Shown: positions 1-64,000 of the stretch, one piece after another
Layout of the letters: every line of letters begins with the position of its first letter
Position numbering within the stretch: the first letter of the stretch is position 1
Assembly: GCA_905250025.1 (NCBI GenBank)
Contig: CAJNOJ010000141.1
Coordinates: forward strand, 199,589-263,588
Length of the DNA stretch: 64,000 bases
Reading direction: 5' to 3'
Source: Adineta ricciae
Taxonomy: Eukaryota; Rotifera; Eurotatoria; Adinetida; Adinetidae
Translations under genes and position numbers: made by a program
The notes under the pieces: generated by a model
What the model was told of the DNA's origin: nothing
Database searches by the model: none
What the model saw: only the letters and a program-made list of their open reading frames with translations

Positions 1-2419
1 TCCACGAAATTATTCCTTACATTTTTAATTACATTAATGCTAATTCTTCTTCTATATACATCACTAGTTGACAATACACAAACAATTTCTATTCCAGCAC
101 CTTCACTCGTTCAATATTCCCGAGCTTATTCCAAATATCAAGAAACATTAACATGCCCATGCACGAAAATCACCATCGGCTACTCGAAATTTCTTCAAAT
201 TGATTACAAACTTTATCAAGTATGTTCAAGTGTACTAGTCACCCAAGATTGGTTCAACTACCTAACAGCATATCATCTTACCGGTCAATTATATCTGTAC
301 GATTATCGATCAGTTATAAATAAAATCTTTCAAGGTTGGAGCACATTGTGTAATTTAACAACAGAAAGAATTTCGGATGACTTGGGTCAGTTTTATTCCA
401 CGCAATTCATCAGCTCATCATTGATATCCAATCAGACATTTCAAATCCAAGTGCAATCATTAATCCAGCAATTTCTTTGGCAAATAATTCAAGATTTTCT
501 TTTCTCAATTTCGTTAACTCGACAAACAAACTTTTTGCCGGTGTCCAAACCAACGCAAACTTCTCAACAACACCAGAACTTCGTTTAATTACGACACCGA
601 CGACATACAACAATTGTTCGTGCGACCTTTCACCAAAATGTACTCATCCAGCTCGAATCGACGATTTTCAAGGTAATGCAACATTATGGACCATTCCAGG
701 ATTCTACATTGGATGTTTTTTGATTGAATCTTTACTTCAATCCAATTTACAATGCTTCTTCAACCAATCCTGTATTGATCAGTTACAAGTTTACTTAGAT
801 ATATCATCAACAATGAATATCACTCAACTCAATCGATCTTTACTGAAAAACTTTCAAATGAATTCGATCGTCGAAGAATTAGTGAACAATCTGATGGTCG
901 AACAATGGAATTCATCGATTTCATTCGATAATTATTATTCGGAATGTCAACCTGCGCAATGCATCTACACAGACAAGATGAGAAACAGTGCGACTTACAT
1001 AGTCACAACGATCATTGGTCTGATCGGTGGATTAGTTATGGCATTGAAGTTGATCGTGCCACGAGTGGTCATGTTCTTCGGAAAGACTAGAAACAATGTT
1101 GAACGTAAGAAAAATTGAATGTCTAAACTAATGCGTAATTATACTTTCATAGGAATGGAAATGACCGAACGTATTCGAGTTAATCTAAAGAAATTCCGTG
1201 ATTATTTCAAAAATTTCAGTACCTTTCGTTCATTGAGTGAGGATGAAACGATGAAATTATTTCCACTCGTCTATTTCTCTTTCTCTTAATCTTATCTCTT
1301 GCCGTTCTTCTTCTCTACACATTGTTAATCGACACTACGCAAATCATTACAATTGAAAACCCAACATTAACTCAATATCTGCAACTCTATTCAGACCACT
1401 CGGATGCATTAAAATGTCCATGCACGAAAATCTCTGTCAACTACAAACAAATTCTATCGATTGAATATCAATTTCACGAAATATGTTCAAGTACATTCCT
1501 GAATCACGATTGGATCGTTCATATATCTCAGTGTGATGTCCAATACCGAATGTACTGTAATGACTTTCGTTGCAGTGGCCCGTACTATTTCCAAACCATG
1601 CTGAGTTACTGTCAAATGGTTAAGAAGACCATTTCCGATAGTTTAACACAATTTTATTCCAATCAGTATATAAGTTCATCGGTCATTGCATATAATGTCT
1701 TTGAAAGTCAAGTGAGCGAATTCATTGCACAGTTCATCTCCTCGACAACAAATAGCTTTCTCCTCTCGATATTAACCATACGAGGAACTACGTATTCGAA
1801 TGGTCTACTCGTCGGTCTCTTATACAATTTCTTGTTGGAAGTCGATACAATCACCAATCAAATCACATTACCATCGGAAACGTACGACGATTGTTACTGT
1901 GATCATACATCAACGTGCACGGCATCGTCGGACTTCTATCTTTCATTAACAGGAGTTCCATTATTGATCATTCCGGGATTTAAGAAAAGTTGCTTTATGA
2001 TCGATTCAGTATTAGGGTCGACTTTAGAATGTTTTTACAATCGAACATGTATTGATCAGATCAAAACATTTTATTCGGTGTCATCGGCAATGGATATGAT
2101 TCCATTGAATGCGAGTTCTCTTACTAGTTTCACAGTGAATTCAACGATGAAAGAAGTGACCGATGAATTAATGGTGAACCAATGGAAGAAAGAGATTTTG
2201 TATGCGAATTATTTCAATCAATGCGCTCCTTCGCAGTGTACTTATATTTATACGATCAAAAACACAGTTCTTTATATTATCACAACAATCATCGGCCTTA
2301 CTGGTGGTTTAATCACAGCTCTGCGATTTATCGTGCCGAAAGTTGTGAAATTCGTTCGAGGTCGTATTCAAAAGAGAAAAAACAGAGTTAGCACGATAAG
2401 AAACACCATTCGAACATAA
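1..2419 (+). pseudogene. Two-module CPC/CSS transmembrane protein, 5' partial, two frameshifts
   Basis: The gene enters the window already open and codes for two tandem copies of a module: a membrane span, a CPCTKI motif, a CSS..W motif, a mid-module CxC, a second Cys cluster and a C-terminal span (IIGL.GGL..AL). Module 1 covers about 1-1104. A 48-bp intron (1105-1152) joins it in frame to module 2, which ends at the TAA near 2419. The frame breaks twice, near 475 (after a TTT run) and near 1250 (after an AAA run); each is explained by loss of one base in a homopolymer. It may be a recent pseudogene or an intact gene with assembly errors. The family is not recognised by name; the topology (span, Cys-rich ectodomain, span) suggests a cell-surface protein. 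Intact relatives lie at 53015-56704. Confidence 0.7.
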
Positions 2420-2517
2420 AACCTTTCAGAACAAGACTGTTTCTGCTTTTCTCATTTAATCTAATAAAAATTCATTCTTCATCAGGAACTCCCGTCAACA
2501 TCGTATAGAATTTTTTA

Positions 2518-4127
2518 TTAAACAACATCGACATAAAACTCATTCGAACCTGAACCGGCATGTTTTTGCCAAAATGAGATCGTATACGTATGACCGATTA
2601 TTGCCGTAAAGGATTGACCAAGAAAATAAATGCCCAAACCAGTACTTTCGCAAGAAACTTGAACACAACTACCAGTGGATGAGACACAAAAAATACTAGG
2701 CGCTTTCTCTGCTGGATCGCCATTCGAATTAATAGTTGTCGTACAGGTATTCGCGCACCATTGGTTCCAACCAGCTAAGAATGAAATCGCATCTTCAAAA
2801 CTAGGATTGGTGAGCAATTCAACAGATGGCGCTGCAGTGTCAACAACCGATACGCTATCCAAATAGTGATTGTTACTGCTTGAAGTTTCCAGGCCAAACA
2901 AAAGGATAGGATCGGTGTAGTTTGTTGCTGTGTAACTTAAAGTCGATTTAGTCCATGTAGATGGAGTCGGTCCAAATTGTTGCATTAGTTTTCCGTAACC
3001 AAAGCCAGAACTTGCACAGTCTGGTGCTAGAAAGAATTTCATTACTAGAGAGATTATTGGAGAAAGTAAAGATCTTTACGTACTTGTTACTGGTCTCGTT
3101 ACCACTGTTGTTGTCTGTGCTATAATATAATGTAATGAGAAAAGCGTGCCAGTTGCTCAATGAAACGTACTTGAAGTTGTTCGAGATGTTGTCGATGTTG
3201 TCTCTGCAGAAAAAAAGCTTCTCTCGTTGATTGTATATCTTTATTCACTTGTGTGACAACTTACGTGATGTTGATGTGGTACGAGATGTGGTGGTCGAAC
3301 TTGTTGTACTAGTTGTTGTTACCGAAGTCGAGCTAGTGCTTGATGTTGAACTTGTAGTTTGAGTCGAGCTAGTTGACGTAGTGGCTACAGAAAATGAATA
3401 CTTTATTTGTATGACAGAAGTAACTCGTTACTGACTTGCTGATGTTGTTGATGAAGACGATGTTGTTGTTCGGGTCGTGGTGGTTGTCGTCGTTGTTGTT
3501 GTTGTTGTTGTATTTTCTATCATAAAAAGATAGTTGTATTGTTTTACACAGGTATAGAACAGAATACAAACGCATTTTAAGAACAATTATAAGTGCGGCA
3601 AGTCCAGCTAATGCGAGAGCTAGAATAAGGCACAAGCACAGCAATGGGCAAGGATGGCCCCAACAGCATTTTTTTCTAAATAATAAAGACGTACAATCAT
3701 AGGAAAAGCATTAAATCGCAAACTTCTTTTGTTTTCTTTTGGATTTTTTATTCGCATTTGTCCATTCTGTATCAAAGTTATCATCCGAAGTATTGTCTAA
3801 TTCGTTGCTTATTTGACTCACTGTCAAAATCCGAGGATTGATTTGTTTAGTACATTTTAAAGATTGATTATTTATAACACTCCAACATTTTGTGTCAAAT
3901 CGTTTAGGTTCAGATTGGACACGATGGGTTTTTGGTGCAGATTCAGATTTAGTTTCACTATCGCATCGCATCGAGAGTTCGTACGATAGAGGAGATGGAG
4001 GATTACTTTGATGTTTGATAAACACGTGACGTAATCCTCTTGAATGTTGAACAGGAACGCTTGTCACCCGTTTAAACGAGTTGAGTTCACTTCTGCTCAC
4101 ATGACGAACGGAGTATCGATCCATCAT
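2518..4127 (-). CDS. Type II membrane protein with Thr/Ser-rich stalk and C-terminal beta-sandwich-like domain (H1)
   Basis: Seven exons join in frame to 434 residues: 3724-4127, 3572-3675, 3436-3516, 3265-3384, 3171-3203, 3084-3119 and 2518-3044. The last acceptor could instead be at 3026, also in frame. The N-terminal ~135 residues are basic, Ser-rich and presumably cytosolic. Exon 2 encodes a membrane span after a CCW motif. Exons 3-6 encode an almost pure Thr/Ser mucin-like stalk. The last exon encodes about 170 residues with paired cysteines (WCANTC, SCES) and ends in a strand-rich segment, resembling galactose-binding-like domains common in rotifer surface proteins. The domain assignment is by general resemblance only. 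Introns are 34-61 bp; two donors read GTTTG. The H2 allele is at 15302-16907. A cell-surface or glycocalyx role is inferred. Confidence 0.75.
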
Positions 4128-4401
4128 TGATTATGTTCGACTGAATTCAGCATATATGCGAGTATTATTTATTAATCGCGAAAGAATAACCGAGAAAAAA
4201 GGTTTCTTCATTGTGAAAGTTGTGTCAGTACAAAATCTGCTCTATTTCTTTTATTTATTTTATACGAAATTAAAAAAACCAGTGTGTCCTTTCATTATTT
4301 TGAAGTTATAAAGAAACCGTGGAAATGTTTAGTGTATTACCAATAAATTAGAAAAAAATCATTTTTTAAGGAAGGGCGTATTAGCCACATGTTCATAGTT
4401 T

Positions 4402-5418
4402 TCATGTATGTGCTGTAGTGGCCACTCGTCGTTGTGTTCGCATTGAAAACAGACGTTGGAGACTTGTTTTCTTACGTAATTCTGATATTGACGCAAGATT
4501 TACAAAGGGAAAGATGAGAATAAGTAAATAACCCAAGAAATCAAATGTGAGTTGCACGTCACCACCACTTTGTTCTAATACACCGCATAGATGAACAAAA
4601 ATAAGAAAATTAAGGGGAATGTTAACAATAAGATACAGAACAGAAATCGGAACTAATTGAATAATTAATTTACGCTGTTTTCGCCACTGGATCGGCTGAT
4701 TAAGACGACGTTTCTGTCGATAAACTCGAAGAACTAATGCCACAACGAACAAACTAATTAATACCGTTGGAAATATATTATTAACACACGAATCCCATTT
4801 ACCAAGAATAGGATCATGTAAATAACACGGAAAGTTATTGCATACAGGTAGAGTATAGTTATAACGGTTCTGACAAGGTGGAAAGAAGATAACCATAACA
4901 TAGAAGATATAGATGTAACATAAGAGAATGATTAATGGAAGGTAGTGCAGGAGAAAACGTCTTTTCCTTGTTGAGACCCATTGGTCGCGAAAGACGAGAA
5001 TATGACGTTCGAAAGCACTCCATGCCATGATGATGGTGATTCCATTGTAAAAACCGATGTCAACTATCCACCAACAACGACATAAAATCGAATTTGATGG
5101 TTTGACACGACCTGAATTGGCGATAAAATCCAGATTTAATGGAATATCAATCAATTGAATCGTTGATCCAAAAAGAAGCAAAATAATTGTACTGTGATTA
5201 TTTAATTGCCATCTAAGATTTCGATCGATAAGAAGATGATAAAGTATGAAAAAAGTACAAATAATCGATGGAATGTCTAATAATAGGAGAAGCCAAAAAC
5301 GAATGGGACGAGGTATTGCAACTTCATCAGTGTCAAACGAGGCAGTGGCTGCGGCGAAATCATCAGTGCCTACCATTTTTTCCAATTGAATCATACGTAA
5401 ATGACGAGAGAATTTCAA
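4402..5418 (-). CDS. Seven-transmembrane receptor, rhodopsin-like orphan (H1)
   Basis: Single-exon ORF of 338 residues with seven hydrophobic segments at roughly 40-64, 75-96, 112-135, 155-178, 208-232, 248-275 and 292-312. A Cys begins TM3 (ILCRCWW) and Cys residues lie in the second extracellular loop, as in class A receptors. AFERH follows TM3 where the DRY motif normally sits. The C-tail is short and basic. This matches the large orphan peptide-receptor-like families of bdelloids; the ligand cannot be told from sequence. It lies 274 bp downstream of the type II membrane gene on the same strand. The H2 allele at 17172-18197 is nearly identical but runs three codons longer because the stop is shifted. 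Confidence 0.85.
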   Translation of the reverse strand: MKFSRHLRMIQLEKMVGTDDFAAATASFDTDEVAIPRPIRFWLLLLLDIPSIICTFFILYHLLIDRNLRWQLNNHSTIILLLFGSTIQLIDIPLNLDFIANSGRVKPSNSILCRCWWIVDIGFYNGITIIMAWSAFERHILVFRDQWVSTRKRRFLLHYLPLIILLCYIYIFYVMVIFFPPCQNRYNYTLPVCNNFPCYLHDPILGKWDSCVNNIFPTVLISLFVVALVLRVYRQKRRLNQPIQWRKQRKLIIQLVPISVLYLIVNIPLNFLIFVHLCGVLEQSGGDVQLTFDFLGYLLILIFPFVNLASISELRKKTSLQRLFSMRTQRRVATTAHT

Positions 5419-6470
5419 ATGAAAATTCTGGCAAACTAGAATACGATGTGAAAATCAACTAAATATAGCGTGAAAACAGGAAGTCAAAAGTCTGTTCATT
5501 AGTGTTAATCACATTTTAGTAGATTCTCTTTAAAAGGACATGAAGAACTGGAATATTATGAAGGAGATATTTTGCGTTCTTCTGTTTTCTTCTATCCAAA
5601 CATTACTCTCATTGTCAGTAGTATATTTTTGGATCGACCATTATATTAATCTCAGCAAGCTTTTTCTCTTACAAATACAATGCTTCACACTACATAGTAA
5701 TGGCTGCTAAAAAGATCTCAAGGTGTTTGATAGTATTAAAGAAGCATACCTAGAAGACAACTAATGTTAATGAGAGTTGTCATCAGCGATGAAAACTTCG
5801 CAGTTCATATATCAAAATTCACTTTCAGCCAGATGTCATATTCGTGAACATAATCCAACAAAGTCGTCAGCAGGCATATTGAAAACAGTCAAGTTTGAAA
5901 ATTCGAATTTTCCTCGTGCATACTCAAACACTATCACAACGATGAACAAAATCACACGGAAAGTATAAATTATTCGATTGCACCAGCAGTTGTTGCGCGT
6001 CATTTCACAAATGAATACAATTATATGCGGTACAAGGAATCAACATGCCAAAGACACATTGGAGAATAGACTTAAAAGTATAGTTATAACTTGTAGAGCA
6101 TCGAATTGATGATGACACATGTATGTTTCTTCTTCCAGTTGACAGGAGACAAAGAACATTCCATAGGAAATATTGGTTACTCACGATTTGATAAATATAT
6201 TGTCAACCAATGTCTATAATGTGCTAATTATGGAAAATCATGTGAGCTGAGCATCAAACATAACATTGGTATCGGTTTCATCAGCTCATCATTCTAAATC
6301 TTTAGGCCAGGATATATACAATGCCTCGCGAGTTTCTTTAATACATGTCATCGAAGAGAAACTCGAAATGGAAAATGTGGAATTAGATTCTTGGACATCC
6401 AGCAGAAATTTCCATTGTTATGCAAATAAATCGAACAAGGCATTAACTTGAATAATCGAACAAAAGAGAT
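5419..6470 (-). other. No intact gene; 7TM-like minus-strand remnants
   Basis: No complete gene is visible. On the minus strand, 5836-6003 codes a short hydrophobic ORF of 55 residues (a span followed by EYARGK), and just upstream a degraded stretch around 6010-6150 reads like an extracellular loop plus a span. These are consistent with an eroded 7TM gene. The same pieces occur in H2 at about 18300-18980 with additional stops, so the erosion is shared or ongoing. Function is not assignable. Confidence 0.35.
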
Positions 6471-6854
6471 CTAAAATTCGAACGAACTTTGTGGTATGTT
6501 CAATTTCATTTGATCCAATGTCGTATTTATTTCATGATCAAATTGTTTGTCAGATATTAAGTTGTACGCTAACTTAATTGAAGCAAGAAATGTCTGAATA
6601 TCATGAGAAATGGTTTCCTGTACTAATTGACAAAGCTTTCCAATTTCGTCGACGAACACAGAGTTCCATGATCCAAAATCAGCTTCATTTCTATAGAATC
6701 TGTCTGGATCGTCTAGTTTACCCATAGTGAAAATTAGCTGGAGCACATCTGTAGAGCATATTTGATAGAACGCTCTGACATCGCACAAATATAAATGTTC
6801 ATAGTCTGTAATCAACGGTTTTACATAGATCTTAGTAATATGTCGACCATTCAT
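6471..6854 (-). pseudogene. CPC/CSS-family fragment, N-terminal part (H1)
   Basis: The translated fragment retains the order of the family's N-terminal half: a Y..Y segment, QICSTDVLQLIF in the CSS..W position, a DF...F region and KLCQLVQETI matching the FC.LSK.TI segment of intact members. The second half of the module and the membrane spans are missing. A homologous, further damaged copy lies in H2 at about 19220-19606. Confidence 0.55.
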
Positions 6855-7184
6855 AGATAAGAAAAAACATCATTCGTCATCGAAAAAGAAATAACGAATG
6901 AAATGACATAGATGTAAGTTGGTGATTTGTTTCTTCATTTATTTAGGAATTTGTTTTATACGAATGGTACGAGCAAGCCGTTCTAAAACGAAACAATACA
7001 TCTAGTATAATCAAAGAACAATGAATTATATTTCTCCTTGTTGAAAATTACGTGCATTTTTGTGTTTTTTTGATTGTCAATGGAATAGAAAATAAGTTTC
7101 TTCACCGATGTCATATTCAGTTGAAGACCCACTATCAATAAGTTTGTCAGTTCATTAAATATTCTTCATGTATGTCGAATTTTA

Positions 7185-7653
7185 CCACCAGTCGATGGGT
7201 ATACAGTCAATATTGACATCATTGATACCTACTTGGCCGCTCTCTTCGATTTTAACTTGAATATTCTTATTTACACCCGTTAAAATGCCGCTAACAGTGT
7301 TGTCAGTATCATGACGTAGTTTTGCAACAAATGACTCAACTATATATTGAACTTGTTGTTGGAGAAGTACTTGAGATGGTAGATATTCGTTGATTATTCA
7401 GTGGAATTGAAGACTCGTTGCGCATCGGGGATGTTGCTTGCGACTATAACGAGCAAAACATGGTCAGGAATTGAAAATAAGTTGCACCGTAGGTATGAAC
7501 ATCGAGTGAAAACGCGGTTTTTATCCAACTAGACACGTCGTTTAGATCGAATAATGCTAGGTAATCCAACCATGCTGAAGATACCAACCTGCTCGAATAG
7601 ATCTGATGTAGGACGAATGTATCATTGAGAAATGTACCATACTGAACAAACAT
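7185..7653 (-). pseudogene. CPC/CSS-family fragment, N-terminal and central part (H1)
   Basis: Reading leftwards from 7653 the minus strand codes YGTFLNDTFVLHQIYSSRL and AWLDYL, matching the F.....HQVCSS.LVS..WI pattern of intact members, then FQFLTMFC. After a frame break a second open stretch (about 7375-7185) continues with a QQQVQYIVESF segment ending WW*. The C-terminal module half is absent. The corresponding H2 region (about 20048-20377) has lost part of the middle. Confidence 0.55.
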
Positions 7654-7867
7654 TCATGGACAAGGAATCATGTAGCTTTTCGTATGTTTATCGAGAGGGT
7701 TGGATAAGAATATATAAACGTCAGCAGTGGTTGAACACATGATTAGTATGAGGATCATAGGCATCGTGTTAAAGTCAATCCGGGCTGATTTGCTGGGGAA
7801 GACTCAGAGTGATTATCTGAGCTTACTTAAATGTCGACGAAGGCTTTTTGTTCTCTTTATCAACGTT

Positions 7868-8990
7868 TTATCCTCTTTGGTGCGCTTGGAAAAAAAGAAG
7901 ATTAACAACGAAAGATACAAGTCTTTTCAGGACGAATACATTGAGACAGAACATGCCGATCATATTCGTAATAGTATAGATCAGTGAGAAATATTTCGTA
8001 TAAGTGTAAACGCAACGAGTTGGTCGGCATTGCTGATGAAGGGCTGTGAATGCAACCGTTATGTTCAAATGATCAATCATAATGTTGTCGATCAGCATTT
8101 GTACAGTTGATAATAATTCGATTCCGGCGCTCGAGCGTTGATGCATTTGTGAAAATCAGGTTGAGCTATGATACTATTCCAATGTTGAATGTAATACAAC
8201 ATCGATCATGTCACAATTCGTGATCATGCCAGAAATTGATCATAATCAAATGCGGACAATCGTGCAGACTTAAACACGAACAATTCTCGTACGTTGTTGG
8301 TATCATCTGAGGACTGTGACTAGATTGACAATCATTCAATAGGTAGCCCAAATAGGAATTTGTTGTTAAACCGGATACGAATTGACTTTCGATGGTTGTT
8401 CTTTGAAAGGCGAATAAATCACGTTTGAGAACAGTCTTAAACAAAGAAATCGCATTGTCAAGTGCTATTTAAGCTTAGGTTTCGATGACAAGGTCGCTAA
8501 GTACGATTGGACTGAAAATATGCGACAATCTAAAGTTGATCACAACATGAATCCATGTCTGATTACTTATATGACAGAAATCAGCTATGATTTGCCAACA
8601 ATAAACAAAGCAATATCGAATATTGTATTGCACCAGAAACGCTTCGTTTCTGTCCTGCTATATTATCGAATCGATCCAAGCTTGTTAAACAAAACTACGG
8701 AAGCAAACTTGGTGGAATTCTACATCAGCATGCGCAAATGTTGCGTAAGCAATACCAATTTTCGATCATGGACATTAGATTGTTGTCGACTATTTTAGTA
8801 TTCAATCGTTAAATTCCGGATTTGTTCGAAAATTGATTGAGTATGCAAAGCTGCAATCAAATTGATGAGAATATACAGCATGGCGTAGAGACGTATCGCA
8901 TATCGTTATTGACGGATGGTTCCATCGTCGGTGGCATCCGCCCCGAAAAGATTCCATTTGCATAAGGATTTCTTTCATATGTTGTTTCTC
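7868..8990 (-). pseudogene. CPC/CSS-family pseudogene, near full-length module (H1)
   Basis: All parts of one module can be traced on the minus strand, but in several frames with stops. A first membrane span (RYAIRLYAMLYILINLI) lies near 8960-8830, FHQVC.RSFV.QAWI near 8720-8670, the YENCSCLSLHDC cluster near 8300, and the C-terminal DHLNITVAFTAL, CRPTRCVYTY and second span at 8146-7868. With the two shorter fragments downstream this forms a decayed tandem array. H2 carries the same array at about 19220-21650. Confidence 0.6.
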
Positions 8991-9262
8991 ATTTTAAAAA
9001 TATGACTTGTGAGAGAAGCGATGGAAAACTGCTGCTGATCACGAATGACAGATGATTGATAAAGCAAAAATAAGGAGCAGATTAATTACTTCCAACAGAA
9101 CTTTTTTCTCTACGCAATAGTTCAATCTACCAGCTGGCGTAGTTTATTTTCTACGCAGTTGATCGAGGAGCATATTTCATTCTAATGTGAGTACAAACGT
9201 CAATACTGTTTACAGTTTGAAAACAAATGGTTTGTATTTTTTATTTAATAAAGTTGATTTGA

Positions 9263-9865
9263 TCAAACGGATAAAAGCATTTCTACATCGGACTCATCAT
9301 CTTTGTTCGATGATCTATCAATGACAAGTAGATATTGTTCATGCCAATTATTTGTCGGAGGTTCTTTACGCAGCGTAATACTGAGCACGCCGAAGAAAAG
9401 CAGAATGAGAAAGATTGTTGCAATGAAGAATACAATCAATGCAGCATTGTTGCTTGGCTTTGACCAAAGTAGTTTTTCTTTTGATTTTGAAGTAAGGCCA
9501 TAACATGGGTAAACTCGATTCGCCTGAAAAAAAAACGTTATCTACAGTAAAATATCGTTTGTATACAAATTGAACAGTACCGCATATTGTTCTTTTGCTT
9601 TTTGACTTGCAAGATATTCCGAATGTTCGGTTAAAATATCCATAATCGTTGCATTCCTGTTAACATTATCTACCACTGTTACATGCCATGTACATTTGTA
9701 ACCTCTCGTCTGAGGTTGAATCGAGATCGCATCAACTCGACATTTCAATCCAACATAACCTTTCGATTTATCGTATTCATTCCAAGCACATAGATACAGA
9801 CCGATTGTAAATAAGCAAAGAGTCAAAAAACCGATCACATCACATAACTTGGCTTTGTGAGCCAT
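9263..9865 (-). CDS. Two-span membrane protein of unknown family (H1)
   Basis: Two exons, 9581-9865 and 9263-9523, separated by a 57-bp GT-AG intron, give 181 residues. Residues ~8-28 form the first span (IGFLTLCLFTIGLYLCAW) and ~127-150 the second (LIVFFIATIFLILLFFGVL). Between them is a ~95-residue loop with conserved Cys (KCRV..., YKCTW, YPCYG) and an N-glycosylation-type NAT. The C-tail is acidic. The topology resembles auxiliary channel subunits with two spans and a Cys-stabilised loop, but no family-specific motif is seen, so no function is assigned. The H2 allele (21922-22524) has the same exon sizes, which supports the model. The gene is divergent from the dehydrogenase gene at 10328 across about 460 bp. 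Confidence 0.75.
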
Positions 9866-10327
9866 TATGTTTTGTTTAATGTGAAAAAAAACAACCGATT
9901 GATTGTGTGTGTCTCACTATCCACCTGATAAATATACGTATGATGGTAGAGAATGCGTTTATTTTATGTTTGTTTTTCTCGTATCTATAAAAATCAAATA
10001 CAATTATTAGTAGATGAAAGAAGTATGAAATAGCTCGAAGATGGAGCGACCTATTTATGAATTTAAAAGTTGTCTTTCTGCGAAAAGATGATTCCATTCC
10101 TCGAAAACGACAAGAACAGTTTAAACATCAACGTTTTGCTTTTCGTGATGATTACTTTCACATAAAAACAAGGGTATTCGTTTGATCAAGCAAATGTCCA
10201 CGCTCGCATGATTGATCTGCATTATATATATTTTTTTGCGTTCTCTTTCGTCTCTCAAGTAATCGTACAGGTTTGTTTTTCTTTCTCTGATTGTGTTGTA
10301 ATTTATTTCGAAATCGACACAGGAGAA
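9866..10327. promoter_or_regulatory. Divergent intergenic region, putative shared promoter
   Basis: About 460 bp separate the starts of the minus-strand two-span gene and the plus-strand dehydrogenase gene. It is AT-rich with no coding signal on either strand. It probably contains both promoters; no specific element can be named. The H2 counterpart is 22525-22987. Confidence 0.35.
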
Positions 10328-12274
10328 ATGAAGGCAGTTATTGCTCACGGTCCTAAAGAGTATAAATTCGTTGACGATAAAGAGATACCGAAATTAAAAG
10401 ATGGAGAGGTTTTAGTGAAAGTATTGGCAACTGGTATATGTAAGTAGTTTTTTGTTCGATTTCTTCTTCTTTTTATGTTTTCATTTCTGTTAAAGGTGGC
10501 TCTGACCTAAAAATGTACGAAGGAAGTCCATTTTATTGGGGAGTTGGTGGACGCGCACGATCCGGCGTTATTCCTGGTCATGAATTCGTTGGAGAGATCG
10601 TCGAAGTTGATCCACAAATAGCTCACGATCAATCGTTAACCATCGGTGACGTAATTGTTGCAGAACAACTTTTAGCTTGTCGAGATCAGTGTTGGTATTG
10701 CAAAAATAGTTTGGAACACAAATGCGAAAAGTTGATCATCTACGGGCAAGGTGTCGACGGTAGTATGGCTGAATATATGATATATCAAAAAGGCTCTTTC
10801 CTGCATAAGGTTCCGCAGAATATTTCCCCGATCTATGCAGTACTTGCTGAACCGTTGGCGGTATCCGTACGAGCTATGGATCGAGCTTCATTGAAAGACA
10901 CTGATCTGGTAGGAGAAGATTTTGATCAATGAATTTTTAAACGTTACTATTTAGGTGGTGATTTCTGGCTGCGGAACGATAGGGTTAGGTGTTGTTGCAG
11001 CGATTCATATCTATTTCCCTCAAGTATCAATGGTTGTTCTTGATTATCATCAATTCAAATTGGATCAAGCACGATTGATATCGAAAAACTGTTCGACGTT
11101 TAATCTCTCGGACAACACTGTCGCTTCAATTGTTGAGCATGTACGACAAATGTCTGGTGAACGTAAAGGCGCTGATGTCTTCTTCGAGTGTTCGGGTTCA
11201 CCGCATTCAATCAAGGTCGGCTTCGATTTTCTTCGTGCTTGCGGAACATTCCTTCATGTTGGTATTTGCAAAGAGATTCTCATTGAAGCTCCATGGAACG
11301 CAATCTCGGCAGGAAAAGAATTAACAGTAGTTGGTACGAATTTAGGTCGACATGGTTGGTCACGAGCATTTGAAATTCTACAGAAATGTGACCTATCGGC
11401 AATGATTACTCATCGATTACCTTTGAACGAATATGACAAAGGTTTAGGTCTACTCAATGCCGGAATTAAAATAGTTCTCGACCCAACTTTGCCTTCATCA
11501 TCTTCGCCTGCGATTCCAACATCAATATCGAACGAAAATCACCACAGTGTTGTTTTCATCACACAATCGTCACACGGGATTGGCCGTTTGATTGCCGTGG
11601 CACTTGCTCAACAAGGTGCGACTGTTATTCTCCATGGTTCGCATCATGATAGTCCCTCGGAATTCAAAGAAGGTACAACGATGACGAATCTGAAAGAAGA
11701 AATAGCCAAACAAACGAGCAATAATCAAATCTCATGTGTCTGGGGTCACTTGACTTCAAAAGAAAGTGTGCAATCTATTGTATCGCAAATTCAGAAACCG
11801 ATTGATGCTCTTATCTGCTGTGATGGGGAAGATCTTCATATTGACGAAGAGAATACACTTGGAAATGGCAAATCAAATGAACATTCATGTTTGGCAGTGA
11901 GCGAAGGCGATGCCAGATCAACTTTTGAACAAAACTTTTGGTCAACTTATCTGGTTTGTCAAGCAATCGTTCCGCAGATGACTAAAAACCTTCGAGGTCA
12001 AGTAGTTCTCATAGGTTCATCATTCGTAACGATAGGACAAGACAAGCACGTTCTTCGTAGTGCATCAAAAGCCGCTTTGCAACAATACATGCGATGTTTA
12101 GCCAATGAATCGAAGTCCAGCGGCATTCGAGTCAACTGTATCACGCCCGGATCAGTTTCGTACGGAAAAAACAGAGATCAAATTGCAGAAGCAGTCAGTA
12201 ATTTATTAAAAATGGATTTTATGAATGGCCAAGTCATTCGACTCGATGGCAGCGAACAAACATGTTGCTGTTAA
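10328..12274 (+). CDS. MDR zinc dehydrogenase fused to SDR domain (H1)
   Basis: Three exons (10328-10439, 10496-10908, 10955-12274; introns 56 and 46 bp) give 614 residues. Residues 1 to ~365 are a medium-chain zinc dehydrogenase of the sorbitol/threonine dehydrogenase type: catalytic-zinc ligands C38 and H66-E67 (GHE), structural-zinc cysteines C99, C103, C106 and C114, and the Rossmann motif GCGTIGLG near 180. From ~375 a second Rossmann domain of the short-chain dehydrogenase type follows (TQSSHGIG, then IGSS, SASKAAL, GIRVN.ITPG). The usual catalytic Tyr of Tyr-x-x-x-Lys is Arg here (RSASK) while Lys and Ser remain. The MDR half probably oxidises a polyol or secondary alcohol with NAD(P); the SDR half may be non-catalytic or altered. 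The start follows the family's usual N-terminus. The gene converges on the Gre2-like gene. Confidence 0.85.
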
Positions 12275-12303
12275 ACTCTGACATCGATATTTTTTATACT
12301 GAT

Positions 12304-13359
12304 TCAACTATTTTTCTCCTCTAGCATTTTCTTCAATTCAGCAAATTGAGCCATTAGATCTTCCACTGTTTTCTCAAAAGGAATATATGTCACACCTAAT
12401 TCCCTTTGCGCTTTCGAACTATCGATCGCATAATGTTCGGGTGATTTTTGACCTTTGACACCAATCGGTGTTGTGTCCTTGATAGTTTTTGATATAGCAC
12501 TACTTTGATGAATGATGTCAACTAATCGTTGATTGCTCCAAGCTTCTGCGGCGATAAGATACCGTTCGTTCGTATCAGTTGTTCGCTCTAGAGCAGCGAC
12601 ATGGACATATGCGACATCTCGGACGTCAACTTCCAACGGCACGCGAGTTTTTGGAATTTGCGCGTCTGTACCACTGCTAACTATCGACCATAGGATACTG
12701 TTTGATGAACGTATATCTTCAATCGATTTGAAGCCAGAAATCGATGGACCGAAAACCATTGGCTCACATACTGTAGCGATGGTAAACGAAGGTTTTTCTT
12801 TTTCCACGAACTGCCATGCAGCACGTTCAGCGCATGCCTTCGAGGCACGATAGGCCACATGTGGATCATCTTTCGCAGCAACAGCTTGTTCATATGTTAA
12901 TGGACACCAGTCTTTTTCCGAGTAAGAATAGCCCGGGCGCAAGCCATGATTATGGTCGAAGACTGCTGCAAATGATGATGTAATAACGATCCGTCGAATC
13001 TGATGTTGATGATTTCGATTGTATTGATGAGCAGATTTTAGAATGTTTTGAGTTCCGTTGATTGCTGGTAGAAGTAAATCTTTTTCTACATTCGTTGTAT
13101 TCAGAGGCAATGGTGAAGCAACGTGAATGATACCATCGACACCTTGCACGGCTTCGTCGAATGAATCATTAGCAATATCGTTGATGTACACGAACGAAAT
13201 GTGATCTCGATAGGCGTTGGGAATACCTTCAAGAACATGTTGCTCTCTTGCTTGAAATCGAACTGTTCCACGAATACGATATCCTTTTTCCAGAAGATAT
13301 TTAATAATCCAACCAGAAATAAACGAATTCGCACCTGTAACTAGAATAGTTTTCGACAT
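12304..13359 (-). CDS. NAD(P)-dependent reductase, Gre2 / dihydroflavonol-reductase type (H1)
   Basis: Intron-free ORF of 351 residues from MSKTILVTGA; the frame is open further upstream but the Rossmann motif (VTGANSFISGWI) sits correctly for this start. This is the extended SDR family: VTGA..FI, HVASPLP, ITSSFAAV with the catalytic Ser, YRASK with catalytic Tyr and Lys, and EPMVFGP. The DWCPLTYEQA and ERAAW.FVEKEKPSF context resembles fungal methylglyoxal/ketone reductases of the Gre2 type, so it probably reduces aldehydes or ketones with NADPH in the cytosol. The lack of introns and the fungal-like motifs suggest gene acquisition, which is inference. Its 3' end lies 29 bp from the end of the MDR-SDR gene. 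The H2 allele is 24965-26020. Confidence 0.85.
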   Translation of the reverse strand: MSKTILVTGANSFISGWIIKYLLEKGYRIRGTVRFQAREQHVLEGIPNAYRDHISFVYINDIANDSFDEAVQGVDGIIHVASPLPLNTTNVEKDLLLPAINGTQNILKSAHQYNRNHQHQIRRIVITSSFAAVFDHNHGLRPGYSYSEKDWCPLTYEQAVAAKDDPHVAYRASKACAERAAWQFVEKEKPSFTIATVCEPMVFGPSISGFKSIEDIRSSNSILWSIVSSGTDAQIPKTRVPLEVDVRDVAYVHVAALERTTDTNERYLIAAEAWSNQRLVDIIHQSSAISKTIKDTTPIGVKGQKSPEHYAIDSSKAQRELGVTYIPFEKTVEDLMAQFAELKKMLEEKNS

Positions 13360-13545
13360 CGTATTTGTAAGAAACACTCTTATGGTGAAGAATCTATCCC
13401 TCATGTAATACAAATCCGCGTGTTTATATAGTAAACAATCTTTTTTTTTCCTTTTCGTTCTGTATCATCGACTGTCCTTGTTCTCTTCGTATGCAAACGT
13501 TAACGTTTTATTACAAAGAAATTATACTAACATCAATAAAAACGA

Positions 13546-14820
13546 TTAATTTCGCCAGAATGTATATTTAACCGGTAATGAAAACAGAACCATCAAAGAA
13601 ATTTCGAGCAGAAGGATGATGATTAAATTTATATTTAGAATCCATTTGATTAACGGACGTTCTTCACGATGATGTGCCATCAAATCGACATCTTCATGTG
13701 GAGCCTTATCTACCATTCCTTGGTGATTGTCATGGTCATCGTCCAAACCACAAAACCATGACCAACACGCTTTCACAAGCACGAACACGTTACAACCGTC
13801 AGGCTTCTCTACGCGATGTGTTTCGGGAAGAGTATTTGTGACATCGATCGGCTGACTAAAATAAAAAAAAGTGTTTGATCCTTGGTAAAAAAAGAAATGA
13901 CATCGTTTTACCTGACAATTGGAGTTTCATGATTGACAGCGTCAAGCATTTGTACATGTTCCGGCGTTGATTTTTGTTGATTTTTCGTCCAAAATGTTGT
14001 TCGATATAATTGTTCTTCTGTCGGCGGTTGTGTGCACAGTGAAACACTCACACATGTAATTAAAGTCAACCAAAATAGAAACAAAGAATAATACATAAAA
14101 TTAACTTTTGTCACCAGCCAAAATCGTGAATCATTCTCTCCACAGAGTGGTGGTTGTTTCGAAAACTCAAGTATCATTCGTAATAAACCAAAAACAAATC
14201 CGACCATTAATCCAGCAAATGCGCCACTTTCATTGGTGCGTTTCCATAAAACTGCTAATATATAAATGCAAGCGATTGGCGGTGCTAAGAAGCCGATCAC
14301 CTGCTGCATGTACGTATAAAGTTCTACCCCTTGTAGTTCAATAACGACTGGTATCCATGCAATGCCAACTACAGTCATCAGAATAACAAAAAGACGACCG
14401 ACGATCATCAATTCTCGATTAGTTATGTTCTTCCGACGGAAGGCTAACACATTTGGATAAATATCAACTGTAAATATTGTACTTGCAGAATTAAAGATCG
14501 ACGTTAAACCTGAGATTAATGCGGCCAGCATGATAGCTAACATAATACCTTTAACACCATGTGGTAGAATGTTTAATACTAAAGTTGGATAAGCAATGTT
14601 GGTACAACGTCGTTGGTTGTGACATATAGATTGACAAGTAGAGGGTTGATTACAAGCAACTGTGTCGGGAAATAAGATTCGGCTAATCATCCCAGGGAAA
14701 ATAATCATAAATAATGGAAGAATTTTCAAATAACCTGCTAAGATTGTACCACCACGAGCATGTGAAATGGTTCGTGCGGCTAACGCGCGTTGAACCATCA
14801 TTTGATCGGAACACCAAAAC
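13546..14820 (-). CDS. SLC5-type sodium/solute symporter, 3' exons (H1, rest at 32973-33667)
   Basis: Exon 3 (13912-14820) and exon 4 (13546-13855), identical in length to the H2 copy, encode the C-terminal half of a sodium/glucose-cotransporter-family protein: [14 protein letters not shown], several membrane spans, the loop with clustered Cys ([17 protein letters not shown]), and a last span after [12 protein letters not shown]. The upstream intron runs into the N at 14861, so exons 1-2 are cut off here; they reappear at 32973-33667 with about 215 bp missing. Confidence 0.85.
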
Positions 14821-14860
14821 CTGAAAAATGTGATGATATAAACATGTTTTTCTTATCGAC

Positions 14861-14861
14861 N
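14861..14861. other. N marking a block join (H1a to H2a)
   Basis: One N separates an SLC5 intron from sequence matching about position 2106 (the second CPC/CSS module). The homology jumps back by about 12.7 kb at this base, so it is a scaffold join and not a simple ambiguous base. Confidence 0.85.
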
Positions 14862-15175
14862 TGAATGCGAGTTCTCTTACTAGTTTCACAGTGAATTCAA
14901 CGATGAAAGAAGTGACCGATGAATTAATGGTGGACCAATGGAAGAAAGAGATTTTGTATGCGAATTATTTCAATCAATGCGCTCCTTCGCAGTGCACTTA
15001 TATCTATACGATCAAAAACACAGTTCTTTATATTATCACAACAGTCATCGGCCTTATCGGTGGTTTAATCACAGCTCTGCGATTTATCGTGCCGAAAGTT
15101 GTGAAATTCGTTCGAGGTCGTATTCAAAAGAGAAAAAACAGAGTTAGCACGATAAGCAACGCTACTCGAACATAA
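14862..15175 (+). CDS. CPC/CSS module, C-terminal fragment (H2, cut by join)
   Basis: Equivalent to 2106-2419: the end of the ectodomain (ASSLTSFTVNST, LMVDQW, CAPSQCTYIYT) and the C-terminal span with basic tail. The 5' part is absent because the block starts at the N. The frame is open to the TAA with only a few amino-acid changes from H1. Confidence 0.8.
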
Positions 15176-15301
15176 ACCCTTTCAGAACAAGACTGTTTTT
15201 GCTTTTGCTGCTATAATGAAACTTGCTTCTGCTTTTCCCATTTAATCTAATAAAAATTCATTCTTCATCAGGAACTCCCCTGAACATCGTCTAGAATTTT
15301 A

Positions 15302-16907
15302 TTAAACAACATCGACATAAAACTCATTCGAACCTGGACCGGCATGTTTTTGCCAAAATGAGATCGTATACGAATGACCGATTATTGCTGTAAAGGATTG
15401 ACCAAGAAAATAAATGCCCAATCCAGTACTTTCGCAAGAAACTTGAACACAACTACCAGTGGACGACACACAAAAAATACTAGGTGATTTCTCTGCTGGA
15501 TCACCATTCGAATTAATAGTTGTCGTACAAGTATTCGCGCACCATTGGCTCCAACCAGCTAAGAATGAAATCGCATCTTCAAAACTAGGATTGGTGAGCA
15601 ATTCAACAGATGGCGCTGCAGTGTCAACAACCGACACGCTATCCAAATAGTGATTGTTACTGCTTGAAGTTTCCAGGCCAAACAAAAGGATGGGATCGGT
15701 GTAGTTTGTTGCTGTGTAACTTAAAATCGATTTGGTCCATGTAGATGGAGTCGGTCCAAATTGTTGCATTAGTTTTCCGTAACCAAAGCCAGAACTTGCA
15801 CAGTCTGGTGCTAGAATGAATTTCATTGCTAGAGACATTATTGGAAAAAGTAAAGATCTATACGCACTTGTTATTGGTCTCGTTACCACTGTTGTTGTTT
15901 GTGCTATAAGATAATGTAACGAGAAAAGCGTACGAGTTGCTCAATGAAACGTACTTGAAGTTGTTTGAGATGTTGTCGATGTTGTCTCTGAAAAAAAATT
16001 CTCTCGTTGATCGCATGTCTGTATTTACTTGTTTGACAACTTACGTGATGTTGATGTAGTGCGAGATGTGGTGGTCGAACTTGTTGTACTAGTTGTTGTT
16101 ACCGAAGTCGAGCTAGTGCTTGATGTTGAACTTGTAGTTTGAGTCGAACTAGTTGACGTAGTGGCTACAGAAAATGAATACTTTATTTGTATGACGGAAG
16201 TAACTCGTTACTGACTTGCTGATGTTGTTGATGAAGACGATGTTGTCGTTCGGGTCGTGGTGGTTGTCGTTGTCGTTGTTGTTGTTGCTGAATTTTCTAT
16301 CATAAAAAGATAGTTTTATGGTTTTACACAGGTATCGAACAGAATACAAACGCATTTTAAGCGCAATTATAAGTGCGGCAAGTCCCGCTAATGCGAGAGC
16401 TAGAATAAGGCACAAACACAGTAATGGACAAGGATGGCCCCAACAGCATTTTTTTCTAAATGATAAAGATGTACAATCATAGGAAAAACCTTAAATCGCA
16501 AACTTCTTTTGTTTTCTTTTGGATTTTTTGTTCGCATTTGTCCATTCTGTATCAAAATTATCAGCCGAAGCATTGTCGAATTCGTTGCTTACTTGACTAA
16601 CTGTTAAAATCCGAGGGTTGATTTGTTTAGTACATTTTAAAGATTGATTATTTATAACACTCCAACATTTTGTGTCAAATCGTTTAGGTTCAGATCGGAC
16701 GCGACGGGTTTTTGGTGCAGACTCAGATTTAGTTTCACTATCGCATCTCATCGAGAGTTCGTACGATAGTGGAGACGGAGCATTACTTTGATGTTTGATA
16801 AACACGTGGCCTAATCCTCTTGAATGTTGAACAGGAACGCTTGTCACCCGTTTAAACGAATTGAGTTCACTTCTCTTCACATGACGAACGGAATATCGAT
16901 CCATCAC
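15302..16907 (-). CDS. Type II membrane protein with Thr/Ser stalk (H2)
   Basis: Allele of 2518-4127 with the same architecture: basic N-terminal region (from 16907), membrane span (about 16345-16455), Thr/Ser-coding exons to about 15870, and the Cys-containing C-terminal domain ending at 15302. Splice signals are conserved, including the GTTTG donor after the first exon and GTCAGTAACG in the stalk. The stalk exon near 16250-16300 differs slightly in Thr-codon number. See the H1 entry for function. Confidence 0.72.
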
Positions 16908-17171
16908 TGATTATATGTTCGACTGACTTCAGTATATATGCGAGTATTATTTATTCATCGCGAAAGAATGACCGAGAAAAAAGGTTTCTTCATTGTGAAA
17001 GTTGTGTCAGTACAAAATCTGTTCTATTTCTTTTATTTATTTGATACGACATTAAAGAACCAGTGTGTGCGTTTATTATTTTGAAATTATAAAGAAACCG
17101 TGGAAATGTTTAGTGTATTAACAATAAACTGAAAAAAAACATTTTTAAGAAGGGGCGTATTGGCCAAATGT

Positions 17172-18197
17172 TCACAGTTTACATGTATGTGCTGTAGTAG
17201 CAACTCGCCGTTGTGTTCGCATTGAAAACAGACGTTGGAGACTTGTTTTCTTACGTAATTCTGATATTGACGCAAGATTTACAAAGGGAAAACTGAGAAT
17301 GAGTAGATAACCCAAGAAGTCAAATGTGAGTTGCACGTCACCACCGCTTTGTTCTAACACACCGCATAGATGAACAAAAATAAGAAAGTTAAGGGGAATG
17401 TTAACAATAAGATACAGAACAGAAATCGGAACTAATTGGATAATTAATTTACGCTGTTTTCGCCACTGGATCGGCTGATTAAGACGACGTTTCTGTCGAT
17501 AAACTCGATGAACTAATGTCACAACGAACAAACTAATTAATACCGTTGGAAGTATATTATTAACACATGAATCCCATTTACCAAGAATAGGATCATGTAA
17601 ATAGCACGGAAAGTTATTGCACACAGGTAGGGTGTAGTTATAACGGTTCTGGCAAGGTGGGAAGAAGATAACCATAACATAGAAGATATAGATGTAACAT
17701 AAGAGAATGATTAATGGAAGGTAGTGCAGGAGAAAACGTTTTCTCCTTGTTGAGACCCATTGGTCGCGAAATACGAGAATATGACGTTCGAAAGCACTCC
17801 ATGCCATAATGATGGTGATTCCATTGTAAAAACCGATGTCAACTATCCACCAAAAACGGCATAAAATCGAATTTGATGGTCTCACACGACCTGAATTGGC
17901 GATAAAATCCAGATTTAATGGAATATCAATCAATTGAATCGTTAATCCAAAAAGAAGCAAAATAATTGTACTGTGATTATTTAATTGCCATCTAAGATTT
18001 CGATCGATAAGAAGATGATAAAGTATGAAAAAAGTACAAATGATCGATGGAATGTCTAACAATAGGAGAAGCCAAAAACGAATGGTACGAGGTATTGCAA
18101 CTTCATCGGTGTCAAACGAGACGGTGGCTACGGCGAAATCATCAGTGCCTACCATTTTTTCCAACTGAATCATGCGTGAACGATGAGAGAATTTCAA
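17172..18197 (-). CDS. Seven-transmembrane receptor, rhodopsin-like orphan (H2)
   Basis: Allele of 4402-5418: 341 residues, seven spans, AFERH after TM3, and the same loop cysteines. Substitutions are few and mostly conservative. The C-terminus is extended by three residues (CKL) because the H1 stop codon is a Cys codon here. This open reading frame supports the receptor being functional in both copies. Confidence 0.85.
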   Translation of the reverse strand: MKFSHRSRMIQLEKMVGTDDFAVATVSFDTDEVAIPRTIRFWLLLLLDIPSIICTFFILYHLLIDRNLRWQLNNHSTIILLLFGLTIQLIDIPLNLDFIANSGRVRPSNSILCRFWWIVDIGFYNGITIIMAWSAFERHILVFRDQWVSTRRKRFLLHYLPLIILLCYIYIFYVMVIFFPPCQNRYNYTLPVCNNFPCYLHDPILGKWDSCVNNILPTVLISLFVVTLVHRVYRQKRRLNQPIQWRKQRKLIIQLVPISVLYLIVNIPLNFLIFVHLCGVLEQSGGDVQLTFDFLGYLLILSFPFVNLASISELRKKTSLQRLFSMRTQRRVATTAHTCKL

Positions 18198-19219
18198 ATG
18201 AAAATTCTAGCAAACTAAAAGACGATGTAAAAATCAGCCAAATATAGCGTGAAAACAGGAAGTCAGAGGTCTGTTCATTAGTGTTAATCACATTTTATTA
18301 GATTCTCTGTGAAAGGGCACGAAGAACTAGAACATTATCAAAGAGATATTTTGCGTTCTTCTGTTTTTTCTCTAACCAAACATGACTCTCATTGTCAGTA
18401 GTATATTTTGAGATCGACCATTGTATTAATCTCAGCAAGCTTTTTCTCTTATAAATACAATACTTCGCATTACATAGTAATGGCTGCTGAAAAGATCTCG
18501 TGTAATAACATGATCTCAAGGTGTTCAACAGTATTAAAAAGCATACCTAGAAGACAACTAATGTTAATGAGACTTGCCATCAGCGATGGAAGCTTCGCCG
18601 TTCATATATCAAATTTTACTTCCAACCAGACGTCATAGTCGTGAACATATAATCCAACAAGGCCATCGGCAGGCATATTGAAAACAGTCAAGTTTGAAAG
18701 TTAAACTTTTCCTCGTGCATACTCAAGCACTACCACAACGATGAACACAATCACAAGGAAAGTATAAATTATTCGATTGGACCAGCAGGTATTGAGCGGT
18801 ATTTTTTTTTACAAATGCACGTAACTATATGCGATACAAGGAATCGCAATGCCAAAGATACATTCTTCCGGTTGACAGAAAACAAAGAATATTTCGTAGG
18901 AAATATTGGATACCCACGATTCGATAAATATATTGTAAGCCAATGTCTATAATGTGCTATTTATGGAAAATCGTGTGAGTTGAGCATCAAACATAACATT
19001 GGTATCGATTTCATTAGTCCGTCATTCTAAGTCTTCGGGACAGGATATATATATAAAATGCCTCGCGAGTTTCTTTCATATATGTTATCGAAGATAAAGA
19101 CGAAAATGTGAAATTAGATTCTTGAATATCCTGCAAAAATTTCCCCTGTTATGCAAATAAATCAACCAAGGCGTTAACTTGAATATTGAATAATCGAACA
19201 AAAGAGATCTAAAATTCGA
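18198..19219 (-). other. No intact gene; eroded 7TM-like remnants (H2)
   Basis: Counterpart of 5419-6470. The minus strand keeps a span (IIYTFLVIVFIVVVV) and EYARGK near 18700-18790, now followed by an early stop. A basic C-tail-like stretch lies near 18298-18528. No complete gene is visible. Confidence 0.35.
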
Positions 19220-21650
19220 ACGAACTTTGTGGTATGTTCAATTCCATTTGATCCAATATTGTATTCATTTCATAATCAAATTTTTTGTCAGACATCAAAT
19301 TATACGCTAACTTAATTGAAGCAAGAAATATCTGAATATCATGAGAAATGGGTTCCTGTGCTAACTGATAAAGCTTTCCAATTCCGTCAATGATCGAAAA
19401 TCAGCTTCATTTGTACAGAATTTACCTGGATCGTCTAGTTTACCCATAGTGAAAATTAGCTGGAGCACATCTGTGAAACACATTTGATGGAGCGCTCTGA
19501 CATAGAACAAATATAAATGTTCATAGTCTGTGATCAACGGTTTTACATAGATCTTAGTAATACGCCGACCATGCATAGATGAGAAAAACATCATTATAGT
19601 CATCAAAGAAAAAAAAAGATTGCAATGACATAGATGTGAGTGGTTACTTTTCTGTTTGATGGAAATATCAGCAGGGATGATTGAAATAGATTTAAGTCGG
19701 CGAGTTGTTTCTTCAAATGTCTAGGAATTTGTTTTATACGAACCCGGTACGAGCAAGCCGTTCTAAAAGGAAACAATGCATCTAGTATAATCAGAGAGAA
19801 ATAAATTATATTTTACCTCGTTGAAAATTAGGTGCATTTGGGTATTTTTGATTGTCAATGAAATAGAAAAAAGTTTCTCCACCGATGGCATATTCAATTG
19901 GAGATCCACTATCAATAAGTTTGTCAGTTCATTAAAATATTCTCCATGTATGTCGAATCATACGATCGGTCGATCTTAGATTAAAGGAATCCAGCGATGG
20001 GTATACAGCCAATATTGAATTCATCGAATGCCTGCGTAAATAGTCAACTACAAATGTCGCATTTGTATAAATAATTGATTTACAGCACACGAGCACGCTT
20101 CAGAGGACAAAATAGACCAATGTGTAACCTCATTCACTATATAGTAGGTGACATCATCGATACTTACTTGGCCGCTGTCTTCGATTTTAACTCGAATATT
20201 CTTATTTGCACCGTATGCACGAAAATCGAGTGAAAACGCGGTTTCTATCCAACTAGGCACGTCGTTTAGCTCGAATAATGCTAGGTAATCCAACCATGCC
20301 GAAGATATCAACCTTCTCGAATAGATTTGATGTAAGACGAACGTATAATTGAGAAATGTACCGTACTGGGCTAACATTCATAGACAACGAATCATGTAGC
20401 TTTTCATATGTTTATCGAGAGGGATGGATATTCAACGGTGATAACTTGCTCATCGTTGGATAAGAATAACATCAGCAGCGGTTGAACACAAAATTAGTAT
20501 GAGAATCAAGCATTGTGTTAAAATCAATCCGTGCTTATTTGCTGGGAAAGATTCAGAGTGATTATCTGAGCTTACTTAAATATCGACGCTTTATTCTTTT
20601 TGGTGCGTTTGACAAAAAAAGAAGATTAACAATGAACAATGCAAACTTTTTCAGGACGAATGCACTGGGACAGAACATACCGATCATGGTCGTAATAGTC
20701 TAGATCAGTGAGAAATATTTCGTATAAGTATAAAAGCAACGAGTTGGTCGGCATTTTTGATAAAAAAACTGTGAATGAAACCGTTATGTTCAAATGATCA
20801 ATCATAATGTTGTCGATCAGCATTTGTACAGTTGAATTCACCTAGAAATTCTTGTTTGTATGATTTGATAATAATTCGATTCCGTCGCTTGAGTGTTGAT
20901 GCATTTGCGACAAACAGGTTGAGTTATAATATTATTCCAATGTTGAACGTACTACAGCATCTATCCTGTAACCATCCGCGGTCATGCCAAAGATTGAATC
21001 AGTGTGACTTGTGTTGATCATAATCAAATGTGGACAACCATATAGACTTAAACAAGAACAATTCTCGTACGTTGTTGGCATCATTTGACGTCTGTGACTA
21101 GATTGAGAATCACTCAATAGATAATCCGAATAGATTTTCGATGGTTGTTCTTTGAATGGCGAATAAATCACGTTTGAGAACAGTTTTAACCGAAGAAATC
21201 GCATTCTCAAGTGCTATTTAAGCTTAGGTTTCGACGACAAGGTCGCTAAGTAACATTGAACTGAAAATATGCGACAATCCAAAGTTGATCACAACATCAA
21301 TCCATGTCTGATTACTCATATGACAGAAATGCTTCATTTCTGTCCTGCCGTATTATCAAATTGGTCCAAGCTTGTCGAACAAAACTACGGAAGCAAACTT
21401 GGTGAAATTCTACATCAGCATGCACAAATATTGCCTACACAATACCAATTTTCGAGCATGGACATTAGATTGTTGTCGGCTATTTTAGTATTCAATCGTT
21501 AAATTCCGCATCTGTTCGAAAGTACACAACGTCACATATTGATTGAGTATACAAAGTTGCAATCAAATTGATGACAATATACAATATGACGCAGACACGT
21601 GTCGCACATCGTTATTCACGGACGGTTTCGTCGTCGGTGGCATTCTTCGT
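19220..21650 (-). pseudogene. Decayed tandem array of CPC/CSS modules (H2)
   Basis: Counterpart of 6471-8990. Traceable pieces on the minus strand: FHQVCFRSFVRQAW near 21400, YENCSCLSLYGC near 21050, DHLNITVSFTVF and the C-terminal span near 20800-20640, YGTFLNYTFVLHQIYS and AWLDYL near 20360-20280, and a last N-terminal fragment near 19600-19220. Frames are broken by several small indels that differ from those in H1, and part of the central copy is deleted. Confidence 0.55.
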
Positions 21651-21921
21651 TCCGAAAAGATTCCATTCGCATAAGAATCTCTTCCATGTATTGTTTCTCA
21701 TTTTGAAAATATGACTTGTGAGAGAAGCGATGGAAGACGATTCATTACTCCCAACAGAACTTTTTTCTCTACACAATAGTTCAATGTACCAGCTGGCATA
21801 GTTTATTTTCTACGCAGTTAATCGAGGAGCACTTTTCATTCTAATATGAGTACAAACATCAAGATTGTCTACAGTTGAAAAACAAGTGATTCGTGTTTTT
21901 TATTTGATAAAGTTGATTTGA

Positions 21922-22524
21922 TCAATCGGATAAAAGCATCTCTACATCGGACTCATCATCTTTGTTCGATGATCTATCAATGACGAATAGATATCGTTCA
22001 TGCCAATTAGTTGTCGGAGGCTCTTTACGCAGCATAACACTGAGCAAGCCGAAGAAAAACAGAATGAGAAATATTGTTGCAATGAAGAATACAATCAATG
22101 CAGCATTGTTGCTTGGCTTTGACCAAAGTAGTTTTTCCTTTGACTTTGAAATAAGACCATAACATGGGTAAACTCGATTCGGCTGAAAAAAAAGTTATCA
22201 ACAGTGAAATATATCGTTTGTAAACAAATCGAACAGTACCGCATATTGTTCTTTTGCTTTTTGTCTTGCAAGATATTCCGAACGTTCGGTGAAAATATCC
22301 ATAATCGTTGCATTCCTGTCAACATTATCTACCACTGTTACATCCCATGTACATCTGTAACCTCTCGTCTGAGATTTAATGGAGATTGCATCAACTCGAC
22401 ATTTCAATCCAACATAACCTTTCGTTTTATCGTACTCATTCCAAGCGCATAAATACAGGCTGATTGTAAATAAAAAAACAGTAAACAATCCGATCAGATC
22501 ACAGAAGTTGGCTTTGTAAGTCAT
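21922..22524 (-). CDS. Two-span membrane protein of unknown family (H2)
   Basis: Allele of 9263-9865. Exons 22240-22524 and 21922-22182 have exactly the same lengths (285 and 261 nt) and give 181 residues, with both spans and the loop cysteines kept. Changes are mostly conservative. The matching exon structure and open frame in two diverged copies argue that this is a real gene. Confidence 0.75.
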
Positions 22525-22987
22525 TATGTTTTGTTTAATGTGAAAAAAAACAACCAGTTGATTATGCGTGTCTCACTATCCACCTGAAAAATATACGTAT
22601 GATGGTAGAGGATGCGTTTATTTTATGTTTGTTTTTCTTGCATCTATGAAAATCAAATACACTTATTAGTAAACGAAAAAAGTATGAAATAGCTCGAAGA
22701 TGGATTGACCTATTTATGAATTTAAAAGTTATCTTTCTGCGAAAAGATGATTTCATTCATCGAAAACGACAAGAGCAGTTTAAGCATCAACATTTTGCTT
22801 TTCGTGATGATTATTCTCACATAAAAACAAGCATATTCGTTTGATCAAGCAAATTTCCACACTCGCATGATTGACTTGCATTATGTATTTTGTTTTTGCG
22901 TTCTCTTTCATCTCCGAAATAATCGTACGGGTTTGTTTTTCTTTCCCTGATCGCGTTGTAATTTATTTCGAAATCGACGCAAAAGAA

Positions 22988-24934
22988 ATGAAGGCAGTTA
23001 TTGCTCACGGCCCCAAAGAGTACAAATTCGTTGATGATAAAGAGATACCCAAATTGAAAGATGGAGAAGTTTTAGTGAAAGTATTGGCCACTGGCATTTG
23101 TAAGTAGTTTTTTGTTCGACTTATTCTTCTATTCATGCTTGCGTTTCTGTCAAAGGTGGCTCTGACCTGAAAATGTATGAAGGAAGTCCATTTTATTGGG
23201 GAGTTGGTGGACGCGCACGATCCGGCGTTATTCCAGGCCATGAATTCGTCGGAGAGATCGTTGAAGTTGATCCGCAAATAGCTCACGATCAATCGTTAAC
23301 CATCGGTGACGTCATTGTTGCAGAACAACTTTTAACTTGTCGAGATCAGTGTTGGTATTGCAAAAATAGTTTAGAACACAAATGCGAAAAGTTGATCATC
23401 TACGGGCAAGGTGTTGACGGTAGTATGGCTGAATATATGATTTATCAAAAAGGCTCTTTCCTGCATAAGGTCCCGCAGAATATTTCCCCGATCTATGCAG
23501 TACTTGCTGAACCGTTGGCGGTATCCGTACGGGCTATGGATCGAGCTTCATTGAAAGACACTGATCTGGTAAGAGAAGATTTTGTTCAATGAAATTTTAA
23601 ACGTTACTATTTAGGTGGTGATTTCTGGCTGCGGAACGATAGGGTTAGGTGTCGTTGCAGCGATTCATATCTATTTCCCTCAAGTGTCAATGGTTGTTCT
23701 TGATTATCATCAATTCAAATTGGATCAAGCACGATTGATATCGAACAAGTGCTCGACGTTTAATCTCTCGGACAACACTGTCGCTTCAATTGTTGAGCAT
23801 GTACGGCAAATGTCCGGGGAACGTAAAGGCGCTGATGTCTTCTTCGAATGTTCGGGCTCACCGCATTCAATCAAGGTCGGCTTCGATTTCCTTCGCGCTT
23901 GTGGAACGTTTCTTCATGTTGGTATTTGCAAAGAGATCCTCATTGAGGCTCCATGGAACGCGATTTCGGCAGGAAAAGAATTGACAGTAGTTGGCACGAA
24001 TTTAGGTCGACATGGTTGGTCACGAGCATTTGAAATTCTACAGAAATGTGACCTATCGGCAATGATTACTCATCGATTACCTTTGAACGAATATGACAAA
24101 GGATTAGGTCTACTTAATGCTGGAATTAAAATAGTTCTCGACCCAACTTTGCCTTCATCACCTCCGCCTACGATTCCAACATTGATATCGAACGAAAATC
24201 ACCGCAGTGTTGTTTTCATCACACAATCGTCACATGGGATTGGCCGTTTGATTGCCGTGGCACTTGCTCAACAAGGTGCGACTGTTATTCTCCATGGGTC
24301 GCATCATGATAGTCCTTCGGAATTCAAAGAAGGTACAACGATGACGAATCTAAAAGAAGAAATAGCCAAACAAACGAACAATAATCACATCTCATGTGTT
24401 TGGGGTCACTTGACTTCAAAAGAGAGTGTACAATCTATTGTATCGCAAATTCAGAAACCGGTAGATACTCTTATCTGCTGTGATGGAGAAGATCTTAATA
24501 TTGGTGAAAAGAATACACTTGGAAATGGCCAATCAAATGGACATTCATGTTTGGCAATGAGCGAAGGCGATGCCAGATCAACTTTTGAACAAAACTTTTG
24601 GTCAACTTATCTGGTTTGTCAGGCAATCGTTCCGCAGATGACTAAAAACCTTCGAGGTCAAGTAGTTCTCATAGGTTCATCATTCGTAACGACAGGACAA
24701 GACAAACACGTTCTTCATAGTGCATCAAAGGCCGCTTTACAACAATACATGCGATGTTTAGCCAATGAATCGACGCTCAGCGGCATTCGAGTCAACTGGA
24801 TCACGCCCGGATCAGCTCCGTACGGAAAAAACAGAGATCAAATTGCAGAAGCAGTTAGTAATTTATTGAAAATGAGTTTCATGAATGGCCAAGTTATTCG
24901 GCTCGATGGCAATGAGCAAACATGCTGCTGTTAA
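22988..24934 (+). CDS. MDR zinc dehydrogenase fused to SDR domain (H2)
   Basis: Allele of 10328-12274 with identical exon lengths (22988-23099, 23156-23568, 23615-24934) and 614 residues. All zinc-ligand positions of the MDR half are kept. In the SDR half the catalytic Tyr position is His (HSASK), where H1 has Arg, so both alleles lack Tyr while the frame stays open. The fusion is therefore not an artefact of one copy. Confidence 0.85.
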
Positions 24935-24964
24935 ACTGACATCGATATTTTTTTTAATACTGAT

Positions 24965-26020
24965 TCAACTATTTTTCTCCTCTAGCATTTTCTTCAATTC
25001 AGCAAATTGAACCATCAGCTCTTCCACTGTTTTCACGAAAGGAATATATGTCACACCTAATTCCCTTTGCGCTTTCGAACTATCGATCGCATAATGTTCG
25101 GGTGATTCTTGACCTGTGACACCAATCGGTGTTGTGTCCTTGATATTTTTTGGTATAGCACTACTTTGATGAATGATGTCAACTAATCGTTGATTGCTCC
25201 AAGCTTCTGCTGCGATAAGATACCGTTCGTTCGTATCAGTTGTTCGTTCTAGAGCAGCGACATGGGCATACGCGACATCTCGGACGTCAACTTCCAACAG
25301 CACGCGAGTTTTGGGGATTTGAGCGTCTGTACCACTGCTAACTATCGACCATAGGAGACCGTTTGATGAACGTATATCTTCGACCGATTTGAAACCAGAA
25401 ATCGATGGACCGAAAACCATTGGCTCACATACTGTAGCGATGGTAAACGAGGGCTTTTCTTTTTCCACAAACTCCCATGCAGCACGTTCAGCGCATGTCT
25501 TCGATGCACGATAAGCTAAATGTAGATCATCTTTCGCAGCAACAGCTTGTTCATATGTTAATGGACACCAGTCTTTTTCCGAGTAAGAATAGCCCGGACG
25601 CAAGCCATAGTTATGGTCGAAGACTGCTGCAAATGATGATGTGATAACGATCCGTCGGATCTGATGTTGATGATTTCGATTGTATTGATGAGCACATTTT
25701 AGAATGTTTTGAGTTCCATTGATTGCTGGTAGAAGTAAATCCTTTTCTATATTCGTTGTATTCAGGGGCAATGGTGAAGCAACGTGAATGATACCATCGA
25801 CACCTTGCACGGCTTCATCGAATGAATCATTAGCAATATCATTGACGTATACGAACGAAATGTGATCTCGATAGGCGTTGGGAATACTTTCGAGAACCTG
25901 TTGCTCTCTTGCTTGAAACCGAACTGTTCCACGAATACGATATCCTTTTTCCAGAAGATATTTAATAATCCAACCAGAAATAAACGAATTCGCACCTGTA
26001 ACTAGAACAGTTTTCGACAT
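24965..26020 (-). CDS. NAD(P)-dependent reductase, Gre2 type (H2)
   Basis: Allele of 12304-13359: 351 residues, intron-free, with the VTGA..FI, SSFAAV and YRASK motifs intact. The frame stays open upstream to 26155, but the family start at MSKTV fits best. The gene ends 30 bp from the convergent MDR-SDR gene and lies between it and the SLC5 gene. Confidence 0.85.
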   Translation of the reverse strand: MSKTVLVTGANSFISGWIIKYLLEKGYRIRGTVRFQAREQQVLESIPNAYRDHISFVYVNDIANDSFDEAVQGVDGIIHVASPLPLNTTNIEKDLLLPAINGTQNILKCAHQYNRNHQHQIRRIVITSSFAAVFDHNYGLRPGYSYSEKDWCPLTYEQAVAAKDDLHLAYRASKTCAERAAWEFVEKEKPSFTIATVCEPMVFGPSISGFKSVEDIRSSNGLLWSIVSSGTDAQIPKTRVLLEVDVRDVAYAHVAALERTTDTNERYLIAAEAWSNQRLVDIIHQSSAIPKNIKDTTPIGVTGQESPEHYAIDSSKAQRELGVTYIPFVKTVEELMVQFAELKKMLEEKNS

Positions 26021-26206
26021 CGTATTTGTAAGAAACACTCTTATGGTGAAGAATCTATCCCTTATGCAATAGAAATCCGCGTGTTTAAATAGTAAACAAG
26101 CTTTTTTTTCTTTTCGTTCTGTGTCATCGGCTGTCCTTGTTCTCTTCGTATGCAAACGTTAACGTTTTATTACAAAGAAATTACACTATAACATCAATAA
26201 AATCGA

Positions 26207-28429
26207 TTAATTCCGCCAGAATGTATATTTAACCGGTAATGAAAACAAAACCATTAGAGAAATTTCGAGCAGAAGGATGATGATTAAATTTATATTTAGA
26301 ATCCATTTGATCAACGGACGTTCTTCGCGATGGTGTACCATCAAATCGACATCTTCATGCGGAGCCTTATCTACTATTCCCTGATGATTGTCATGGCCAT
26401 CGTCCAAACCACAAAACCATGACCAGCACGCTTTCACAAGCACGAACGCGTTACAACCGCCGGGCTTCTCTACGCGATGTGTTTCGGGAAGAGTATTTGT
26501 GGCATCGATCGGCTGACTGAAGTAAAAAAAAGTGTTTGATTCTTTGTGGAAAATGAATAACGTCGTTTTACCTGACGATTGGAGTTTCATGATTGACAAC
26601 GTCAAGCATTTGTACATGTTCCGGCGTTGATTTTTGTTGATTTTTCGTCCAAAATGTTGTTCGATATAATTGTTCTTCCGTCGGCGGTTGTGTGCACAGT
26701 GAAACACTCACACACGTAATTAAAGTCAACCAAAATAGAAACAAAGAATAATACATAAAATTAACTTTTCTCACCAGCCAAAATCGTGAATCATTCTCTC
26801 CACAGAGTGGTGGTTGTTTTGAAAACTCAAGTATCATTCGTAATAAACCAAAAACAAATCCGACCATTAATCCAGCAAATGCGCCACTTTCATTGGTACG
26901 CTTCCACAAAACTGCCAATATATAAATGCAAGCGATCGGTGGTGCTAAGAAGCCGATCACCTGCTGCATGTACGTATACAGTTCTACCCCTTGCAATTCA
27001 ATAACGACTGGTATCCATGCAATGCCAACAACGGTCATTAGAATAACAAAAAGACGACCGACGATCATCAATTCTCGATTGGTTATGTTCTTCCGACGGA
27101 AGGCTAACACATGTGGATAAATATCAACTGTGAATATTGTACTCGCAGAATTAAAGATCGACGTTAAACCTGAGATTAATGCGGCTAGCATGATAGCTAA
27201 CATAATACCTTTAACACCGTGCGGTAGAATGTTCAATACTAAAGTTGGATAAGCAATGTTGGTACAACGTCGTTGGTTGTGACATATGGATTGACAAGTT
27301 GATGGTTGATTACAAGCAACTGTGTCGGGAAATAAGATTCGGCTAATCATCCCAGGGAAAATAATCATAAATAATGGAAGAATTTTCAAATAACCTGCTA
27401 AGATTGTACCACCACGAGCATGTGAAATGGTTCGTGCGGCTAATGCGCGCTGAACCATCATTTGATCGGAACACCAAAACCTGAAAATGTGATTATATAA
27501 ACATGTTTTTCTTATCGATTTCGATTTACCAGATTGTATTAGGTGTATGTCCTATAAGGAAACCTAACCAAGGCATTTCGGGATCCGATAATGATCGTAA
27601 CATTTGGAAGGATTTCATTGTTGGTTTACCACATATACTCGTTTGGTTTAACCAAATATTTGTCATATTTCCAATTTGATAATCATTGTTTACAGATGGC
27701 ATAGCACTCAAATACTGTCGATAAATTTCCGGTATTCCACCAACTTTTTGATAGGATAGAATCATCAATAGAAATCCTCCGATGATCATAATTACTGCTT
27801 GAATCGTGTCAGTGTACATCACACTTGCTAAACCACCGGACACCGTACAGATTGCTGTTAGAGTCAGAACGAATAAGACACTTAGATATATATTCCAGTG
27901 GAAAGCATAATTAATAAACAGTGCTGCTGCATAGATATTTACGCTGATTTTTGTGAGAATGTAGAGCAAAAGGTAGAGACAAGCGATGTAGATTCGAATG
28001 CGTTGTCCACCAAATCGTTTACTCATATATTCGGGTAGCGTTGAGACGCCGGTGGCGATAAAAACTGGTAAAAACACCCAACCAAGCAGTTGAAGAGCTG
28101 AAAGCGAATGTAACTCGTACGCACCAGCACTTATACCTAGAAATAAAAGCCTATTCTAAAGGCGTTCAACTTCATTCTCAATTACCTTTCGCCGCACCGG
28201 AACTTGCTAAACCAATGAAATGTTCAGCACCGATGTTCGATGCGAATAAACTTGCTCCGATACACAACCAGGGCATCTGTCGATTCGCAAGAAAATATCC
28301 TTTGACAGTCGAACGATTATGTTTAAACATGGAATAGAAACCTCCACCAATTAACAGAATACAGTAAGCTATTAGGATTGACACATCGAAATAACTCAAT
28401 TCATTATTGACATGTTGATGGACGTTCAT
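26207..28429 (-). CDS. SLC5-type sodium/solute symporter, complete (H2)
   Basis: Four exons (28186-28429, 27530-28136, 26572-27480, 26207-26516) join in frame to 689 residues. The protein matches the sodium/glucose cotransporter family in order: [12 protein letters not shown] first span, [81 protein letters not shown] and C-terminal [12 protein letters not shown]. It should import a sugar, polyol or similar solute with sodium across the plasma membrane; the substrate is not readable from sequence. The start was chosen at MNVHQ. H1 carries this gene in two pieces on either side of the block joins. Confidence 0.88.
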
Positions 28430-28789
28430 TGTCGTTGAATTTGAAAGAGAAATACTTCGCTTGTGCAATTACTCTTAATGTTAACGTGTTCCTCTTGTAC
28501 TATTAAGTTAAAATGCAACGTTTGCACGACGATACTTCTTATATAAAAGTGAAGAAAAAAAAACGCAAGTTTGATGTATGAGTAAGCCGTAGAACGGAAA
28601 GAAGTTATTGAAGTATGAATGCAAAAGAACAGAAGAAGTGAGAGAAAAAGGTGTAGTTATGTAAGTATTGAATTAATTTTTACACTGCTTGTATGAAGTA
28701 AAATATGTTATTAGGGGAAAAAGAATCGTTTTTCCCTCTAGGTAATATTTTTATGCGATAATTTCGTTGAAAAATAGAAGATGAAAATG

Positions 28790-29308
28790 TTTTTTCTTTG
28801 TCAATGGATAGATTTAGGCTCTCTACGTGTCAATACAAATTATCGTCCAATCGAATAGTCCGTAGTGAAAACCATCGATACTGAGATCAGATGCGATGAC
28901 TTGATCATTTTTATCAATGAGAAAATTTTTCAAACTTCTTTTGTCCTGAAGAACATCCGTCAATCGCACTCGATAACAAACCATCGAATGGTTTTGTTTT
29001 TATACATTGAAATATAATATCAACTTCACCACTTTTGTTTTGTTCGTTCGCTTCCTTCTCTCGATCGTACCATGATTCTTGACTGATCAATTTTCAAACC
29101 AAGTTCATTTGCTTCACTGATCATCGTATGAAATTGTAGTGTAAACGTTTCTTCTTAAACAATACAACGAGTCTAGCTGCTTATTAAAACGGATAATTTT
29201 TCCGAGCTTCATGTATTGCCATTTTATTATTTTAAATCCTATCCCGATTGTCGTGACATACAGTTCAAAATCGCTTGATTTTGTCGTTACCATCACGAAA
29301 CCCAACAT
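28790..29308 (-). pseudogene. Eroded gene of unknown family (H2)
   Basis: Minus-strand coding-like pieces shared with H1 (about 34060-34640): TTKSSDFELYVTTIGIGFK, then EANELGLKIDQSRI, then LKNFLIDKNDQVIASDLSID and FHYGLFDWTIICIDT*. They lie in different frames with stops between. No start, domain or family could be recognised. Confidence 0.4.
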
Positions 29309-29765
29309 CTATCTGTTTATATTATATATGTTTCTTTCGTGATTGATTGCTGCTTGGCAAGACTATTTTTCCTACACCTGATTTGAGAAAGTGAGTCATC
29401 TGCTCATTCATAACACCACAACATCATGCTGTGATTAGCAGACGAAACGATATTTTTTTTGTAAATTTATAACTATTGCCTCGTAGGTGTACTTTTCTAG
29501 ATAACTAGAACAGCAACAACAGCGGAAGCTCCCTACCAACACAGAACGTTCACAAATAAAATATTGGAATAGTGTCAAACAGCTCAGAGATCACTTATTG
29601 ATTACTATATATGCGCACATAACGTTTACTCAAAAAGCCAAGAAAATTAATAAAAATGAGCAGTTGGTATCCTTGCAGAATTTTAGTAAGCGTCTAAACG
29701 TCGTCTTACTGAACAGTAAAATTTACTGAACTAGTAGTCTGACTAATTGCGATTACTGTCTTATA
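29309..29765. other. Intergenic; no gene seen
   Basis: AT-rich sequence between the eroded gene and the TPR gene, without coding signal. In H1 the corresponding interval is about 4.4 kb and carries the Kelch-repeat gene, so this is the short side of a haplotype difference. Confidence 0.5.
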
Positions 29766-32152
29766 CTATTCTCCGGTCAATAAATCTTCATTCCACCTCT
29801 CATACGTCCCGTTCGCAATGCTATACACGATCCCATTGTCTGGAAGAGAGTGAGGATTGACTGCTCTCGAGAATTGGTCCGTCTTATTGTACACAGATGC
29901 AATGTTATTGTACGTCACTGTTAAGTCGGGATGGTACGTAGGAAGGATCACGTGCTGAATTCCAAGCGCTTTTTTATAGTTCTCTAAAGCTCTTGAGTGG
30001 TCGCCCATGACAGAATACACTCGACCGATGTTGTTGTACGTCGTTGCTAAGTCGGGATGGTTGGAAGGAAGAGCTTTGTGTCGAATTTCAAGCGCTTTGA
30101 CGTAGTTTTCAAGAGCTCTTGAATGGTCTTTCATATCAGAATAAACTAAACCGATGTTGTTGTACATTGTCGCCAAGTCTGGATGATTGGAAGGAAGAGT
30201 TTTGTGCTGAATTTCAAGCGCTTTATCGTAATTTTCCAGAGCTCTTGAATAAGAGCGCATCTTAGAATACACTAAGCCGATGTTACTGTATGTTTTTCCT
30301 AAGTCTGGATGGCTCGCAGGGAGAGCGCTCTGCTCAATTTCCAGTGCTTTTTGGTAGTTTTCTAAAGCTCGTGAGTGATCTTCCATATAATAATACAGTA
30401 CACCAATGTTGCTGTACGTCGTTGCTAACTCTGGATGGTTCGAAGGTAGAGCTTTCTGTTGGATTTCAAACGCCTTGTTATAGTTCTCGAGAGCCTTCGA
30501 ATATTCGCCCAGACGAAAATACACAGCGCCTAAGTTGTTGTACGCCGTTGCTAAGTCAGGGTGGTTGGGGGGAAGACTTTGGTATAGAATTTCGAGTGCT
30601 TTGTTGTAGTTTTCCAGAGCTCTTGAGTGATCGCCCATTTTTGTGTATGCAAAGCCGATGTTACTGTATGTTGTTGCTAAATCTGGATGTGTCGATGGAA
30701 GGGATTTTTGCTCAATTTCTAACTGTTTGTGATAATTCTTTAGAGCTCGAGCATAATTCCCCATAATGAGATGCACTGCACCAATGTTGTTGTACGTCGT
30801 CGCTACACTTGGATGCGTCGAAGGTAAAACTTTGTGTTGAATTTTGAGTGCTCGGTCGTAGTGTTTCAGAGCTGTTGTGTGGTCGCCCATTTTATTATAC
30901 GCAGAACCAATGTTGTTATACGTCACTACTAAGTGGGGATGATACGAAGGAAGGTTCATGTGCTGAATTCCAAGCGCTTTTTTGTAGTTCTCTAAAGCTC
31001 TTGAGTGGCCGCCCATGACAGAATACACTCGACCGATGTTGTTGTACGTCGTTGCTAAGTCAGGATGGTTGGAAGGAAGAGCTTTGTATCGAATTTCAAG
31101 GGCTTCATCGTACTTTTGAAGGGCTCTGGAATATTCTCCTGTCGCAAAATACAAAGAACCGATGTAGGTGTATGTTGCTGCTAAGAGTGAATGATTGGAA
31201 GGGAGAGTTTTTTGTTGGATCTCTAACGCTTTGTTGTGGTTCTCCAATGTTTTTGAATACTGACTCATCTGGTAATGTGTTGAACCAATGTTATTGTAAG
31301 TGATCGCTAAGTCTGGATGGTTCGACGGAAGAATTTTCTGTTGGATTTCCAGCGCTTTGTTGTAATTTTCCAGAGCTCGTGAGTTATCTCCTATAGAAAA
31401 ATAAACTTCGCCAATGTTGTTGTGAGTTGCTGCTAAATCTGGATGATCGAAAGGAAGAGCTTTCTGTTGGATTTCAAGCGCCTTGTTGTAGTTTTCGAGA
31501 GCCTTCGAATACTCGGCTAGATTAGAATACACAGAGCCAACGTTATTGTAACGTGTTGCCAAGGTAGGATGTGTAGGAGAGAGAATGTTTATTTTGATGT
31601 TTAAAGCGCGTTGATAGAAGTGAAGTGCTTTGGTAAACTGAGCATCTTCTTCATAGTTCTCTCCAATTTCGGCGAATGTGATAGCTAAAAAATGTTATTG
31701 AGCAACGGATAAAGAATTTTCAGAGAAAGATAGGATCTCGATTGTCAGAATTGAAGAGGGGGGTTATTGCTCTGCCAATAACTATTGAAGCAGAAGCTGT
31801 TTCCTCAATGATGTTCCAGAACCTCACATCACTCTGATAAGACAAAGTGAAAATGAACGGTACACTAGCTGATATATTTCTTGTAGATGTAGATATGTAT
31901 CACTCTATTTAAGTGTTGATTTCTGTACGTCTTTGTTCTCTCTAGTATTCTGTATTGGTAAACGCTTTCTTTTTGAAATCGGAGCACATCTCTTTAGTAT
32001 CAAGTCATACATCATAGTTTACCTTTTCTCAGCTGTAAAGTGCGTTCGATGAATTTCTTGGATAAGATGATTACCAGTGGAAGATTCAACCCGATCAGAA
32101 TAATTGTGCAGATGACAATCCATTGACGAGTGTTCAGTGATCTTTTGAACAT
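29766..32152 (-). CDS. Membrane-anchored kinesin-light-chain-like TPR protein (H2)
   Basis: Exon 1 (32023-32152) encodes a signal-anchor: MFKRSLNTRQ followed by a ~22-residue span, then KKFIERTLQLRK. A 338-bp intron joins in frame (phase 1) to exon 2 (29766-31684), giving 682 residues. The rest is a run of 42-residue repeats of the type ALENY.KALEI..K.LPSNHPDLA..YNNIG, the TPR form of kinesin light chains and rotifer relatives. TPR solenoids bind peptides; the N-terminal anchor suggests a scaffold or adaptor at a membrane. The last repeat breaks off and ends in an unrelated ~30-residue tail that differs from H1. The protein is 122 residues shorter than H1, about three repeats. Confidence 0.8.
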
Positions 32153-32678
32153 GTTGATTACTACTCTCGTATCACGCCTACAGGAAAGAGTTCGTGAGTG
32201 TATTATTTTCAGCAGGCATATTTAGAGAATGTATTGCAGAATCTGTAGTTAATCACGATTCCGGTACATCTTGTATCAGTGATGCTAGAAAAACGAATAT
32301 TTTCTCATACGAAAGAGTCTTTGAAAATATTATACTTACTAATGTATTCTTTAATGAATCGAAACACTGTGGTGCCTCCGTATAGAAAAGAAAGATAATG
32401 GAAAGAGCTACGAGTGAATGCATGCATTTTAATAGATGTTACCCATAATGTCAAAGAGGAAAATGTCGAAAGATTACATTTTGTTGTTATTTTGATCTCG
32501 TGCAGCATCATTGGAACACACGAAAGGTCTCCAATGATAAAGGGGTACAGGTAGTGGTTATAGAGAAGAATAAATATATTTTTATTGCTAATGTGAGGAA
32601 ATAAGTGGATGCAAAAACAGAAAATGTGTGATTAAGAATATGGAAATATAAATGAATGAAACAAAAAGAAGAAATCGA
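32153..32678. other. Intergenic; upstream region of TPR gene (H2)
   Basis: About 530 bp between the TPR start and the protease 3' end, both on the minus strand. No coding signal is seen. The region is conserved with H1 41921-42445 and probably holds the TPR promoter. Confidence 0.4.
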
Positions 32679-32971
32679 TCATTCATCATCTTCATTCAGA
32701 TCTTCGATTGCAGGATTGTCATTATCATCACCATAACTACCCATTTGTCGATAATCAACCGAATCGTCGGTATCCCAATGATCTTGGCCAAAATCATCTG
32801 TCGCTACTTTTCGCACAGTCCAAACATCGAAGCAAAGATTCGAATCAGTTATATAATCATATGGAATATAACAGTAGCCTTTATCTCCCTATACAAAAGC
32901 GTCTACACACATCATAGATCGATATACATACAACGATATCTTACCCAATCTTCACCCCAGGAATTTCGAAC
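32679..32971 (-). CDS. Papain-like cysteine protease, 3' exons (H2, rest at 59061-59825)
   Basis: Exon 5 (32679-32888) encodes GDKGYCYIPYDYI, D.WTVRKV and an acidic C-terminal tail ending in a run of Asp/Glu. The intron before it leads to the end of exon 4 (32945-32971, coding RNSWGEDW), which is cut by the N at 32972. The same gene resumes at 59061. This exon 5 is longer than in H1, where a CGA codon is TGA. Confidence 0.82.
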
Positions 32972-32972
32972 N
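32972..32972. other. N marking a block join (H2a to H1b)
   Basis: Left of the N is exon 4 of a papain-like protease on the minus strand; right of it is exon 2 of an SLC5 transporter on the minus strand, matching position 27735. The two half-genes do not belong together. Confidence 0.88.
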
Positions 32973-33667
32973 TTCCACCAACTTTTTGATAGGATAGAAT
33001 CATCAATAGAAATCCTCCGATGATCATAATTACTGCTTGAATCGTGTCAGTGTACATCACACTTGCTAAACCACCGGACACCGTACAGATTGCCGTTAGA
33101 GTCAGAACGAATAAAACACTTAGATATATATTCCAATGGAAAGCATAATTAATAAACAGTGCTGCTGCATAGATATTTACGCTGATTTTTGTGAGAATGT
33201 AGAGCAAAAGATAGAGACAAGCGATGTAGATTCGAATGCGTTGTCCACCAAATCGTTTACTCATATATTCGGGTAGCGTTGAGACACCGGTGGCGATAAA
33301 AACTGGTAAAAACACCCAACCAAGCAGTTGAAGAGCTGAAAGCGAATGTAACTCGTACGCACCAGCACTTATACCTACAAACAAAAGCCTTTTCAAAAGG
33401 CGTTTAACGTCATTCTCAACTACCTTTTGCCGCACCGGAACTTGCTAAACCAATGAAATGCTCAGCACCGATGTTCGATGCGAATAAACTTGCTCCGATA
33501 CACAACCAGGGCATCTGTCGGTTCGCAAGAAAATATCCTTTGACCGTCGAACGATTGTGTTTATACATGGAATAGAAACCACCGCCAACTAACAGAACAC
33601 AGTAAGCTATTAGGATTGTCACATCAAAATAACTCAATTGATGGTTGACATGTTGATAGGCGTTCAT
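32973..33667 (-). CDS. SLC5-type sodium/solute symporter, 5' exons (H1)
   Basis: Exon 1 (33424-33667) and part of exon 2 (32973-33374) are allelic to 28186-28429 and 27735-28136. They encode the first spans through [10 protein letters not shown]. The remainder of exon 2 (about 205 nt) is missing and exons 3-4 lie at 13546-14820. Taken together, the H1 allele looks intact apart from the gap. Confidence 0.85.
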
Positions 33668-34059
33668 TGTCGTTAAATTTGAAAGAGAAATACTTCGCTT
33701 GTGCAATTACTTTTAATGTTAACGTGTTCACGTTGTAGTATTGAGTTAAAATGCAACGTTTGTACGACGATACTTCTTATATAAAAGTAAAGAAAAAAAA
33801 AACGCAAGTTTGATGTATGAGTAAGCCGTAGAACGGAAAGAAGTCATTGAAGTATGAATGCAAAAGAACAGAAGAAGTGAAAGAAAAAGGTGTAGTTATG
33901 TAAGTATTGAATTAATTTTTATACTACTTGTATGAATGAAGTAAAATATGTTATTAGGGGGAAAAGTATCGTTTTTCTTTCTAGGTAATATTTTTATGCG
34001 ATAATTTCGTTTGAGAAATAGAAGAGGAAAATTTTCTTTTGTCACTGGATAGATTTAGA

Positions 34060-34640
34060 CTCTTTGCATGTCAATACAAATTATCATCCAATCGAATAGT
34101 CCGTAGTGGAAACCATCGATACTGAGATCAGATGCGATGACTTGATCATTTTCATCAATGAGAAAATTTTTCAAACTTCTTTTGTCCTGAAAACATCCGT
34201 CAATCGCACTCGATAACAAACCACCGAATTGTTTTGTTTTTATACATTGAAATATAATATCAACTTCACCATTTTTTATTTATTCACTTGCTACACTTAA
34301 TTTCGAATCGACAATCAACAGGACGGCTGCGTATTCGTCTCCTTCGCGTGATTGTGCTATGATTTTTGATTCATCAATTTTCAAGCCAAGCTCTTGGGCT
34401 TCATTGATCAATCGTCGAACACTGATCTCCGATGGGATCCCGAATATCGCATAGATTGCAATAATAATACCAAGCTTTCAATTGATCATCGTGTGCAACT
34501 GTAGTGTAGAAATTTCTTCTCAAACAATACAACGAATGGAATGGCTTAAATAGTGAATAGTTTTCCGAATTTCATGCATTGTGATTTTATAACTTTAAAT
34601 ACTATCATGATTTTCGTGACTTGCTGTTCGAAGTCAGTTG
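34060..34640 (-). pseudogene. Eroded gene of unknown family (H1)
   Basis: Counterpart of 28790-29308. One open stretch (about 34475-34280) codes a hydrophobic start (IIIAIYAIFGIP) followed by LINEAQELGLKIDESKI and EYAAVLLIVDSKL, ending in TAA. Further downstream the FLIDENDQVIASDLSIDG piece is out of frame after a one-base loss relative to H2. No family recognised. Confidence 0.4.
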
Positions 34641-34660
34641 ATTTCGTCGTCACTGTAATT

Positions 34661-35807
34661 TAAAAAAAATTTAGCTATTTGAATTATACGAGCCGACCAA
34701 GCTCGATTGGTATATGATAAAACTATATCGTTTGTACACCTGTATCATGTCACAAAGATTAGGAAACTTTGTATGCAATGAAGAATGATGAATTGTCATC
34801 TTTATGCAAGAGTGAACCTATTCGTGAGTGTTTTCTCTGGCAGCCTACTTTAAACAGTTAAACTTGAAATAAATATTGAATCCATTCAAGAGAGAACAGC
34901 TCTTGATATCATAATATAGATATGTTCTCTATTTCTTACTGAATTTTGACGATGCAGTAGGCATGCACCCGAACCCTATAATTTTGAATGAAAAGACCGA
35001 TGGCGCCAGAAGTGTTTGACCGCGATTCTGTGCGCGTGCATGAGGCGATTAAACTCAATAGATAGTGTGATATAGTGATATCATGGTTCATGGGATGGGA
35101 CATCTCCCTCCTATAGATGTCTTGTCTTCTTTGGAAATATCCTAATGGAATATTCCATGTAGTCATAGCCCGTGTGGAATATTCATAGAATATTTCCCAT
35201 CTCTAGTCATATATATAGTCACAGTTCTTTCTATGTTATTCGGTTCAGTTTCCGTTTATTTCCAATAAACTCGTACACAGTTCAAGATGTGACAAATAGG
35301 TAGAAAGATTGTTAGAGAAATGTATTATACATTGTAGTTCCATGTGTTTTTCACTTTATCGGCATATTTTCTGTATTTATGCCTCTTAGATACAACTAAA
35401 TCTTTCTACAGCAATCAACATTATATTTATATACATGATGCAATTACAATACAAGAACTGATTGAACACTTCTGCTCGACGATGCTGACCATAGTCTAAC
35501 ACCGTGTGATTCAAATACAGTATTTGTTACGAAAGAAAAAGGAAGATAGAAGAACAGTTTGATAGTCTCGCAAGTGTTTCTTACACTGATAACTGAGATT
35601 ATGTTCTTAGGATGAAAGAAAAAGATAGATTGTTAACTAAGAGACGATAGTTAAATGTGGCGAAAAGACAAAACAATCATATGAGTCGTTAATTAACGTA
35701 TACTGAAAGAAATATTTATTTGTTTATGAAGTGGATGAGATTCAGTGAGGAGTGTGGAACTATTCGCATATGTGTATGTAAAAGATAATGTCATCGATTT
35801 AAACTAA
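34661..35807. other. H1-specific intergenic block
   Basis: From about 34660 the sequence no longer aligns to H2. Apart from the possible LTR at 35066-35294 no gene or repeat is evident. Confidence 0.45.
35066..35294 (+). mobile_element. Possible solo LTR of a retrotransposon
   Basis: The 229-bp segment begins TGT and ends ACA, carries a TATA-like box (about 35211-35217) and an AATAAA signal (35264-35269) in the expected order, and is flanked by GATAG and AATAG, a five-base target-site duplication with one mismatch. It lies within the H1-only block. No internal retrotransposon coding region is nearby. A second copy in the genome would be needed to confirm it. Confidence 0.35.
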
Positions 35808-36791
35808 TCAATACAGTTCGGCACTATCCAGAGAAGTACCGTTATATCCACCAGTAATTAGTACTTTTCCATTGAGCAATGTAGATGCTGTATGCCAATC
35901 TCGTGCAAAACTCATATTTCCTGTTTGTGTCCAAACACCTGTCGATGGATCATACAGTTCGGCACTATTCAGATAACCAACACTGCCATATCCACCAGTA
36001 ACTAATACTTTTCCATTGAGCAATGTAGATGCTGTATGCGCATATCGTGCAAAACTCATATTTCCTGTTTGTGTCCAAACACCTGTCGATGGATCATACA
36101 GTTCGGCACTATTCCAAACAATAATACCATTATATCCACCAGTAACTAATACTTTTCCATCGAGCAATGTAGATGCTGCGTGATACCCTCGTGCAAAACG
36201 CATATTTCCTGCTTGTGTCCAAACACCTGTCGATGGATCGTACAGTTCGGCACTATTCAGATAACCACCACTGCCATCTCCACCAGTAACTAATACTTTC
36301 CCATCGAGCAATGTAGATGCTGTATGCACATATCGTGCAAAACTCATATTTCCTGTTTGTGTCCAAACACCTGTCGATGGATCATACAGTTCGGCACTAT
36401 TCAGATAACCACTACTGCCAAGTCCACTAGTAACTAATACTTTTCCATTGAGCAATGTAGATACTGTGTGAGACGCTCGTCGCACACTCATACTTCCTGT
36501 TGGTGTCCAAACACCTGTCGATGGATCATACAGTTCGGCACTATTCAGATAACCACCACTGCCATCTCCACCAGTAACTAATACTTTTCCATTGAGCAAT
36601 GTAGATGCTGTATGAAACTCTCGTGCAAAACTCATATTTCCTGTTGGTGTCCAAACACTTGTTGATGGATCATACAGTTCGGCACTATTCAGAACAATAG
36701 CACCACTATATCCACCAGTAACTATTACTTTTCCATCGAGCAATGTAGATGCTGTATGCAAATATCGTGCAAAACTCATAGATGCAGTCAT
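35808..36791 (-). CDS. Kelch-repeat protein (H1 only)
   Basis: About 327 residues made of seven near-identical ~49-residue Kelch units of the form SFAR..HTASTLL.GKVLVTGG....LNSAELYDPSTGVWT..GNM. Such units form the blades of a beta-propeller; seven gives a closed propeller. The frame continues upstream of the first Met through a hydrophobic stretch (SFIVVFTRFLLLGWS) that could be a membrane or signal segment encoded by an exon with an acceptor near 36852. An upstream Cys-rich secreted exon (37955-38467) may belong to the same gene. The DNA repeats are highly similar, indicating recent expansion or homogenisation. Ligand unknown. Confidence 0.7.
   Translation of the reverse strand: MTASMSFARYLHTASTLLDGKVIVTGGYSGAIVLNSAELYDPSTSVWTPTGNMSFAREFHTASTLLNGKVLVTGGDGSGGYLNSAELYDPSTGVWTPTGSMSVRRASHTVSTLLNGKVLVTSGLGSSGYLNSAELYDPSTGVWTQTGNMSFARYVHTASTLLDGKVLVTGGDGSGGYLNSAELYDPSTGVWTQAGNMRFARGYHAASTLLDGKVLVTGGYNGIIVWNSAELYDPSTGVWTQTGNMSFARYAHTASTLLNGKVLVTGGYGSVGYLNSAELYDPSTGVWTQTGNMSFARDWHTASTLLNGKVLITGGYNGTSLDSAELY
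35808..36791. repeat. Tandem ~150-bp coding repeats (Kelch units)
   Basis: The conserved core 'ctgtcgatggatcatacagt' (with minor changes) recurs roughly every 140-156 bases. The spacing variation comes from the loop between LVTGG and NSAELYD. Confidence 0.75.
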
Positions 36792-36852
36792 TGACCATCC
36801 TAGTAGAAGAAATCGAGTGAATACAACAATAAATGACCTTTCGTTAAGAAGA

Positions 36853-37954
36853 CTGAAAACAAAGTTATCTTAATCATTTACTCATCTTTGAAAAAAGCAT
36901 ATTTTGTCTAATTTTTCCACTCGAATTTACAGTTTTTAAATGTCTTGCATGAGTACAAGAATAGAAATCGCAGTTTTTTTTGTCGATTATTGAGATGACG
37001 ATTGAAAGAAAATGCCAATAAAACTTATATTGCATGAGATTTGTTTTTTGACAAGCTTACACATACATGCTTCAGGATGCAATTTAAGTGTTTTTAAAAA
37101 GAGTATCATTGGATTTTCTTCATATCTCAAACTGCATAAACAACGAAATAATATCTCAGAAAACAAAGTATTCTCAATTTGAGTGTAGTACACGCTTACT
37201 AAAATTGTCTGACGAATATGTTTTTATTCGTAGTTGTCTCTTTGGAAGCATCTCGACCCATTCTCTGTCAGCAGTGGTTTTATTTCGAATTCCGAATGTG
37301 AAATCTCTCTTCTAATACTGTACTACATTAATAAGAAAATGATTACTGATGAGAAAGAGGGAAGACTATGCTTCTTATAAAACGAAGAAACGTCTAGAAA
37401 AGAGTTCTTATCGTATGACACTACTTGCGTGACTAGTGACAGCGTTTTAGTAGAGCTATTTTCAGAGTGAAACACTTTTGAAGAAAAGAATATTTACCAA
37501 TAGGATTGCAAAAGCATCTCATGAGACAAAAGAAAAACAGCGTGCACGACATTTTATGCAGAAAAGTTTTTCATATACGAATTAATTCATAAGTCAGTAT
37601 AAACTATAACTTTAGTTTCCGGTCATAATAACTAATAAAGCAACAAAACTCGAGCAGATTTCTCTAAGTTCAAGTTGATCGTCTAACGATATCGTCAAAT
37701 GTGTGTCAAAAGTAGTAACTATGAATATAATTAGCGGACTAGCAATAGAATTTGAGGAGTAAAATATACACTGCTATACGAAGGTGTTTAGAAAAAGTGA
37801 AAACCCTCTTATCCAAATGATAAACATTAGACCAGGTACTCTATAGAAAAGATATAATTTACAAAGCAACATGTAAGAAGATCAAATTTCTCCACAATTT
37901 TGAACAATTCAAACGAACTTTCGAAATGTTGGAAGTACATTGTTCCGAATGCAT
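36853..37954. other. Intergenic or long intron; no gene seen
   Basis: About 1.1 kb of AT-rich sequence without a convincing coding region. If the Kelch exon and the Cys-rich exon form one gene, this is its intron, which would be unusually long for this window. Confidence 0.4.
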
Positions 37955-38467
37955 CTACGTAACTGTTCCTTTGCCCTTCGATCTATTTCTCAACATTGAT
38001 TTTTTACCTCGTATACAGAAATTGGTAGTCAGCAGCGGTAAACATACTGCTGTTGGTGAACAGCATGAGTTCACAATACACACTGAATCATTCGATGCAC
38101 AACTGTGTGTCACATTATTACATGGCTGTAAAACTGAACAAAGAATACCAGGAGCACAATAACTGATGTTGTTCATGGATCGGTAGTCGAAACAAGGTGT
38201 TGGTGATAAAGAACAAGTGAGATTATTAACTGAAGTGATGTTGCATTGTTGTAAAGAACAACTTGATGTTGGATTGGACGCTGAATGAGTTGCTGTCGAC
38301 AAGGTAAATTCCACATTAATATTCTGAGAAGCATATGAATATCTGAGTGATGCAGTAGTTCGATCTATGAAAATGTGTTGATGATGAGAGAAAATACGAT
38401 GAGTTGACAAACCTTTGAGAGAGAGAAAAGAGATGACAAGAAGTAGATATGTAGTGGATCCCATCAT
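37955..38467 (-). CDS. Secreted Cys-rich protein or 5' exon (H1 only)
   Basis: ORF of up to 170 residues. It starts with a clear signal peptide (MMGSTTYLLLVISFLSLKGLS). A Cys-rich domain follows: SCSLQQC, LTCSLSPTPC, YCAPGILC, QPCNNVTHSC, SVCIVNSCC, AVCLPL and a final FC. The pattern looks like a compact disulphide-rich extracellular module. A splice donor (GAG|GTAAAA) follows directly after the last Cys, so the open tail beyond it is probably intron and the true protein continues downstream, possibly into the Kelch exon. Exon phases do not match directly, so an intermediate exon would be needed. Confidence 0.6.
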   Translation of the reverse strand: MMGSTTYLLLVISFLSLKGLSTHRIFSHHQHIFIDRTTASLRYSYASQNINVEFTLSTATHSASNPTSSCSLQQCNITSVNNLTCSLSPTPCFDYRSMNNISYCAPGILCSVLQPCNNVTHSCASNDSVCIVNSCCSPTAVCLPLLTTNFCIRGKKSMLRNRSKGKGTVT

Positions 38468-39096
38468 GGTCTTATCGAATGAACGAAAATGAAATTAATG
38501 AGAAAAATCACTGTTGTTTGTGTGCTTGTAATGAGTGTAGAAATATTTCGTTCTCTATTGATATTTCATCATGTAAGAGGAAAGTAGAATATTAAAAGTA
38601 ATCTGCTTCCTTTTCATTCCAACGAGGTTTTGTAAATATATTATTTTTTACTTTTTTCCATTCAGAACGAAACTTACGTCCTTTCGAACAAATCATGAAA
38701 AGTGTGTGGGTCTGTTTTGTTAGGAACAGCGTGAAAAAGAACTTGTGTCCTGATTTCTCTTATAAAGAATTACGAATATGAGAATCAATGTTCGAAATAA
38801 AAGAAAGAAAAAATGTACGTTCTTTTATAGCGAGATATTTTATCATAACATAATGCTAAAATCAATGGCATAGCATGAAAAGATGCAGTTTTCCGGCTAC
38901 TAGGGTCTCACTTTAGTTGTTCAAAATGTCAAAGAGAATTTCTCAAAATTCATTTCGATAAATCTTTGTAACAAGAGATATATGTATACACAAGGGCCTT
39001 TAGTGCAGCCCAATAGTCGCTAATAGCACACTTTGATACAATGAATCATTTCTAGAAATAAAAGACAAAATATACGAATGTTACTATTAACTGTTG
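38468..39096. other. Intergenic; no gene seen
   Basis: About 630 bp of AT-rich sequence between the Cys-rich exon start and the TPR gene end. It belongs to the H1-specific block, which ends inside the TPR 3' coding region. Confidence 0.45.
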
Positions 39097-41920
39097 CTAC
39101 ATATAATTGGCATGAATAATCCTAGAGGGTGAGGATGGAGCTCTCTGTTTAATTTCAAGAGATCTGTTACAGTTTTCGAGAGCTCTCGAGATTTGGCCCG
39201 TCTTATTGTACACAGAAGCAATGTTATTGTACGTCACTGCTAAGTCGGGATGGTATGAAGGAAGGATCACGTGCTGAATTCCAAGCGCTTTTTTATAGTT
39301 CTCTAAAGCTCTTGAGTGATCGCCCATGACGGAATACACTTGACCGATGTTGTTGTACGTCGTTGCTAAGTCGGGATGGTTGGAAGGAAGAGCTTTGTGT
39401 CGAATTTCAAGCGCTTTATCGTAGTTTTCAAGAGCTCTTGAATAGTCTTTCATATCAGAATAAACTAAACCGATGTTGTTGTACATTGTCGCCAAGTCTG
39501 GATGATTGGAAGGAAGAGTTTTCTGCTGAATTTCAAGCGCTTTATCGTAATTTTCCAGAGCTCTTGAATAAGAGCGCATCTTAGAATACACTAAGCCGAT
39601 GTTACTGTATGTTTTTCCTAAGTCTGGATGGCTCGCAGGGAGAGCGCTCTGCTCAATTTCCAGTGCTTTTTGGTAGTTTTCTAAAGCTCGTGAGTGATCT
39701 TCCATATAATAATACAGTACACCGATGTTGCTGTACGTCGTTGCTAACTCTGGATGGTTCGAAGGGATAGCTTTTCGTTGGATTTCAATTGCTCTGTTAT
39801 AGTTCTCAAGAGCCTTCGAATATTCAGCCAGGCGAAAATACACAGCGCCTAAGTTATTGTACGCCGTTGCTAAGTCGGGGTGGTTGGAAGGAAGACTTTT
39901 GTATAGAATTTCGAGTGCTTTGTCGTAGTTTTCAAGAGCTCTTGAATGGTCCGCCATAACGAAATATACAGCAGCGATGTTATTATACGTTATGGCCAAG
40001 TCTGGATGGTTGGAAGAGAGAGATTTGTGCTCAATCACAAGCACTTTTTTATAGTGTTTCAGGGCTTCCGAGTGGTCCCCCATCGCAAAATACACTAAGC
40101 CTATGTTGTTGTACGTTGTAGCCAATTCTGGATGCATAGAAGGTAGAGCTTTTTGTTGAATTTCGAACGCTTTCTTGTAGTTTTCCACAGCTTTCGCAGG
40201 CTGGCTCATTTGAGAATACACTAAGCCGATGTTATTGTACGTAGTCGCTAGACTAAGATGATTTGAAGCGAAAACTTTCCGTTGAATTCCGAGTGCTTTG
40301 TTGTAGTTTTCCAGAGCTCTTGGGTGATCGCCCATTTTCGAGTATGCAAAGCCGATGTTGCTGTATGTTGTTGCTAAATCTGGATGTGTCGATGGAAGGT
40401 ATTTTTGCTCAATTTCTAACTGTTTGTGATAATTCTTTAGAGCTCGAGCATAATTCCCCATAATAAGGTACACTGCGCCAATGTTGTTGTATGTCGTCGC
40501 GGCACTTGGATGCGTCGAAGGTAAAACTTTGTGTTGAATTTTGAGTGCTCGGTCGTAGTGTTTTAGAGCTGTTGTGTGGTCGCCCATTTTATTATACGTA
40601 GAGCCAATGTTGTTATGCGTCACCGCTAAGTCGGGATGGTACGTAGGAAGGATCACGTGCTGAATTCCAAGCGCTTTTTTGTAGTACTCTAAAGCTCTTG
40701 AGTGATCTCCCATGACAGAATACACTCGACCGATGTTGTTGTACGTCGTTGCTAAGTCGGGATGGTTGGAAGGAAGAGCTTTGTGTCGAATTTCAAGCGC
40801 TTTATCGTAGTTTTGAAGGGCTCTGGAATATTCTCCTGTAACAAAATACAAAGAGCCGATGTAGGTGTATGTTGCCGCTAAAAGCGAATGATTGGAAGGG
40901 AGAGTTTTTTGTTGGATCTCTAACGCTTTGTTGTGGTTCTCCAATGTTTTTGAATACTGACTCATCTGGTAATGTGTTGAACCAATGTTATTGTAAGTGA
41001 TGGCTAAGTCTGGATGGTTCGATGGAAGAATTTTCTGTTGGATTTCGAGCGCTTTGTTGTAATTTTCCAGAGCTCGTGAGTTATCTCCCATAGAGAAATA
41101 AACTTCGCCAATGTTGTTGTGCGTTGATGCTAACTCTGGATGGTCGAAAGGAAGAGCTTTCTGCTGGATTTCAAGCGCCTTGTTGTAATTTTCGAGAGCC
41201 TTCGAATACTCGGCTAGATTAGAATACGCAGAGCCAATGTTATTGTAAAGTGTTGCCAAGGTAGGATGCGTAGGAGAGAGAATGTTTATTTGGATGTTTA
41301 AAGCGCATTGATAGAAGTGAAGGGCTTTGGTAAACTGAGCATCTTTTTGATAGTTCGCTCCAACTTCAGCGAATGCGAAGGCTAAAAATGTTATTGAGAA
41401 AAGGATAAGGAATCACTAGAGAAATATAGGATCTCGATTGTCAAAATTGAAGTGGGGAGTATTGCTTTGGCAACAACTATTGAAACAGAAGCTGTTTCCT
41501 CAATGATGTTCCAGAACCTCACATCACTCTGATAAGATAATGTGAAAATGAACTGTACACTAACTGATATAAATCCTAATCATATCATTTCAGCCGATGA
41601 TAAAATCTCCCGAGTATCAATCCATTATTCTATCCGAGATTAGTTTTCTTTTAGATGTAGATATGTATCACTCTATTTAAATGTTGATTTCTGCACGTCT
41701 TTGTTCTCTCTAGTATTCTGTATTGGTAAACGCTTTCTTTTTGAAATCGGAGCACATCTCTTTAGTATCAAGTCATACATCATAGTTTACCTTTTCTCAG
41801 CTGTGAAGTGCGTTCGATGAATTTCTTGGATAAGATGATTACTAGTGGAAGATTCAACCCAGTCAGAATAATTGTGCAGATGACAATCCATTGACGAGTG
41901 TTCAGTGATCCTTTGAACAT
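39097..41920 (-). CDS. Membrane-anchored kinesin-light-chain-like TPR protein (H1)
   Basis: Allele of 29766-32152: exon 1 (41791-41920, membrane anchor) and exon 2 (39097-41381) join in frame to 804 residues. It has about 18 TPR units of 42 residues, three more than H2; the extra units lie between the GFAYSKMGDHPRALENY unit and the ILYKSLPSNHPDL unit. The C-terminus follows the TPR pattern further (SRALENCNRSLEIKQR) than in H2. The intron is longer than in H2 because of an ~85-bp insertion near 41570-41655. Copy-number differences between alleles indicate repeat expansion or contraction by unequal exchange. Confidence 0.82.
39130..41330. repeat. 126-bp tandem coding repeats (TPR units)
   Basis: Each 42-codon TPR unit gives a 126-base DNA period (for example 'ccgatgttgttgtacgtcg' recurring on the plus strand). 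Units differ by substitutions, so the array is old but still changes in number between haplotypes. The H2 array is 29860-31570. Confidence 0.8.
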
Positions 41921-42445
41921 TTTGATTAACTATTCTCGTATCGCCTACAGGAAAGAGCTCGCGGGTGTATTATTGCCGGCAGGAATATTAAGAGAAGGTA
42001 TTGCAGAATCTGTACCTAACCGCGATTCAGGTACATCACGCATCGGTGATGCTAGAAAAATGAATCTCTTCTCATACGGAAGAGCCTTCGAAAATATTAC
42101 GTACTAATGTATTTTCTAATGAATCGGAATACTGTGATGCCTCCCTTTAAAAAAACGAAAGATAATGAAAAGAGCTATGAGTGAATGCATGCATTTTAAT
42201 AGATGTTACTCTTAATGTCAAAGAGGAAAATGTCGAAAGATTACATTTTGTTGTTATTTTGATCTCGTGCAGCATCATTGGAACACACAAAAGTTCTCCA
42301 ATGATAAAGAGGTACAGGTAGTGGTTATAGAGAAAAATAAATATATTTATTGCTAATGTGAGGAAATAAGTGGATACAAAAATAGAAAATGTGTGATTAA
42401 GAATATGGAAATATAAATGAATGAAACAAAAAGAAGACCCATTTG
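41921..42445. other. Intergenic; upstream region of TPR gene (H1)
   Basis: No gene seen. Conserved with H2 32153-32678. A short deletion at the protease 3' end removes about 60 bp relative to H2. Confidence 0.4.
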
Positions 42446-43531
42446 TCAATAATCAACCGAATCGTCGGTATCCCAATGATCTTGGCCAAAATCATCTGTC
42501 GCTACTTTTCGCACAGTCCAAACATCGAAGCAAAGATTCGAATCAGTTATATAATCATATGGAATATAACAGTAGCTTTTATCTCCCTATACAAAAGCGT
42601 ATATACATCATAGATCGATATACATACAACGATATCTTACCCAATCTTCACCCCAGGAATTTCGAACAATAAACGACTGTGATTGATCATTATAGCCAAC
42701 CGCTAGAAGAGCATGACTAACAAAAAGGGAAGGTCATCTTTTAGTTTTAATCAACGAAAGAAACAAACCTTCCATCCGATTGTCGAGTACGATCCGATGA
42801 ATTCGGCATCGGTACAATACCCGATTGGGCTGCTTGATCAAATGATGAGAAAAATTTCAAACCAAATGCAAATGGAAAACCCTGTGCTAAACATGATTTC
42901 ATTTCGTATAAGTCAATATTAATCTGTAATGCATCGGTAATCTTGTGATGTTTGGCCTGTTGATAAGCTTCATCACTTGGCTGTTCGTTGACTTGTGTAA
43001 TATCAGACGGCCAAAGAGATTCCAGACAAGTGCCGTACTCTTCCAATGCTTCAATAATACGCGTCATTGAACATCCTGAATCAGTGATAGCATTCTCGCT
43101 TCCATTTTCTTTTACACGACCATTGTAGTAGATAAACAAGCTACTAATATCGATATTCTGATGGCTTCCTCTCTTTGTTAAATATTCATACGCTCCTATT
43201 TTGTGACGGTGAAGAAAAAGAAAAGAACGAAGAGTTTCTCTTACCAGCTAAACAGTTTGCTGAGCTAAGAAAAAAAAAGATAAAAGACGAAACGTTCGTT
43301 TATACTTGAATTTCGTTCTTACCAACTTCCAATTCTTGATTGATCTTCTACTGGTGTCATTTGTTCGCGAAGATCGGTTTTTGGTGGTAGATCTTCGGGA
43401 TTATAAACCAGATGATCTCGAAATGCTTGACACAATCTTTCCTTGAATGGTAAACGTTCCGATGGATGTATTCCATTCAGACGGAATCTTCGATGTTTAT
43501 TATCGGTTAGTTAAAAATGATTTAGTCCCAT
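42446..43531 (-). pseudogene. Papain-like cysteine protease, likely damaged allele (H1)
   Basis: Exons, right to left: first exon (43323 to about 43531), 43245-43264 (20 nt), 42769-43195, 42641-42716 and 42446-42586. Read through, they give a C1-family protease: LPPKTDLREQMTPVEDQS, GSCSANCLAGAYEYL with the catalytic Cys in the 20-nt exon, SGCSMTRIIEALEEYG, WP, LAQGFPFAFG, SHALLAVGY with the catalytic His and RNSWG with the Asn. The first exon contains an in-frame TAA after compensating indels relative to H2, and a CGA-to-TGA change truncates the C-terminal tail. The protease core is otherwise open, so loss of function is probable but not certain. Confidence 0.72.
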
Positions 43532-44040
43532 GCTGCGTCTCAATGTTGATTAAAGAAAAAAGTTTACCGTTTCAGTTGTGTTCCATGAAAAACATGCAGA
43601 ACAAGTCTCGTGTGCGTATTCAATCTTTTTTTCTCTCCTTCTGTACTCTTACCTAGCTCCTCGACGATCGATTCTATGCGCCGATTGATTAATTATTTTT
43701 TCTTTTTTTGCTTTTTCTGCCCCTTTGATGCACTTGTAATCTTGTAAAAGACTCGTATAGAACAACCGGTCTGTACTAAATGAAAGCAATGTCTCCATCT
43801 TGAGTTATTTGACTTCAGTTGCATGATTTTTCGTTTCGCACTCACATCACAAATCAACCACTGTTAGTTCAATTTGTATAGCTAATATCCGAGCACACAG
43901 CCTGATTTTCTGGTGAAAACAAAATATACGTGATTTTTTTTTATCTCACGGATGTTTGACTATGGTATATATATAGAGGGAGATGGAATGTCAATGAAAG
44001 AGCAGATCACACAAGAATGTTTTTTTTACGTATACTAGCT
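43532..44040. other. Intergenic; no gene seen
   Basis: About 500 bp upstream of the protease. No coding signal; conserved with H2b 59826-60355. Confidence 0.4.
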
Positions 44041-44800
44041 TTTTTGTGTTATATTACGTAATCAATGGTCACTATGTATTATACCATTCGAACGACTGAA
44101 CTAGCGGATTCTCATACGACTATCGCTATGCTGTTTGGAATATGGACAACAAACTATTTAGCCACGCGCCTCCTGTGGGTAATCATTATTTAATTCCCTA
44201 TTGTCGAAGGCCAGATTATGATAGAGAACAGCCAGCCATTCTCACTGATGAAAATATCATTTCAAATATAAACGTAGCAGAATTAAAAAGGCAAAATATT
44301 AAAGAAGAACATTTACTCGCATCTCGGCTGTTATTGACTTACTATTTCTGTCGCATTGACATCACTTGATCTATCGAGAATTGATCGAAGATTTCGATGG
44401 ATATAATCGACGGACTTGGTGTTTCGTTCGATATTCATCGAGAGTCTATGCGTACGATTATTTCATTCATCTTGTTGCACTTCTTTGAATCTTTGATCAT
44501 CAACAACATGTCGGCGATTTCGATTGTGATTTTGATCAGTCGTAGTCGATCGCATATTCAACAAAATAGAACATCTCGTTTAGTGTTTCTATTTATTAAC
44601 GGATGTATGAGAACGCCACGTTATCCATGGCTCTATGTTATCGGTTATTACATACCAGCGATACTAATATTCTTTACATTTATTTTACCCTTGAATAATT
44701 TTAGAAAAGCAACAACAATGCACCATTCGAAGACAGTCGATTCGATTTCTATGAGAACACTTAGCTGCAGGAGTCAGAACTCCTATACTTTGCTCTAGAT
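44040..44800 (+). pseudogene. Eroded membrane-protein gene with 7TM-like C-terminus (H1)
   Basis: Two conserved coding-like pieces on the plus strand. The first (about 44060-44369) has DNKLFSHAPP, YDREQPAILTDEN and ISNINVAELKRQNI. The second (44397-44798) has a span (LIINNMSAISIVILISRSRSH), RTPRYPWLYVIGYY and a last hydrophobic segment before NFRKA, resembling the last spans of rotifer 7TM receptors. Stops and frame changes separate them. H2b 60357-61322 shows the same pieces with different lesions, so the locus seems dead in both. Confidence 0.4.
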
Positions 44801-44823
44801 GTATTGCTTTTACTTCTTATTTG

Positions 44824-45954
44824 TTATCGACTACGATGGTTCAGTCGCTTCTTCCCTGATATCCAGCAGAAGCCGCCATTCTTTGATATCCTATACTTGT
44901 TATATCGTGGCAAATTCGCTAAATATGTAATTACTCGTTGTACAGGTTTCCAAATCGATTCGAAATAAGCTAACCGTTTGTGCCATATGTAAACAAACTT
45001 CGAATAGGCAACATGAATTCTCGGATTAATAAAGGTTCGGTTTGGTTGATTAATATCTGCATGGATGAGACAACACTCTGATGCATCGTAGTCAGATACG
45101 TTATCTAACGAACGAAATTTCAGTCCATTATCGAATGGTTTACTATCGAAGGCGACCATACCAGACCAACAACTTTTGACATGAATGAGACTGTTTCGTA
45201 GAGTTTGTGATTGACTTTGACCAGGAGAGAAATACGGATATAATGGTAAACCCATCGAATAGCCGGAAGAATCACGAGTAGCGAAAGTATCGTAGAATTT
45301 CACCGGATTGATGAAATCGAGCGCACAGGCAGCTGCGTAGTTTCCACTGTTGGTCTGAAGAAGTTGAATTACATCTTGACTAGAAAAAACAATATCGTTG
45401 AGAAAGAGGACCTTGGAAAAACGTCCATTGCTCATGATGGGCTCCAAAGCACGGTTTCGAACCATAGCAAGATATGCCATGCGAGATAAGTATTTGCCTT
45501 TTCGATCGTTGATGTATAAAGAGGCATATTGATCCTCATCAAGATTTATTGTCGTTGTGACAATTGTATGTTCGCATTTCAATTGCTTTTCAATTTGTCG
45601 TAAAAGATGCGGCGTCGCATCTGTTGAATTATTTTCGAAAATAGACAAATAAACGTTGTTAGGACCGAGCTGATCAATGAGTTCCATCAATGTACAAGTC
45701 CAGCTGCCATCCTCAAGTAATGATTGTGATTGATAGAGATTGATAGCAATAAAAACTCGACCAATCAAATGATTATTTTCAAGAGACGAGAATCGATAGT
45801 CAGTAATGACGTTATGATATGACTGTAAAAACCGACGTGGTGAGATGTAAACGTTGAATAGGAATAAAACAAAAAATATAATGAGAAGTTTCGAACAAAG
45901 TAAGAGTCGGGCTGATTTCTTGCAGCTGGTTCCGGACGATGTTCGTCCTTCCAT
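44824..45954 (-). CDS. GT69-type (CAP59/CMT1-like) alpha-mannosyltransferase (H1)
   Basis: Intron-free ORF of 376 residues. It has the type II Golgi topology: short basic N-terminus, one span at ~19-38 (LLIIFFVLFLFNVYI), then a luminal catalytic domain. Conserved stretches of the GT69 family are clear: RVFIAINLY, NVYLSIFENNSTDAT, a DE motif (NLDEDQYAS), MAYLAMVRNRALEPI, KVLFLNDIVFSSQDVIQLL, YAAACALDF, FYDTFATRDS, CWSGMVAFDSKPF and ECCLIHADI. GT69 enzymes are known mainly from fungi, where CMT1-type members add alpha-1,3-mannose to glycans. A glycan-building role in the Golgi is likely; fungal ancestry is inferred. The H2 allele is 61348-62478. Confidence 0.88.
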   Translation of the reverse strand: MEGRTSSGTSCKKSARLLLCSKLLIIFFVLFLFNVYISPRRFLQSYHNVITDYRFSSLENNHLIGRVFIAINLYQSQSLLEDGSWTCTLMELIDQLGPNNVYLSIFENNSTDATPHLLRQIEKQLKCEHTIVTTTINLDEDQYASLYINDRKGKYLSRMAYLAMVRNRALEPIMSNGRFSKVLFLNDIVFSSQDVIQLLQTNSGNYAAACALDFINPVKFYDTFATRDSSGYSMGLPLYPYFSPGQSQSQTLRNSLIHVKSCWSGMVAFDSKPFDNGLKFRSLDNVSDYDASECCLIHADINQPNRTFINPRIHVAYSKFVYIWHKRLAYFESIWKPVQRVITYLANLPRYNKYRISKNGGFCWISGKKRLNHRSR

Positions 45955-47703
45955 ATACGACTAAGCCGCGTTACAATAATAACATAGAAGCAAAAAGGAA
46001 ACGCTGTCATGCGAGAGTCTCTTTCAAAATAAAATCATGTTTTTCCGCCTAGTTAGTGAGTCTAATGAAGACACGTGCTCTGAAAATTTTTTTACCCTGT
46101 CAATGTAAGACATTCATCATTTTCTCGTTCTTGTTCTTATCATTCTCTCTACTTCCATTGGATATATATTACGAATAAAAAATATTTGCCGTTATTTCAC
46201 ACATTATCTAGAAAAACGCATGAATAATCAACGCCCATATGCTGTCCTGTCATAGTGGATATTACACGATGCAAATATGGCATTAAATTAGTTAATCGAT
46301 AGAAAAAGATCAAGCAAATGTCAAAACGATGACTCATACGGAAGATGTACTCGCAGAGCAATCTTAATCTCCTGTATGTGCCGACGATTCTTGCGTTCTG
46401 TCAGCACACAAGAACAAAAAAAAAGAATCACCCTCTTTCGCGTTTTTTTTCAGTGTATATCAGCCGAATACATGTGTCATATTTTATCATATGAAACTTC
46501 TAGATTTATACGGAACACTTGATATTGATTTTGTCTATAAATACACAGTCAAAACATAGGTGTCTAGAATAAGATTCTGACTGATGAATGAGAAGGAAAG
46601 AGAGAAAAGCTTTGAACATGTTCACAACGTTTGAAAACTAACATGAAGAAGGAGTTATGTTAGTCCTTCCTGATTCAGATTTAGGTGAACTGGATAATCA
46701 ATTGATCAATATATTCTCTGCCTTCATCATCATGATCAAAAGAACGAAAGAGTTTTGGTATAAACTCAGGTGAAAGCACCCAGTTCTAGTTTCATGAGAA
46801 ATTATGAAATTTATGTAGTTAATTCAAAAGGAACAGCTGATCTTATTCCAGTTGAGCGATTTGATAAAAATTGATATATCTTTTCGTATAATTTCAGGTG
46901 GTGAGAAAAAAACGTATTTATAAATCATCGTTAATTGTTGACTAAAGTTCACTACATCATACACCTATGAATCGAAAATCATACGGCCGGTTTCTCAAAC
47001 TGGGAATTCATTCTTTGCACGACTTCCTTTCAACGTTTTCGTTGTGTACCATTCTCATAATCCCGAGGCTGATTTCTCGAGCTTTCTCCCTGCAGGTAAG
47101 ATCATGTGGTAAATTCATTGAAACTCTATCTGTATTCATAGCTTCATTCGTAAGACTATGGGATCAACAAGTGTATGTGAAAAATCTTTGACTCAAATTA
47201 CAGCACGACTTCAAATGCACAATTTATTTTTCGTTCTGTTTGTCTTCAATTGAAGACATTCGTATTCAAGAGGTTAATATTCGACGCCCAAGATGCTATT
47301 GATATTACATTATTTGTGAATTTAAATGTCAAATGAAAGGAAGTGATTCAGAGCAAAGTATTACTTTTGACAATATTCGGTTTAAAAAAATGAAACTTAT
47401 TTCTTCGCCGACACACTCACGATTGAAACATACGATATACCCCGTATTGTTAAATCGAGCAATTAAAGTATTGGTAGACGCGTGTAGCGTTCACCCACGT
47501 GCGAATGCGTCTACATAGAGGAAAGAAAAGGAGAAGATGTCTGAGTACGAGAGTAATTTGACTCTTCTATGTACACCAATGACTTTTTTTTTATCTAACA
47601 TTTCATCAATTTTCGTCTTGTTTTAACATGTGTATAATGAAAATAGTTGTTTTCGAAAAGAAATATGCATACATTTCCGTTCGATTTCTAGATTTACAAC
47701 AAA
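45955..47703. other. Long intergenic region, no confident gene
   Basis: About 1.75 kb between the mannosyltransferase start and the pyrophosphatase start. The plus strand has a short open stretch (46967-47191; 74 residues, partly hydrophobic) kept open in H2b (63411-63704), but with no recognisable domain and no clear conservation bias. The region should contain both promoters. Confidence 0.35.
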
Positions 47704-48892
47704 ATGGTGTCGTTTAACTGGCAATTGATTCTCATTACAGTGAATTTATTGACAAAATTTGTCTTATCCATCGATCGTTTGGACGAACTTATGTTTATGA
47801 ACTTGCTTTCCAAACGAAATCTTCTAACGAAAAAAGTAAGTAACAATCAAAATCAACTGTTTATCTTTGGTCACATCAATCCCGATACGGATGCTGTTGT
47901 GAGTGCATTGGTATTCGCAGACTATCTACGTCGTCAGAAGATCAATGCAAAAGCTTATCGTCTGGGTGATCTCAATAACGAAACAAAATTTGTTCTGCAA
48001 AAAGCAGGTGTAAAACCACCGGAATTGCTACCCGATGATTTACCTGAAGGTACATCAGTTGCCCTAGTCGATCATAATGAAAGTAAGTGAACTAAATGGT
48101 GAAATATTCTGATGTTTTGATCATGAATACCGTTCAGGTCAACAATCAATGGTCAATTTAACAAAGATGCATGTCAAATATGTTGTTGATCATCATAAAT
48201 TAGGTGATTTAACAACAACTGAACCTGTTTACCTTCGTTTCGAACCAATGGGTTCAACAGCAACTATCTTAACGAAATTATATCGCGAAAATAAAATTCA
48301 TATAAGCAAGAAAATAGCAACACTTCTCCTGAGTGCCATTCTAAGTGATACACTTCAGTTTCGGTAGGGAAATTTGTATTCAACAATCTTCAGTCCGTCG
48401 CTTTCATTTAGATCATCAACGACAACTAACGACGATCGATTAATGCTCAATTATCTTTTAAGCATTGCTCGGATTGTCGATGTCAATTCCTATGCCAATG
48501 AAATGTTTACCGCTAAGAGCGATTTGACTGGTTATTCAATAGAACAAATTCTCCTTCTGGATTATAAAACTTTCATCTTCAATGATCAAGTCTGGGGAAT
48601 CGGCTTTGCAGAAACATTCAATTCTGGTTATATATTGAATCGTAAGGATGAATTGATCAGCGCCATGCTTGAAGAAAAGAAGAAGAATAACATAACAGGA
48701 ATTCTCTTTTCAATCATTGATATTGCTAAAATACAAAATTTCATGATCATTCCTGGCGAACTTGAACGTTCTGTTATTGAAGAAGCATTCAATGTCGACA
48801 TTCAAAACGGAATCGCCGACTTAGGTTCACGAATTAGTCGCAAGAAAAATATCGTTCCTACCCTAGAATCATATTTTAAATTGAACAATTAA
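47704..48892 (+). CDS. Family II (manganese-dependent, DHH) inorganic pyrophosphatase
   Basis: Three exons (47704-48082, 48138-48363, 48412-48892; introns 55 and 48 bp) give 361 residues. The DHH-superfamily metal motifs are present: FGHINPDTDA near residue 55, VDHNES near 122, VVDHHKLGD, SDTLQFRS in the middle, and the C-terminal SRKKNIVP substrate loop. The enzyme splits pyrophosphate into two phosphates. It carries an N-terminal extension with a hydrophobic stretch (LILITVNLLTKFVLSID), probably a signal peptide or anchor, unlike the usual cytosolic bacterial enzymes. Family II enzymes are typical of bacteria and archaea, so acquisition by transfer followed by intron gain is the likely history. 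A broken copy of its ends lies at 52646-52888. Confidence 0.88.
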
Positions 48893-49346
48893 ATTCATAG
48901 CAGAAGCTATTCAATAAAAGTGTTTCCCTGGAATCTGTCTATGTTCAATAAATATTTCCGAGAAATAAAATTTTAAGGAAACATTATTCATTTCTCATTG
49001 CTTCGTCTATCACTTCCTACGTAACATTCATCGAGAACGAAGATTTCATAGCACATTAAGATGCAATGAGGAAGACATTAATTTGCGTTCGCCCTGGAGT
49101 AATATGTACTCGAGAGTGAAAGTCATAAATGGGGAGTAATGCATACATGGTTGGTTCGACTTTGCTGCATTCAAAAGTTGGTTTTGTCCCATCTCTTCTC
49201 CAGAGAAGACGTTAGGCATTCTCTTCAGTATAAAATGTAGTGTGCATCAACCATAGTTTTAGTCCAGTAACACGAAAAACAAAAACAAGTTACATTCCAA
49301 TTGCTATTGCGCTTGATTATATCAACTTGAATTCGCCAATCTCATC
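48893..49346. other. Intergenic; no gene seen
   Basis: AATAAA signals near 48914 and 48947 fit the pyrophosphatase 3' end. The remainder is probably the promoter and 5' UTR of the dynamin-like gene. Confidence 0.45.
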
Positions 49347-51971
49347 ATGTTTACAAACAGAAATCAACCGGAAGGAAACGCTGCAACTCCCCAACAGAAC
49401 GGAGTTAACTCATCATCGCCGACACCTACAAGAGCACTACGCCAACCACCACCAATTCCGTCAAAACCTCGTAATCCCGTTCCCGAAGATCCATTCGCAT
49501 CTCTTGATTCATTTATCGCAGAATCATTTTCATCGTCCTCAACAACAGATTCAAATCCCGCATCGTCCAATTATTTTTATTTAAGATCCTATCCACCAGC
49601 AGCTAATTCTGATTCCACATTGTCATCATCCGCACTTCAGGCTTCCTATATACGTGCAGCAGATTCTGCTAAGGCTGCAACAGGTCAAATCGTTGATGAC
49701 AAGAAAGAAGCCGTGCATATCATCGCAAACTATGCCATTGAACCGTTAGAAATGTTGCATCTCGGTATGTGTTGACTCTAAACTTGTGGTGTGAACTCTA
49801 GACGAACGGCACATTTTGTTCTTCTAGTTGATCGCTGGATTCAACAACTTCTCGGCGAATTTCATCAGCAACGTGACACGTTCAAACATCGTCTGAGTGA
49901 TAAATGGCAAAACGAGGAATTATCAAATATTCAGTATGATAATAACGATCGAATACGCAAAATATACGCTGCATTCAAACAGTTACAAACAGCACGTGAC
50001 TCAATCCTATCCCGTGAAGCATTTGACGATTTAAGCAGTTTCTTGCGTAATGCTGAGGACTTGTCAACGGAAGAGATGAAAGAGAAATTCAATTCATTAG
50101 CTAACGAATATTCGAAGATCTTGCGTTGTTTAGATTTCATCGATCGAGAAGTCCAAACTGGACCTACTCAACGTGATAACTACCTTAGTGGCATCGAAAG
50201 AGATCTTTCGAAATTAAAAAAATTAAACAGTAAAATGTCCAGTACAATTTGTATTATCGGTCTCGAAAAAGCCGGCAAGTCCACATTTATCAATGCATTG
50301 CTTGGCTATGAACTTTTACCAGCAGCCAGCGAACGTTGCACACAAGTACGAACTGTACTTAAACCACCGACCCAAGACAAGGAACAACACTTATATGCCA
50401 AAGTTCAGTTCTACGACGATCAAGAATTCCAAACGTTTCACGAACAAATGCCGAAGAAAACCGATGAAAGCGAAGAGCAACTAAAGGTTCGTAAATTACA
50501 AGTAGCTGAAGAGCGAGAAAGTCTACGGGAGAAGTTTCCGGAAGAACGATTCTATATAAAAAATCCGGCCGATTTCGACCGGGAACGTACGGCTATTCAC
50601 CAAGAGCTGCATAAATATATCACCGGTGAGTTATATGTGAACATCATCAAAGAGATTGCCATCTACACCGATCGACTTCCTGGAAAGAATTACGAACTTC
50701 TCGATGTTCCTGGTTTCGACTCCCCTATCAAAGAACACCGTGATGCAGGTTTAGAAGCTATTAAAAATGCCGATGCATTTCTATTCTTAACAAACGGTCA
50801 GCAGCCAAGTCTTACTCAACCACAAATTCAGCTGTTGAATGAAATCCGTCAGAACCATTTCGAAGCAATGGAACGCGCTTTTGGTATCATAACTAAATTA
50901 GATCTTTGTCAAACATCAGACACTTTCAAAGAACATCATCAAAATTCTTATCATGAATTGATTGAAAAAGGTTTCAAGCCTGAGCATATCTTCTGCACCT
51001 GCTCACGCTTACAATTATTGGATCCGAACTGTGAAGAGCATCGAATAATTGAATATAAAATCTGAAATTTTGGTCAAGGTCTAGACGATGGTTTCCAGCG
51101 GAGCAAAGATGCACTGAATCGATTTATTGAATTCGAACTACCGAAGACACATTTAAAACAATTGATCGACCTGGGACGAATGCATTTAACTCACCCCGTG
51201 GTCGAACGTCTGGAGAAGATCAAAGAGAAACAGCTTTTACCAGTTAATCTTGCGGATATGTCAATCGATGATTACATAAAACAACAAAAAACCGAAAGTT
51301 GGGACGCAGTTTACGATAAAAGCATCTTCAATCCGGCGTTTGCTCAAGCTAATTCTTGGCACACGAAGGTTGTCACCAAAGAACGTGCGAAATTTGCTAA
51401 CACAATTAAACAAAAGTTTCACGATTCATTTATCGACCGTACACAGAGTTTCCTTCAAATCACCCCTTTAATCGAAGACATCATGTGCGAGCAATTCGAA
51501 TATTCGAAACTGCAACTCAATATTCACCCAACCGATAATGCTGAACGCGGCAAATTAAGTATGGAATTAGAGAAGATTGTCCATGACACATCGATTTACC
51601 TTGCCGACTATTTTTATCGCGAGTACATTTGTGGATTTGAAGTCATCATCAACGGTGTTTGTCCGTTTTTGAAAGATCTCTTTCGAACACAATTAACATT
51701 AGAAAAGTGTTTGAACGAAACTCACGCGTTAATTTTGCGTGTCGCTCGTCCAATGATTATGGCCGCACTTCGTTATTCGCATTTGGATTTACCTGTGAAA
51801 CGTAACGCCATTCAAGATCTGATATACATTGCACCAACAGCGGCAGCCACTATCGTTCGTCATAAGAAGGAGAGCAAATCGTCATTTGCAGCAGAAATTG
51901 AAAAACAAGTCAAAGAATTAAACAGTCAACATGACTTATCCACACCGGTCATTCACAAACTTTTCGAATAA
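49347..51971 (+). CDS. Dynamin-like GTPase interrupted by an in-frame TGA
   Basis: Exon 1 (49347-49764) encodes a Pro/Ser-rich N-terminus (PPPIPSKPRNPVPEDPF) and the start of a helical region; a 63-bp intron joins in frame to exon 2 (49828-51971). The dynamin-type GTPase motifs follow: P-loop GLEKAGKS near residue 286, DVPGFDSP (DxxG) near 431 and TKLD near 496. At codon 552 (51063-51065) a TGA interrupts the frame, yet the same frame continues without other stops for 301 more codons of helical, conserved-looking sequence to the TAA at 51971. The full product would be 853 codons. Dynamin-like proteins remodel membranes. The TGA could be a sequence error, a new nonsense mutation or a recoded codon. 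Confidence 0.78.
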
Positions 51972-52224
51972 AAAAAGAACTCTGATTTTGACTATTTTCT
52001 CTCTAAGCAAAAATAAAAATATTCAAGAAAATCTGTCCGTAATTCTGCTGAACGAGAAACAAACGAAGGATCACTATCTTGAGGATTGATCATAAAAGTA
52101 TGTGCCAAAACGTTCGTTTTGAATATACAGATGTAAAAGGATCACGCGCTATTATAATGTATAGCAAAAGTCTAATCCAGGATCAACATTACTCACTATT
52201 AGCACTTATCGAACACTCTGTCGT

Positions 52225-52645
52225 GCATATGTTCTATGTTTCAAAGCAAACGTTTGTACGATAGATGATTAACATTCTATAAAATTATTTTTCACTGATG
52301 CCATATGAAACAATTGACGTCGGACAATGTACATGAAATTTGAAAAGAAATGTGTGACTTGTTTAATAACATTTTCTTTCTGTCGATTTTGATGTCAATA
52401 GCGTTTTTTCTTCTTCTGTCATTTGTCATTGTTACATTAAAAATATTGAATTCAAAGCTACAATCATTCATAGTTTGATCTAGATATGGGTTGTGAAAGT
52501 TCCAAAGGAAATATCCAATCGACGTCGATGCCGATTGTTGTTAATTCTAAACAGAACGTTACGGAACAGTCCGATTACGATTTCGCTGTGGTAGTTAAAC
52601 AAATTTTTGATCAAGTGGCACTTTCTTATCCATATACAAAAGTGT
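52225..52645 (+). repeat. Direct repeat of 56665-57080 flanking the three-module gene
   Basis: This stretch matches the end of the three-module CPC/CSS gene, the following intergenic sequence and the first ~54 codons of the ART-fold/TPR gene. The two copies lie 4.4 kb apart in direct orientation on either side of the three-module gene, as left by a tandem duplication with later loss. Confidence 0.75.
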
Positions 52646-52888
52646 TCATGAAAATAGTTGTTTTCGAAAAGAAATATACATACATTTCCGTTCGGTTTCT
52701 AGATTTACAACAAAATGGTGTCGTTTAACTGGCAATTGATTCTCATTACAGTGAATTTATTGACAAAATTTGTCTCATCCATCGATCGTTTGGACGAACT
52801 TATGCTTTTGAACTTGTTCCTACCCTAGAATCTTATTTTAAATTGAACAATTAAATTCATAGCAGAAGCTATTCAATAAAAGTGTTTC
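52486..52888 (+). pseudogene. Chimeric fragment: ART/TPR 5' end joined to pyrophosphatase ends
   Basis: Positions 52486-52645 copy the first ~54 codons of the ART-fold/TPR gene (MGCESSKGN start). At 52646 the sequence switches to a copy of 47637-47806 (pyrophosphatase upstream region and first codons), then near 52816 jumps to a copy of about 48793-48924 (its last codons and 3' UTR). The first frame runs on into the pyrophosphatase leader and stops at 52728, giving an 80-codon chimeric ORF. The body of both genes is missing, so this is a rearrangement product and not a functional enzyme. Confidence 0.75.
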
Positions 52889-53014
52889 TATCTAACGTAT
52901 GAAGCATATTGCATTTCCGGTGTGCATGACTACACTCGTCTCTTCTTTCTTCCATTAAACATAAGTTATGTTTACTGATTGTTCGTCATTTACTCTCGTA
53001 ACAAGCTCAGTTTC

Positions 53015-56000
53015 ATGTCTTCTTTGAAACGTTACTTTTTGACGTTGAATTTCTTTGCTCCGAAGCCCGATGATAATGAGGAGGAAACGGATGAACAACG
53101 TCGATGGAATATCATTGCAACACGAATCTATATGTTACTTCTTTTATTAATTCTATTTGGAGTCGGCCTAGACTTTTCTTTAATAGACCGCACAATCACA
53201 GTCACAGTAGAAAAGCCAAGCAAAGAACAACTAGACGCTCTTCCTAAAGATGCGAAATGTTTGTGTTCACAAATATCGATACCATATGGAAAATTCACCT
53301 CGCTTCAAGCCAATTTCCATTCGCTCTGCACAAGTCAGTTCATTACAGATCGTTGGATCAAAGCAATCAATTCAGGATCGCATACGACTTCATTCTTTCT
53401 CGGTGACTTTCGAACTTTCGGTAGTGCTCAATTTCAAGCGCTGTCTGCATTTTGTCGATTATCGACGTCCAATATCAATCAGAGCATTGACTATTTCTAT
53501 TCGAACACATTACTCAGTTTGGAAGTTTTCAACGAAGAAATTCTTCATGCACAAACTCAAGCATCGATATCTCAATTTCAGCTAAAAGTAGCCGATACAT
53601 TTCAAACCCAATTACGATTAATCAATTTCTTGACAATCAACAATGGACTAATAAGCAGTCTTCGAACGAATGCATTCTATTTACTTCGGCGCGATAGCCA
53701 GAATTTGTTCAGCGTATCTTTGTATAATCTATGGTATTCACAAGACGATGGTTCAACATGTGGTTGTCGAGTGAACATTTGTAACCGAAGTTTGTCAGGT
53801 ATATTCAGTGCATTTCGAGCAACATCTCCGATCGAAGCTGGTAGTCTTTTGTTATCTATTCCCGGCATATCAAGTGGTTGTCTCCCGGTTACTTCAATCC
53901 TCGTTTCAAGTCTCGAATGTTTCTATAATCAAACGTGCATCGACCAACTTCTCTTATACTTCCCAACCAATGAAAGGTTTCAAGCGATACCAGTGTATCC
54001 TCAGAGTATTTACAATCCAGAATCTACCATACAAACAATAGTCAACAATTTAATGATAGAAAATTGGACAATTGAAATTTCGTATGAGAAATATTATTCC
54101 GAATGTGCACCGTCATCGTGTACTTACTTGCAAATCGCTCGATACTCAGTTGGATTCATCATCAAGAGATTGATTAGTTTATTGGCGGGTTTGGTCTTAA
54201 TATTGGGATTATTGATTTCACTTGTTCTGAAAGTTATTCATCGATTAAAAGATCGAACACCCATACCGAAAATTTCTCGTATGTAATTTCATTTCTTCGA
54301 TTGAATATTATCAAATTCTGTTTCTCTAGTATCACTTCGTTTGCGAAATTTGCAAAACCTTGTTCTCAAACAACTGATGCATTTGAATTTATTTCAGCAT
54401 TATCCAAGTTCTGAACGACAAATTCGCTATCAATGTTATGCTACTCGAGTTTATTTAATTTACATGATAATATCTGTTATAGTTCTAGCCTTTTATTCAT
54501 TGATGATCAAAACAAACCAATCCAAAACGATTATTAATCCAACAGAAACCCAATACATTGAACTCGAAAGACTACATTTGCAATCTCTCTCATGTCCTTG
54601 TAGTTCAATATCTATACCATACTCACGTTTTCTTACCATTCAACCAGAATATCATCAAGTCTGTTCAAGTGATCTAGTATCCGATGAATGGATTAAATAT
54701 TTCGCTGTTTCGACAAGTAATCGATCTGTACTCAGTGATGATTTCAAATCAAATGCAGATAGTCAGTTTCAACTTTTATCGATGTTTTGCAAACAATCTA
54801 AAGAGATAATTGCCAATGCTTTGGAATTATTTCTGCAAACAAAGTTTTTCAGTTTACAAATTATTCCTCCAGAGTCATTTCAAGTTGAGACAAATTCGTT
54901 CTTTCAAAACTGGAAAAGGACAACTACGAAAACGTATCTCACAACAATTCAACTATTCGAGACAGCTATCCAGAATAATCAACTAAGTAATAACCTCAAT
55001 TTTGGCATGAGAGTCGATCCGATCTTTGGACAACCGTCCATGGGGTCAATAATATACTCAGATTGTAGCTGTGGACGCTCAGTAACATGCCATTCACTTG
55101 CGAATCTTTATACTTATGATGCAAATTTAACTGAGTATGTTAAAGTGTATTCAATTCCGAATTTTTTTAATGGATGTTTCCATATTACATCGTTACTATT
55201 ATCCACATTGGAGTGTTTTTACAATATCTCATGCATGCTACAAATCCATCGATATGCAAATCCAACAGTATCTTTTAACTTTTCTGCTCTTGATCCGCGT
55301 CTTAGTTTAGTCAATGAAACAGTTGCTGTTCTCGTCGAGAAATCAATGGTTGATCAGTGGTTAGTGAATGTTTCCTTCACTTCGTACTATGACATATGTG
55401 CACCATCATCCTGCACATATCAATATGAAGATCGAGACAATCTTCTCATCGTGATTACCACCATTGTAGGTATTTTTGGTGGATTATCGCTCGGATTGAA
55501 ATTATTGATTATCATTGGACTACAATTTATTGACAAAATCATAGCCATTCGTGTTGATGGCCGTGTTTCATCTCGATTTATTAAAAGTATATTCGGTTGT
55601 ACTACAGAACATCAAGTTATTCATCGATTGCATTTCATGTTAGTGGCTGTGACCCTGAGTGTTATTTACTACTTTGCTGGCGTCACGTCTCGCATCATAA
55701 CCGTTCGGATTGATAAACCTAGTTTATATGCATACGAAGAATTACTTAAGAAATCGTCGGATTCGTTACATTGTGCCTGTTCGCAAATATCAATTCCGCA
55801 TCAAGAATTTCTCAAGGTCACATCACGTTTTCATGAAATTTGCTCGAGTGAATTTATATCCGATGAGTGGATTTCGTATTTGTATGGTGATATCAATCCT
55901 ATTTATCGGTATGAGTATACAGATTTTTTTTATACGGCTTCTAAACAATTTCAAATTCTGGTTACTTTTTGTCAACTATCGAAAAAAACAGTTGAAAATG

Positions 56001-56704
56001 CTCTTTTACAATTTGACTCGACGGATCTAATTCAAGCTGATCTCCTATCATTCAATTCACTAGACGCATACATTCAACAGACGATGATAGATCTTCGACG
56101 AACGATGCCGAAATTATACGCCAATACACTTGCCTTAATTCGAGAAACAATTGGTGCGAACAAGTTATTGAGTAGTTTATTCAATAACTGGGAATTATCG
56201 TTTGCGGCTAGCGACATGTATGGCACTACAGCGTTTTTCTCAAGCCCGAAGGAATATAATCACTGTAGCTGTGCAACATCATCGAAATGCATTTCACCAT
56301 CGCATGGAATGTTCGCTGGATGTTACACACTTGAAACAATCTTACAAACGCCGATTCAATGTTTATACAACCAAACATGTATTGACCCGTCAAATACTTT
56401 CCGAGCAATCAATTCATCTTCATTATTATCGAGCCAGTTTTCATTGAATTCAACATTTCAATCCATTGTGAATGAATTAATGCTGGAACAACTAATGATG
56501 GATGTTTCGTATGAAAAATACTTCAATGCATGCGCACCTCTATCGTGCACTCAGTCGTATTTGGTCGAATACAGTATTATCGAAGGTATAGCAATGTTAA
56601 TCGATCTCTACGGTGGAATGTTTATCATTTGCCGATTACTGTCTATATTCATCGTTAAACAGGTTCTATGTTTCAAATCAAAAGTTCGTGCAATAAATGA
56701 TTAA
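53015..56704 (+). CDS. Three-module CPC/CSS transmembrane protein
   Basis: Exon 1 (53015-54278) and exon 2 (54330-56704), joined by a 51-bp intron with a GTATGT donor, give 1212 residues and three tandem modules starting near residues 1, 430 and 850. Each module has a membrane span, C.CSQISIPY or CPCSSISIPY, a CSS/CTS..F...WI motif, FC.LS/QS, a central CxC cluster (CGCR, CSCGRSVTC, CSCATSSKC), LECFYN.TCI, LM...W...I.YE.Y...CAPSSCTY and a second span. Each module therefore resembles a complete span-ectodomain-span protein, and the gene a fused trimer. The topology recalls acid-sensing or ENaC-type channel subunits, but no family-specific motif was recognised, so function is open. The start was chosen at MSSLKRYF. 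Confidence 0.82.
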
Positions 56705-56918
56705 TATTTTAAAAAACTGTTTATTGATTGATGACGTATGAAACAATTGACGTCGGACAATGTACATGAAATTTGAAAAGAAATGTGTGACTTGTTTAAT
56801 AACATTTTCTTTCTGTCGATTTTGATCTCAACGGCGTTTGTTTTTCTTCTGTCATTTGTCATTGTTACATTAAAAATATTGAATTCAAAGCTACAATCAT
56901 TCATAGTTTGATCTAGAT

Positions 56919-58679
56919 ATGGGTTGTGAAAGTTCCAAAGGAAATATCCAATCGACGTCGATGCCGATTGTTGTTAATTCTAAACAGAACGTTACGGAAC
57001 AGTCCGATTACGATTTCGCTGTGGTAGTTAAACAAAATTTTGATCAAGTGGCACTTTCTTATCCATATACAAAAGTGTTCAAGGACATCGTTGTCAATAT
57101 GAAGTTTTACGATTACGTTGTGAAAGATTTTACAAATTATTCTCGTGAAATGAACAGCAGAAGTGAATCGAATCACATCGATGAATTCGAACATAATTAT
57201 CGGGCAAAAAGTCCAATCTGGTGGTACACACGGCAATGTTTTGTAAATAAAATGTTGACACAAGCGATTCGATCGTTAGAAATTAACACATTATTCAGAA
57301 TGAGTTTCTTTATTCACGATTTGCATCACCAAATCGAACAGTTATACAAACAGCAAGCTCACGAAAAGCCTTTCATTGTCTATCATGCACAATACGTCGT
57401 CCATGAAACGTTTCAAAATCTATTGAAAAGTATAGGTCAGGTCATGTGTTTCAATGATTTTTTATTAGCGAATGAAATTTTCGAAGATTCAATCAAAACT
57501 TTGACAAAACCAAATACAGCTGGTGTCCTCTTTCAAATATCAGTGAATCCAGCAATAAAAACGGTTCCATTCGCCTCGATTCAAGAGACTAGTTATTCTC
57601 AAAAACAAGGACAAGTACTCTTTGCAATGCATTCCATGTTTCGAATCGATGGCATGGAAATGCTTAGCGACAATCCACTGCATTATCAAATTGAACTGAA
57701 ATTAATCAGTAACGACGATCCACAAATTCGCCAACTCGATAAATCTATCGAAGAGAACGTTTCTCACGTTGTCGAATGGCAACGCTTAGGCGAAATCTTG
57801 TTTAAATTGAGTCAGTTCGACAAGGCGGAAGAACTCTATCGACTATTACTCGAACAAGCGTTCAGTAACAATCAACTAGCTTTGTATTACAACCAACTTG
57901 GCTATGTCAAAGATAACCAAGAAGATTACGAAAATGCTTTAATCTATTATGTGAAATCACTGGAAATGTGGCAGAAAATCACTCCAACGAACAAGCAAGA
58001 GTTGGCGATTACTTACGGGAATATAGGTCGATTGTATTGCAATTTAGAAGATTATCCAAAAGCGTTTCTATTCAATGAAAAATCACTGGAAATTAGAAAA
58101 GATATTCTCGCTTCAGATCATCCGGAATTGGCCAGTTCGTATAATAACATTGGAATGGTATATCAACGAACGGGGGACTATCGAAAAGCGTTGGAATATT
58201 TTGAAAAAGCACTTGAAATCTGGCAAAAATCACCACCATCGAACTATCCAATGTTAGCGACGTCGTACAGCAACATTGGCTCGACTTATGAAAATCTGGG
58301 TGACTTTACTAAAGCTTATTCGTTTTTTCAAAAAGGACTCGATATTAAGAAGAAAACGCTACCTGCGAATCATCCTGATTTAGCGATTTCATACGATAAT
58401 ATCGGCTTACTATATCAAAAGATGGGCGAATATTCAAAAGCACTATCATCATTAAACAGAGCGGTGGAAATTTATCAGAAATCTTTATCCGCAGACAGCT
58501 CACTATTGGCAACTACGTACAATAATATAGGTTTGACTTACCAAAAGCTGAACGATTTTTCCAAAGCACTTTCATTCCATCAGAAAGCATTGGAAATTCG
58601 CAAACAGATCTTACCCGCCGATCATCCTGCTCTGAAAGCTACGCAAGACAATATAGACAATTGTAAAAAACGATTATGA
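56919..58679 (+). CDS. Lipidation-motif ART-fold / TPR protein
   Basis: Single-exon ORF of 586 residues. It starts MGCESSK, a fitting signal for Gly2 myristoylation and Cys3 palmitoylation, so membrane attachment is likely. Residues ~40-250 align by pattern with the ADP-ribosyltransferase domain joined to TPRs in rotifers (WWYTRQCF, VYHAQ, CFNDFL, LFQISVNP, VPFASIQETSY, QVLFAMHSMFRI). The R-S-E catalytic signature is not kept: HA stands where an Arg is expected, LLAN at the Ser-Thr-Ser position, and Gln at the Glu-x-Glu position. About seven 42-residue TPRs follow (~285-580). The protein is probably a non-catalytic adaptor at a membrane. Its promoter and first codons are duplicated at 52225-52645. 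Confidence 0.78.
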   Translation: MGCESSKGNIQSTSMPIVVNSKQNVTEQSDYDFAVVVKQNFDQVALSYPYTKVFKDIVVNMKFYDYVVKDFTNYSREMNSRSESNHIDEFEHNYRAKSPIWWYTRQCFVNKMLTQAIRSLEINTLFRMSFFIHDLHHQIEQLYKQQAHEKPFIVYHAQYVVHETFQNLLKSIGQVMCFNDFLLANEIFEDSIKTLTKPNTAGVLFQISVNPAIKTVPFASIQETSYSQKQGQVLFAMHSMFRIDGMEMLSDNPLHYQIELKLISNDDPQIRQLDKSIEENVSHVVEWQRLGEILFKLSQFDKAEELYRLLLEQAFSNNQLALYYNQLGYVKDNQEDYENALIYYVKSLEMWQKITPTNKQELAITYGNIGRLYCNLEDYPKAFLFNEKSLEIRKDILASDHPELASSYNNIGMVYQRTGDYRKALEYFEKALEIWQKSPPSNYPMLATSYSNIGSTYENLGDFTKAYSFFQKGLDIKKKTLPANHPDLAISYDNIGLLYQKMGEYSKALSSLNRAVEIYQKSLSADSSLLATTYNNIGLTYQKLNDFSKALSFHQKALEIRKQILPADHPALKATQDNIDNCKKRL

Positions 58680-59023
58680 ATGCTTTGTCAGAATTTTCAA
58701 TGTTAAACAAAAAAGAAATGAGAAAAGAAAAATTATTTTTCAGTACGCTTCCGAGTGACGTCATTCGTCGTTTCAAAGTGATTCACGAGAGGAAATGTGT
58801 TCACTAACGAGGGAACATATTCAGGTGATTAAGCTATTCAAATCCCAACTTTTGGTGATAGATAGACCTCTATGAGGTATGAAAAACCTCAAGAGGATTC
58901 GTGCCCTCGCGCCTTTGTTCCACAGATATTGAGTTCTCAAGATGTATACGAAAAGAGACTGAAATGAAGGATGATCGTTTTTATAGAACAGTAGAGTTTT
59001 CAGGTGAAAACTTTTTCCGGTTT
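58680..59023. other. Intergenic to block end
   Basis: No gene seen. The sequence ends at the N at 59024. Confidence 0.5.
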
Positions 59024-59024
59024 N
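59024..59024. other. N marking a block join (H1b to H2b)
   Basis: Right of the N the sequence matches H1b position 42733, inside the protease gene, about 16 kb behind the H1b end. It continues the H2 protease that was cut at 32971. Confidence 0.88.
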
Positions 59025-59060
59025 GTCATCTTTTAGTTTTAATCAACGAAAGAAACAAAC

Positions 59061-59825
59061 CTTCCATCCGATTGTCGAGTACGATCCGATGAATTCGGCA
59101 TCGGTACAATACCCGATTGGGCTGCTTGATCAAATGATGAGAAAAGTTTCAAACCAAATGCAAATGGAAAACCCTGCGCTAAACATGATTTCATTTCGTA
59201 TAAGTCAATATTAATCTGTAATGCTTCGGTAATCTTGTGATGTTTGGCCTGTTGATAAGCTTCATCACTTGGCTGTTCGTTGACTTGTGTAACATCATAC
59301 GGCCAAAGAGATTCCAGACAAGTGCCGTACTCTTCTAATGCTTCAATAATACACGTCATTGAACATCCTGAATCAGTTATATCATTCTCGCTTCCATTTT
59401 CTTTTACACGACCATTGTAGTAGATAAACAAGCGACTAATATCGATATTCTGATGGCTTTCTCTCTTTGTTAAATATTCATACGCTCCTATTTTGTGACG
59501 GTGAAGAAAAAGAAAAGAACGAAGACTTTCTCTTACCAGCTAAACAGTTTGCTGAGCTAAGAAAAAAAAATAGATAAAAGACGAAACGTTCATTTATACT
59601 TGAATTTCGTTCTTACCAACTTCCAATTCTTGATTGATCTTCTACTGGTGTCATTTGTTCGCGAAGATCGGTTTTTGGTGGTAGATCTTCGGGATTATAA
59701 ACTAGATGATCTCGAAATGCTTGACACAATCTTTCCTTGAATGGTAAACGTTCCGATGGATGTATTCCATTCAGACGGAATCTTCGATTTTTTGATCGGT
59801 TAGTTAAAAATGTTTTCAACCCCAT
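59061..59825 (-). CDS. Papain-like cysteine protease, 5' exons (H2, intact)
   Basis: Exons 59617-59825, 59537-59556 (20 nt) and 59061-59487 have the same lengths as in H1 where comparable. From MGLKTFLTNRS the frame is open through RFRLNGIHPSERLPF, TDLREQMTPVEDQS and GSCSANCLAGAYEYL, with the catalytic Cys in the 20-nt exon, to the donor after GRTRQSDG. Together with 32679-32971 (about 49 nt of exon 4 missing) this gives about 313 residues. No propeptide or signal peptide is evident; the enzyme may be cytosolic or the start may be further upstream. Papain-like members of this compact type also occur in bacteria and archaea. Confidence 0.82.
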
Positions 59826-60356
59826 GCTGCGTCTCAATGTTGATTGAAGAAAAAAGTTTACCGATTCAGTTGTGTTCCATGAAAAACATGCCGAGCAAGT
59901 CTCGTGCGTGTATTCAATCTTTTTTTCCTTCTGTACTCTTGTCTAGCTCTTCGACGATCGGTTCTATGTGCCGATTAATTATTTTTTCTTTTCTTGCTTT
60001 TTTTGCCCCTTCAGACACTTGTAACCTTGTGATCGAACATGCAACATATCATGCAAAAGACTCGTATAGAACAATCGGACTGTGCTGAGTGAAAACAATG
60101 TTTCCATCTTGAGTTATTTGACTTCAGTTGCATGATTTTTCCTTTCGCACTCACATCACAAATCAACGATTGTTAGTTCAATTTGCATAGCTAATATCCG
60201 AGCACATAGCCTGATTCTCCTGTGAAAACAAAATACACATGAGTTTTCTTTATCTAAAAAGACGGATGTTTGACTATGGTATATATAGAGAGAGAATGTT
60301 AATGAAAGAGCAGATCACACAAGGATGTTTTTTTCCTACGTATACTAGCCTTTTTT

Positions 60357-61322
60357 GTGTTACATTACGTAATCAATGATCGCTATGTATTATATCATTC
60401 GAACGACCGAACTAGCGGATTCTCATACGGTTGTCTCTATGCTGTTCGGATTCTGGACAACAAACTATTTAGCCACGCGCCTCCTATGGATAATTATTTT
60501 CTAATTTCTTATGGCCGAAGGCTAGATTATGATAGAGAACAGCCAGCCATTCTTACTGATGAAAATGCCATTTCAAATATGAACGTTGCAGAGTTAAAAA
60601 AAACAAGATATTAAAGTTGAACATTGACTCAATTGGTCTTTTCCTTTATCGAACATTGCCAAAGTGAGACATGGGCACTGTGTCTTGATTGGCGAGAAAT
60701 TTCATTCGTGTTAAACTCGAAACATGAATTCAAGTATTCAACTATCAGTCTGAGTATTCAATTATTTGGGTATTCCTGCTGGCCGGGTATTCTGTAACAC
60801 CCTCATTTGACGAACACTCGAGTACGAATGCTTGAATACTTCAATTCAAGTTTCGAGTTATACATATATGCAATTCTCAACCAAAGGAAATCTTCTATCA
60901 CTCGATGCGATCATTGGCTATTTCATTAAACCCAGTGTGACCTTTTCCTTCCATCCATTCATCGTCAAGACCACCATCTTGTGCACTTCTTTGGACCTTT
61001 GATCATCAACACCATGCCGGCGATTTCGATTGTGATTTTGATCAGTCGTAGTCGATCACATATTCAACAAAATAGAACATCTCATTTAGTGTTTCTATTT
61101 ATTAACGGATGTATGAGAACGCCACGTTATCCATGGCTCTATGTTATCGGTTATTATATTTCATTCAAGCCAGCGATACTAATATTCTTTACATTTATTT
61201 TACCCTTGAAGAATTTTAGAAAAGCAACAACAACAACGACAATGCACCATTCGAAGACAATCGATTCGATTCCTATGAGAACACTTAGCTGCAGGAGTCA
61301 AAACTCCTATACTTTGTTCTAG
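60357..61322 (+). pseudogene. Eroded membrane-protein gene with 7TM-like C-terminus (H2)
   Basis: Counterpart of 44040-44800. The first piece (60357-60614) carries RTSGFSYG, LDNKLFSHAPP and DENAISNMNVAELKK; the second (60981-61322) carries the span, YVIGYYISFKPAILIFF and NFRKA. Between them is about 370 bp not found in H1. The lesions differ from H1. Confidence 0.4.
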
Positions 61323-61347
61323 ATGTATTGCTTTTACTTCTTGTTTG

Positions 61348-62478
61348 TTATCGACTACGATAGTTCAGTCGCTTCTTCCCTGATATCCAGCAGAAGCCGC
61401 CATTCTTTGATGTTCTATACTTGTTATATCGTGGTAAATTCGCTAAATATGTAATTACTTGTTGTGCAGGTTTCCAAATCGATTCGAAATAAACTAATCG
61501 TTTGTGCCATATGTAAACAAACTTCGAATAGGCAACATGAATTCTCGGATTAATAAAGGTTCGGTTCGGTTGATTGATATCTGCATGGATGAGACAACAC
61601 TCTGATGCATCGTAGTCGGATACGTTATCTAACGAACGAAATTTCAGTCCATTCTCGAACGGTTTACTGTCGAAGGCGGCCATACCAGACCAACAACTTT
61701 TGACATGAATGAGACTGTTTCGTAGAACTTGTGATTGACTTCGACCAGGAGAGAAATATGGATATAATGGTAAACCCATCGAATAGCCGAGAGAATCACG
61801 AGTAGCGAAAGTATCGTAGAATTTCACTGGATTGATGAAATCGAGCGCACAGGCGGCTGCATAGTTTCCACTGTTGGTCTGAAGAAGTTGAATTACATCT
61901 TGACTAGAAAAAACTACATCGTTGAGAAAGAGGACCTTGGAAAAACGTCCATTGCTCATGATGGGCTCCAAAGCACGGTTTCGAACCATAGCAAGATATG
62001 CCATGCGAGATAAGTATTTGCCTTTTCGATCATTGATGTATAAAGAGGCATATTGATCTTCATCAAGATTTATTGCCGTTGTTACGATTCTATGCTCGCA
62101 TTTCAATTGCTTTTCGAGTTGTCGTAAAAGATGCGGCGTCGCATCTGTTGAATTATTCTCGAAAATAGACAAATAAACGTTGTTAGGACCGAGTTGATCA
62201 ATGACTTCCATCAATGTACAAGTCCAGCGGCCATCTTGAAGTAATGATTGTGATTGATAGAGATTGATAGCGATGAAAACTCGACCAATCGAATGATTAT
62301 TTTCAAGAGCCGAGGATCGATAGTCAGTAATGACGTTATGATATGATTGTAAAAGTCGATGCGGTGAGATGTAAATATTGAATAGGAATAAAACAAAAAA
62401 TATAATGAGAAGTTTCGAACAAAGTAGGAGTCGGGCTGATTTCTTGCAGCTGGTTCCGGACGGCGTTCGTTCTTCCAT
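61348..62478 (-). CDS. GT69-type (CAP59/CMT1-like) alpha-mannosyltransferase (H2)
   Basis: Allele of 44824-45954: 376 residues, same topology and motifs (FLNDVVFSSQDV, YAAACALDF, FYDTFATRDS, ECCLIH). Substitutions are scattered and mostly conservative, with an open frame in both copies, consistent with a functional gene under purifying selection. Confidence 0.88.
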   Translation of the reverse strand: MEERTPSGTSCKKSARLLLCSKLLIIFFVLFLFNIYISPHRLLQSYHNVITDYRSSALENNHSIGRVFIAINLYQSQSLLQDGRWTCTLMEVIDQLGPNNVYLSIFENNSTDATPHLLRQLEKQLKCEHRIVTTAINLDEDQYASLYINDRKGKYLSRMAYLAMVRNRALEPIMSNGRFSKVLFLNDVVFSSQDVIQLLQTNSGNYAAACALDFINPVKFYDTFATRDSLGYSMGLPLYPYFSPGRSQSQVLRNSLIHVKSCWSGMAAFDSKPFENGLKFRSLDNVSDYDASECCLIHADINQPNRTFINPRIHVAYSKFVYIWHKRLVYFESIWKPAQQVITYLANLPRYNKYRTSKNGGFCWISGKKRLNYRSR

Positions 62479-64000
62479 ATACGACTAAGCCGCGTTACAA
62501 TAATAACATAGAAGTAAAAAGGAAACGCTGTCATGCGAGAGTCTTTTTCAAAATAAAATCATGTTTTTCCGCCTAGTTAGTGAATCTAATGAAGACACGT
62601 GCTCAGAAAATTTTTTTATCCTGTCAATGTAAGACATTCATTATTTTCTCGTTCTCGCTCTCATTCCTTGTACTTTCATTGGATATATATTACGAATAAT
62701 AAATATTTGCCCTCATTTCACACGTTATCTGAAAAAACGCATGAATAGTCAACGCCCATATGCTGTTCTGTCATAGTGGATATTACACGATGAAAATATG
62801 ACATTAAATTAGTCAATCGATAGAAAAAGATCGAGCAAATGTCAAAACGATGACTCATACAGAAGATGTACTCGCAGAGCAATCTTAATCTCCTGTATGT
62901 GCCGACGATTCTTGCGTTCTGTTAGCACACAAGGAGAAAAAAAGATTCACCCTCTTTTGCGTTTTTTTCAGTGTATATCAGCCGAATACATGTGTCATAT
63001 ATTATCATATGAAACTTTTGGATTTATACGGAACACTTGACATGGATTTTGTCTAATACACAGTAGAAACAGAGGTGTCTAGAATAACATTCTGACTGAT
63101 GAATGAGAGAGAAAGAGAGAAAAGCTTTGGACATGTTCAAAACGTTTGAAAACTAACATGAAGAAGGAATTATGTTAGTTCTTCCTAATTCAGATTTAGA
63201 TGAACTGGTTAATCAATTGATCAATATATTCTTTGTCTTCATCATTATGATCGAAAGAACGAAAGAGTTGGTATAAACTCAACTGAAAGCATCCAGTTCT
63301 AGTTTGATGAGAAATGATGAAATTTATGTAGTTGATTCAAAAGGAACAGCTGATCTTATTCTACTTGAGCGATTTCATAAAAATTGAAACATCTTTTCGT
63401 ATAATTTCAGGTGGTAAGAAAAAAACGTATTTATAAATCATCGTTAACTGTTGACTGTGGTTCACTACATCATACACCTATGAATCGAAAATCATACCGC
63501 TGGTTTCTCAAACTGGGAATTCATTCTTTGCACGACTTCCTTTCAACGTTTTCGTTGTATACCGTTCCCATAACCCCGAGGCTGAATTCTCGAGCCTTCT
63601 CTTTGCAGGTAAGACCGTGTAGTAAATTCATTGAAACTATATCTGCGTTCATAGCTTCATTCATAAGACTATGGGATCAACAGATGTATGTGGAAAATCT
63701 TTGACTCAAATTACATCACCACTCCAAATGCACAATTTATTTTTCGTTCTGTTTATCTTCGATTGAAGACATTCGTATTCAAGAGGTTAATACTCGTCGC
63801 CCAAGATGCTATTGATATTACATTATTCGTGAATTTAAATATCAAACGAAAGGAAGTGAGTCAAAGCAAAGTATTACTTTTGACGATATTTGATTTATAA
63901 AAATGAAACTTATTTCGCCGCCGACACATTCACGATTGAAACATACGATATACTCTGTATTGTTAAATCGAGCAATTAAAGTGTTGGTAGACGCGTGTAG
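62479..64000. other. Intergenic to window end
   Basis: Matches H1b 45955 to about 47500. No confident gene; the short open stretch at 63411-63704 parallels 46967-47191. The pyrophosphatase start expected just beyond is outside the window. Confidence 0.4.

Follow-up and report, generated by a model that had tools for sequence, protein, structure and literature searches.

The stretch of DNA analysed here (the window) is 64,000 nucleotides of Adineta ricciae sequence, the terminal part (199589-263588) of a 263,588-bp scaffold, C141. It contains only three Ns, one each at 14861, 32972 and 59024, and these separate four pieces that are best read as contigs of two haplotypes, H1 and H2. The first piece, H1a (1-14860), covers the last 14.9 kb of C141 block 23; H2a (14862-32971), H1b (32973-59023) and H2b (59025-64000, the scaffold end) are blocks 24, 25 and 26. 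BLASTN pairs 2106-14859 with 14862-27518 (in pieces, 79-93%), 27735-29045 with 32973-34285 (94.4%), 32739-32971 with 42437-42667 (97.4%), and 42733-47487 with 59025-64000 (two pieces, 91-93%). H2a thus begins at the equivalent of 2106 and ends at that of 42667, while H1b begins at the equivalent of 27735.

All three junctions between the copies are single Ns, rather than lying inside called sequence as would be expected of a tandem segmental duplication, and each is a putative misjoin. Homology edges fall 1-2 bp from the N on both sides of the H1a/H2a join, and the N of the H2a/H1b join is likewise flanked by homology edges. At the H1b/H2b join a homology block begins exactly on the right; the left flank has no HSP edge and ends in a dispersed repeat that makes up the final 221 bp of H1b. 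Base-level alignment equates 14860 with 27519, 32973 with 27735, 32971 with 42667, and 59025 with 42733. By the same alignment, 215 bp of H2a (27520-27734, the H1 gap) have no H1 counterpart and 65 bp of H1b (42668-42732, the H2 gap) have no H2 counterpart. The original prediction had placed jumps in homology at the three Ns, with H1 resuming after about 215 bp and H2 after about 65 bp, and both statements are borne out by the BLASTN matches and the edge alignments.

Each gap cuts a gene on the minus strand that is continuous on the other allele. The H1 gap falls in a sodium:solute symporter (SSF) gene, which H2a carries unbroken at 26568-28155 in two ORFs (26568-27551 and 27526-28155) that match Pfam PF00474 with E values of 1.7e-50 and 9.8e-45. 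On H1 the C-terminal part lies on H1a at 13908-14852 (PF00474 profile positions 216-406, E 2.9e-50; Ka/Ks 0.03 against H2a), cut at the first join, and the N-terminal part lies on H1b at 32974-33444 (profile positions 37-171, E 4.6e-37), cut at the second. The H2 gap falls in a cysteine-protease-like gene, whose region runs unbroken across it on H1b at approximately 42638-43247. Here ORF 42747-43247 matches PDB 3ois_A (E 1.8e-13), and translation of another frame of the region contains HALLAVGYNDQSQSFIVRNSWGEDW, a recognisable motif. A piece of this gene remains at the end of H2a, cut at the second join (approximately 32942-32971, VRNSWGEDWV in three-frame translation), and the H2b counterpart of ORF 42747-43247 lies at 59039-59539, with 9 amino-acid differences over 166 aligned codons. 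Cut genes were indeed predicted to be completed across the non-adjacent block, and both of these are.

Over 19,103 columns from nine chosen block pairs, excluding the TPR array and two short pieces, H1 and H2 differ by 6.5%; an allelic divergence of 5.5% has been published for A. ricciae (PMC7953838). Gene order and exon lengths were also predicted to agree between the copies, which is only partly true: H1b contains about 4.5 kb with a Kelch-repeat ORF (34654-39181) where H2a has 0.57 kb, and a TPR-repeat ORF has 771 codons on H1b and 642 on H2a.

In 4 of 10 regions (window 10000-14800, 27100-29000 and 41700-44400, and C141:90001-96000), a whole-genome DNA search covering contigs of about 10 kb and longer found two allele-level copies and no more, both of them on C141. 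More distant relatives of the symporter locus lie on C92 and C15, two ohnologous scaffolds whose sequence continues through the H1 gap; neither 3.8-kb piece contains an N. Identity is 95.3% between C92 and C15 over 3.8 kb, 94.4% between H1 and H2 over 4.9 kb, and about 76% between the two pairs over 849 bp. The four sequences form a 2+2 quartet, the gene quartet of a degenerate tetraploid, at this one locus. For A. vaga, PMC5916493 gives a divergence of 24.9% between homolog pairs. No self-overlap was found in the 50 kb of C92 examined, a stretch with a GC content of 35.7%. Relatives of the protease-like gene (for example C73:202001-203026, at 69%) align in one piece across the H2 gap; these belong to a large gene family and are not clean ohnologs.

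The interleaving extends well beyond what the original prediction saw, and the same pattern runs along the whole of C141. The scaffold comprises 27 sequence blocks, and most neighbours overlap allelically, at 88-99% identity with one overlap exact. A match in a nearby block exists for about 76% of called bases. A homology-block edge lies within 5 bp of the N, on at least one side, in all 25 short-N joins (22 on the left, 24 on the right), against chance rates of 0.8% and 0.75% at 2000 random C141 positions. This test used HSPs of at least 150 bp and at least 85% on either strand anywhere in C141, some of whose edges are repeat matches, and left out the scaffold's two long N runs. Adjacent blocks overlap by at least 190 bp at 21 of the 25 joins, the other four (7-8, 8-9, 9-10 and 21-22) having no direct overlap between neighbours.

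Among 702 ordered block pairs, searched for suffix-prefix overlaps of 15-1500 bp, seven have one (133-300 bp), and all seven point forward. Only one pair is adjacent (3-4); the remaining six (6-10, 14-16, 16-18, 18-20, 19-21 and 20-23) skip at least one block. Block 23, which includes H1a, is in this way tied by an exact 133-bp overlap to block 20, passing over 21 and 22. Three of the seven are 221 bp long, which a fixed assembler k might explain, and the others measure 133, 199, 249 and 300 bp. The second block of an overlapping pair also starts later on the shared axis in 31 of 32 cases, which is how a coordinate-sorting scaffolder would leave them. Contained contigs come after their containers (3 after 2; 7, 8 and 9 after 6; 15 after 14; 19 after 18; 26 after 25), which again is an order sorted by start. 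This order is broken at a single join, the 10-N join between blocks 22 and 23.

The end of the scaffold is more complicated. The assignment of phase presupposes two haplotypes only. At allele level 46263-47487 has a third copy, on C867, where it is linked to C139-like sequence with no intervening Ns; the change from C139-like to H2-like sequence falls at about C867:18132. Two haplotypes alone are therefore insufficient here. C867 was rejected as a plain continuation of H2b because an alignment of the two over 1222 columns shows 42 mismatches. It is conceivable, though we would not favour it, that the interleaving is artefactual and yet the region truly ends in three allele-level copies, the one on C867 having been duplicated or translocated beside C139-allelic sequence with no N at the breakpoint. 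If so, that copy would be either a real hemizygous rearrangement or a third haplotype, and thus extra ploidy, in A. ricciae. A different ploidy level has reportedly been raised for this species from read data by Jaron and colleagues in 2020. A 432-bp direct repeat hinted at an LTR element at 52231-57094, but such an element is not supported: ORFs 52979-54286 and 54305-56704 have no Pfam match, and along the part of C867 that was read the equivalent of 52816 directly follows that of 48926, with no copy of 52231-52661. Telomere-like tandem repeats were absent from the window and the C867 piece when sought as four hexamers (two motifs on both strands).

Taken as a whole, the sequence evidence makes it almost certain that the window, and C141 with it, is an assembly artefact of interleaved haplotypes whose drawn order is not chromosomal. 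Edges fall at gap characters, non-adjacent blocks prove to be sequence neighbours, and split genes are completed past the skipped block. The predicted order H1-H2-H1-H2 is likewise upheld by the base-exact junctions, gene completion, the ohnologs unbroken at the H1 gap and the scaffold-wide pattern. Such an artefact could arise if a strongly heterozygous diploid genome were assembled as separate short contigs for each allele, and the contigs of both haplotypes were then set along one coordinate axis that was blind to alleles about 6.5% apart, whether long reads or a reference assembly supplied it. Sorting by start position and concatenation, with one N wherever contigs overlapped or abutted, would do the rest. 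On two homologous chromosomes the pieces would then run H1a-H1b and H2a-H2b, and no chromosome would carry H1a-H2a-H1b-H2b.

RaGOO works in much this way, ordering sequences by where their reference alignments start and then by where they finish, with N as padding, though its pad for tomato is 200 bp (PMC6816165), against 1 here, which counts against a match. The methods section consulted from Nowell et al. (2021) gives no scaffolder for this assembly and names RaGOO for other samples. SSPACE-LongRead was rejected as the cause, its published rule removing contigs that overlap by at least 200 bp where overlaps here exceed 10 kb. Redundans-type pruning is not favoured as the origin of the stagger because several contained contigs (7, 8 and 9 in 6; 3 in 2; 19 in 18) are still placed. 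Some observations sit awkwardly with the artefact model: the out-of-order 10-N join, the four joins without overlap, the gene family at the H2 gap, and C867.

Read literally, the scaffold describes an interspersed segmental duplication on one chromosome, with units of 12-18 kb in direct order, and the copies are indeed direct and close. This is very improbable given a homology edge at each of the 25 short-N joins, exact end overlaps between non-neighbours that skip the intervening block, and ohnologs on C92 and C15 that run unbroken through the H1 gap. Moreover, the four two-copy regions have both copies on C141, with no separate allele of an array among the contigs searched. The same join edges, skipping overlaps, unbroken ohnologs and two-copy regions weigh equally against an ameiotic architecture, with alleles on the same chromosome as was formerly inferred for A. 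vaga. That inference drew on same-scaffold alleles in the 2013 A. vaga assembly, but the earlier A. ricciae assembly has largely collinear homologs and only two linked blocks, and many of its breaks spanned scaffold gaps (all as recounted in PMC5916493); we give an ameiotic architecture no more than a very slim chance. Least probable of all is that the interleaved copies are ohnologs from an ancient tetraploidy. Such genomes do have ohnologs, and C92 and C15 resemble an ohnolog pair, but H1 and H2 are far closer to each other than the roughly 76% that either shows to C92 and C15, which are themselves close. A scaffolding artefact, with ordinary biology behind it, is the most likely explanation.

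Alleles linked on a single scaffold were formerly taken as evidence against conventional meiosis in bdelloids, and C141 shows that such linkage can come from scaffolding alone. Simion and colleagues are said to have described homologous chromosomes in A. vaga in 2021. The signs by which such scaffolds may be recognised are single-N breaks, exact overlaps between non-neighbours, start-sorted order and unbroken ohnologs; such scaffolds would inflate or break gene counts, lists of tandem duplicates and collinearity scans. C141 is mainly a warning against reading genome structure off this scaffold. No published account of its interleaving was found in the titles and abstract openings returned by searches of the open-licence literature.

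Related cases are known. Uncollapsed haplotypes, or artefactual duplications, in assemblies of heterozygous genomes also keep both alleles and can be read as duplication (Guiglielmoni et al. 2021, PMC8178825), but those are long-read assemblies, whereas C141 is one scaffold with 1-N joins. The 2018 assembly of A. ricciae resembles C141 in that collinearity breaks at gaps made by scaffolding and its two linked blocks are direct, or tandem (Nowell et al. 2018, PMC5916493); C141 differs in being interleaved over a whole 263-kb scaffold with 25 joins. The 2013 A. vaga assembly, with 23 palindromes and two tandem arrays (recounted in PMC5916493), likewise links alleles on one scaffold, but there the linked alleles are mostly inverted, whereas those of C141 are direct and tied to short runs of N.

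The window, the terminal 64,000 bases (199589-263588) of the 263,588-bp Adineta ricciae scaffold C141, contains exactly three Ns, at positions 14861, 32972 and 59024. These separate contigs H1a (1-14860) and H1b (32973-59023) of one haplotype from H2a (14862-32971) and H2b (59025-64000) of the other. By self-comparison and base-level alignment, 14860 corresponds to 27519 and 32973 to 27735, and 32971 to 42667 and 59025 to 42733; 215 bp (27520-27734, present on H2a) are therefore absent from the H1 path and 65 bp (42668-42732, present on H1b) from the H2 path, which bears out the missing segments of the original prediction. The haplotypes diverge by 6.5% over 19,103 aligned columns (nine chosen block pairs, excluding a TPR array and two short pieces). 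Across seven paired ORFs, Ks ranges from 0.03 to 0.17; Ka/Ks lies between 0.03 and 0.29 in six of them and is 0.79 in the seventh, a 166-codon piece with low Ks. The two alleles of the TPR-repeat ORF, which is built from units of about 126 bp, are of unequal length (29766-31694 and 39097-41412, 642 and 771 codons). A CAP59-type mannosyltransferase ORF (44824-45960 and 61348-62484; PF11735, E about 7e-77), whose family name is taken from the fungus Cryptococcus, is a candidate for horizontal transfer.

Each gap interrupts a gene. At the H1 gap this is a minus-strand sodium:solute symporter (SSF; PF00474), encoded on H2a by two ORFs with no N between them. Profile positions 216-406 lie on H1a and 37-171 on H1b, and translation of H2a places the intervening segment within the 215 bp absent from H1, adjoining an intron. 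At the H2 gap it is a cysteine-protease-like gene, whose main exon resembles PDB 3ois_A (E 1.8e-13) and returned no family in a Pfam search. On H1b the protease stretch HALLAVGYNDQSQSFIVRNSWGEDW is complete; H2a stops inside it, at VRNSWGEDWV, and H2b begins on its far side. The last 221 bp of H1b (58803-59023) are a dispersed repeat with at least 34 further matches in both orientations, a likely reason for the contig to end there.

Ohnologs of the SSF region lie on contigs C92 and C15. Over 3.8 kb the two are 95.3% identical; over 849 bp, each matches both copies on C141 at about 76%. C92:200138-201466 passes from H1a-like to H1b-like sequence, as does C15 in mirrored order, and neither 3.8-kb piece contains an N. 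The H2 gap lacks a clean ohnolog; its long relatives belong to a large family (64-71%), and several of them (e.g. C73:202001-203026) align across the gap as one piece. The 50 kb of C92:170001-220000 (GC 35.7%) has a single N, at 194670, and showed no self-overlap, so interleaving is not present in every part of the assembly, as judged from this one control scaffold.

The same structure runs through all of C141, where 24 single-N joins and one 10-N join (25 short-N joins in all) delimit 27 blocks, two long N runs being excluded. All 25 joins have a homology edge no more than 5 bp away on one side or both (left in 22, right in 24), against 0.8% (left) and 0.75% (right) of 2000 random positions; HSPs of either strand were used, and a few edges are repeat matches. 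Neighbouring blocks overlap by at least 190 bp at 21 of the 25 joins, exactly in one case and otherwise at 88-99% identity; the joins without such an overlap are 7-8, 8-9, 9-10 and 21-22, and blocks 7, 8 and 9 are all contained in block 6. Exact suffix-prefix overlaps occur in 7 of 702 ordered block pairs: 3-4 (221 bp), 6-10 (221 bp), 14-16 (249 bp), 16-18 (221 bp), 18-20 (300 bp), 19-21 (199 bp) and 20-23 (133 bp). From these overlaps, the chain 14-16-18-20-23, which continues into H1a of the window, reads as a single haplotype carried by non-adjacent blocks. Altogether, 187,162 of 246,118 called bases (76%) find a match no more than four blocks away (direct matches of at least 80% and 150 bp). 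Outside the window, a segment at C141 17581-32768 and 125822-128835 recurs up to three times directly and once inverted further along (91-97%), and is probably a dispersed repeat.

The block order suggests how such a scaffold would be built. Where two blocks overlap, the later one begins later on the shared axis in 31 of 32 pairs, and contained contigs follow their containers; the sole exception, the 10-N join 22-23, looks like a later junction between two sub-scaffolds. Contigs would have been ordered along a reference by start position, then by end position, and padded with Ns, as in the procedure described for RaGOO (PMC6816165). RaGOO was applied to some samples in PMC7943196, whose assembly section is silent on the ARIC003 scaffolder; we therefore claim only the class of procedure and not the program. 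That report gives the ARIC003 assembly as 135.6 Mb, with an N50 of 283.8 kb at rank 129 and 35.5% GC; the genome searched here comprised 130.46 Mb in 1033 contigs, contig 1033 being 10,113 bp long.

Ten DNA stretches were searched against this whole genome. Four have two allele-level copies, both on C141; two have a third copy on contig C867; two have their only other close long copy on C867, past the end of H2b; one is a flank of C867; and the tenth is the Kelch region, whose relatives at 90-92% are dispersed. This last is a 4.5-kb stretch of H1 (34654-39181) lacking a counterpart in H2a and containing a Kelch-repeat ORF (35808-36869). Parts of it match C357, C252, C397 and C867 at 90-92%, so that a dispersed element or a copied gene is probable.

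The interleaving artefact does not account for C867 (18,547 bp), where the end of the scaffold is present in a third, allele-level copy (within 15401-18547). This copy shares 95.9% identity with H2b (62784-64000) and 93.1% with H1b (46263-48926); among 1214 columns, H1 is the odd one in 65, H2b in 23 and C867 in 19, all differ in one, and the remainder are alike. Its other flank resembles C139:98518-98923 (93%), with a sharp breakpoint where C867 departs from both C139 and H2b. The C867 piece is joined to C139-like sequence without an N and contains none; C139:97901-99300 has one, at 99024, 506 bp from the breakpoint. About 3.9 kb of H1b (48927-52815), including a dynamin-like ORF (49782-51065; PF00350), is absent from C867. 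Copies of 73 bp flank this stretch (48854-48926 and 52816-52888), and copies of 49220-52066 at about 85% lie at two C118 sites 73 kb apart. The C867 copy may stem from a translocation or an ectopic duplication, belong to a third haplotype, or be a misassembly at the contig level. According to Jaron et al. (2020), A. ricciae reads suggest a ploidy level unlike that of A. vaga (PMC7953838). If a third haplotype were general, the H1/H2 phase given here for the window would be likely without being forced.

The sequence pattern in the assembly file is real, and the original prediction that haplotypes are interleaved within the scaffold is upheld; tandem duplication of 12-18 kb or alleles on the same chromosome, both of which the pattern mimics, are not supported. 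Errors of this type were already known for A. ricciae (PMC5916493), and the useful addition here is their extent, the complete scaffold being affected.
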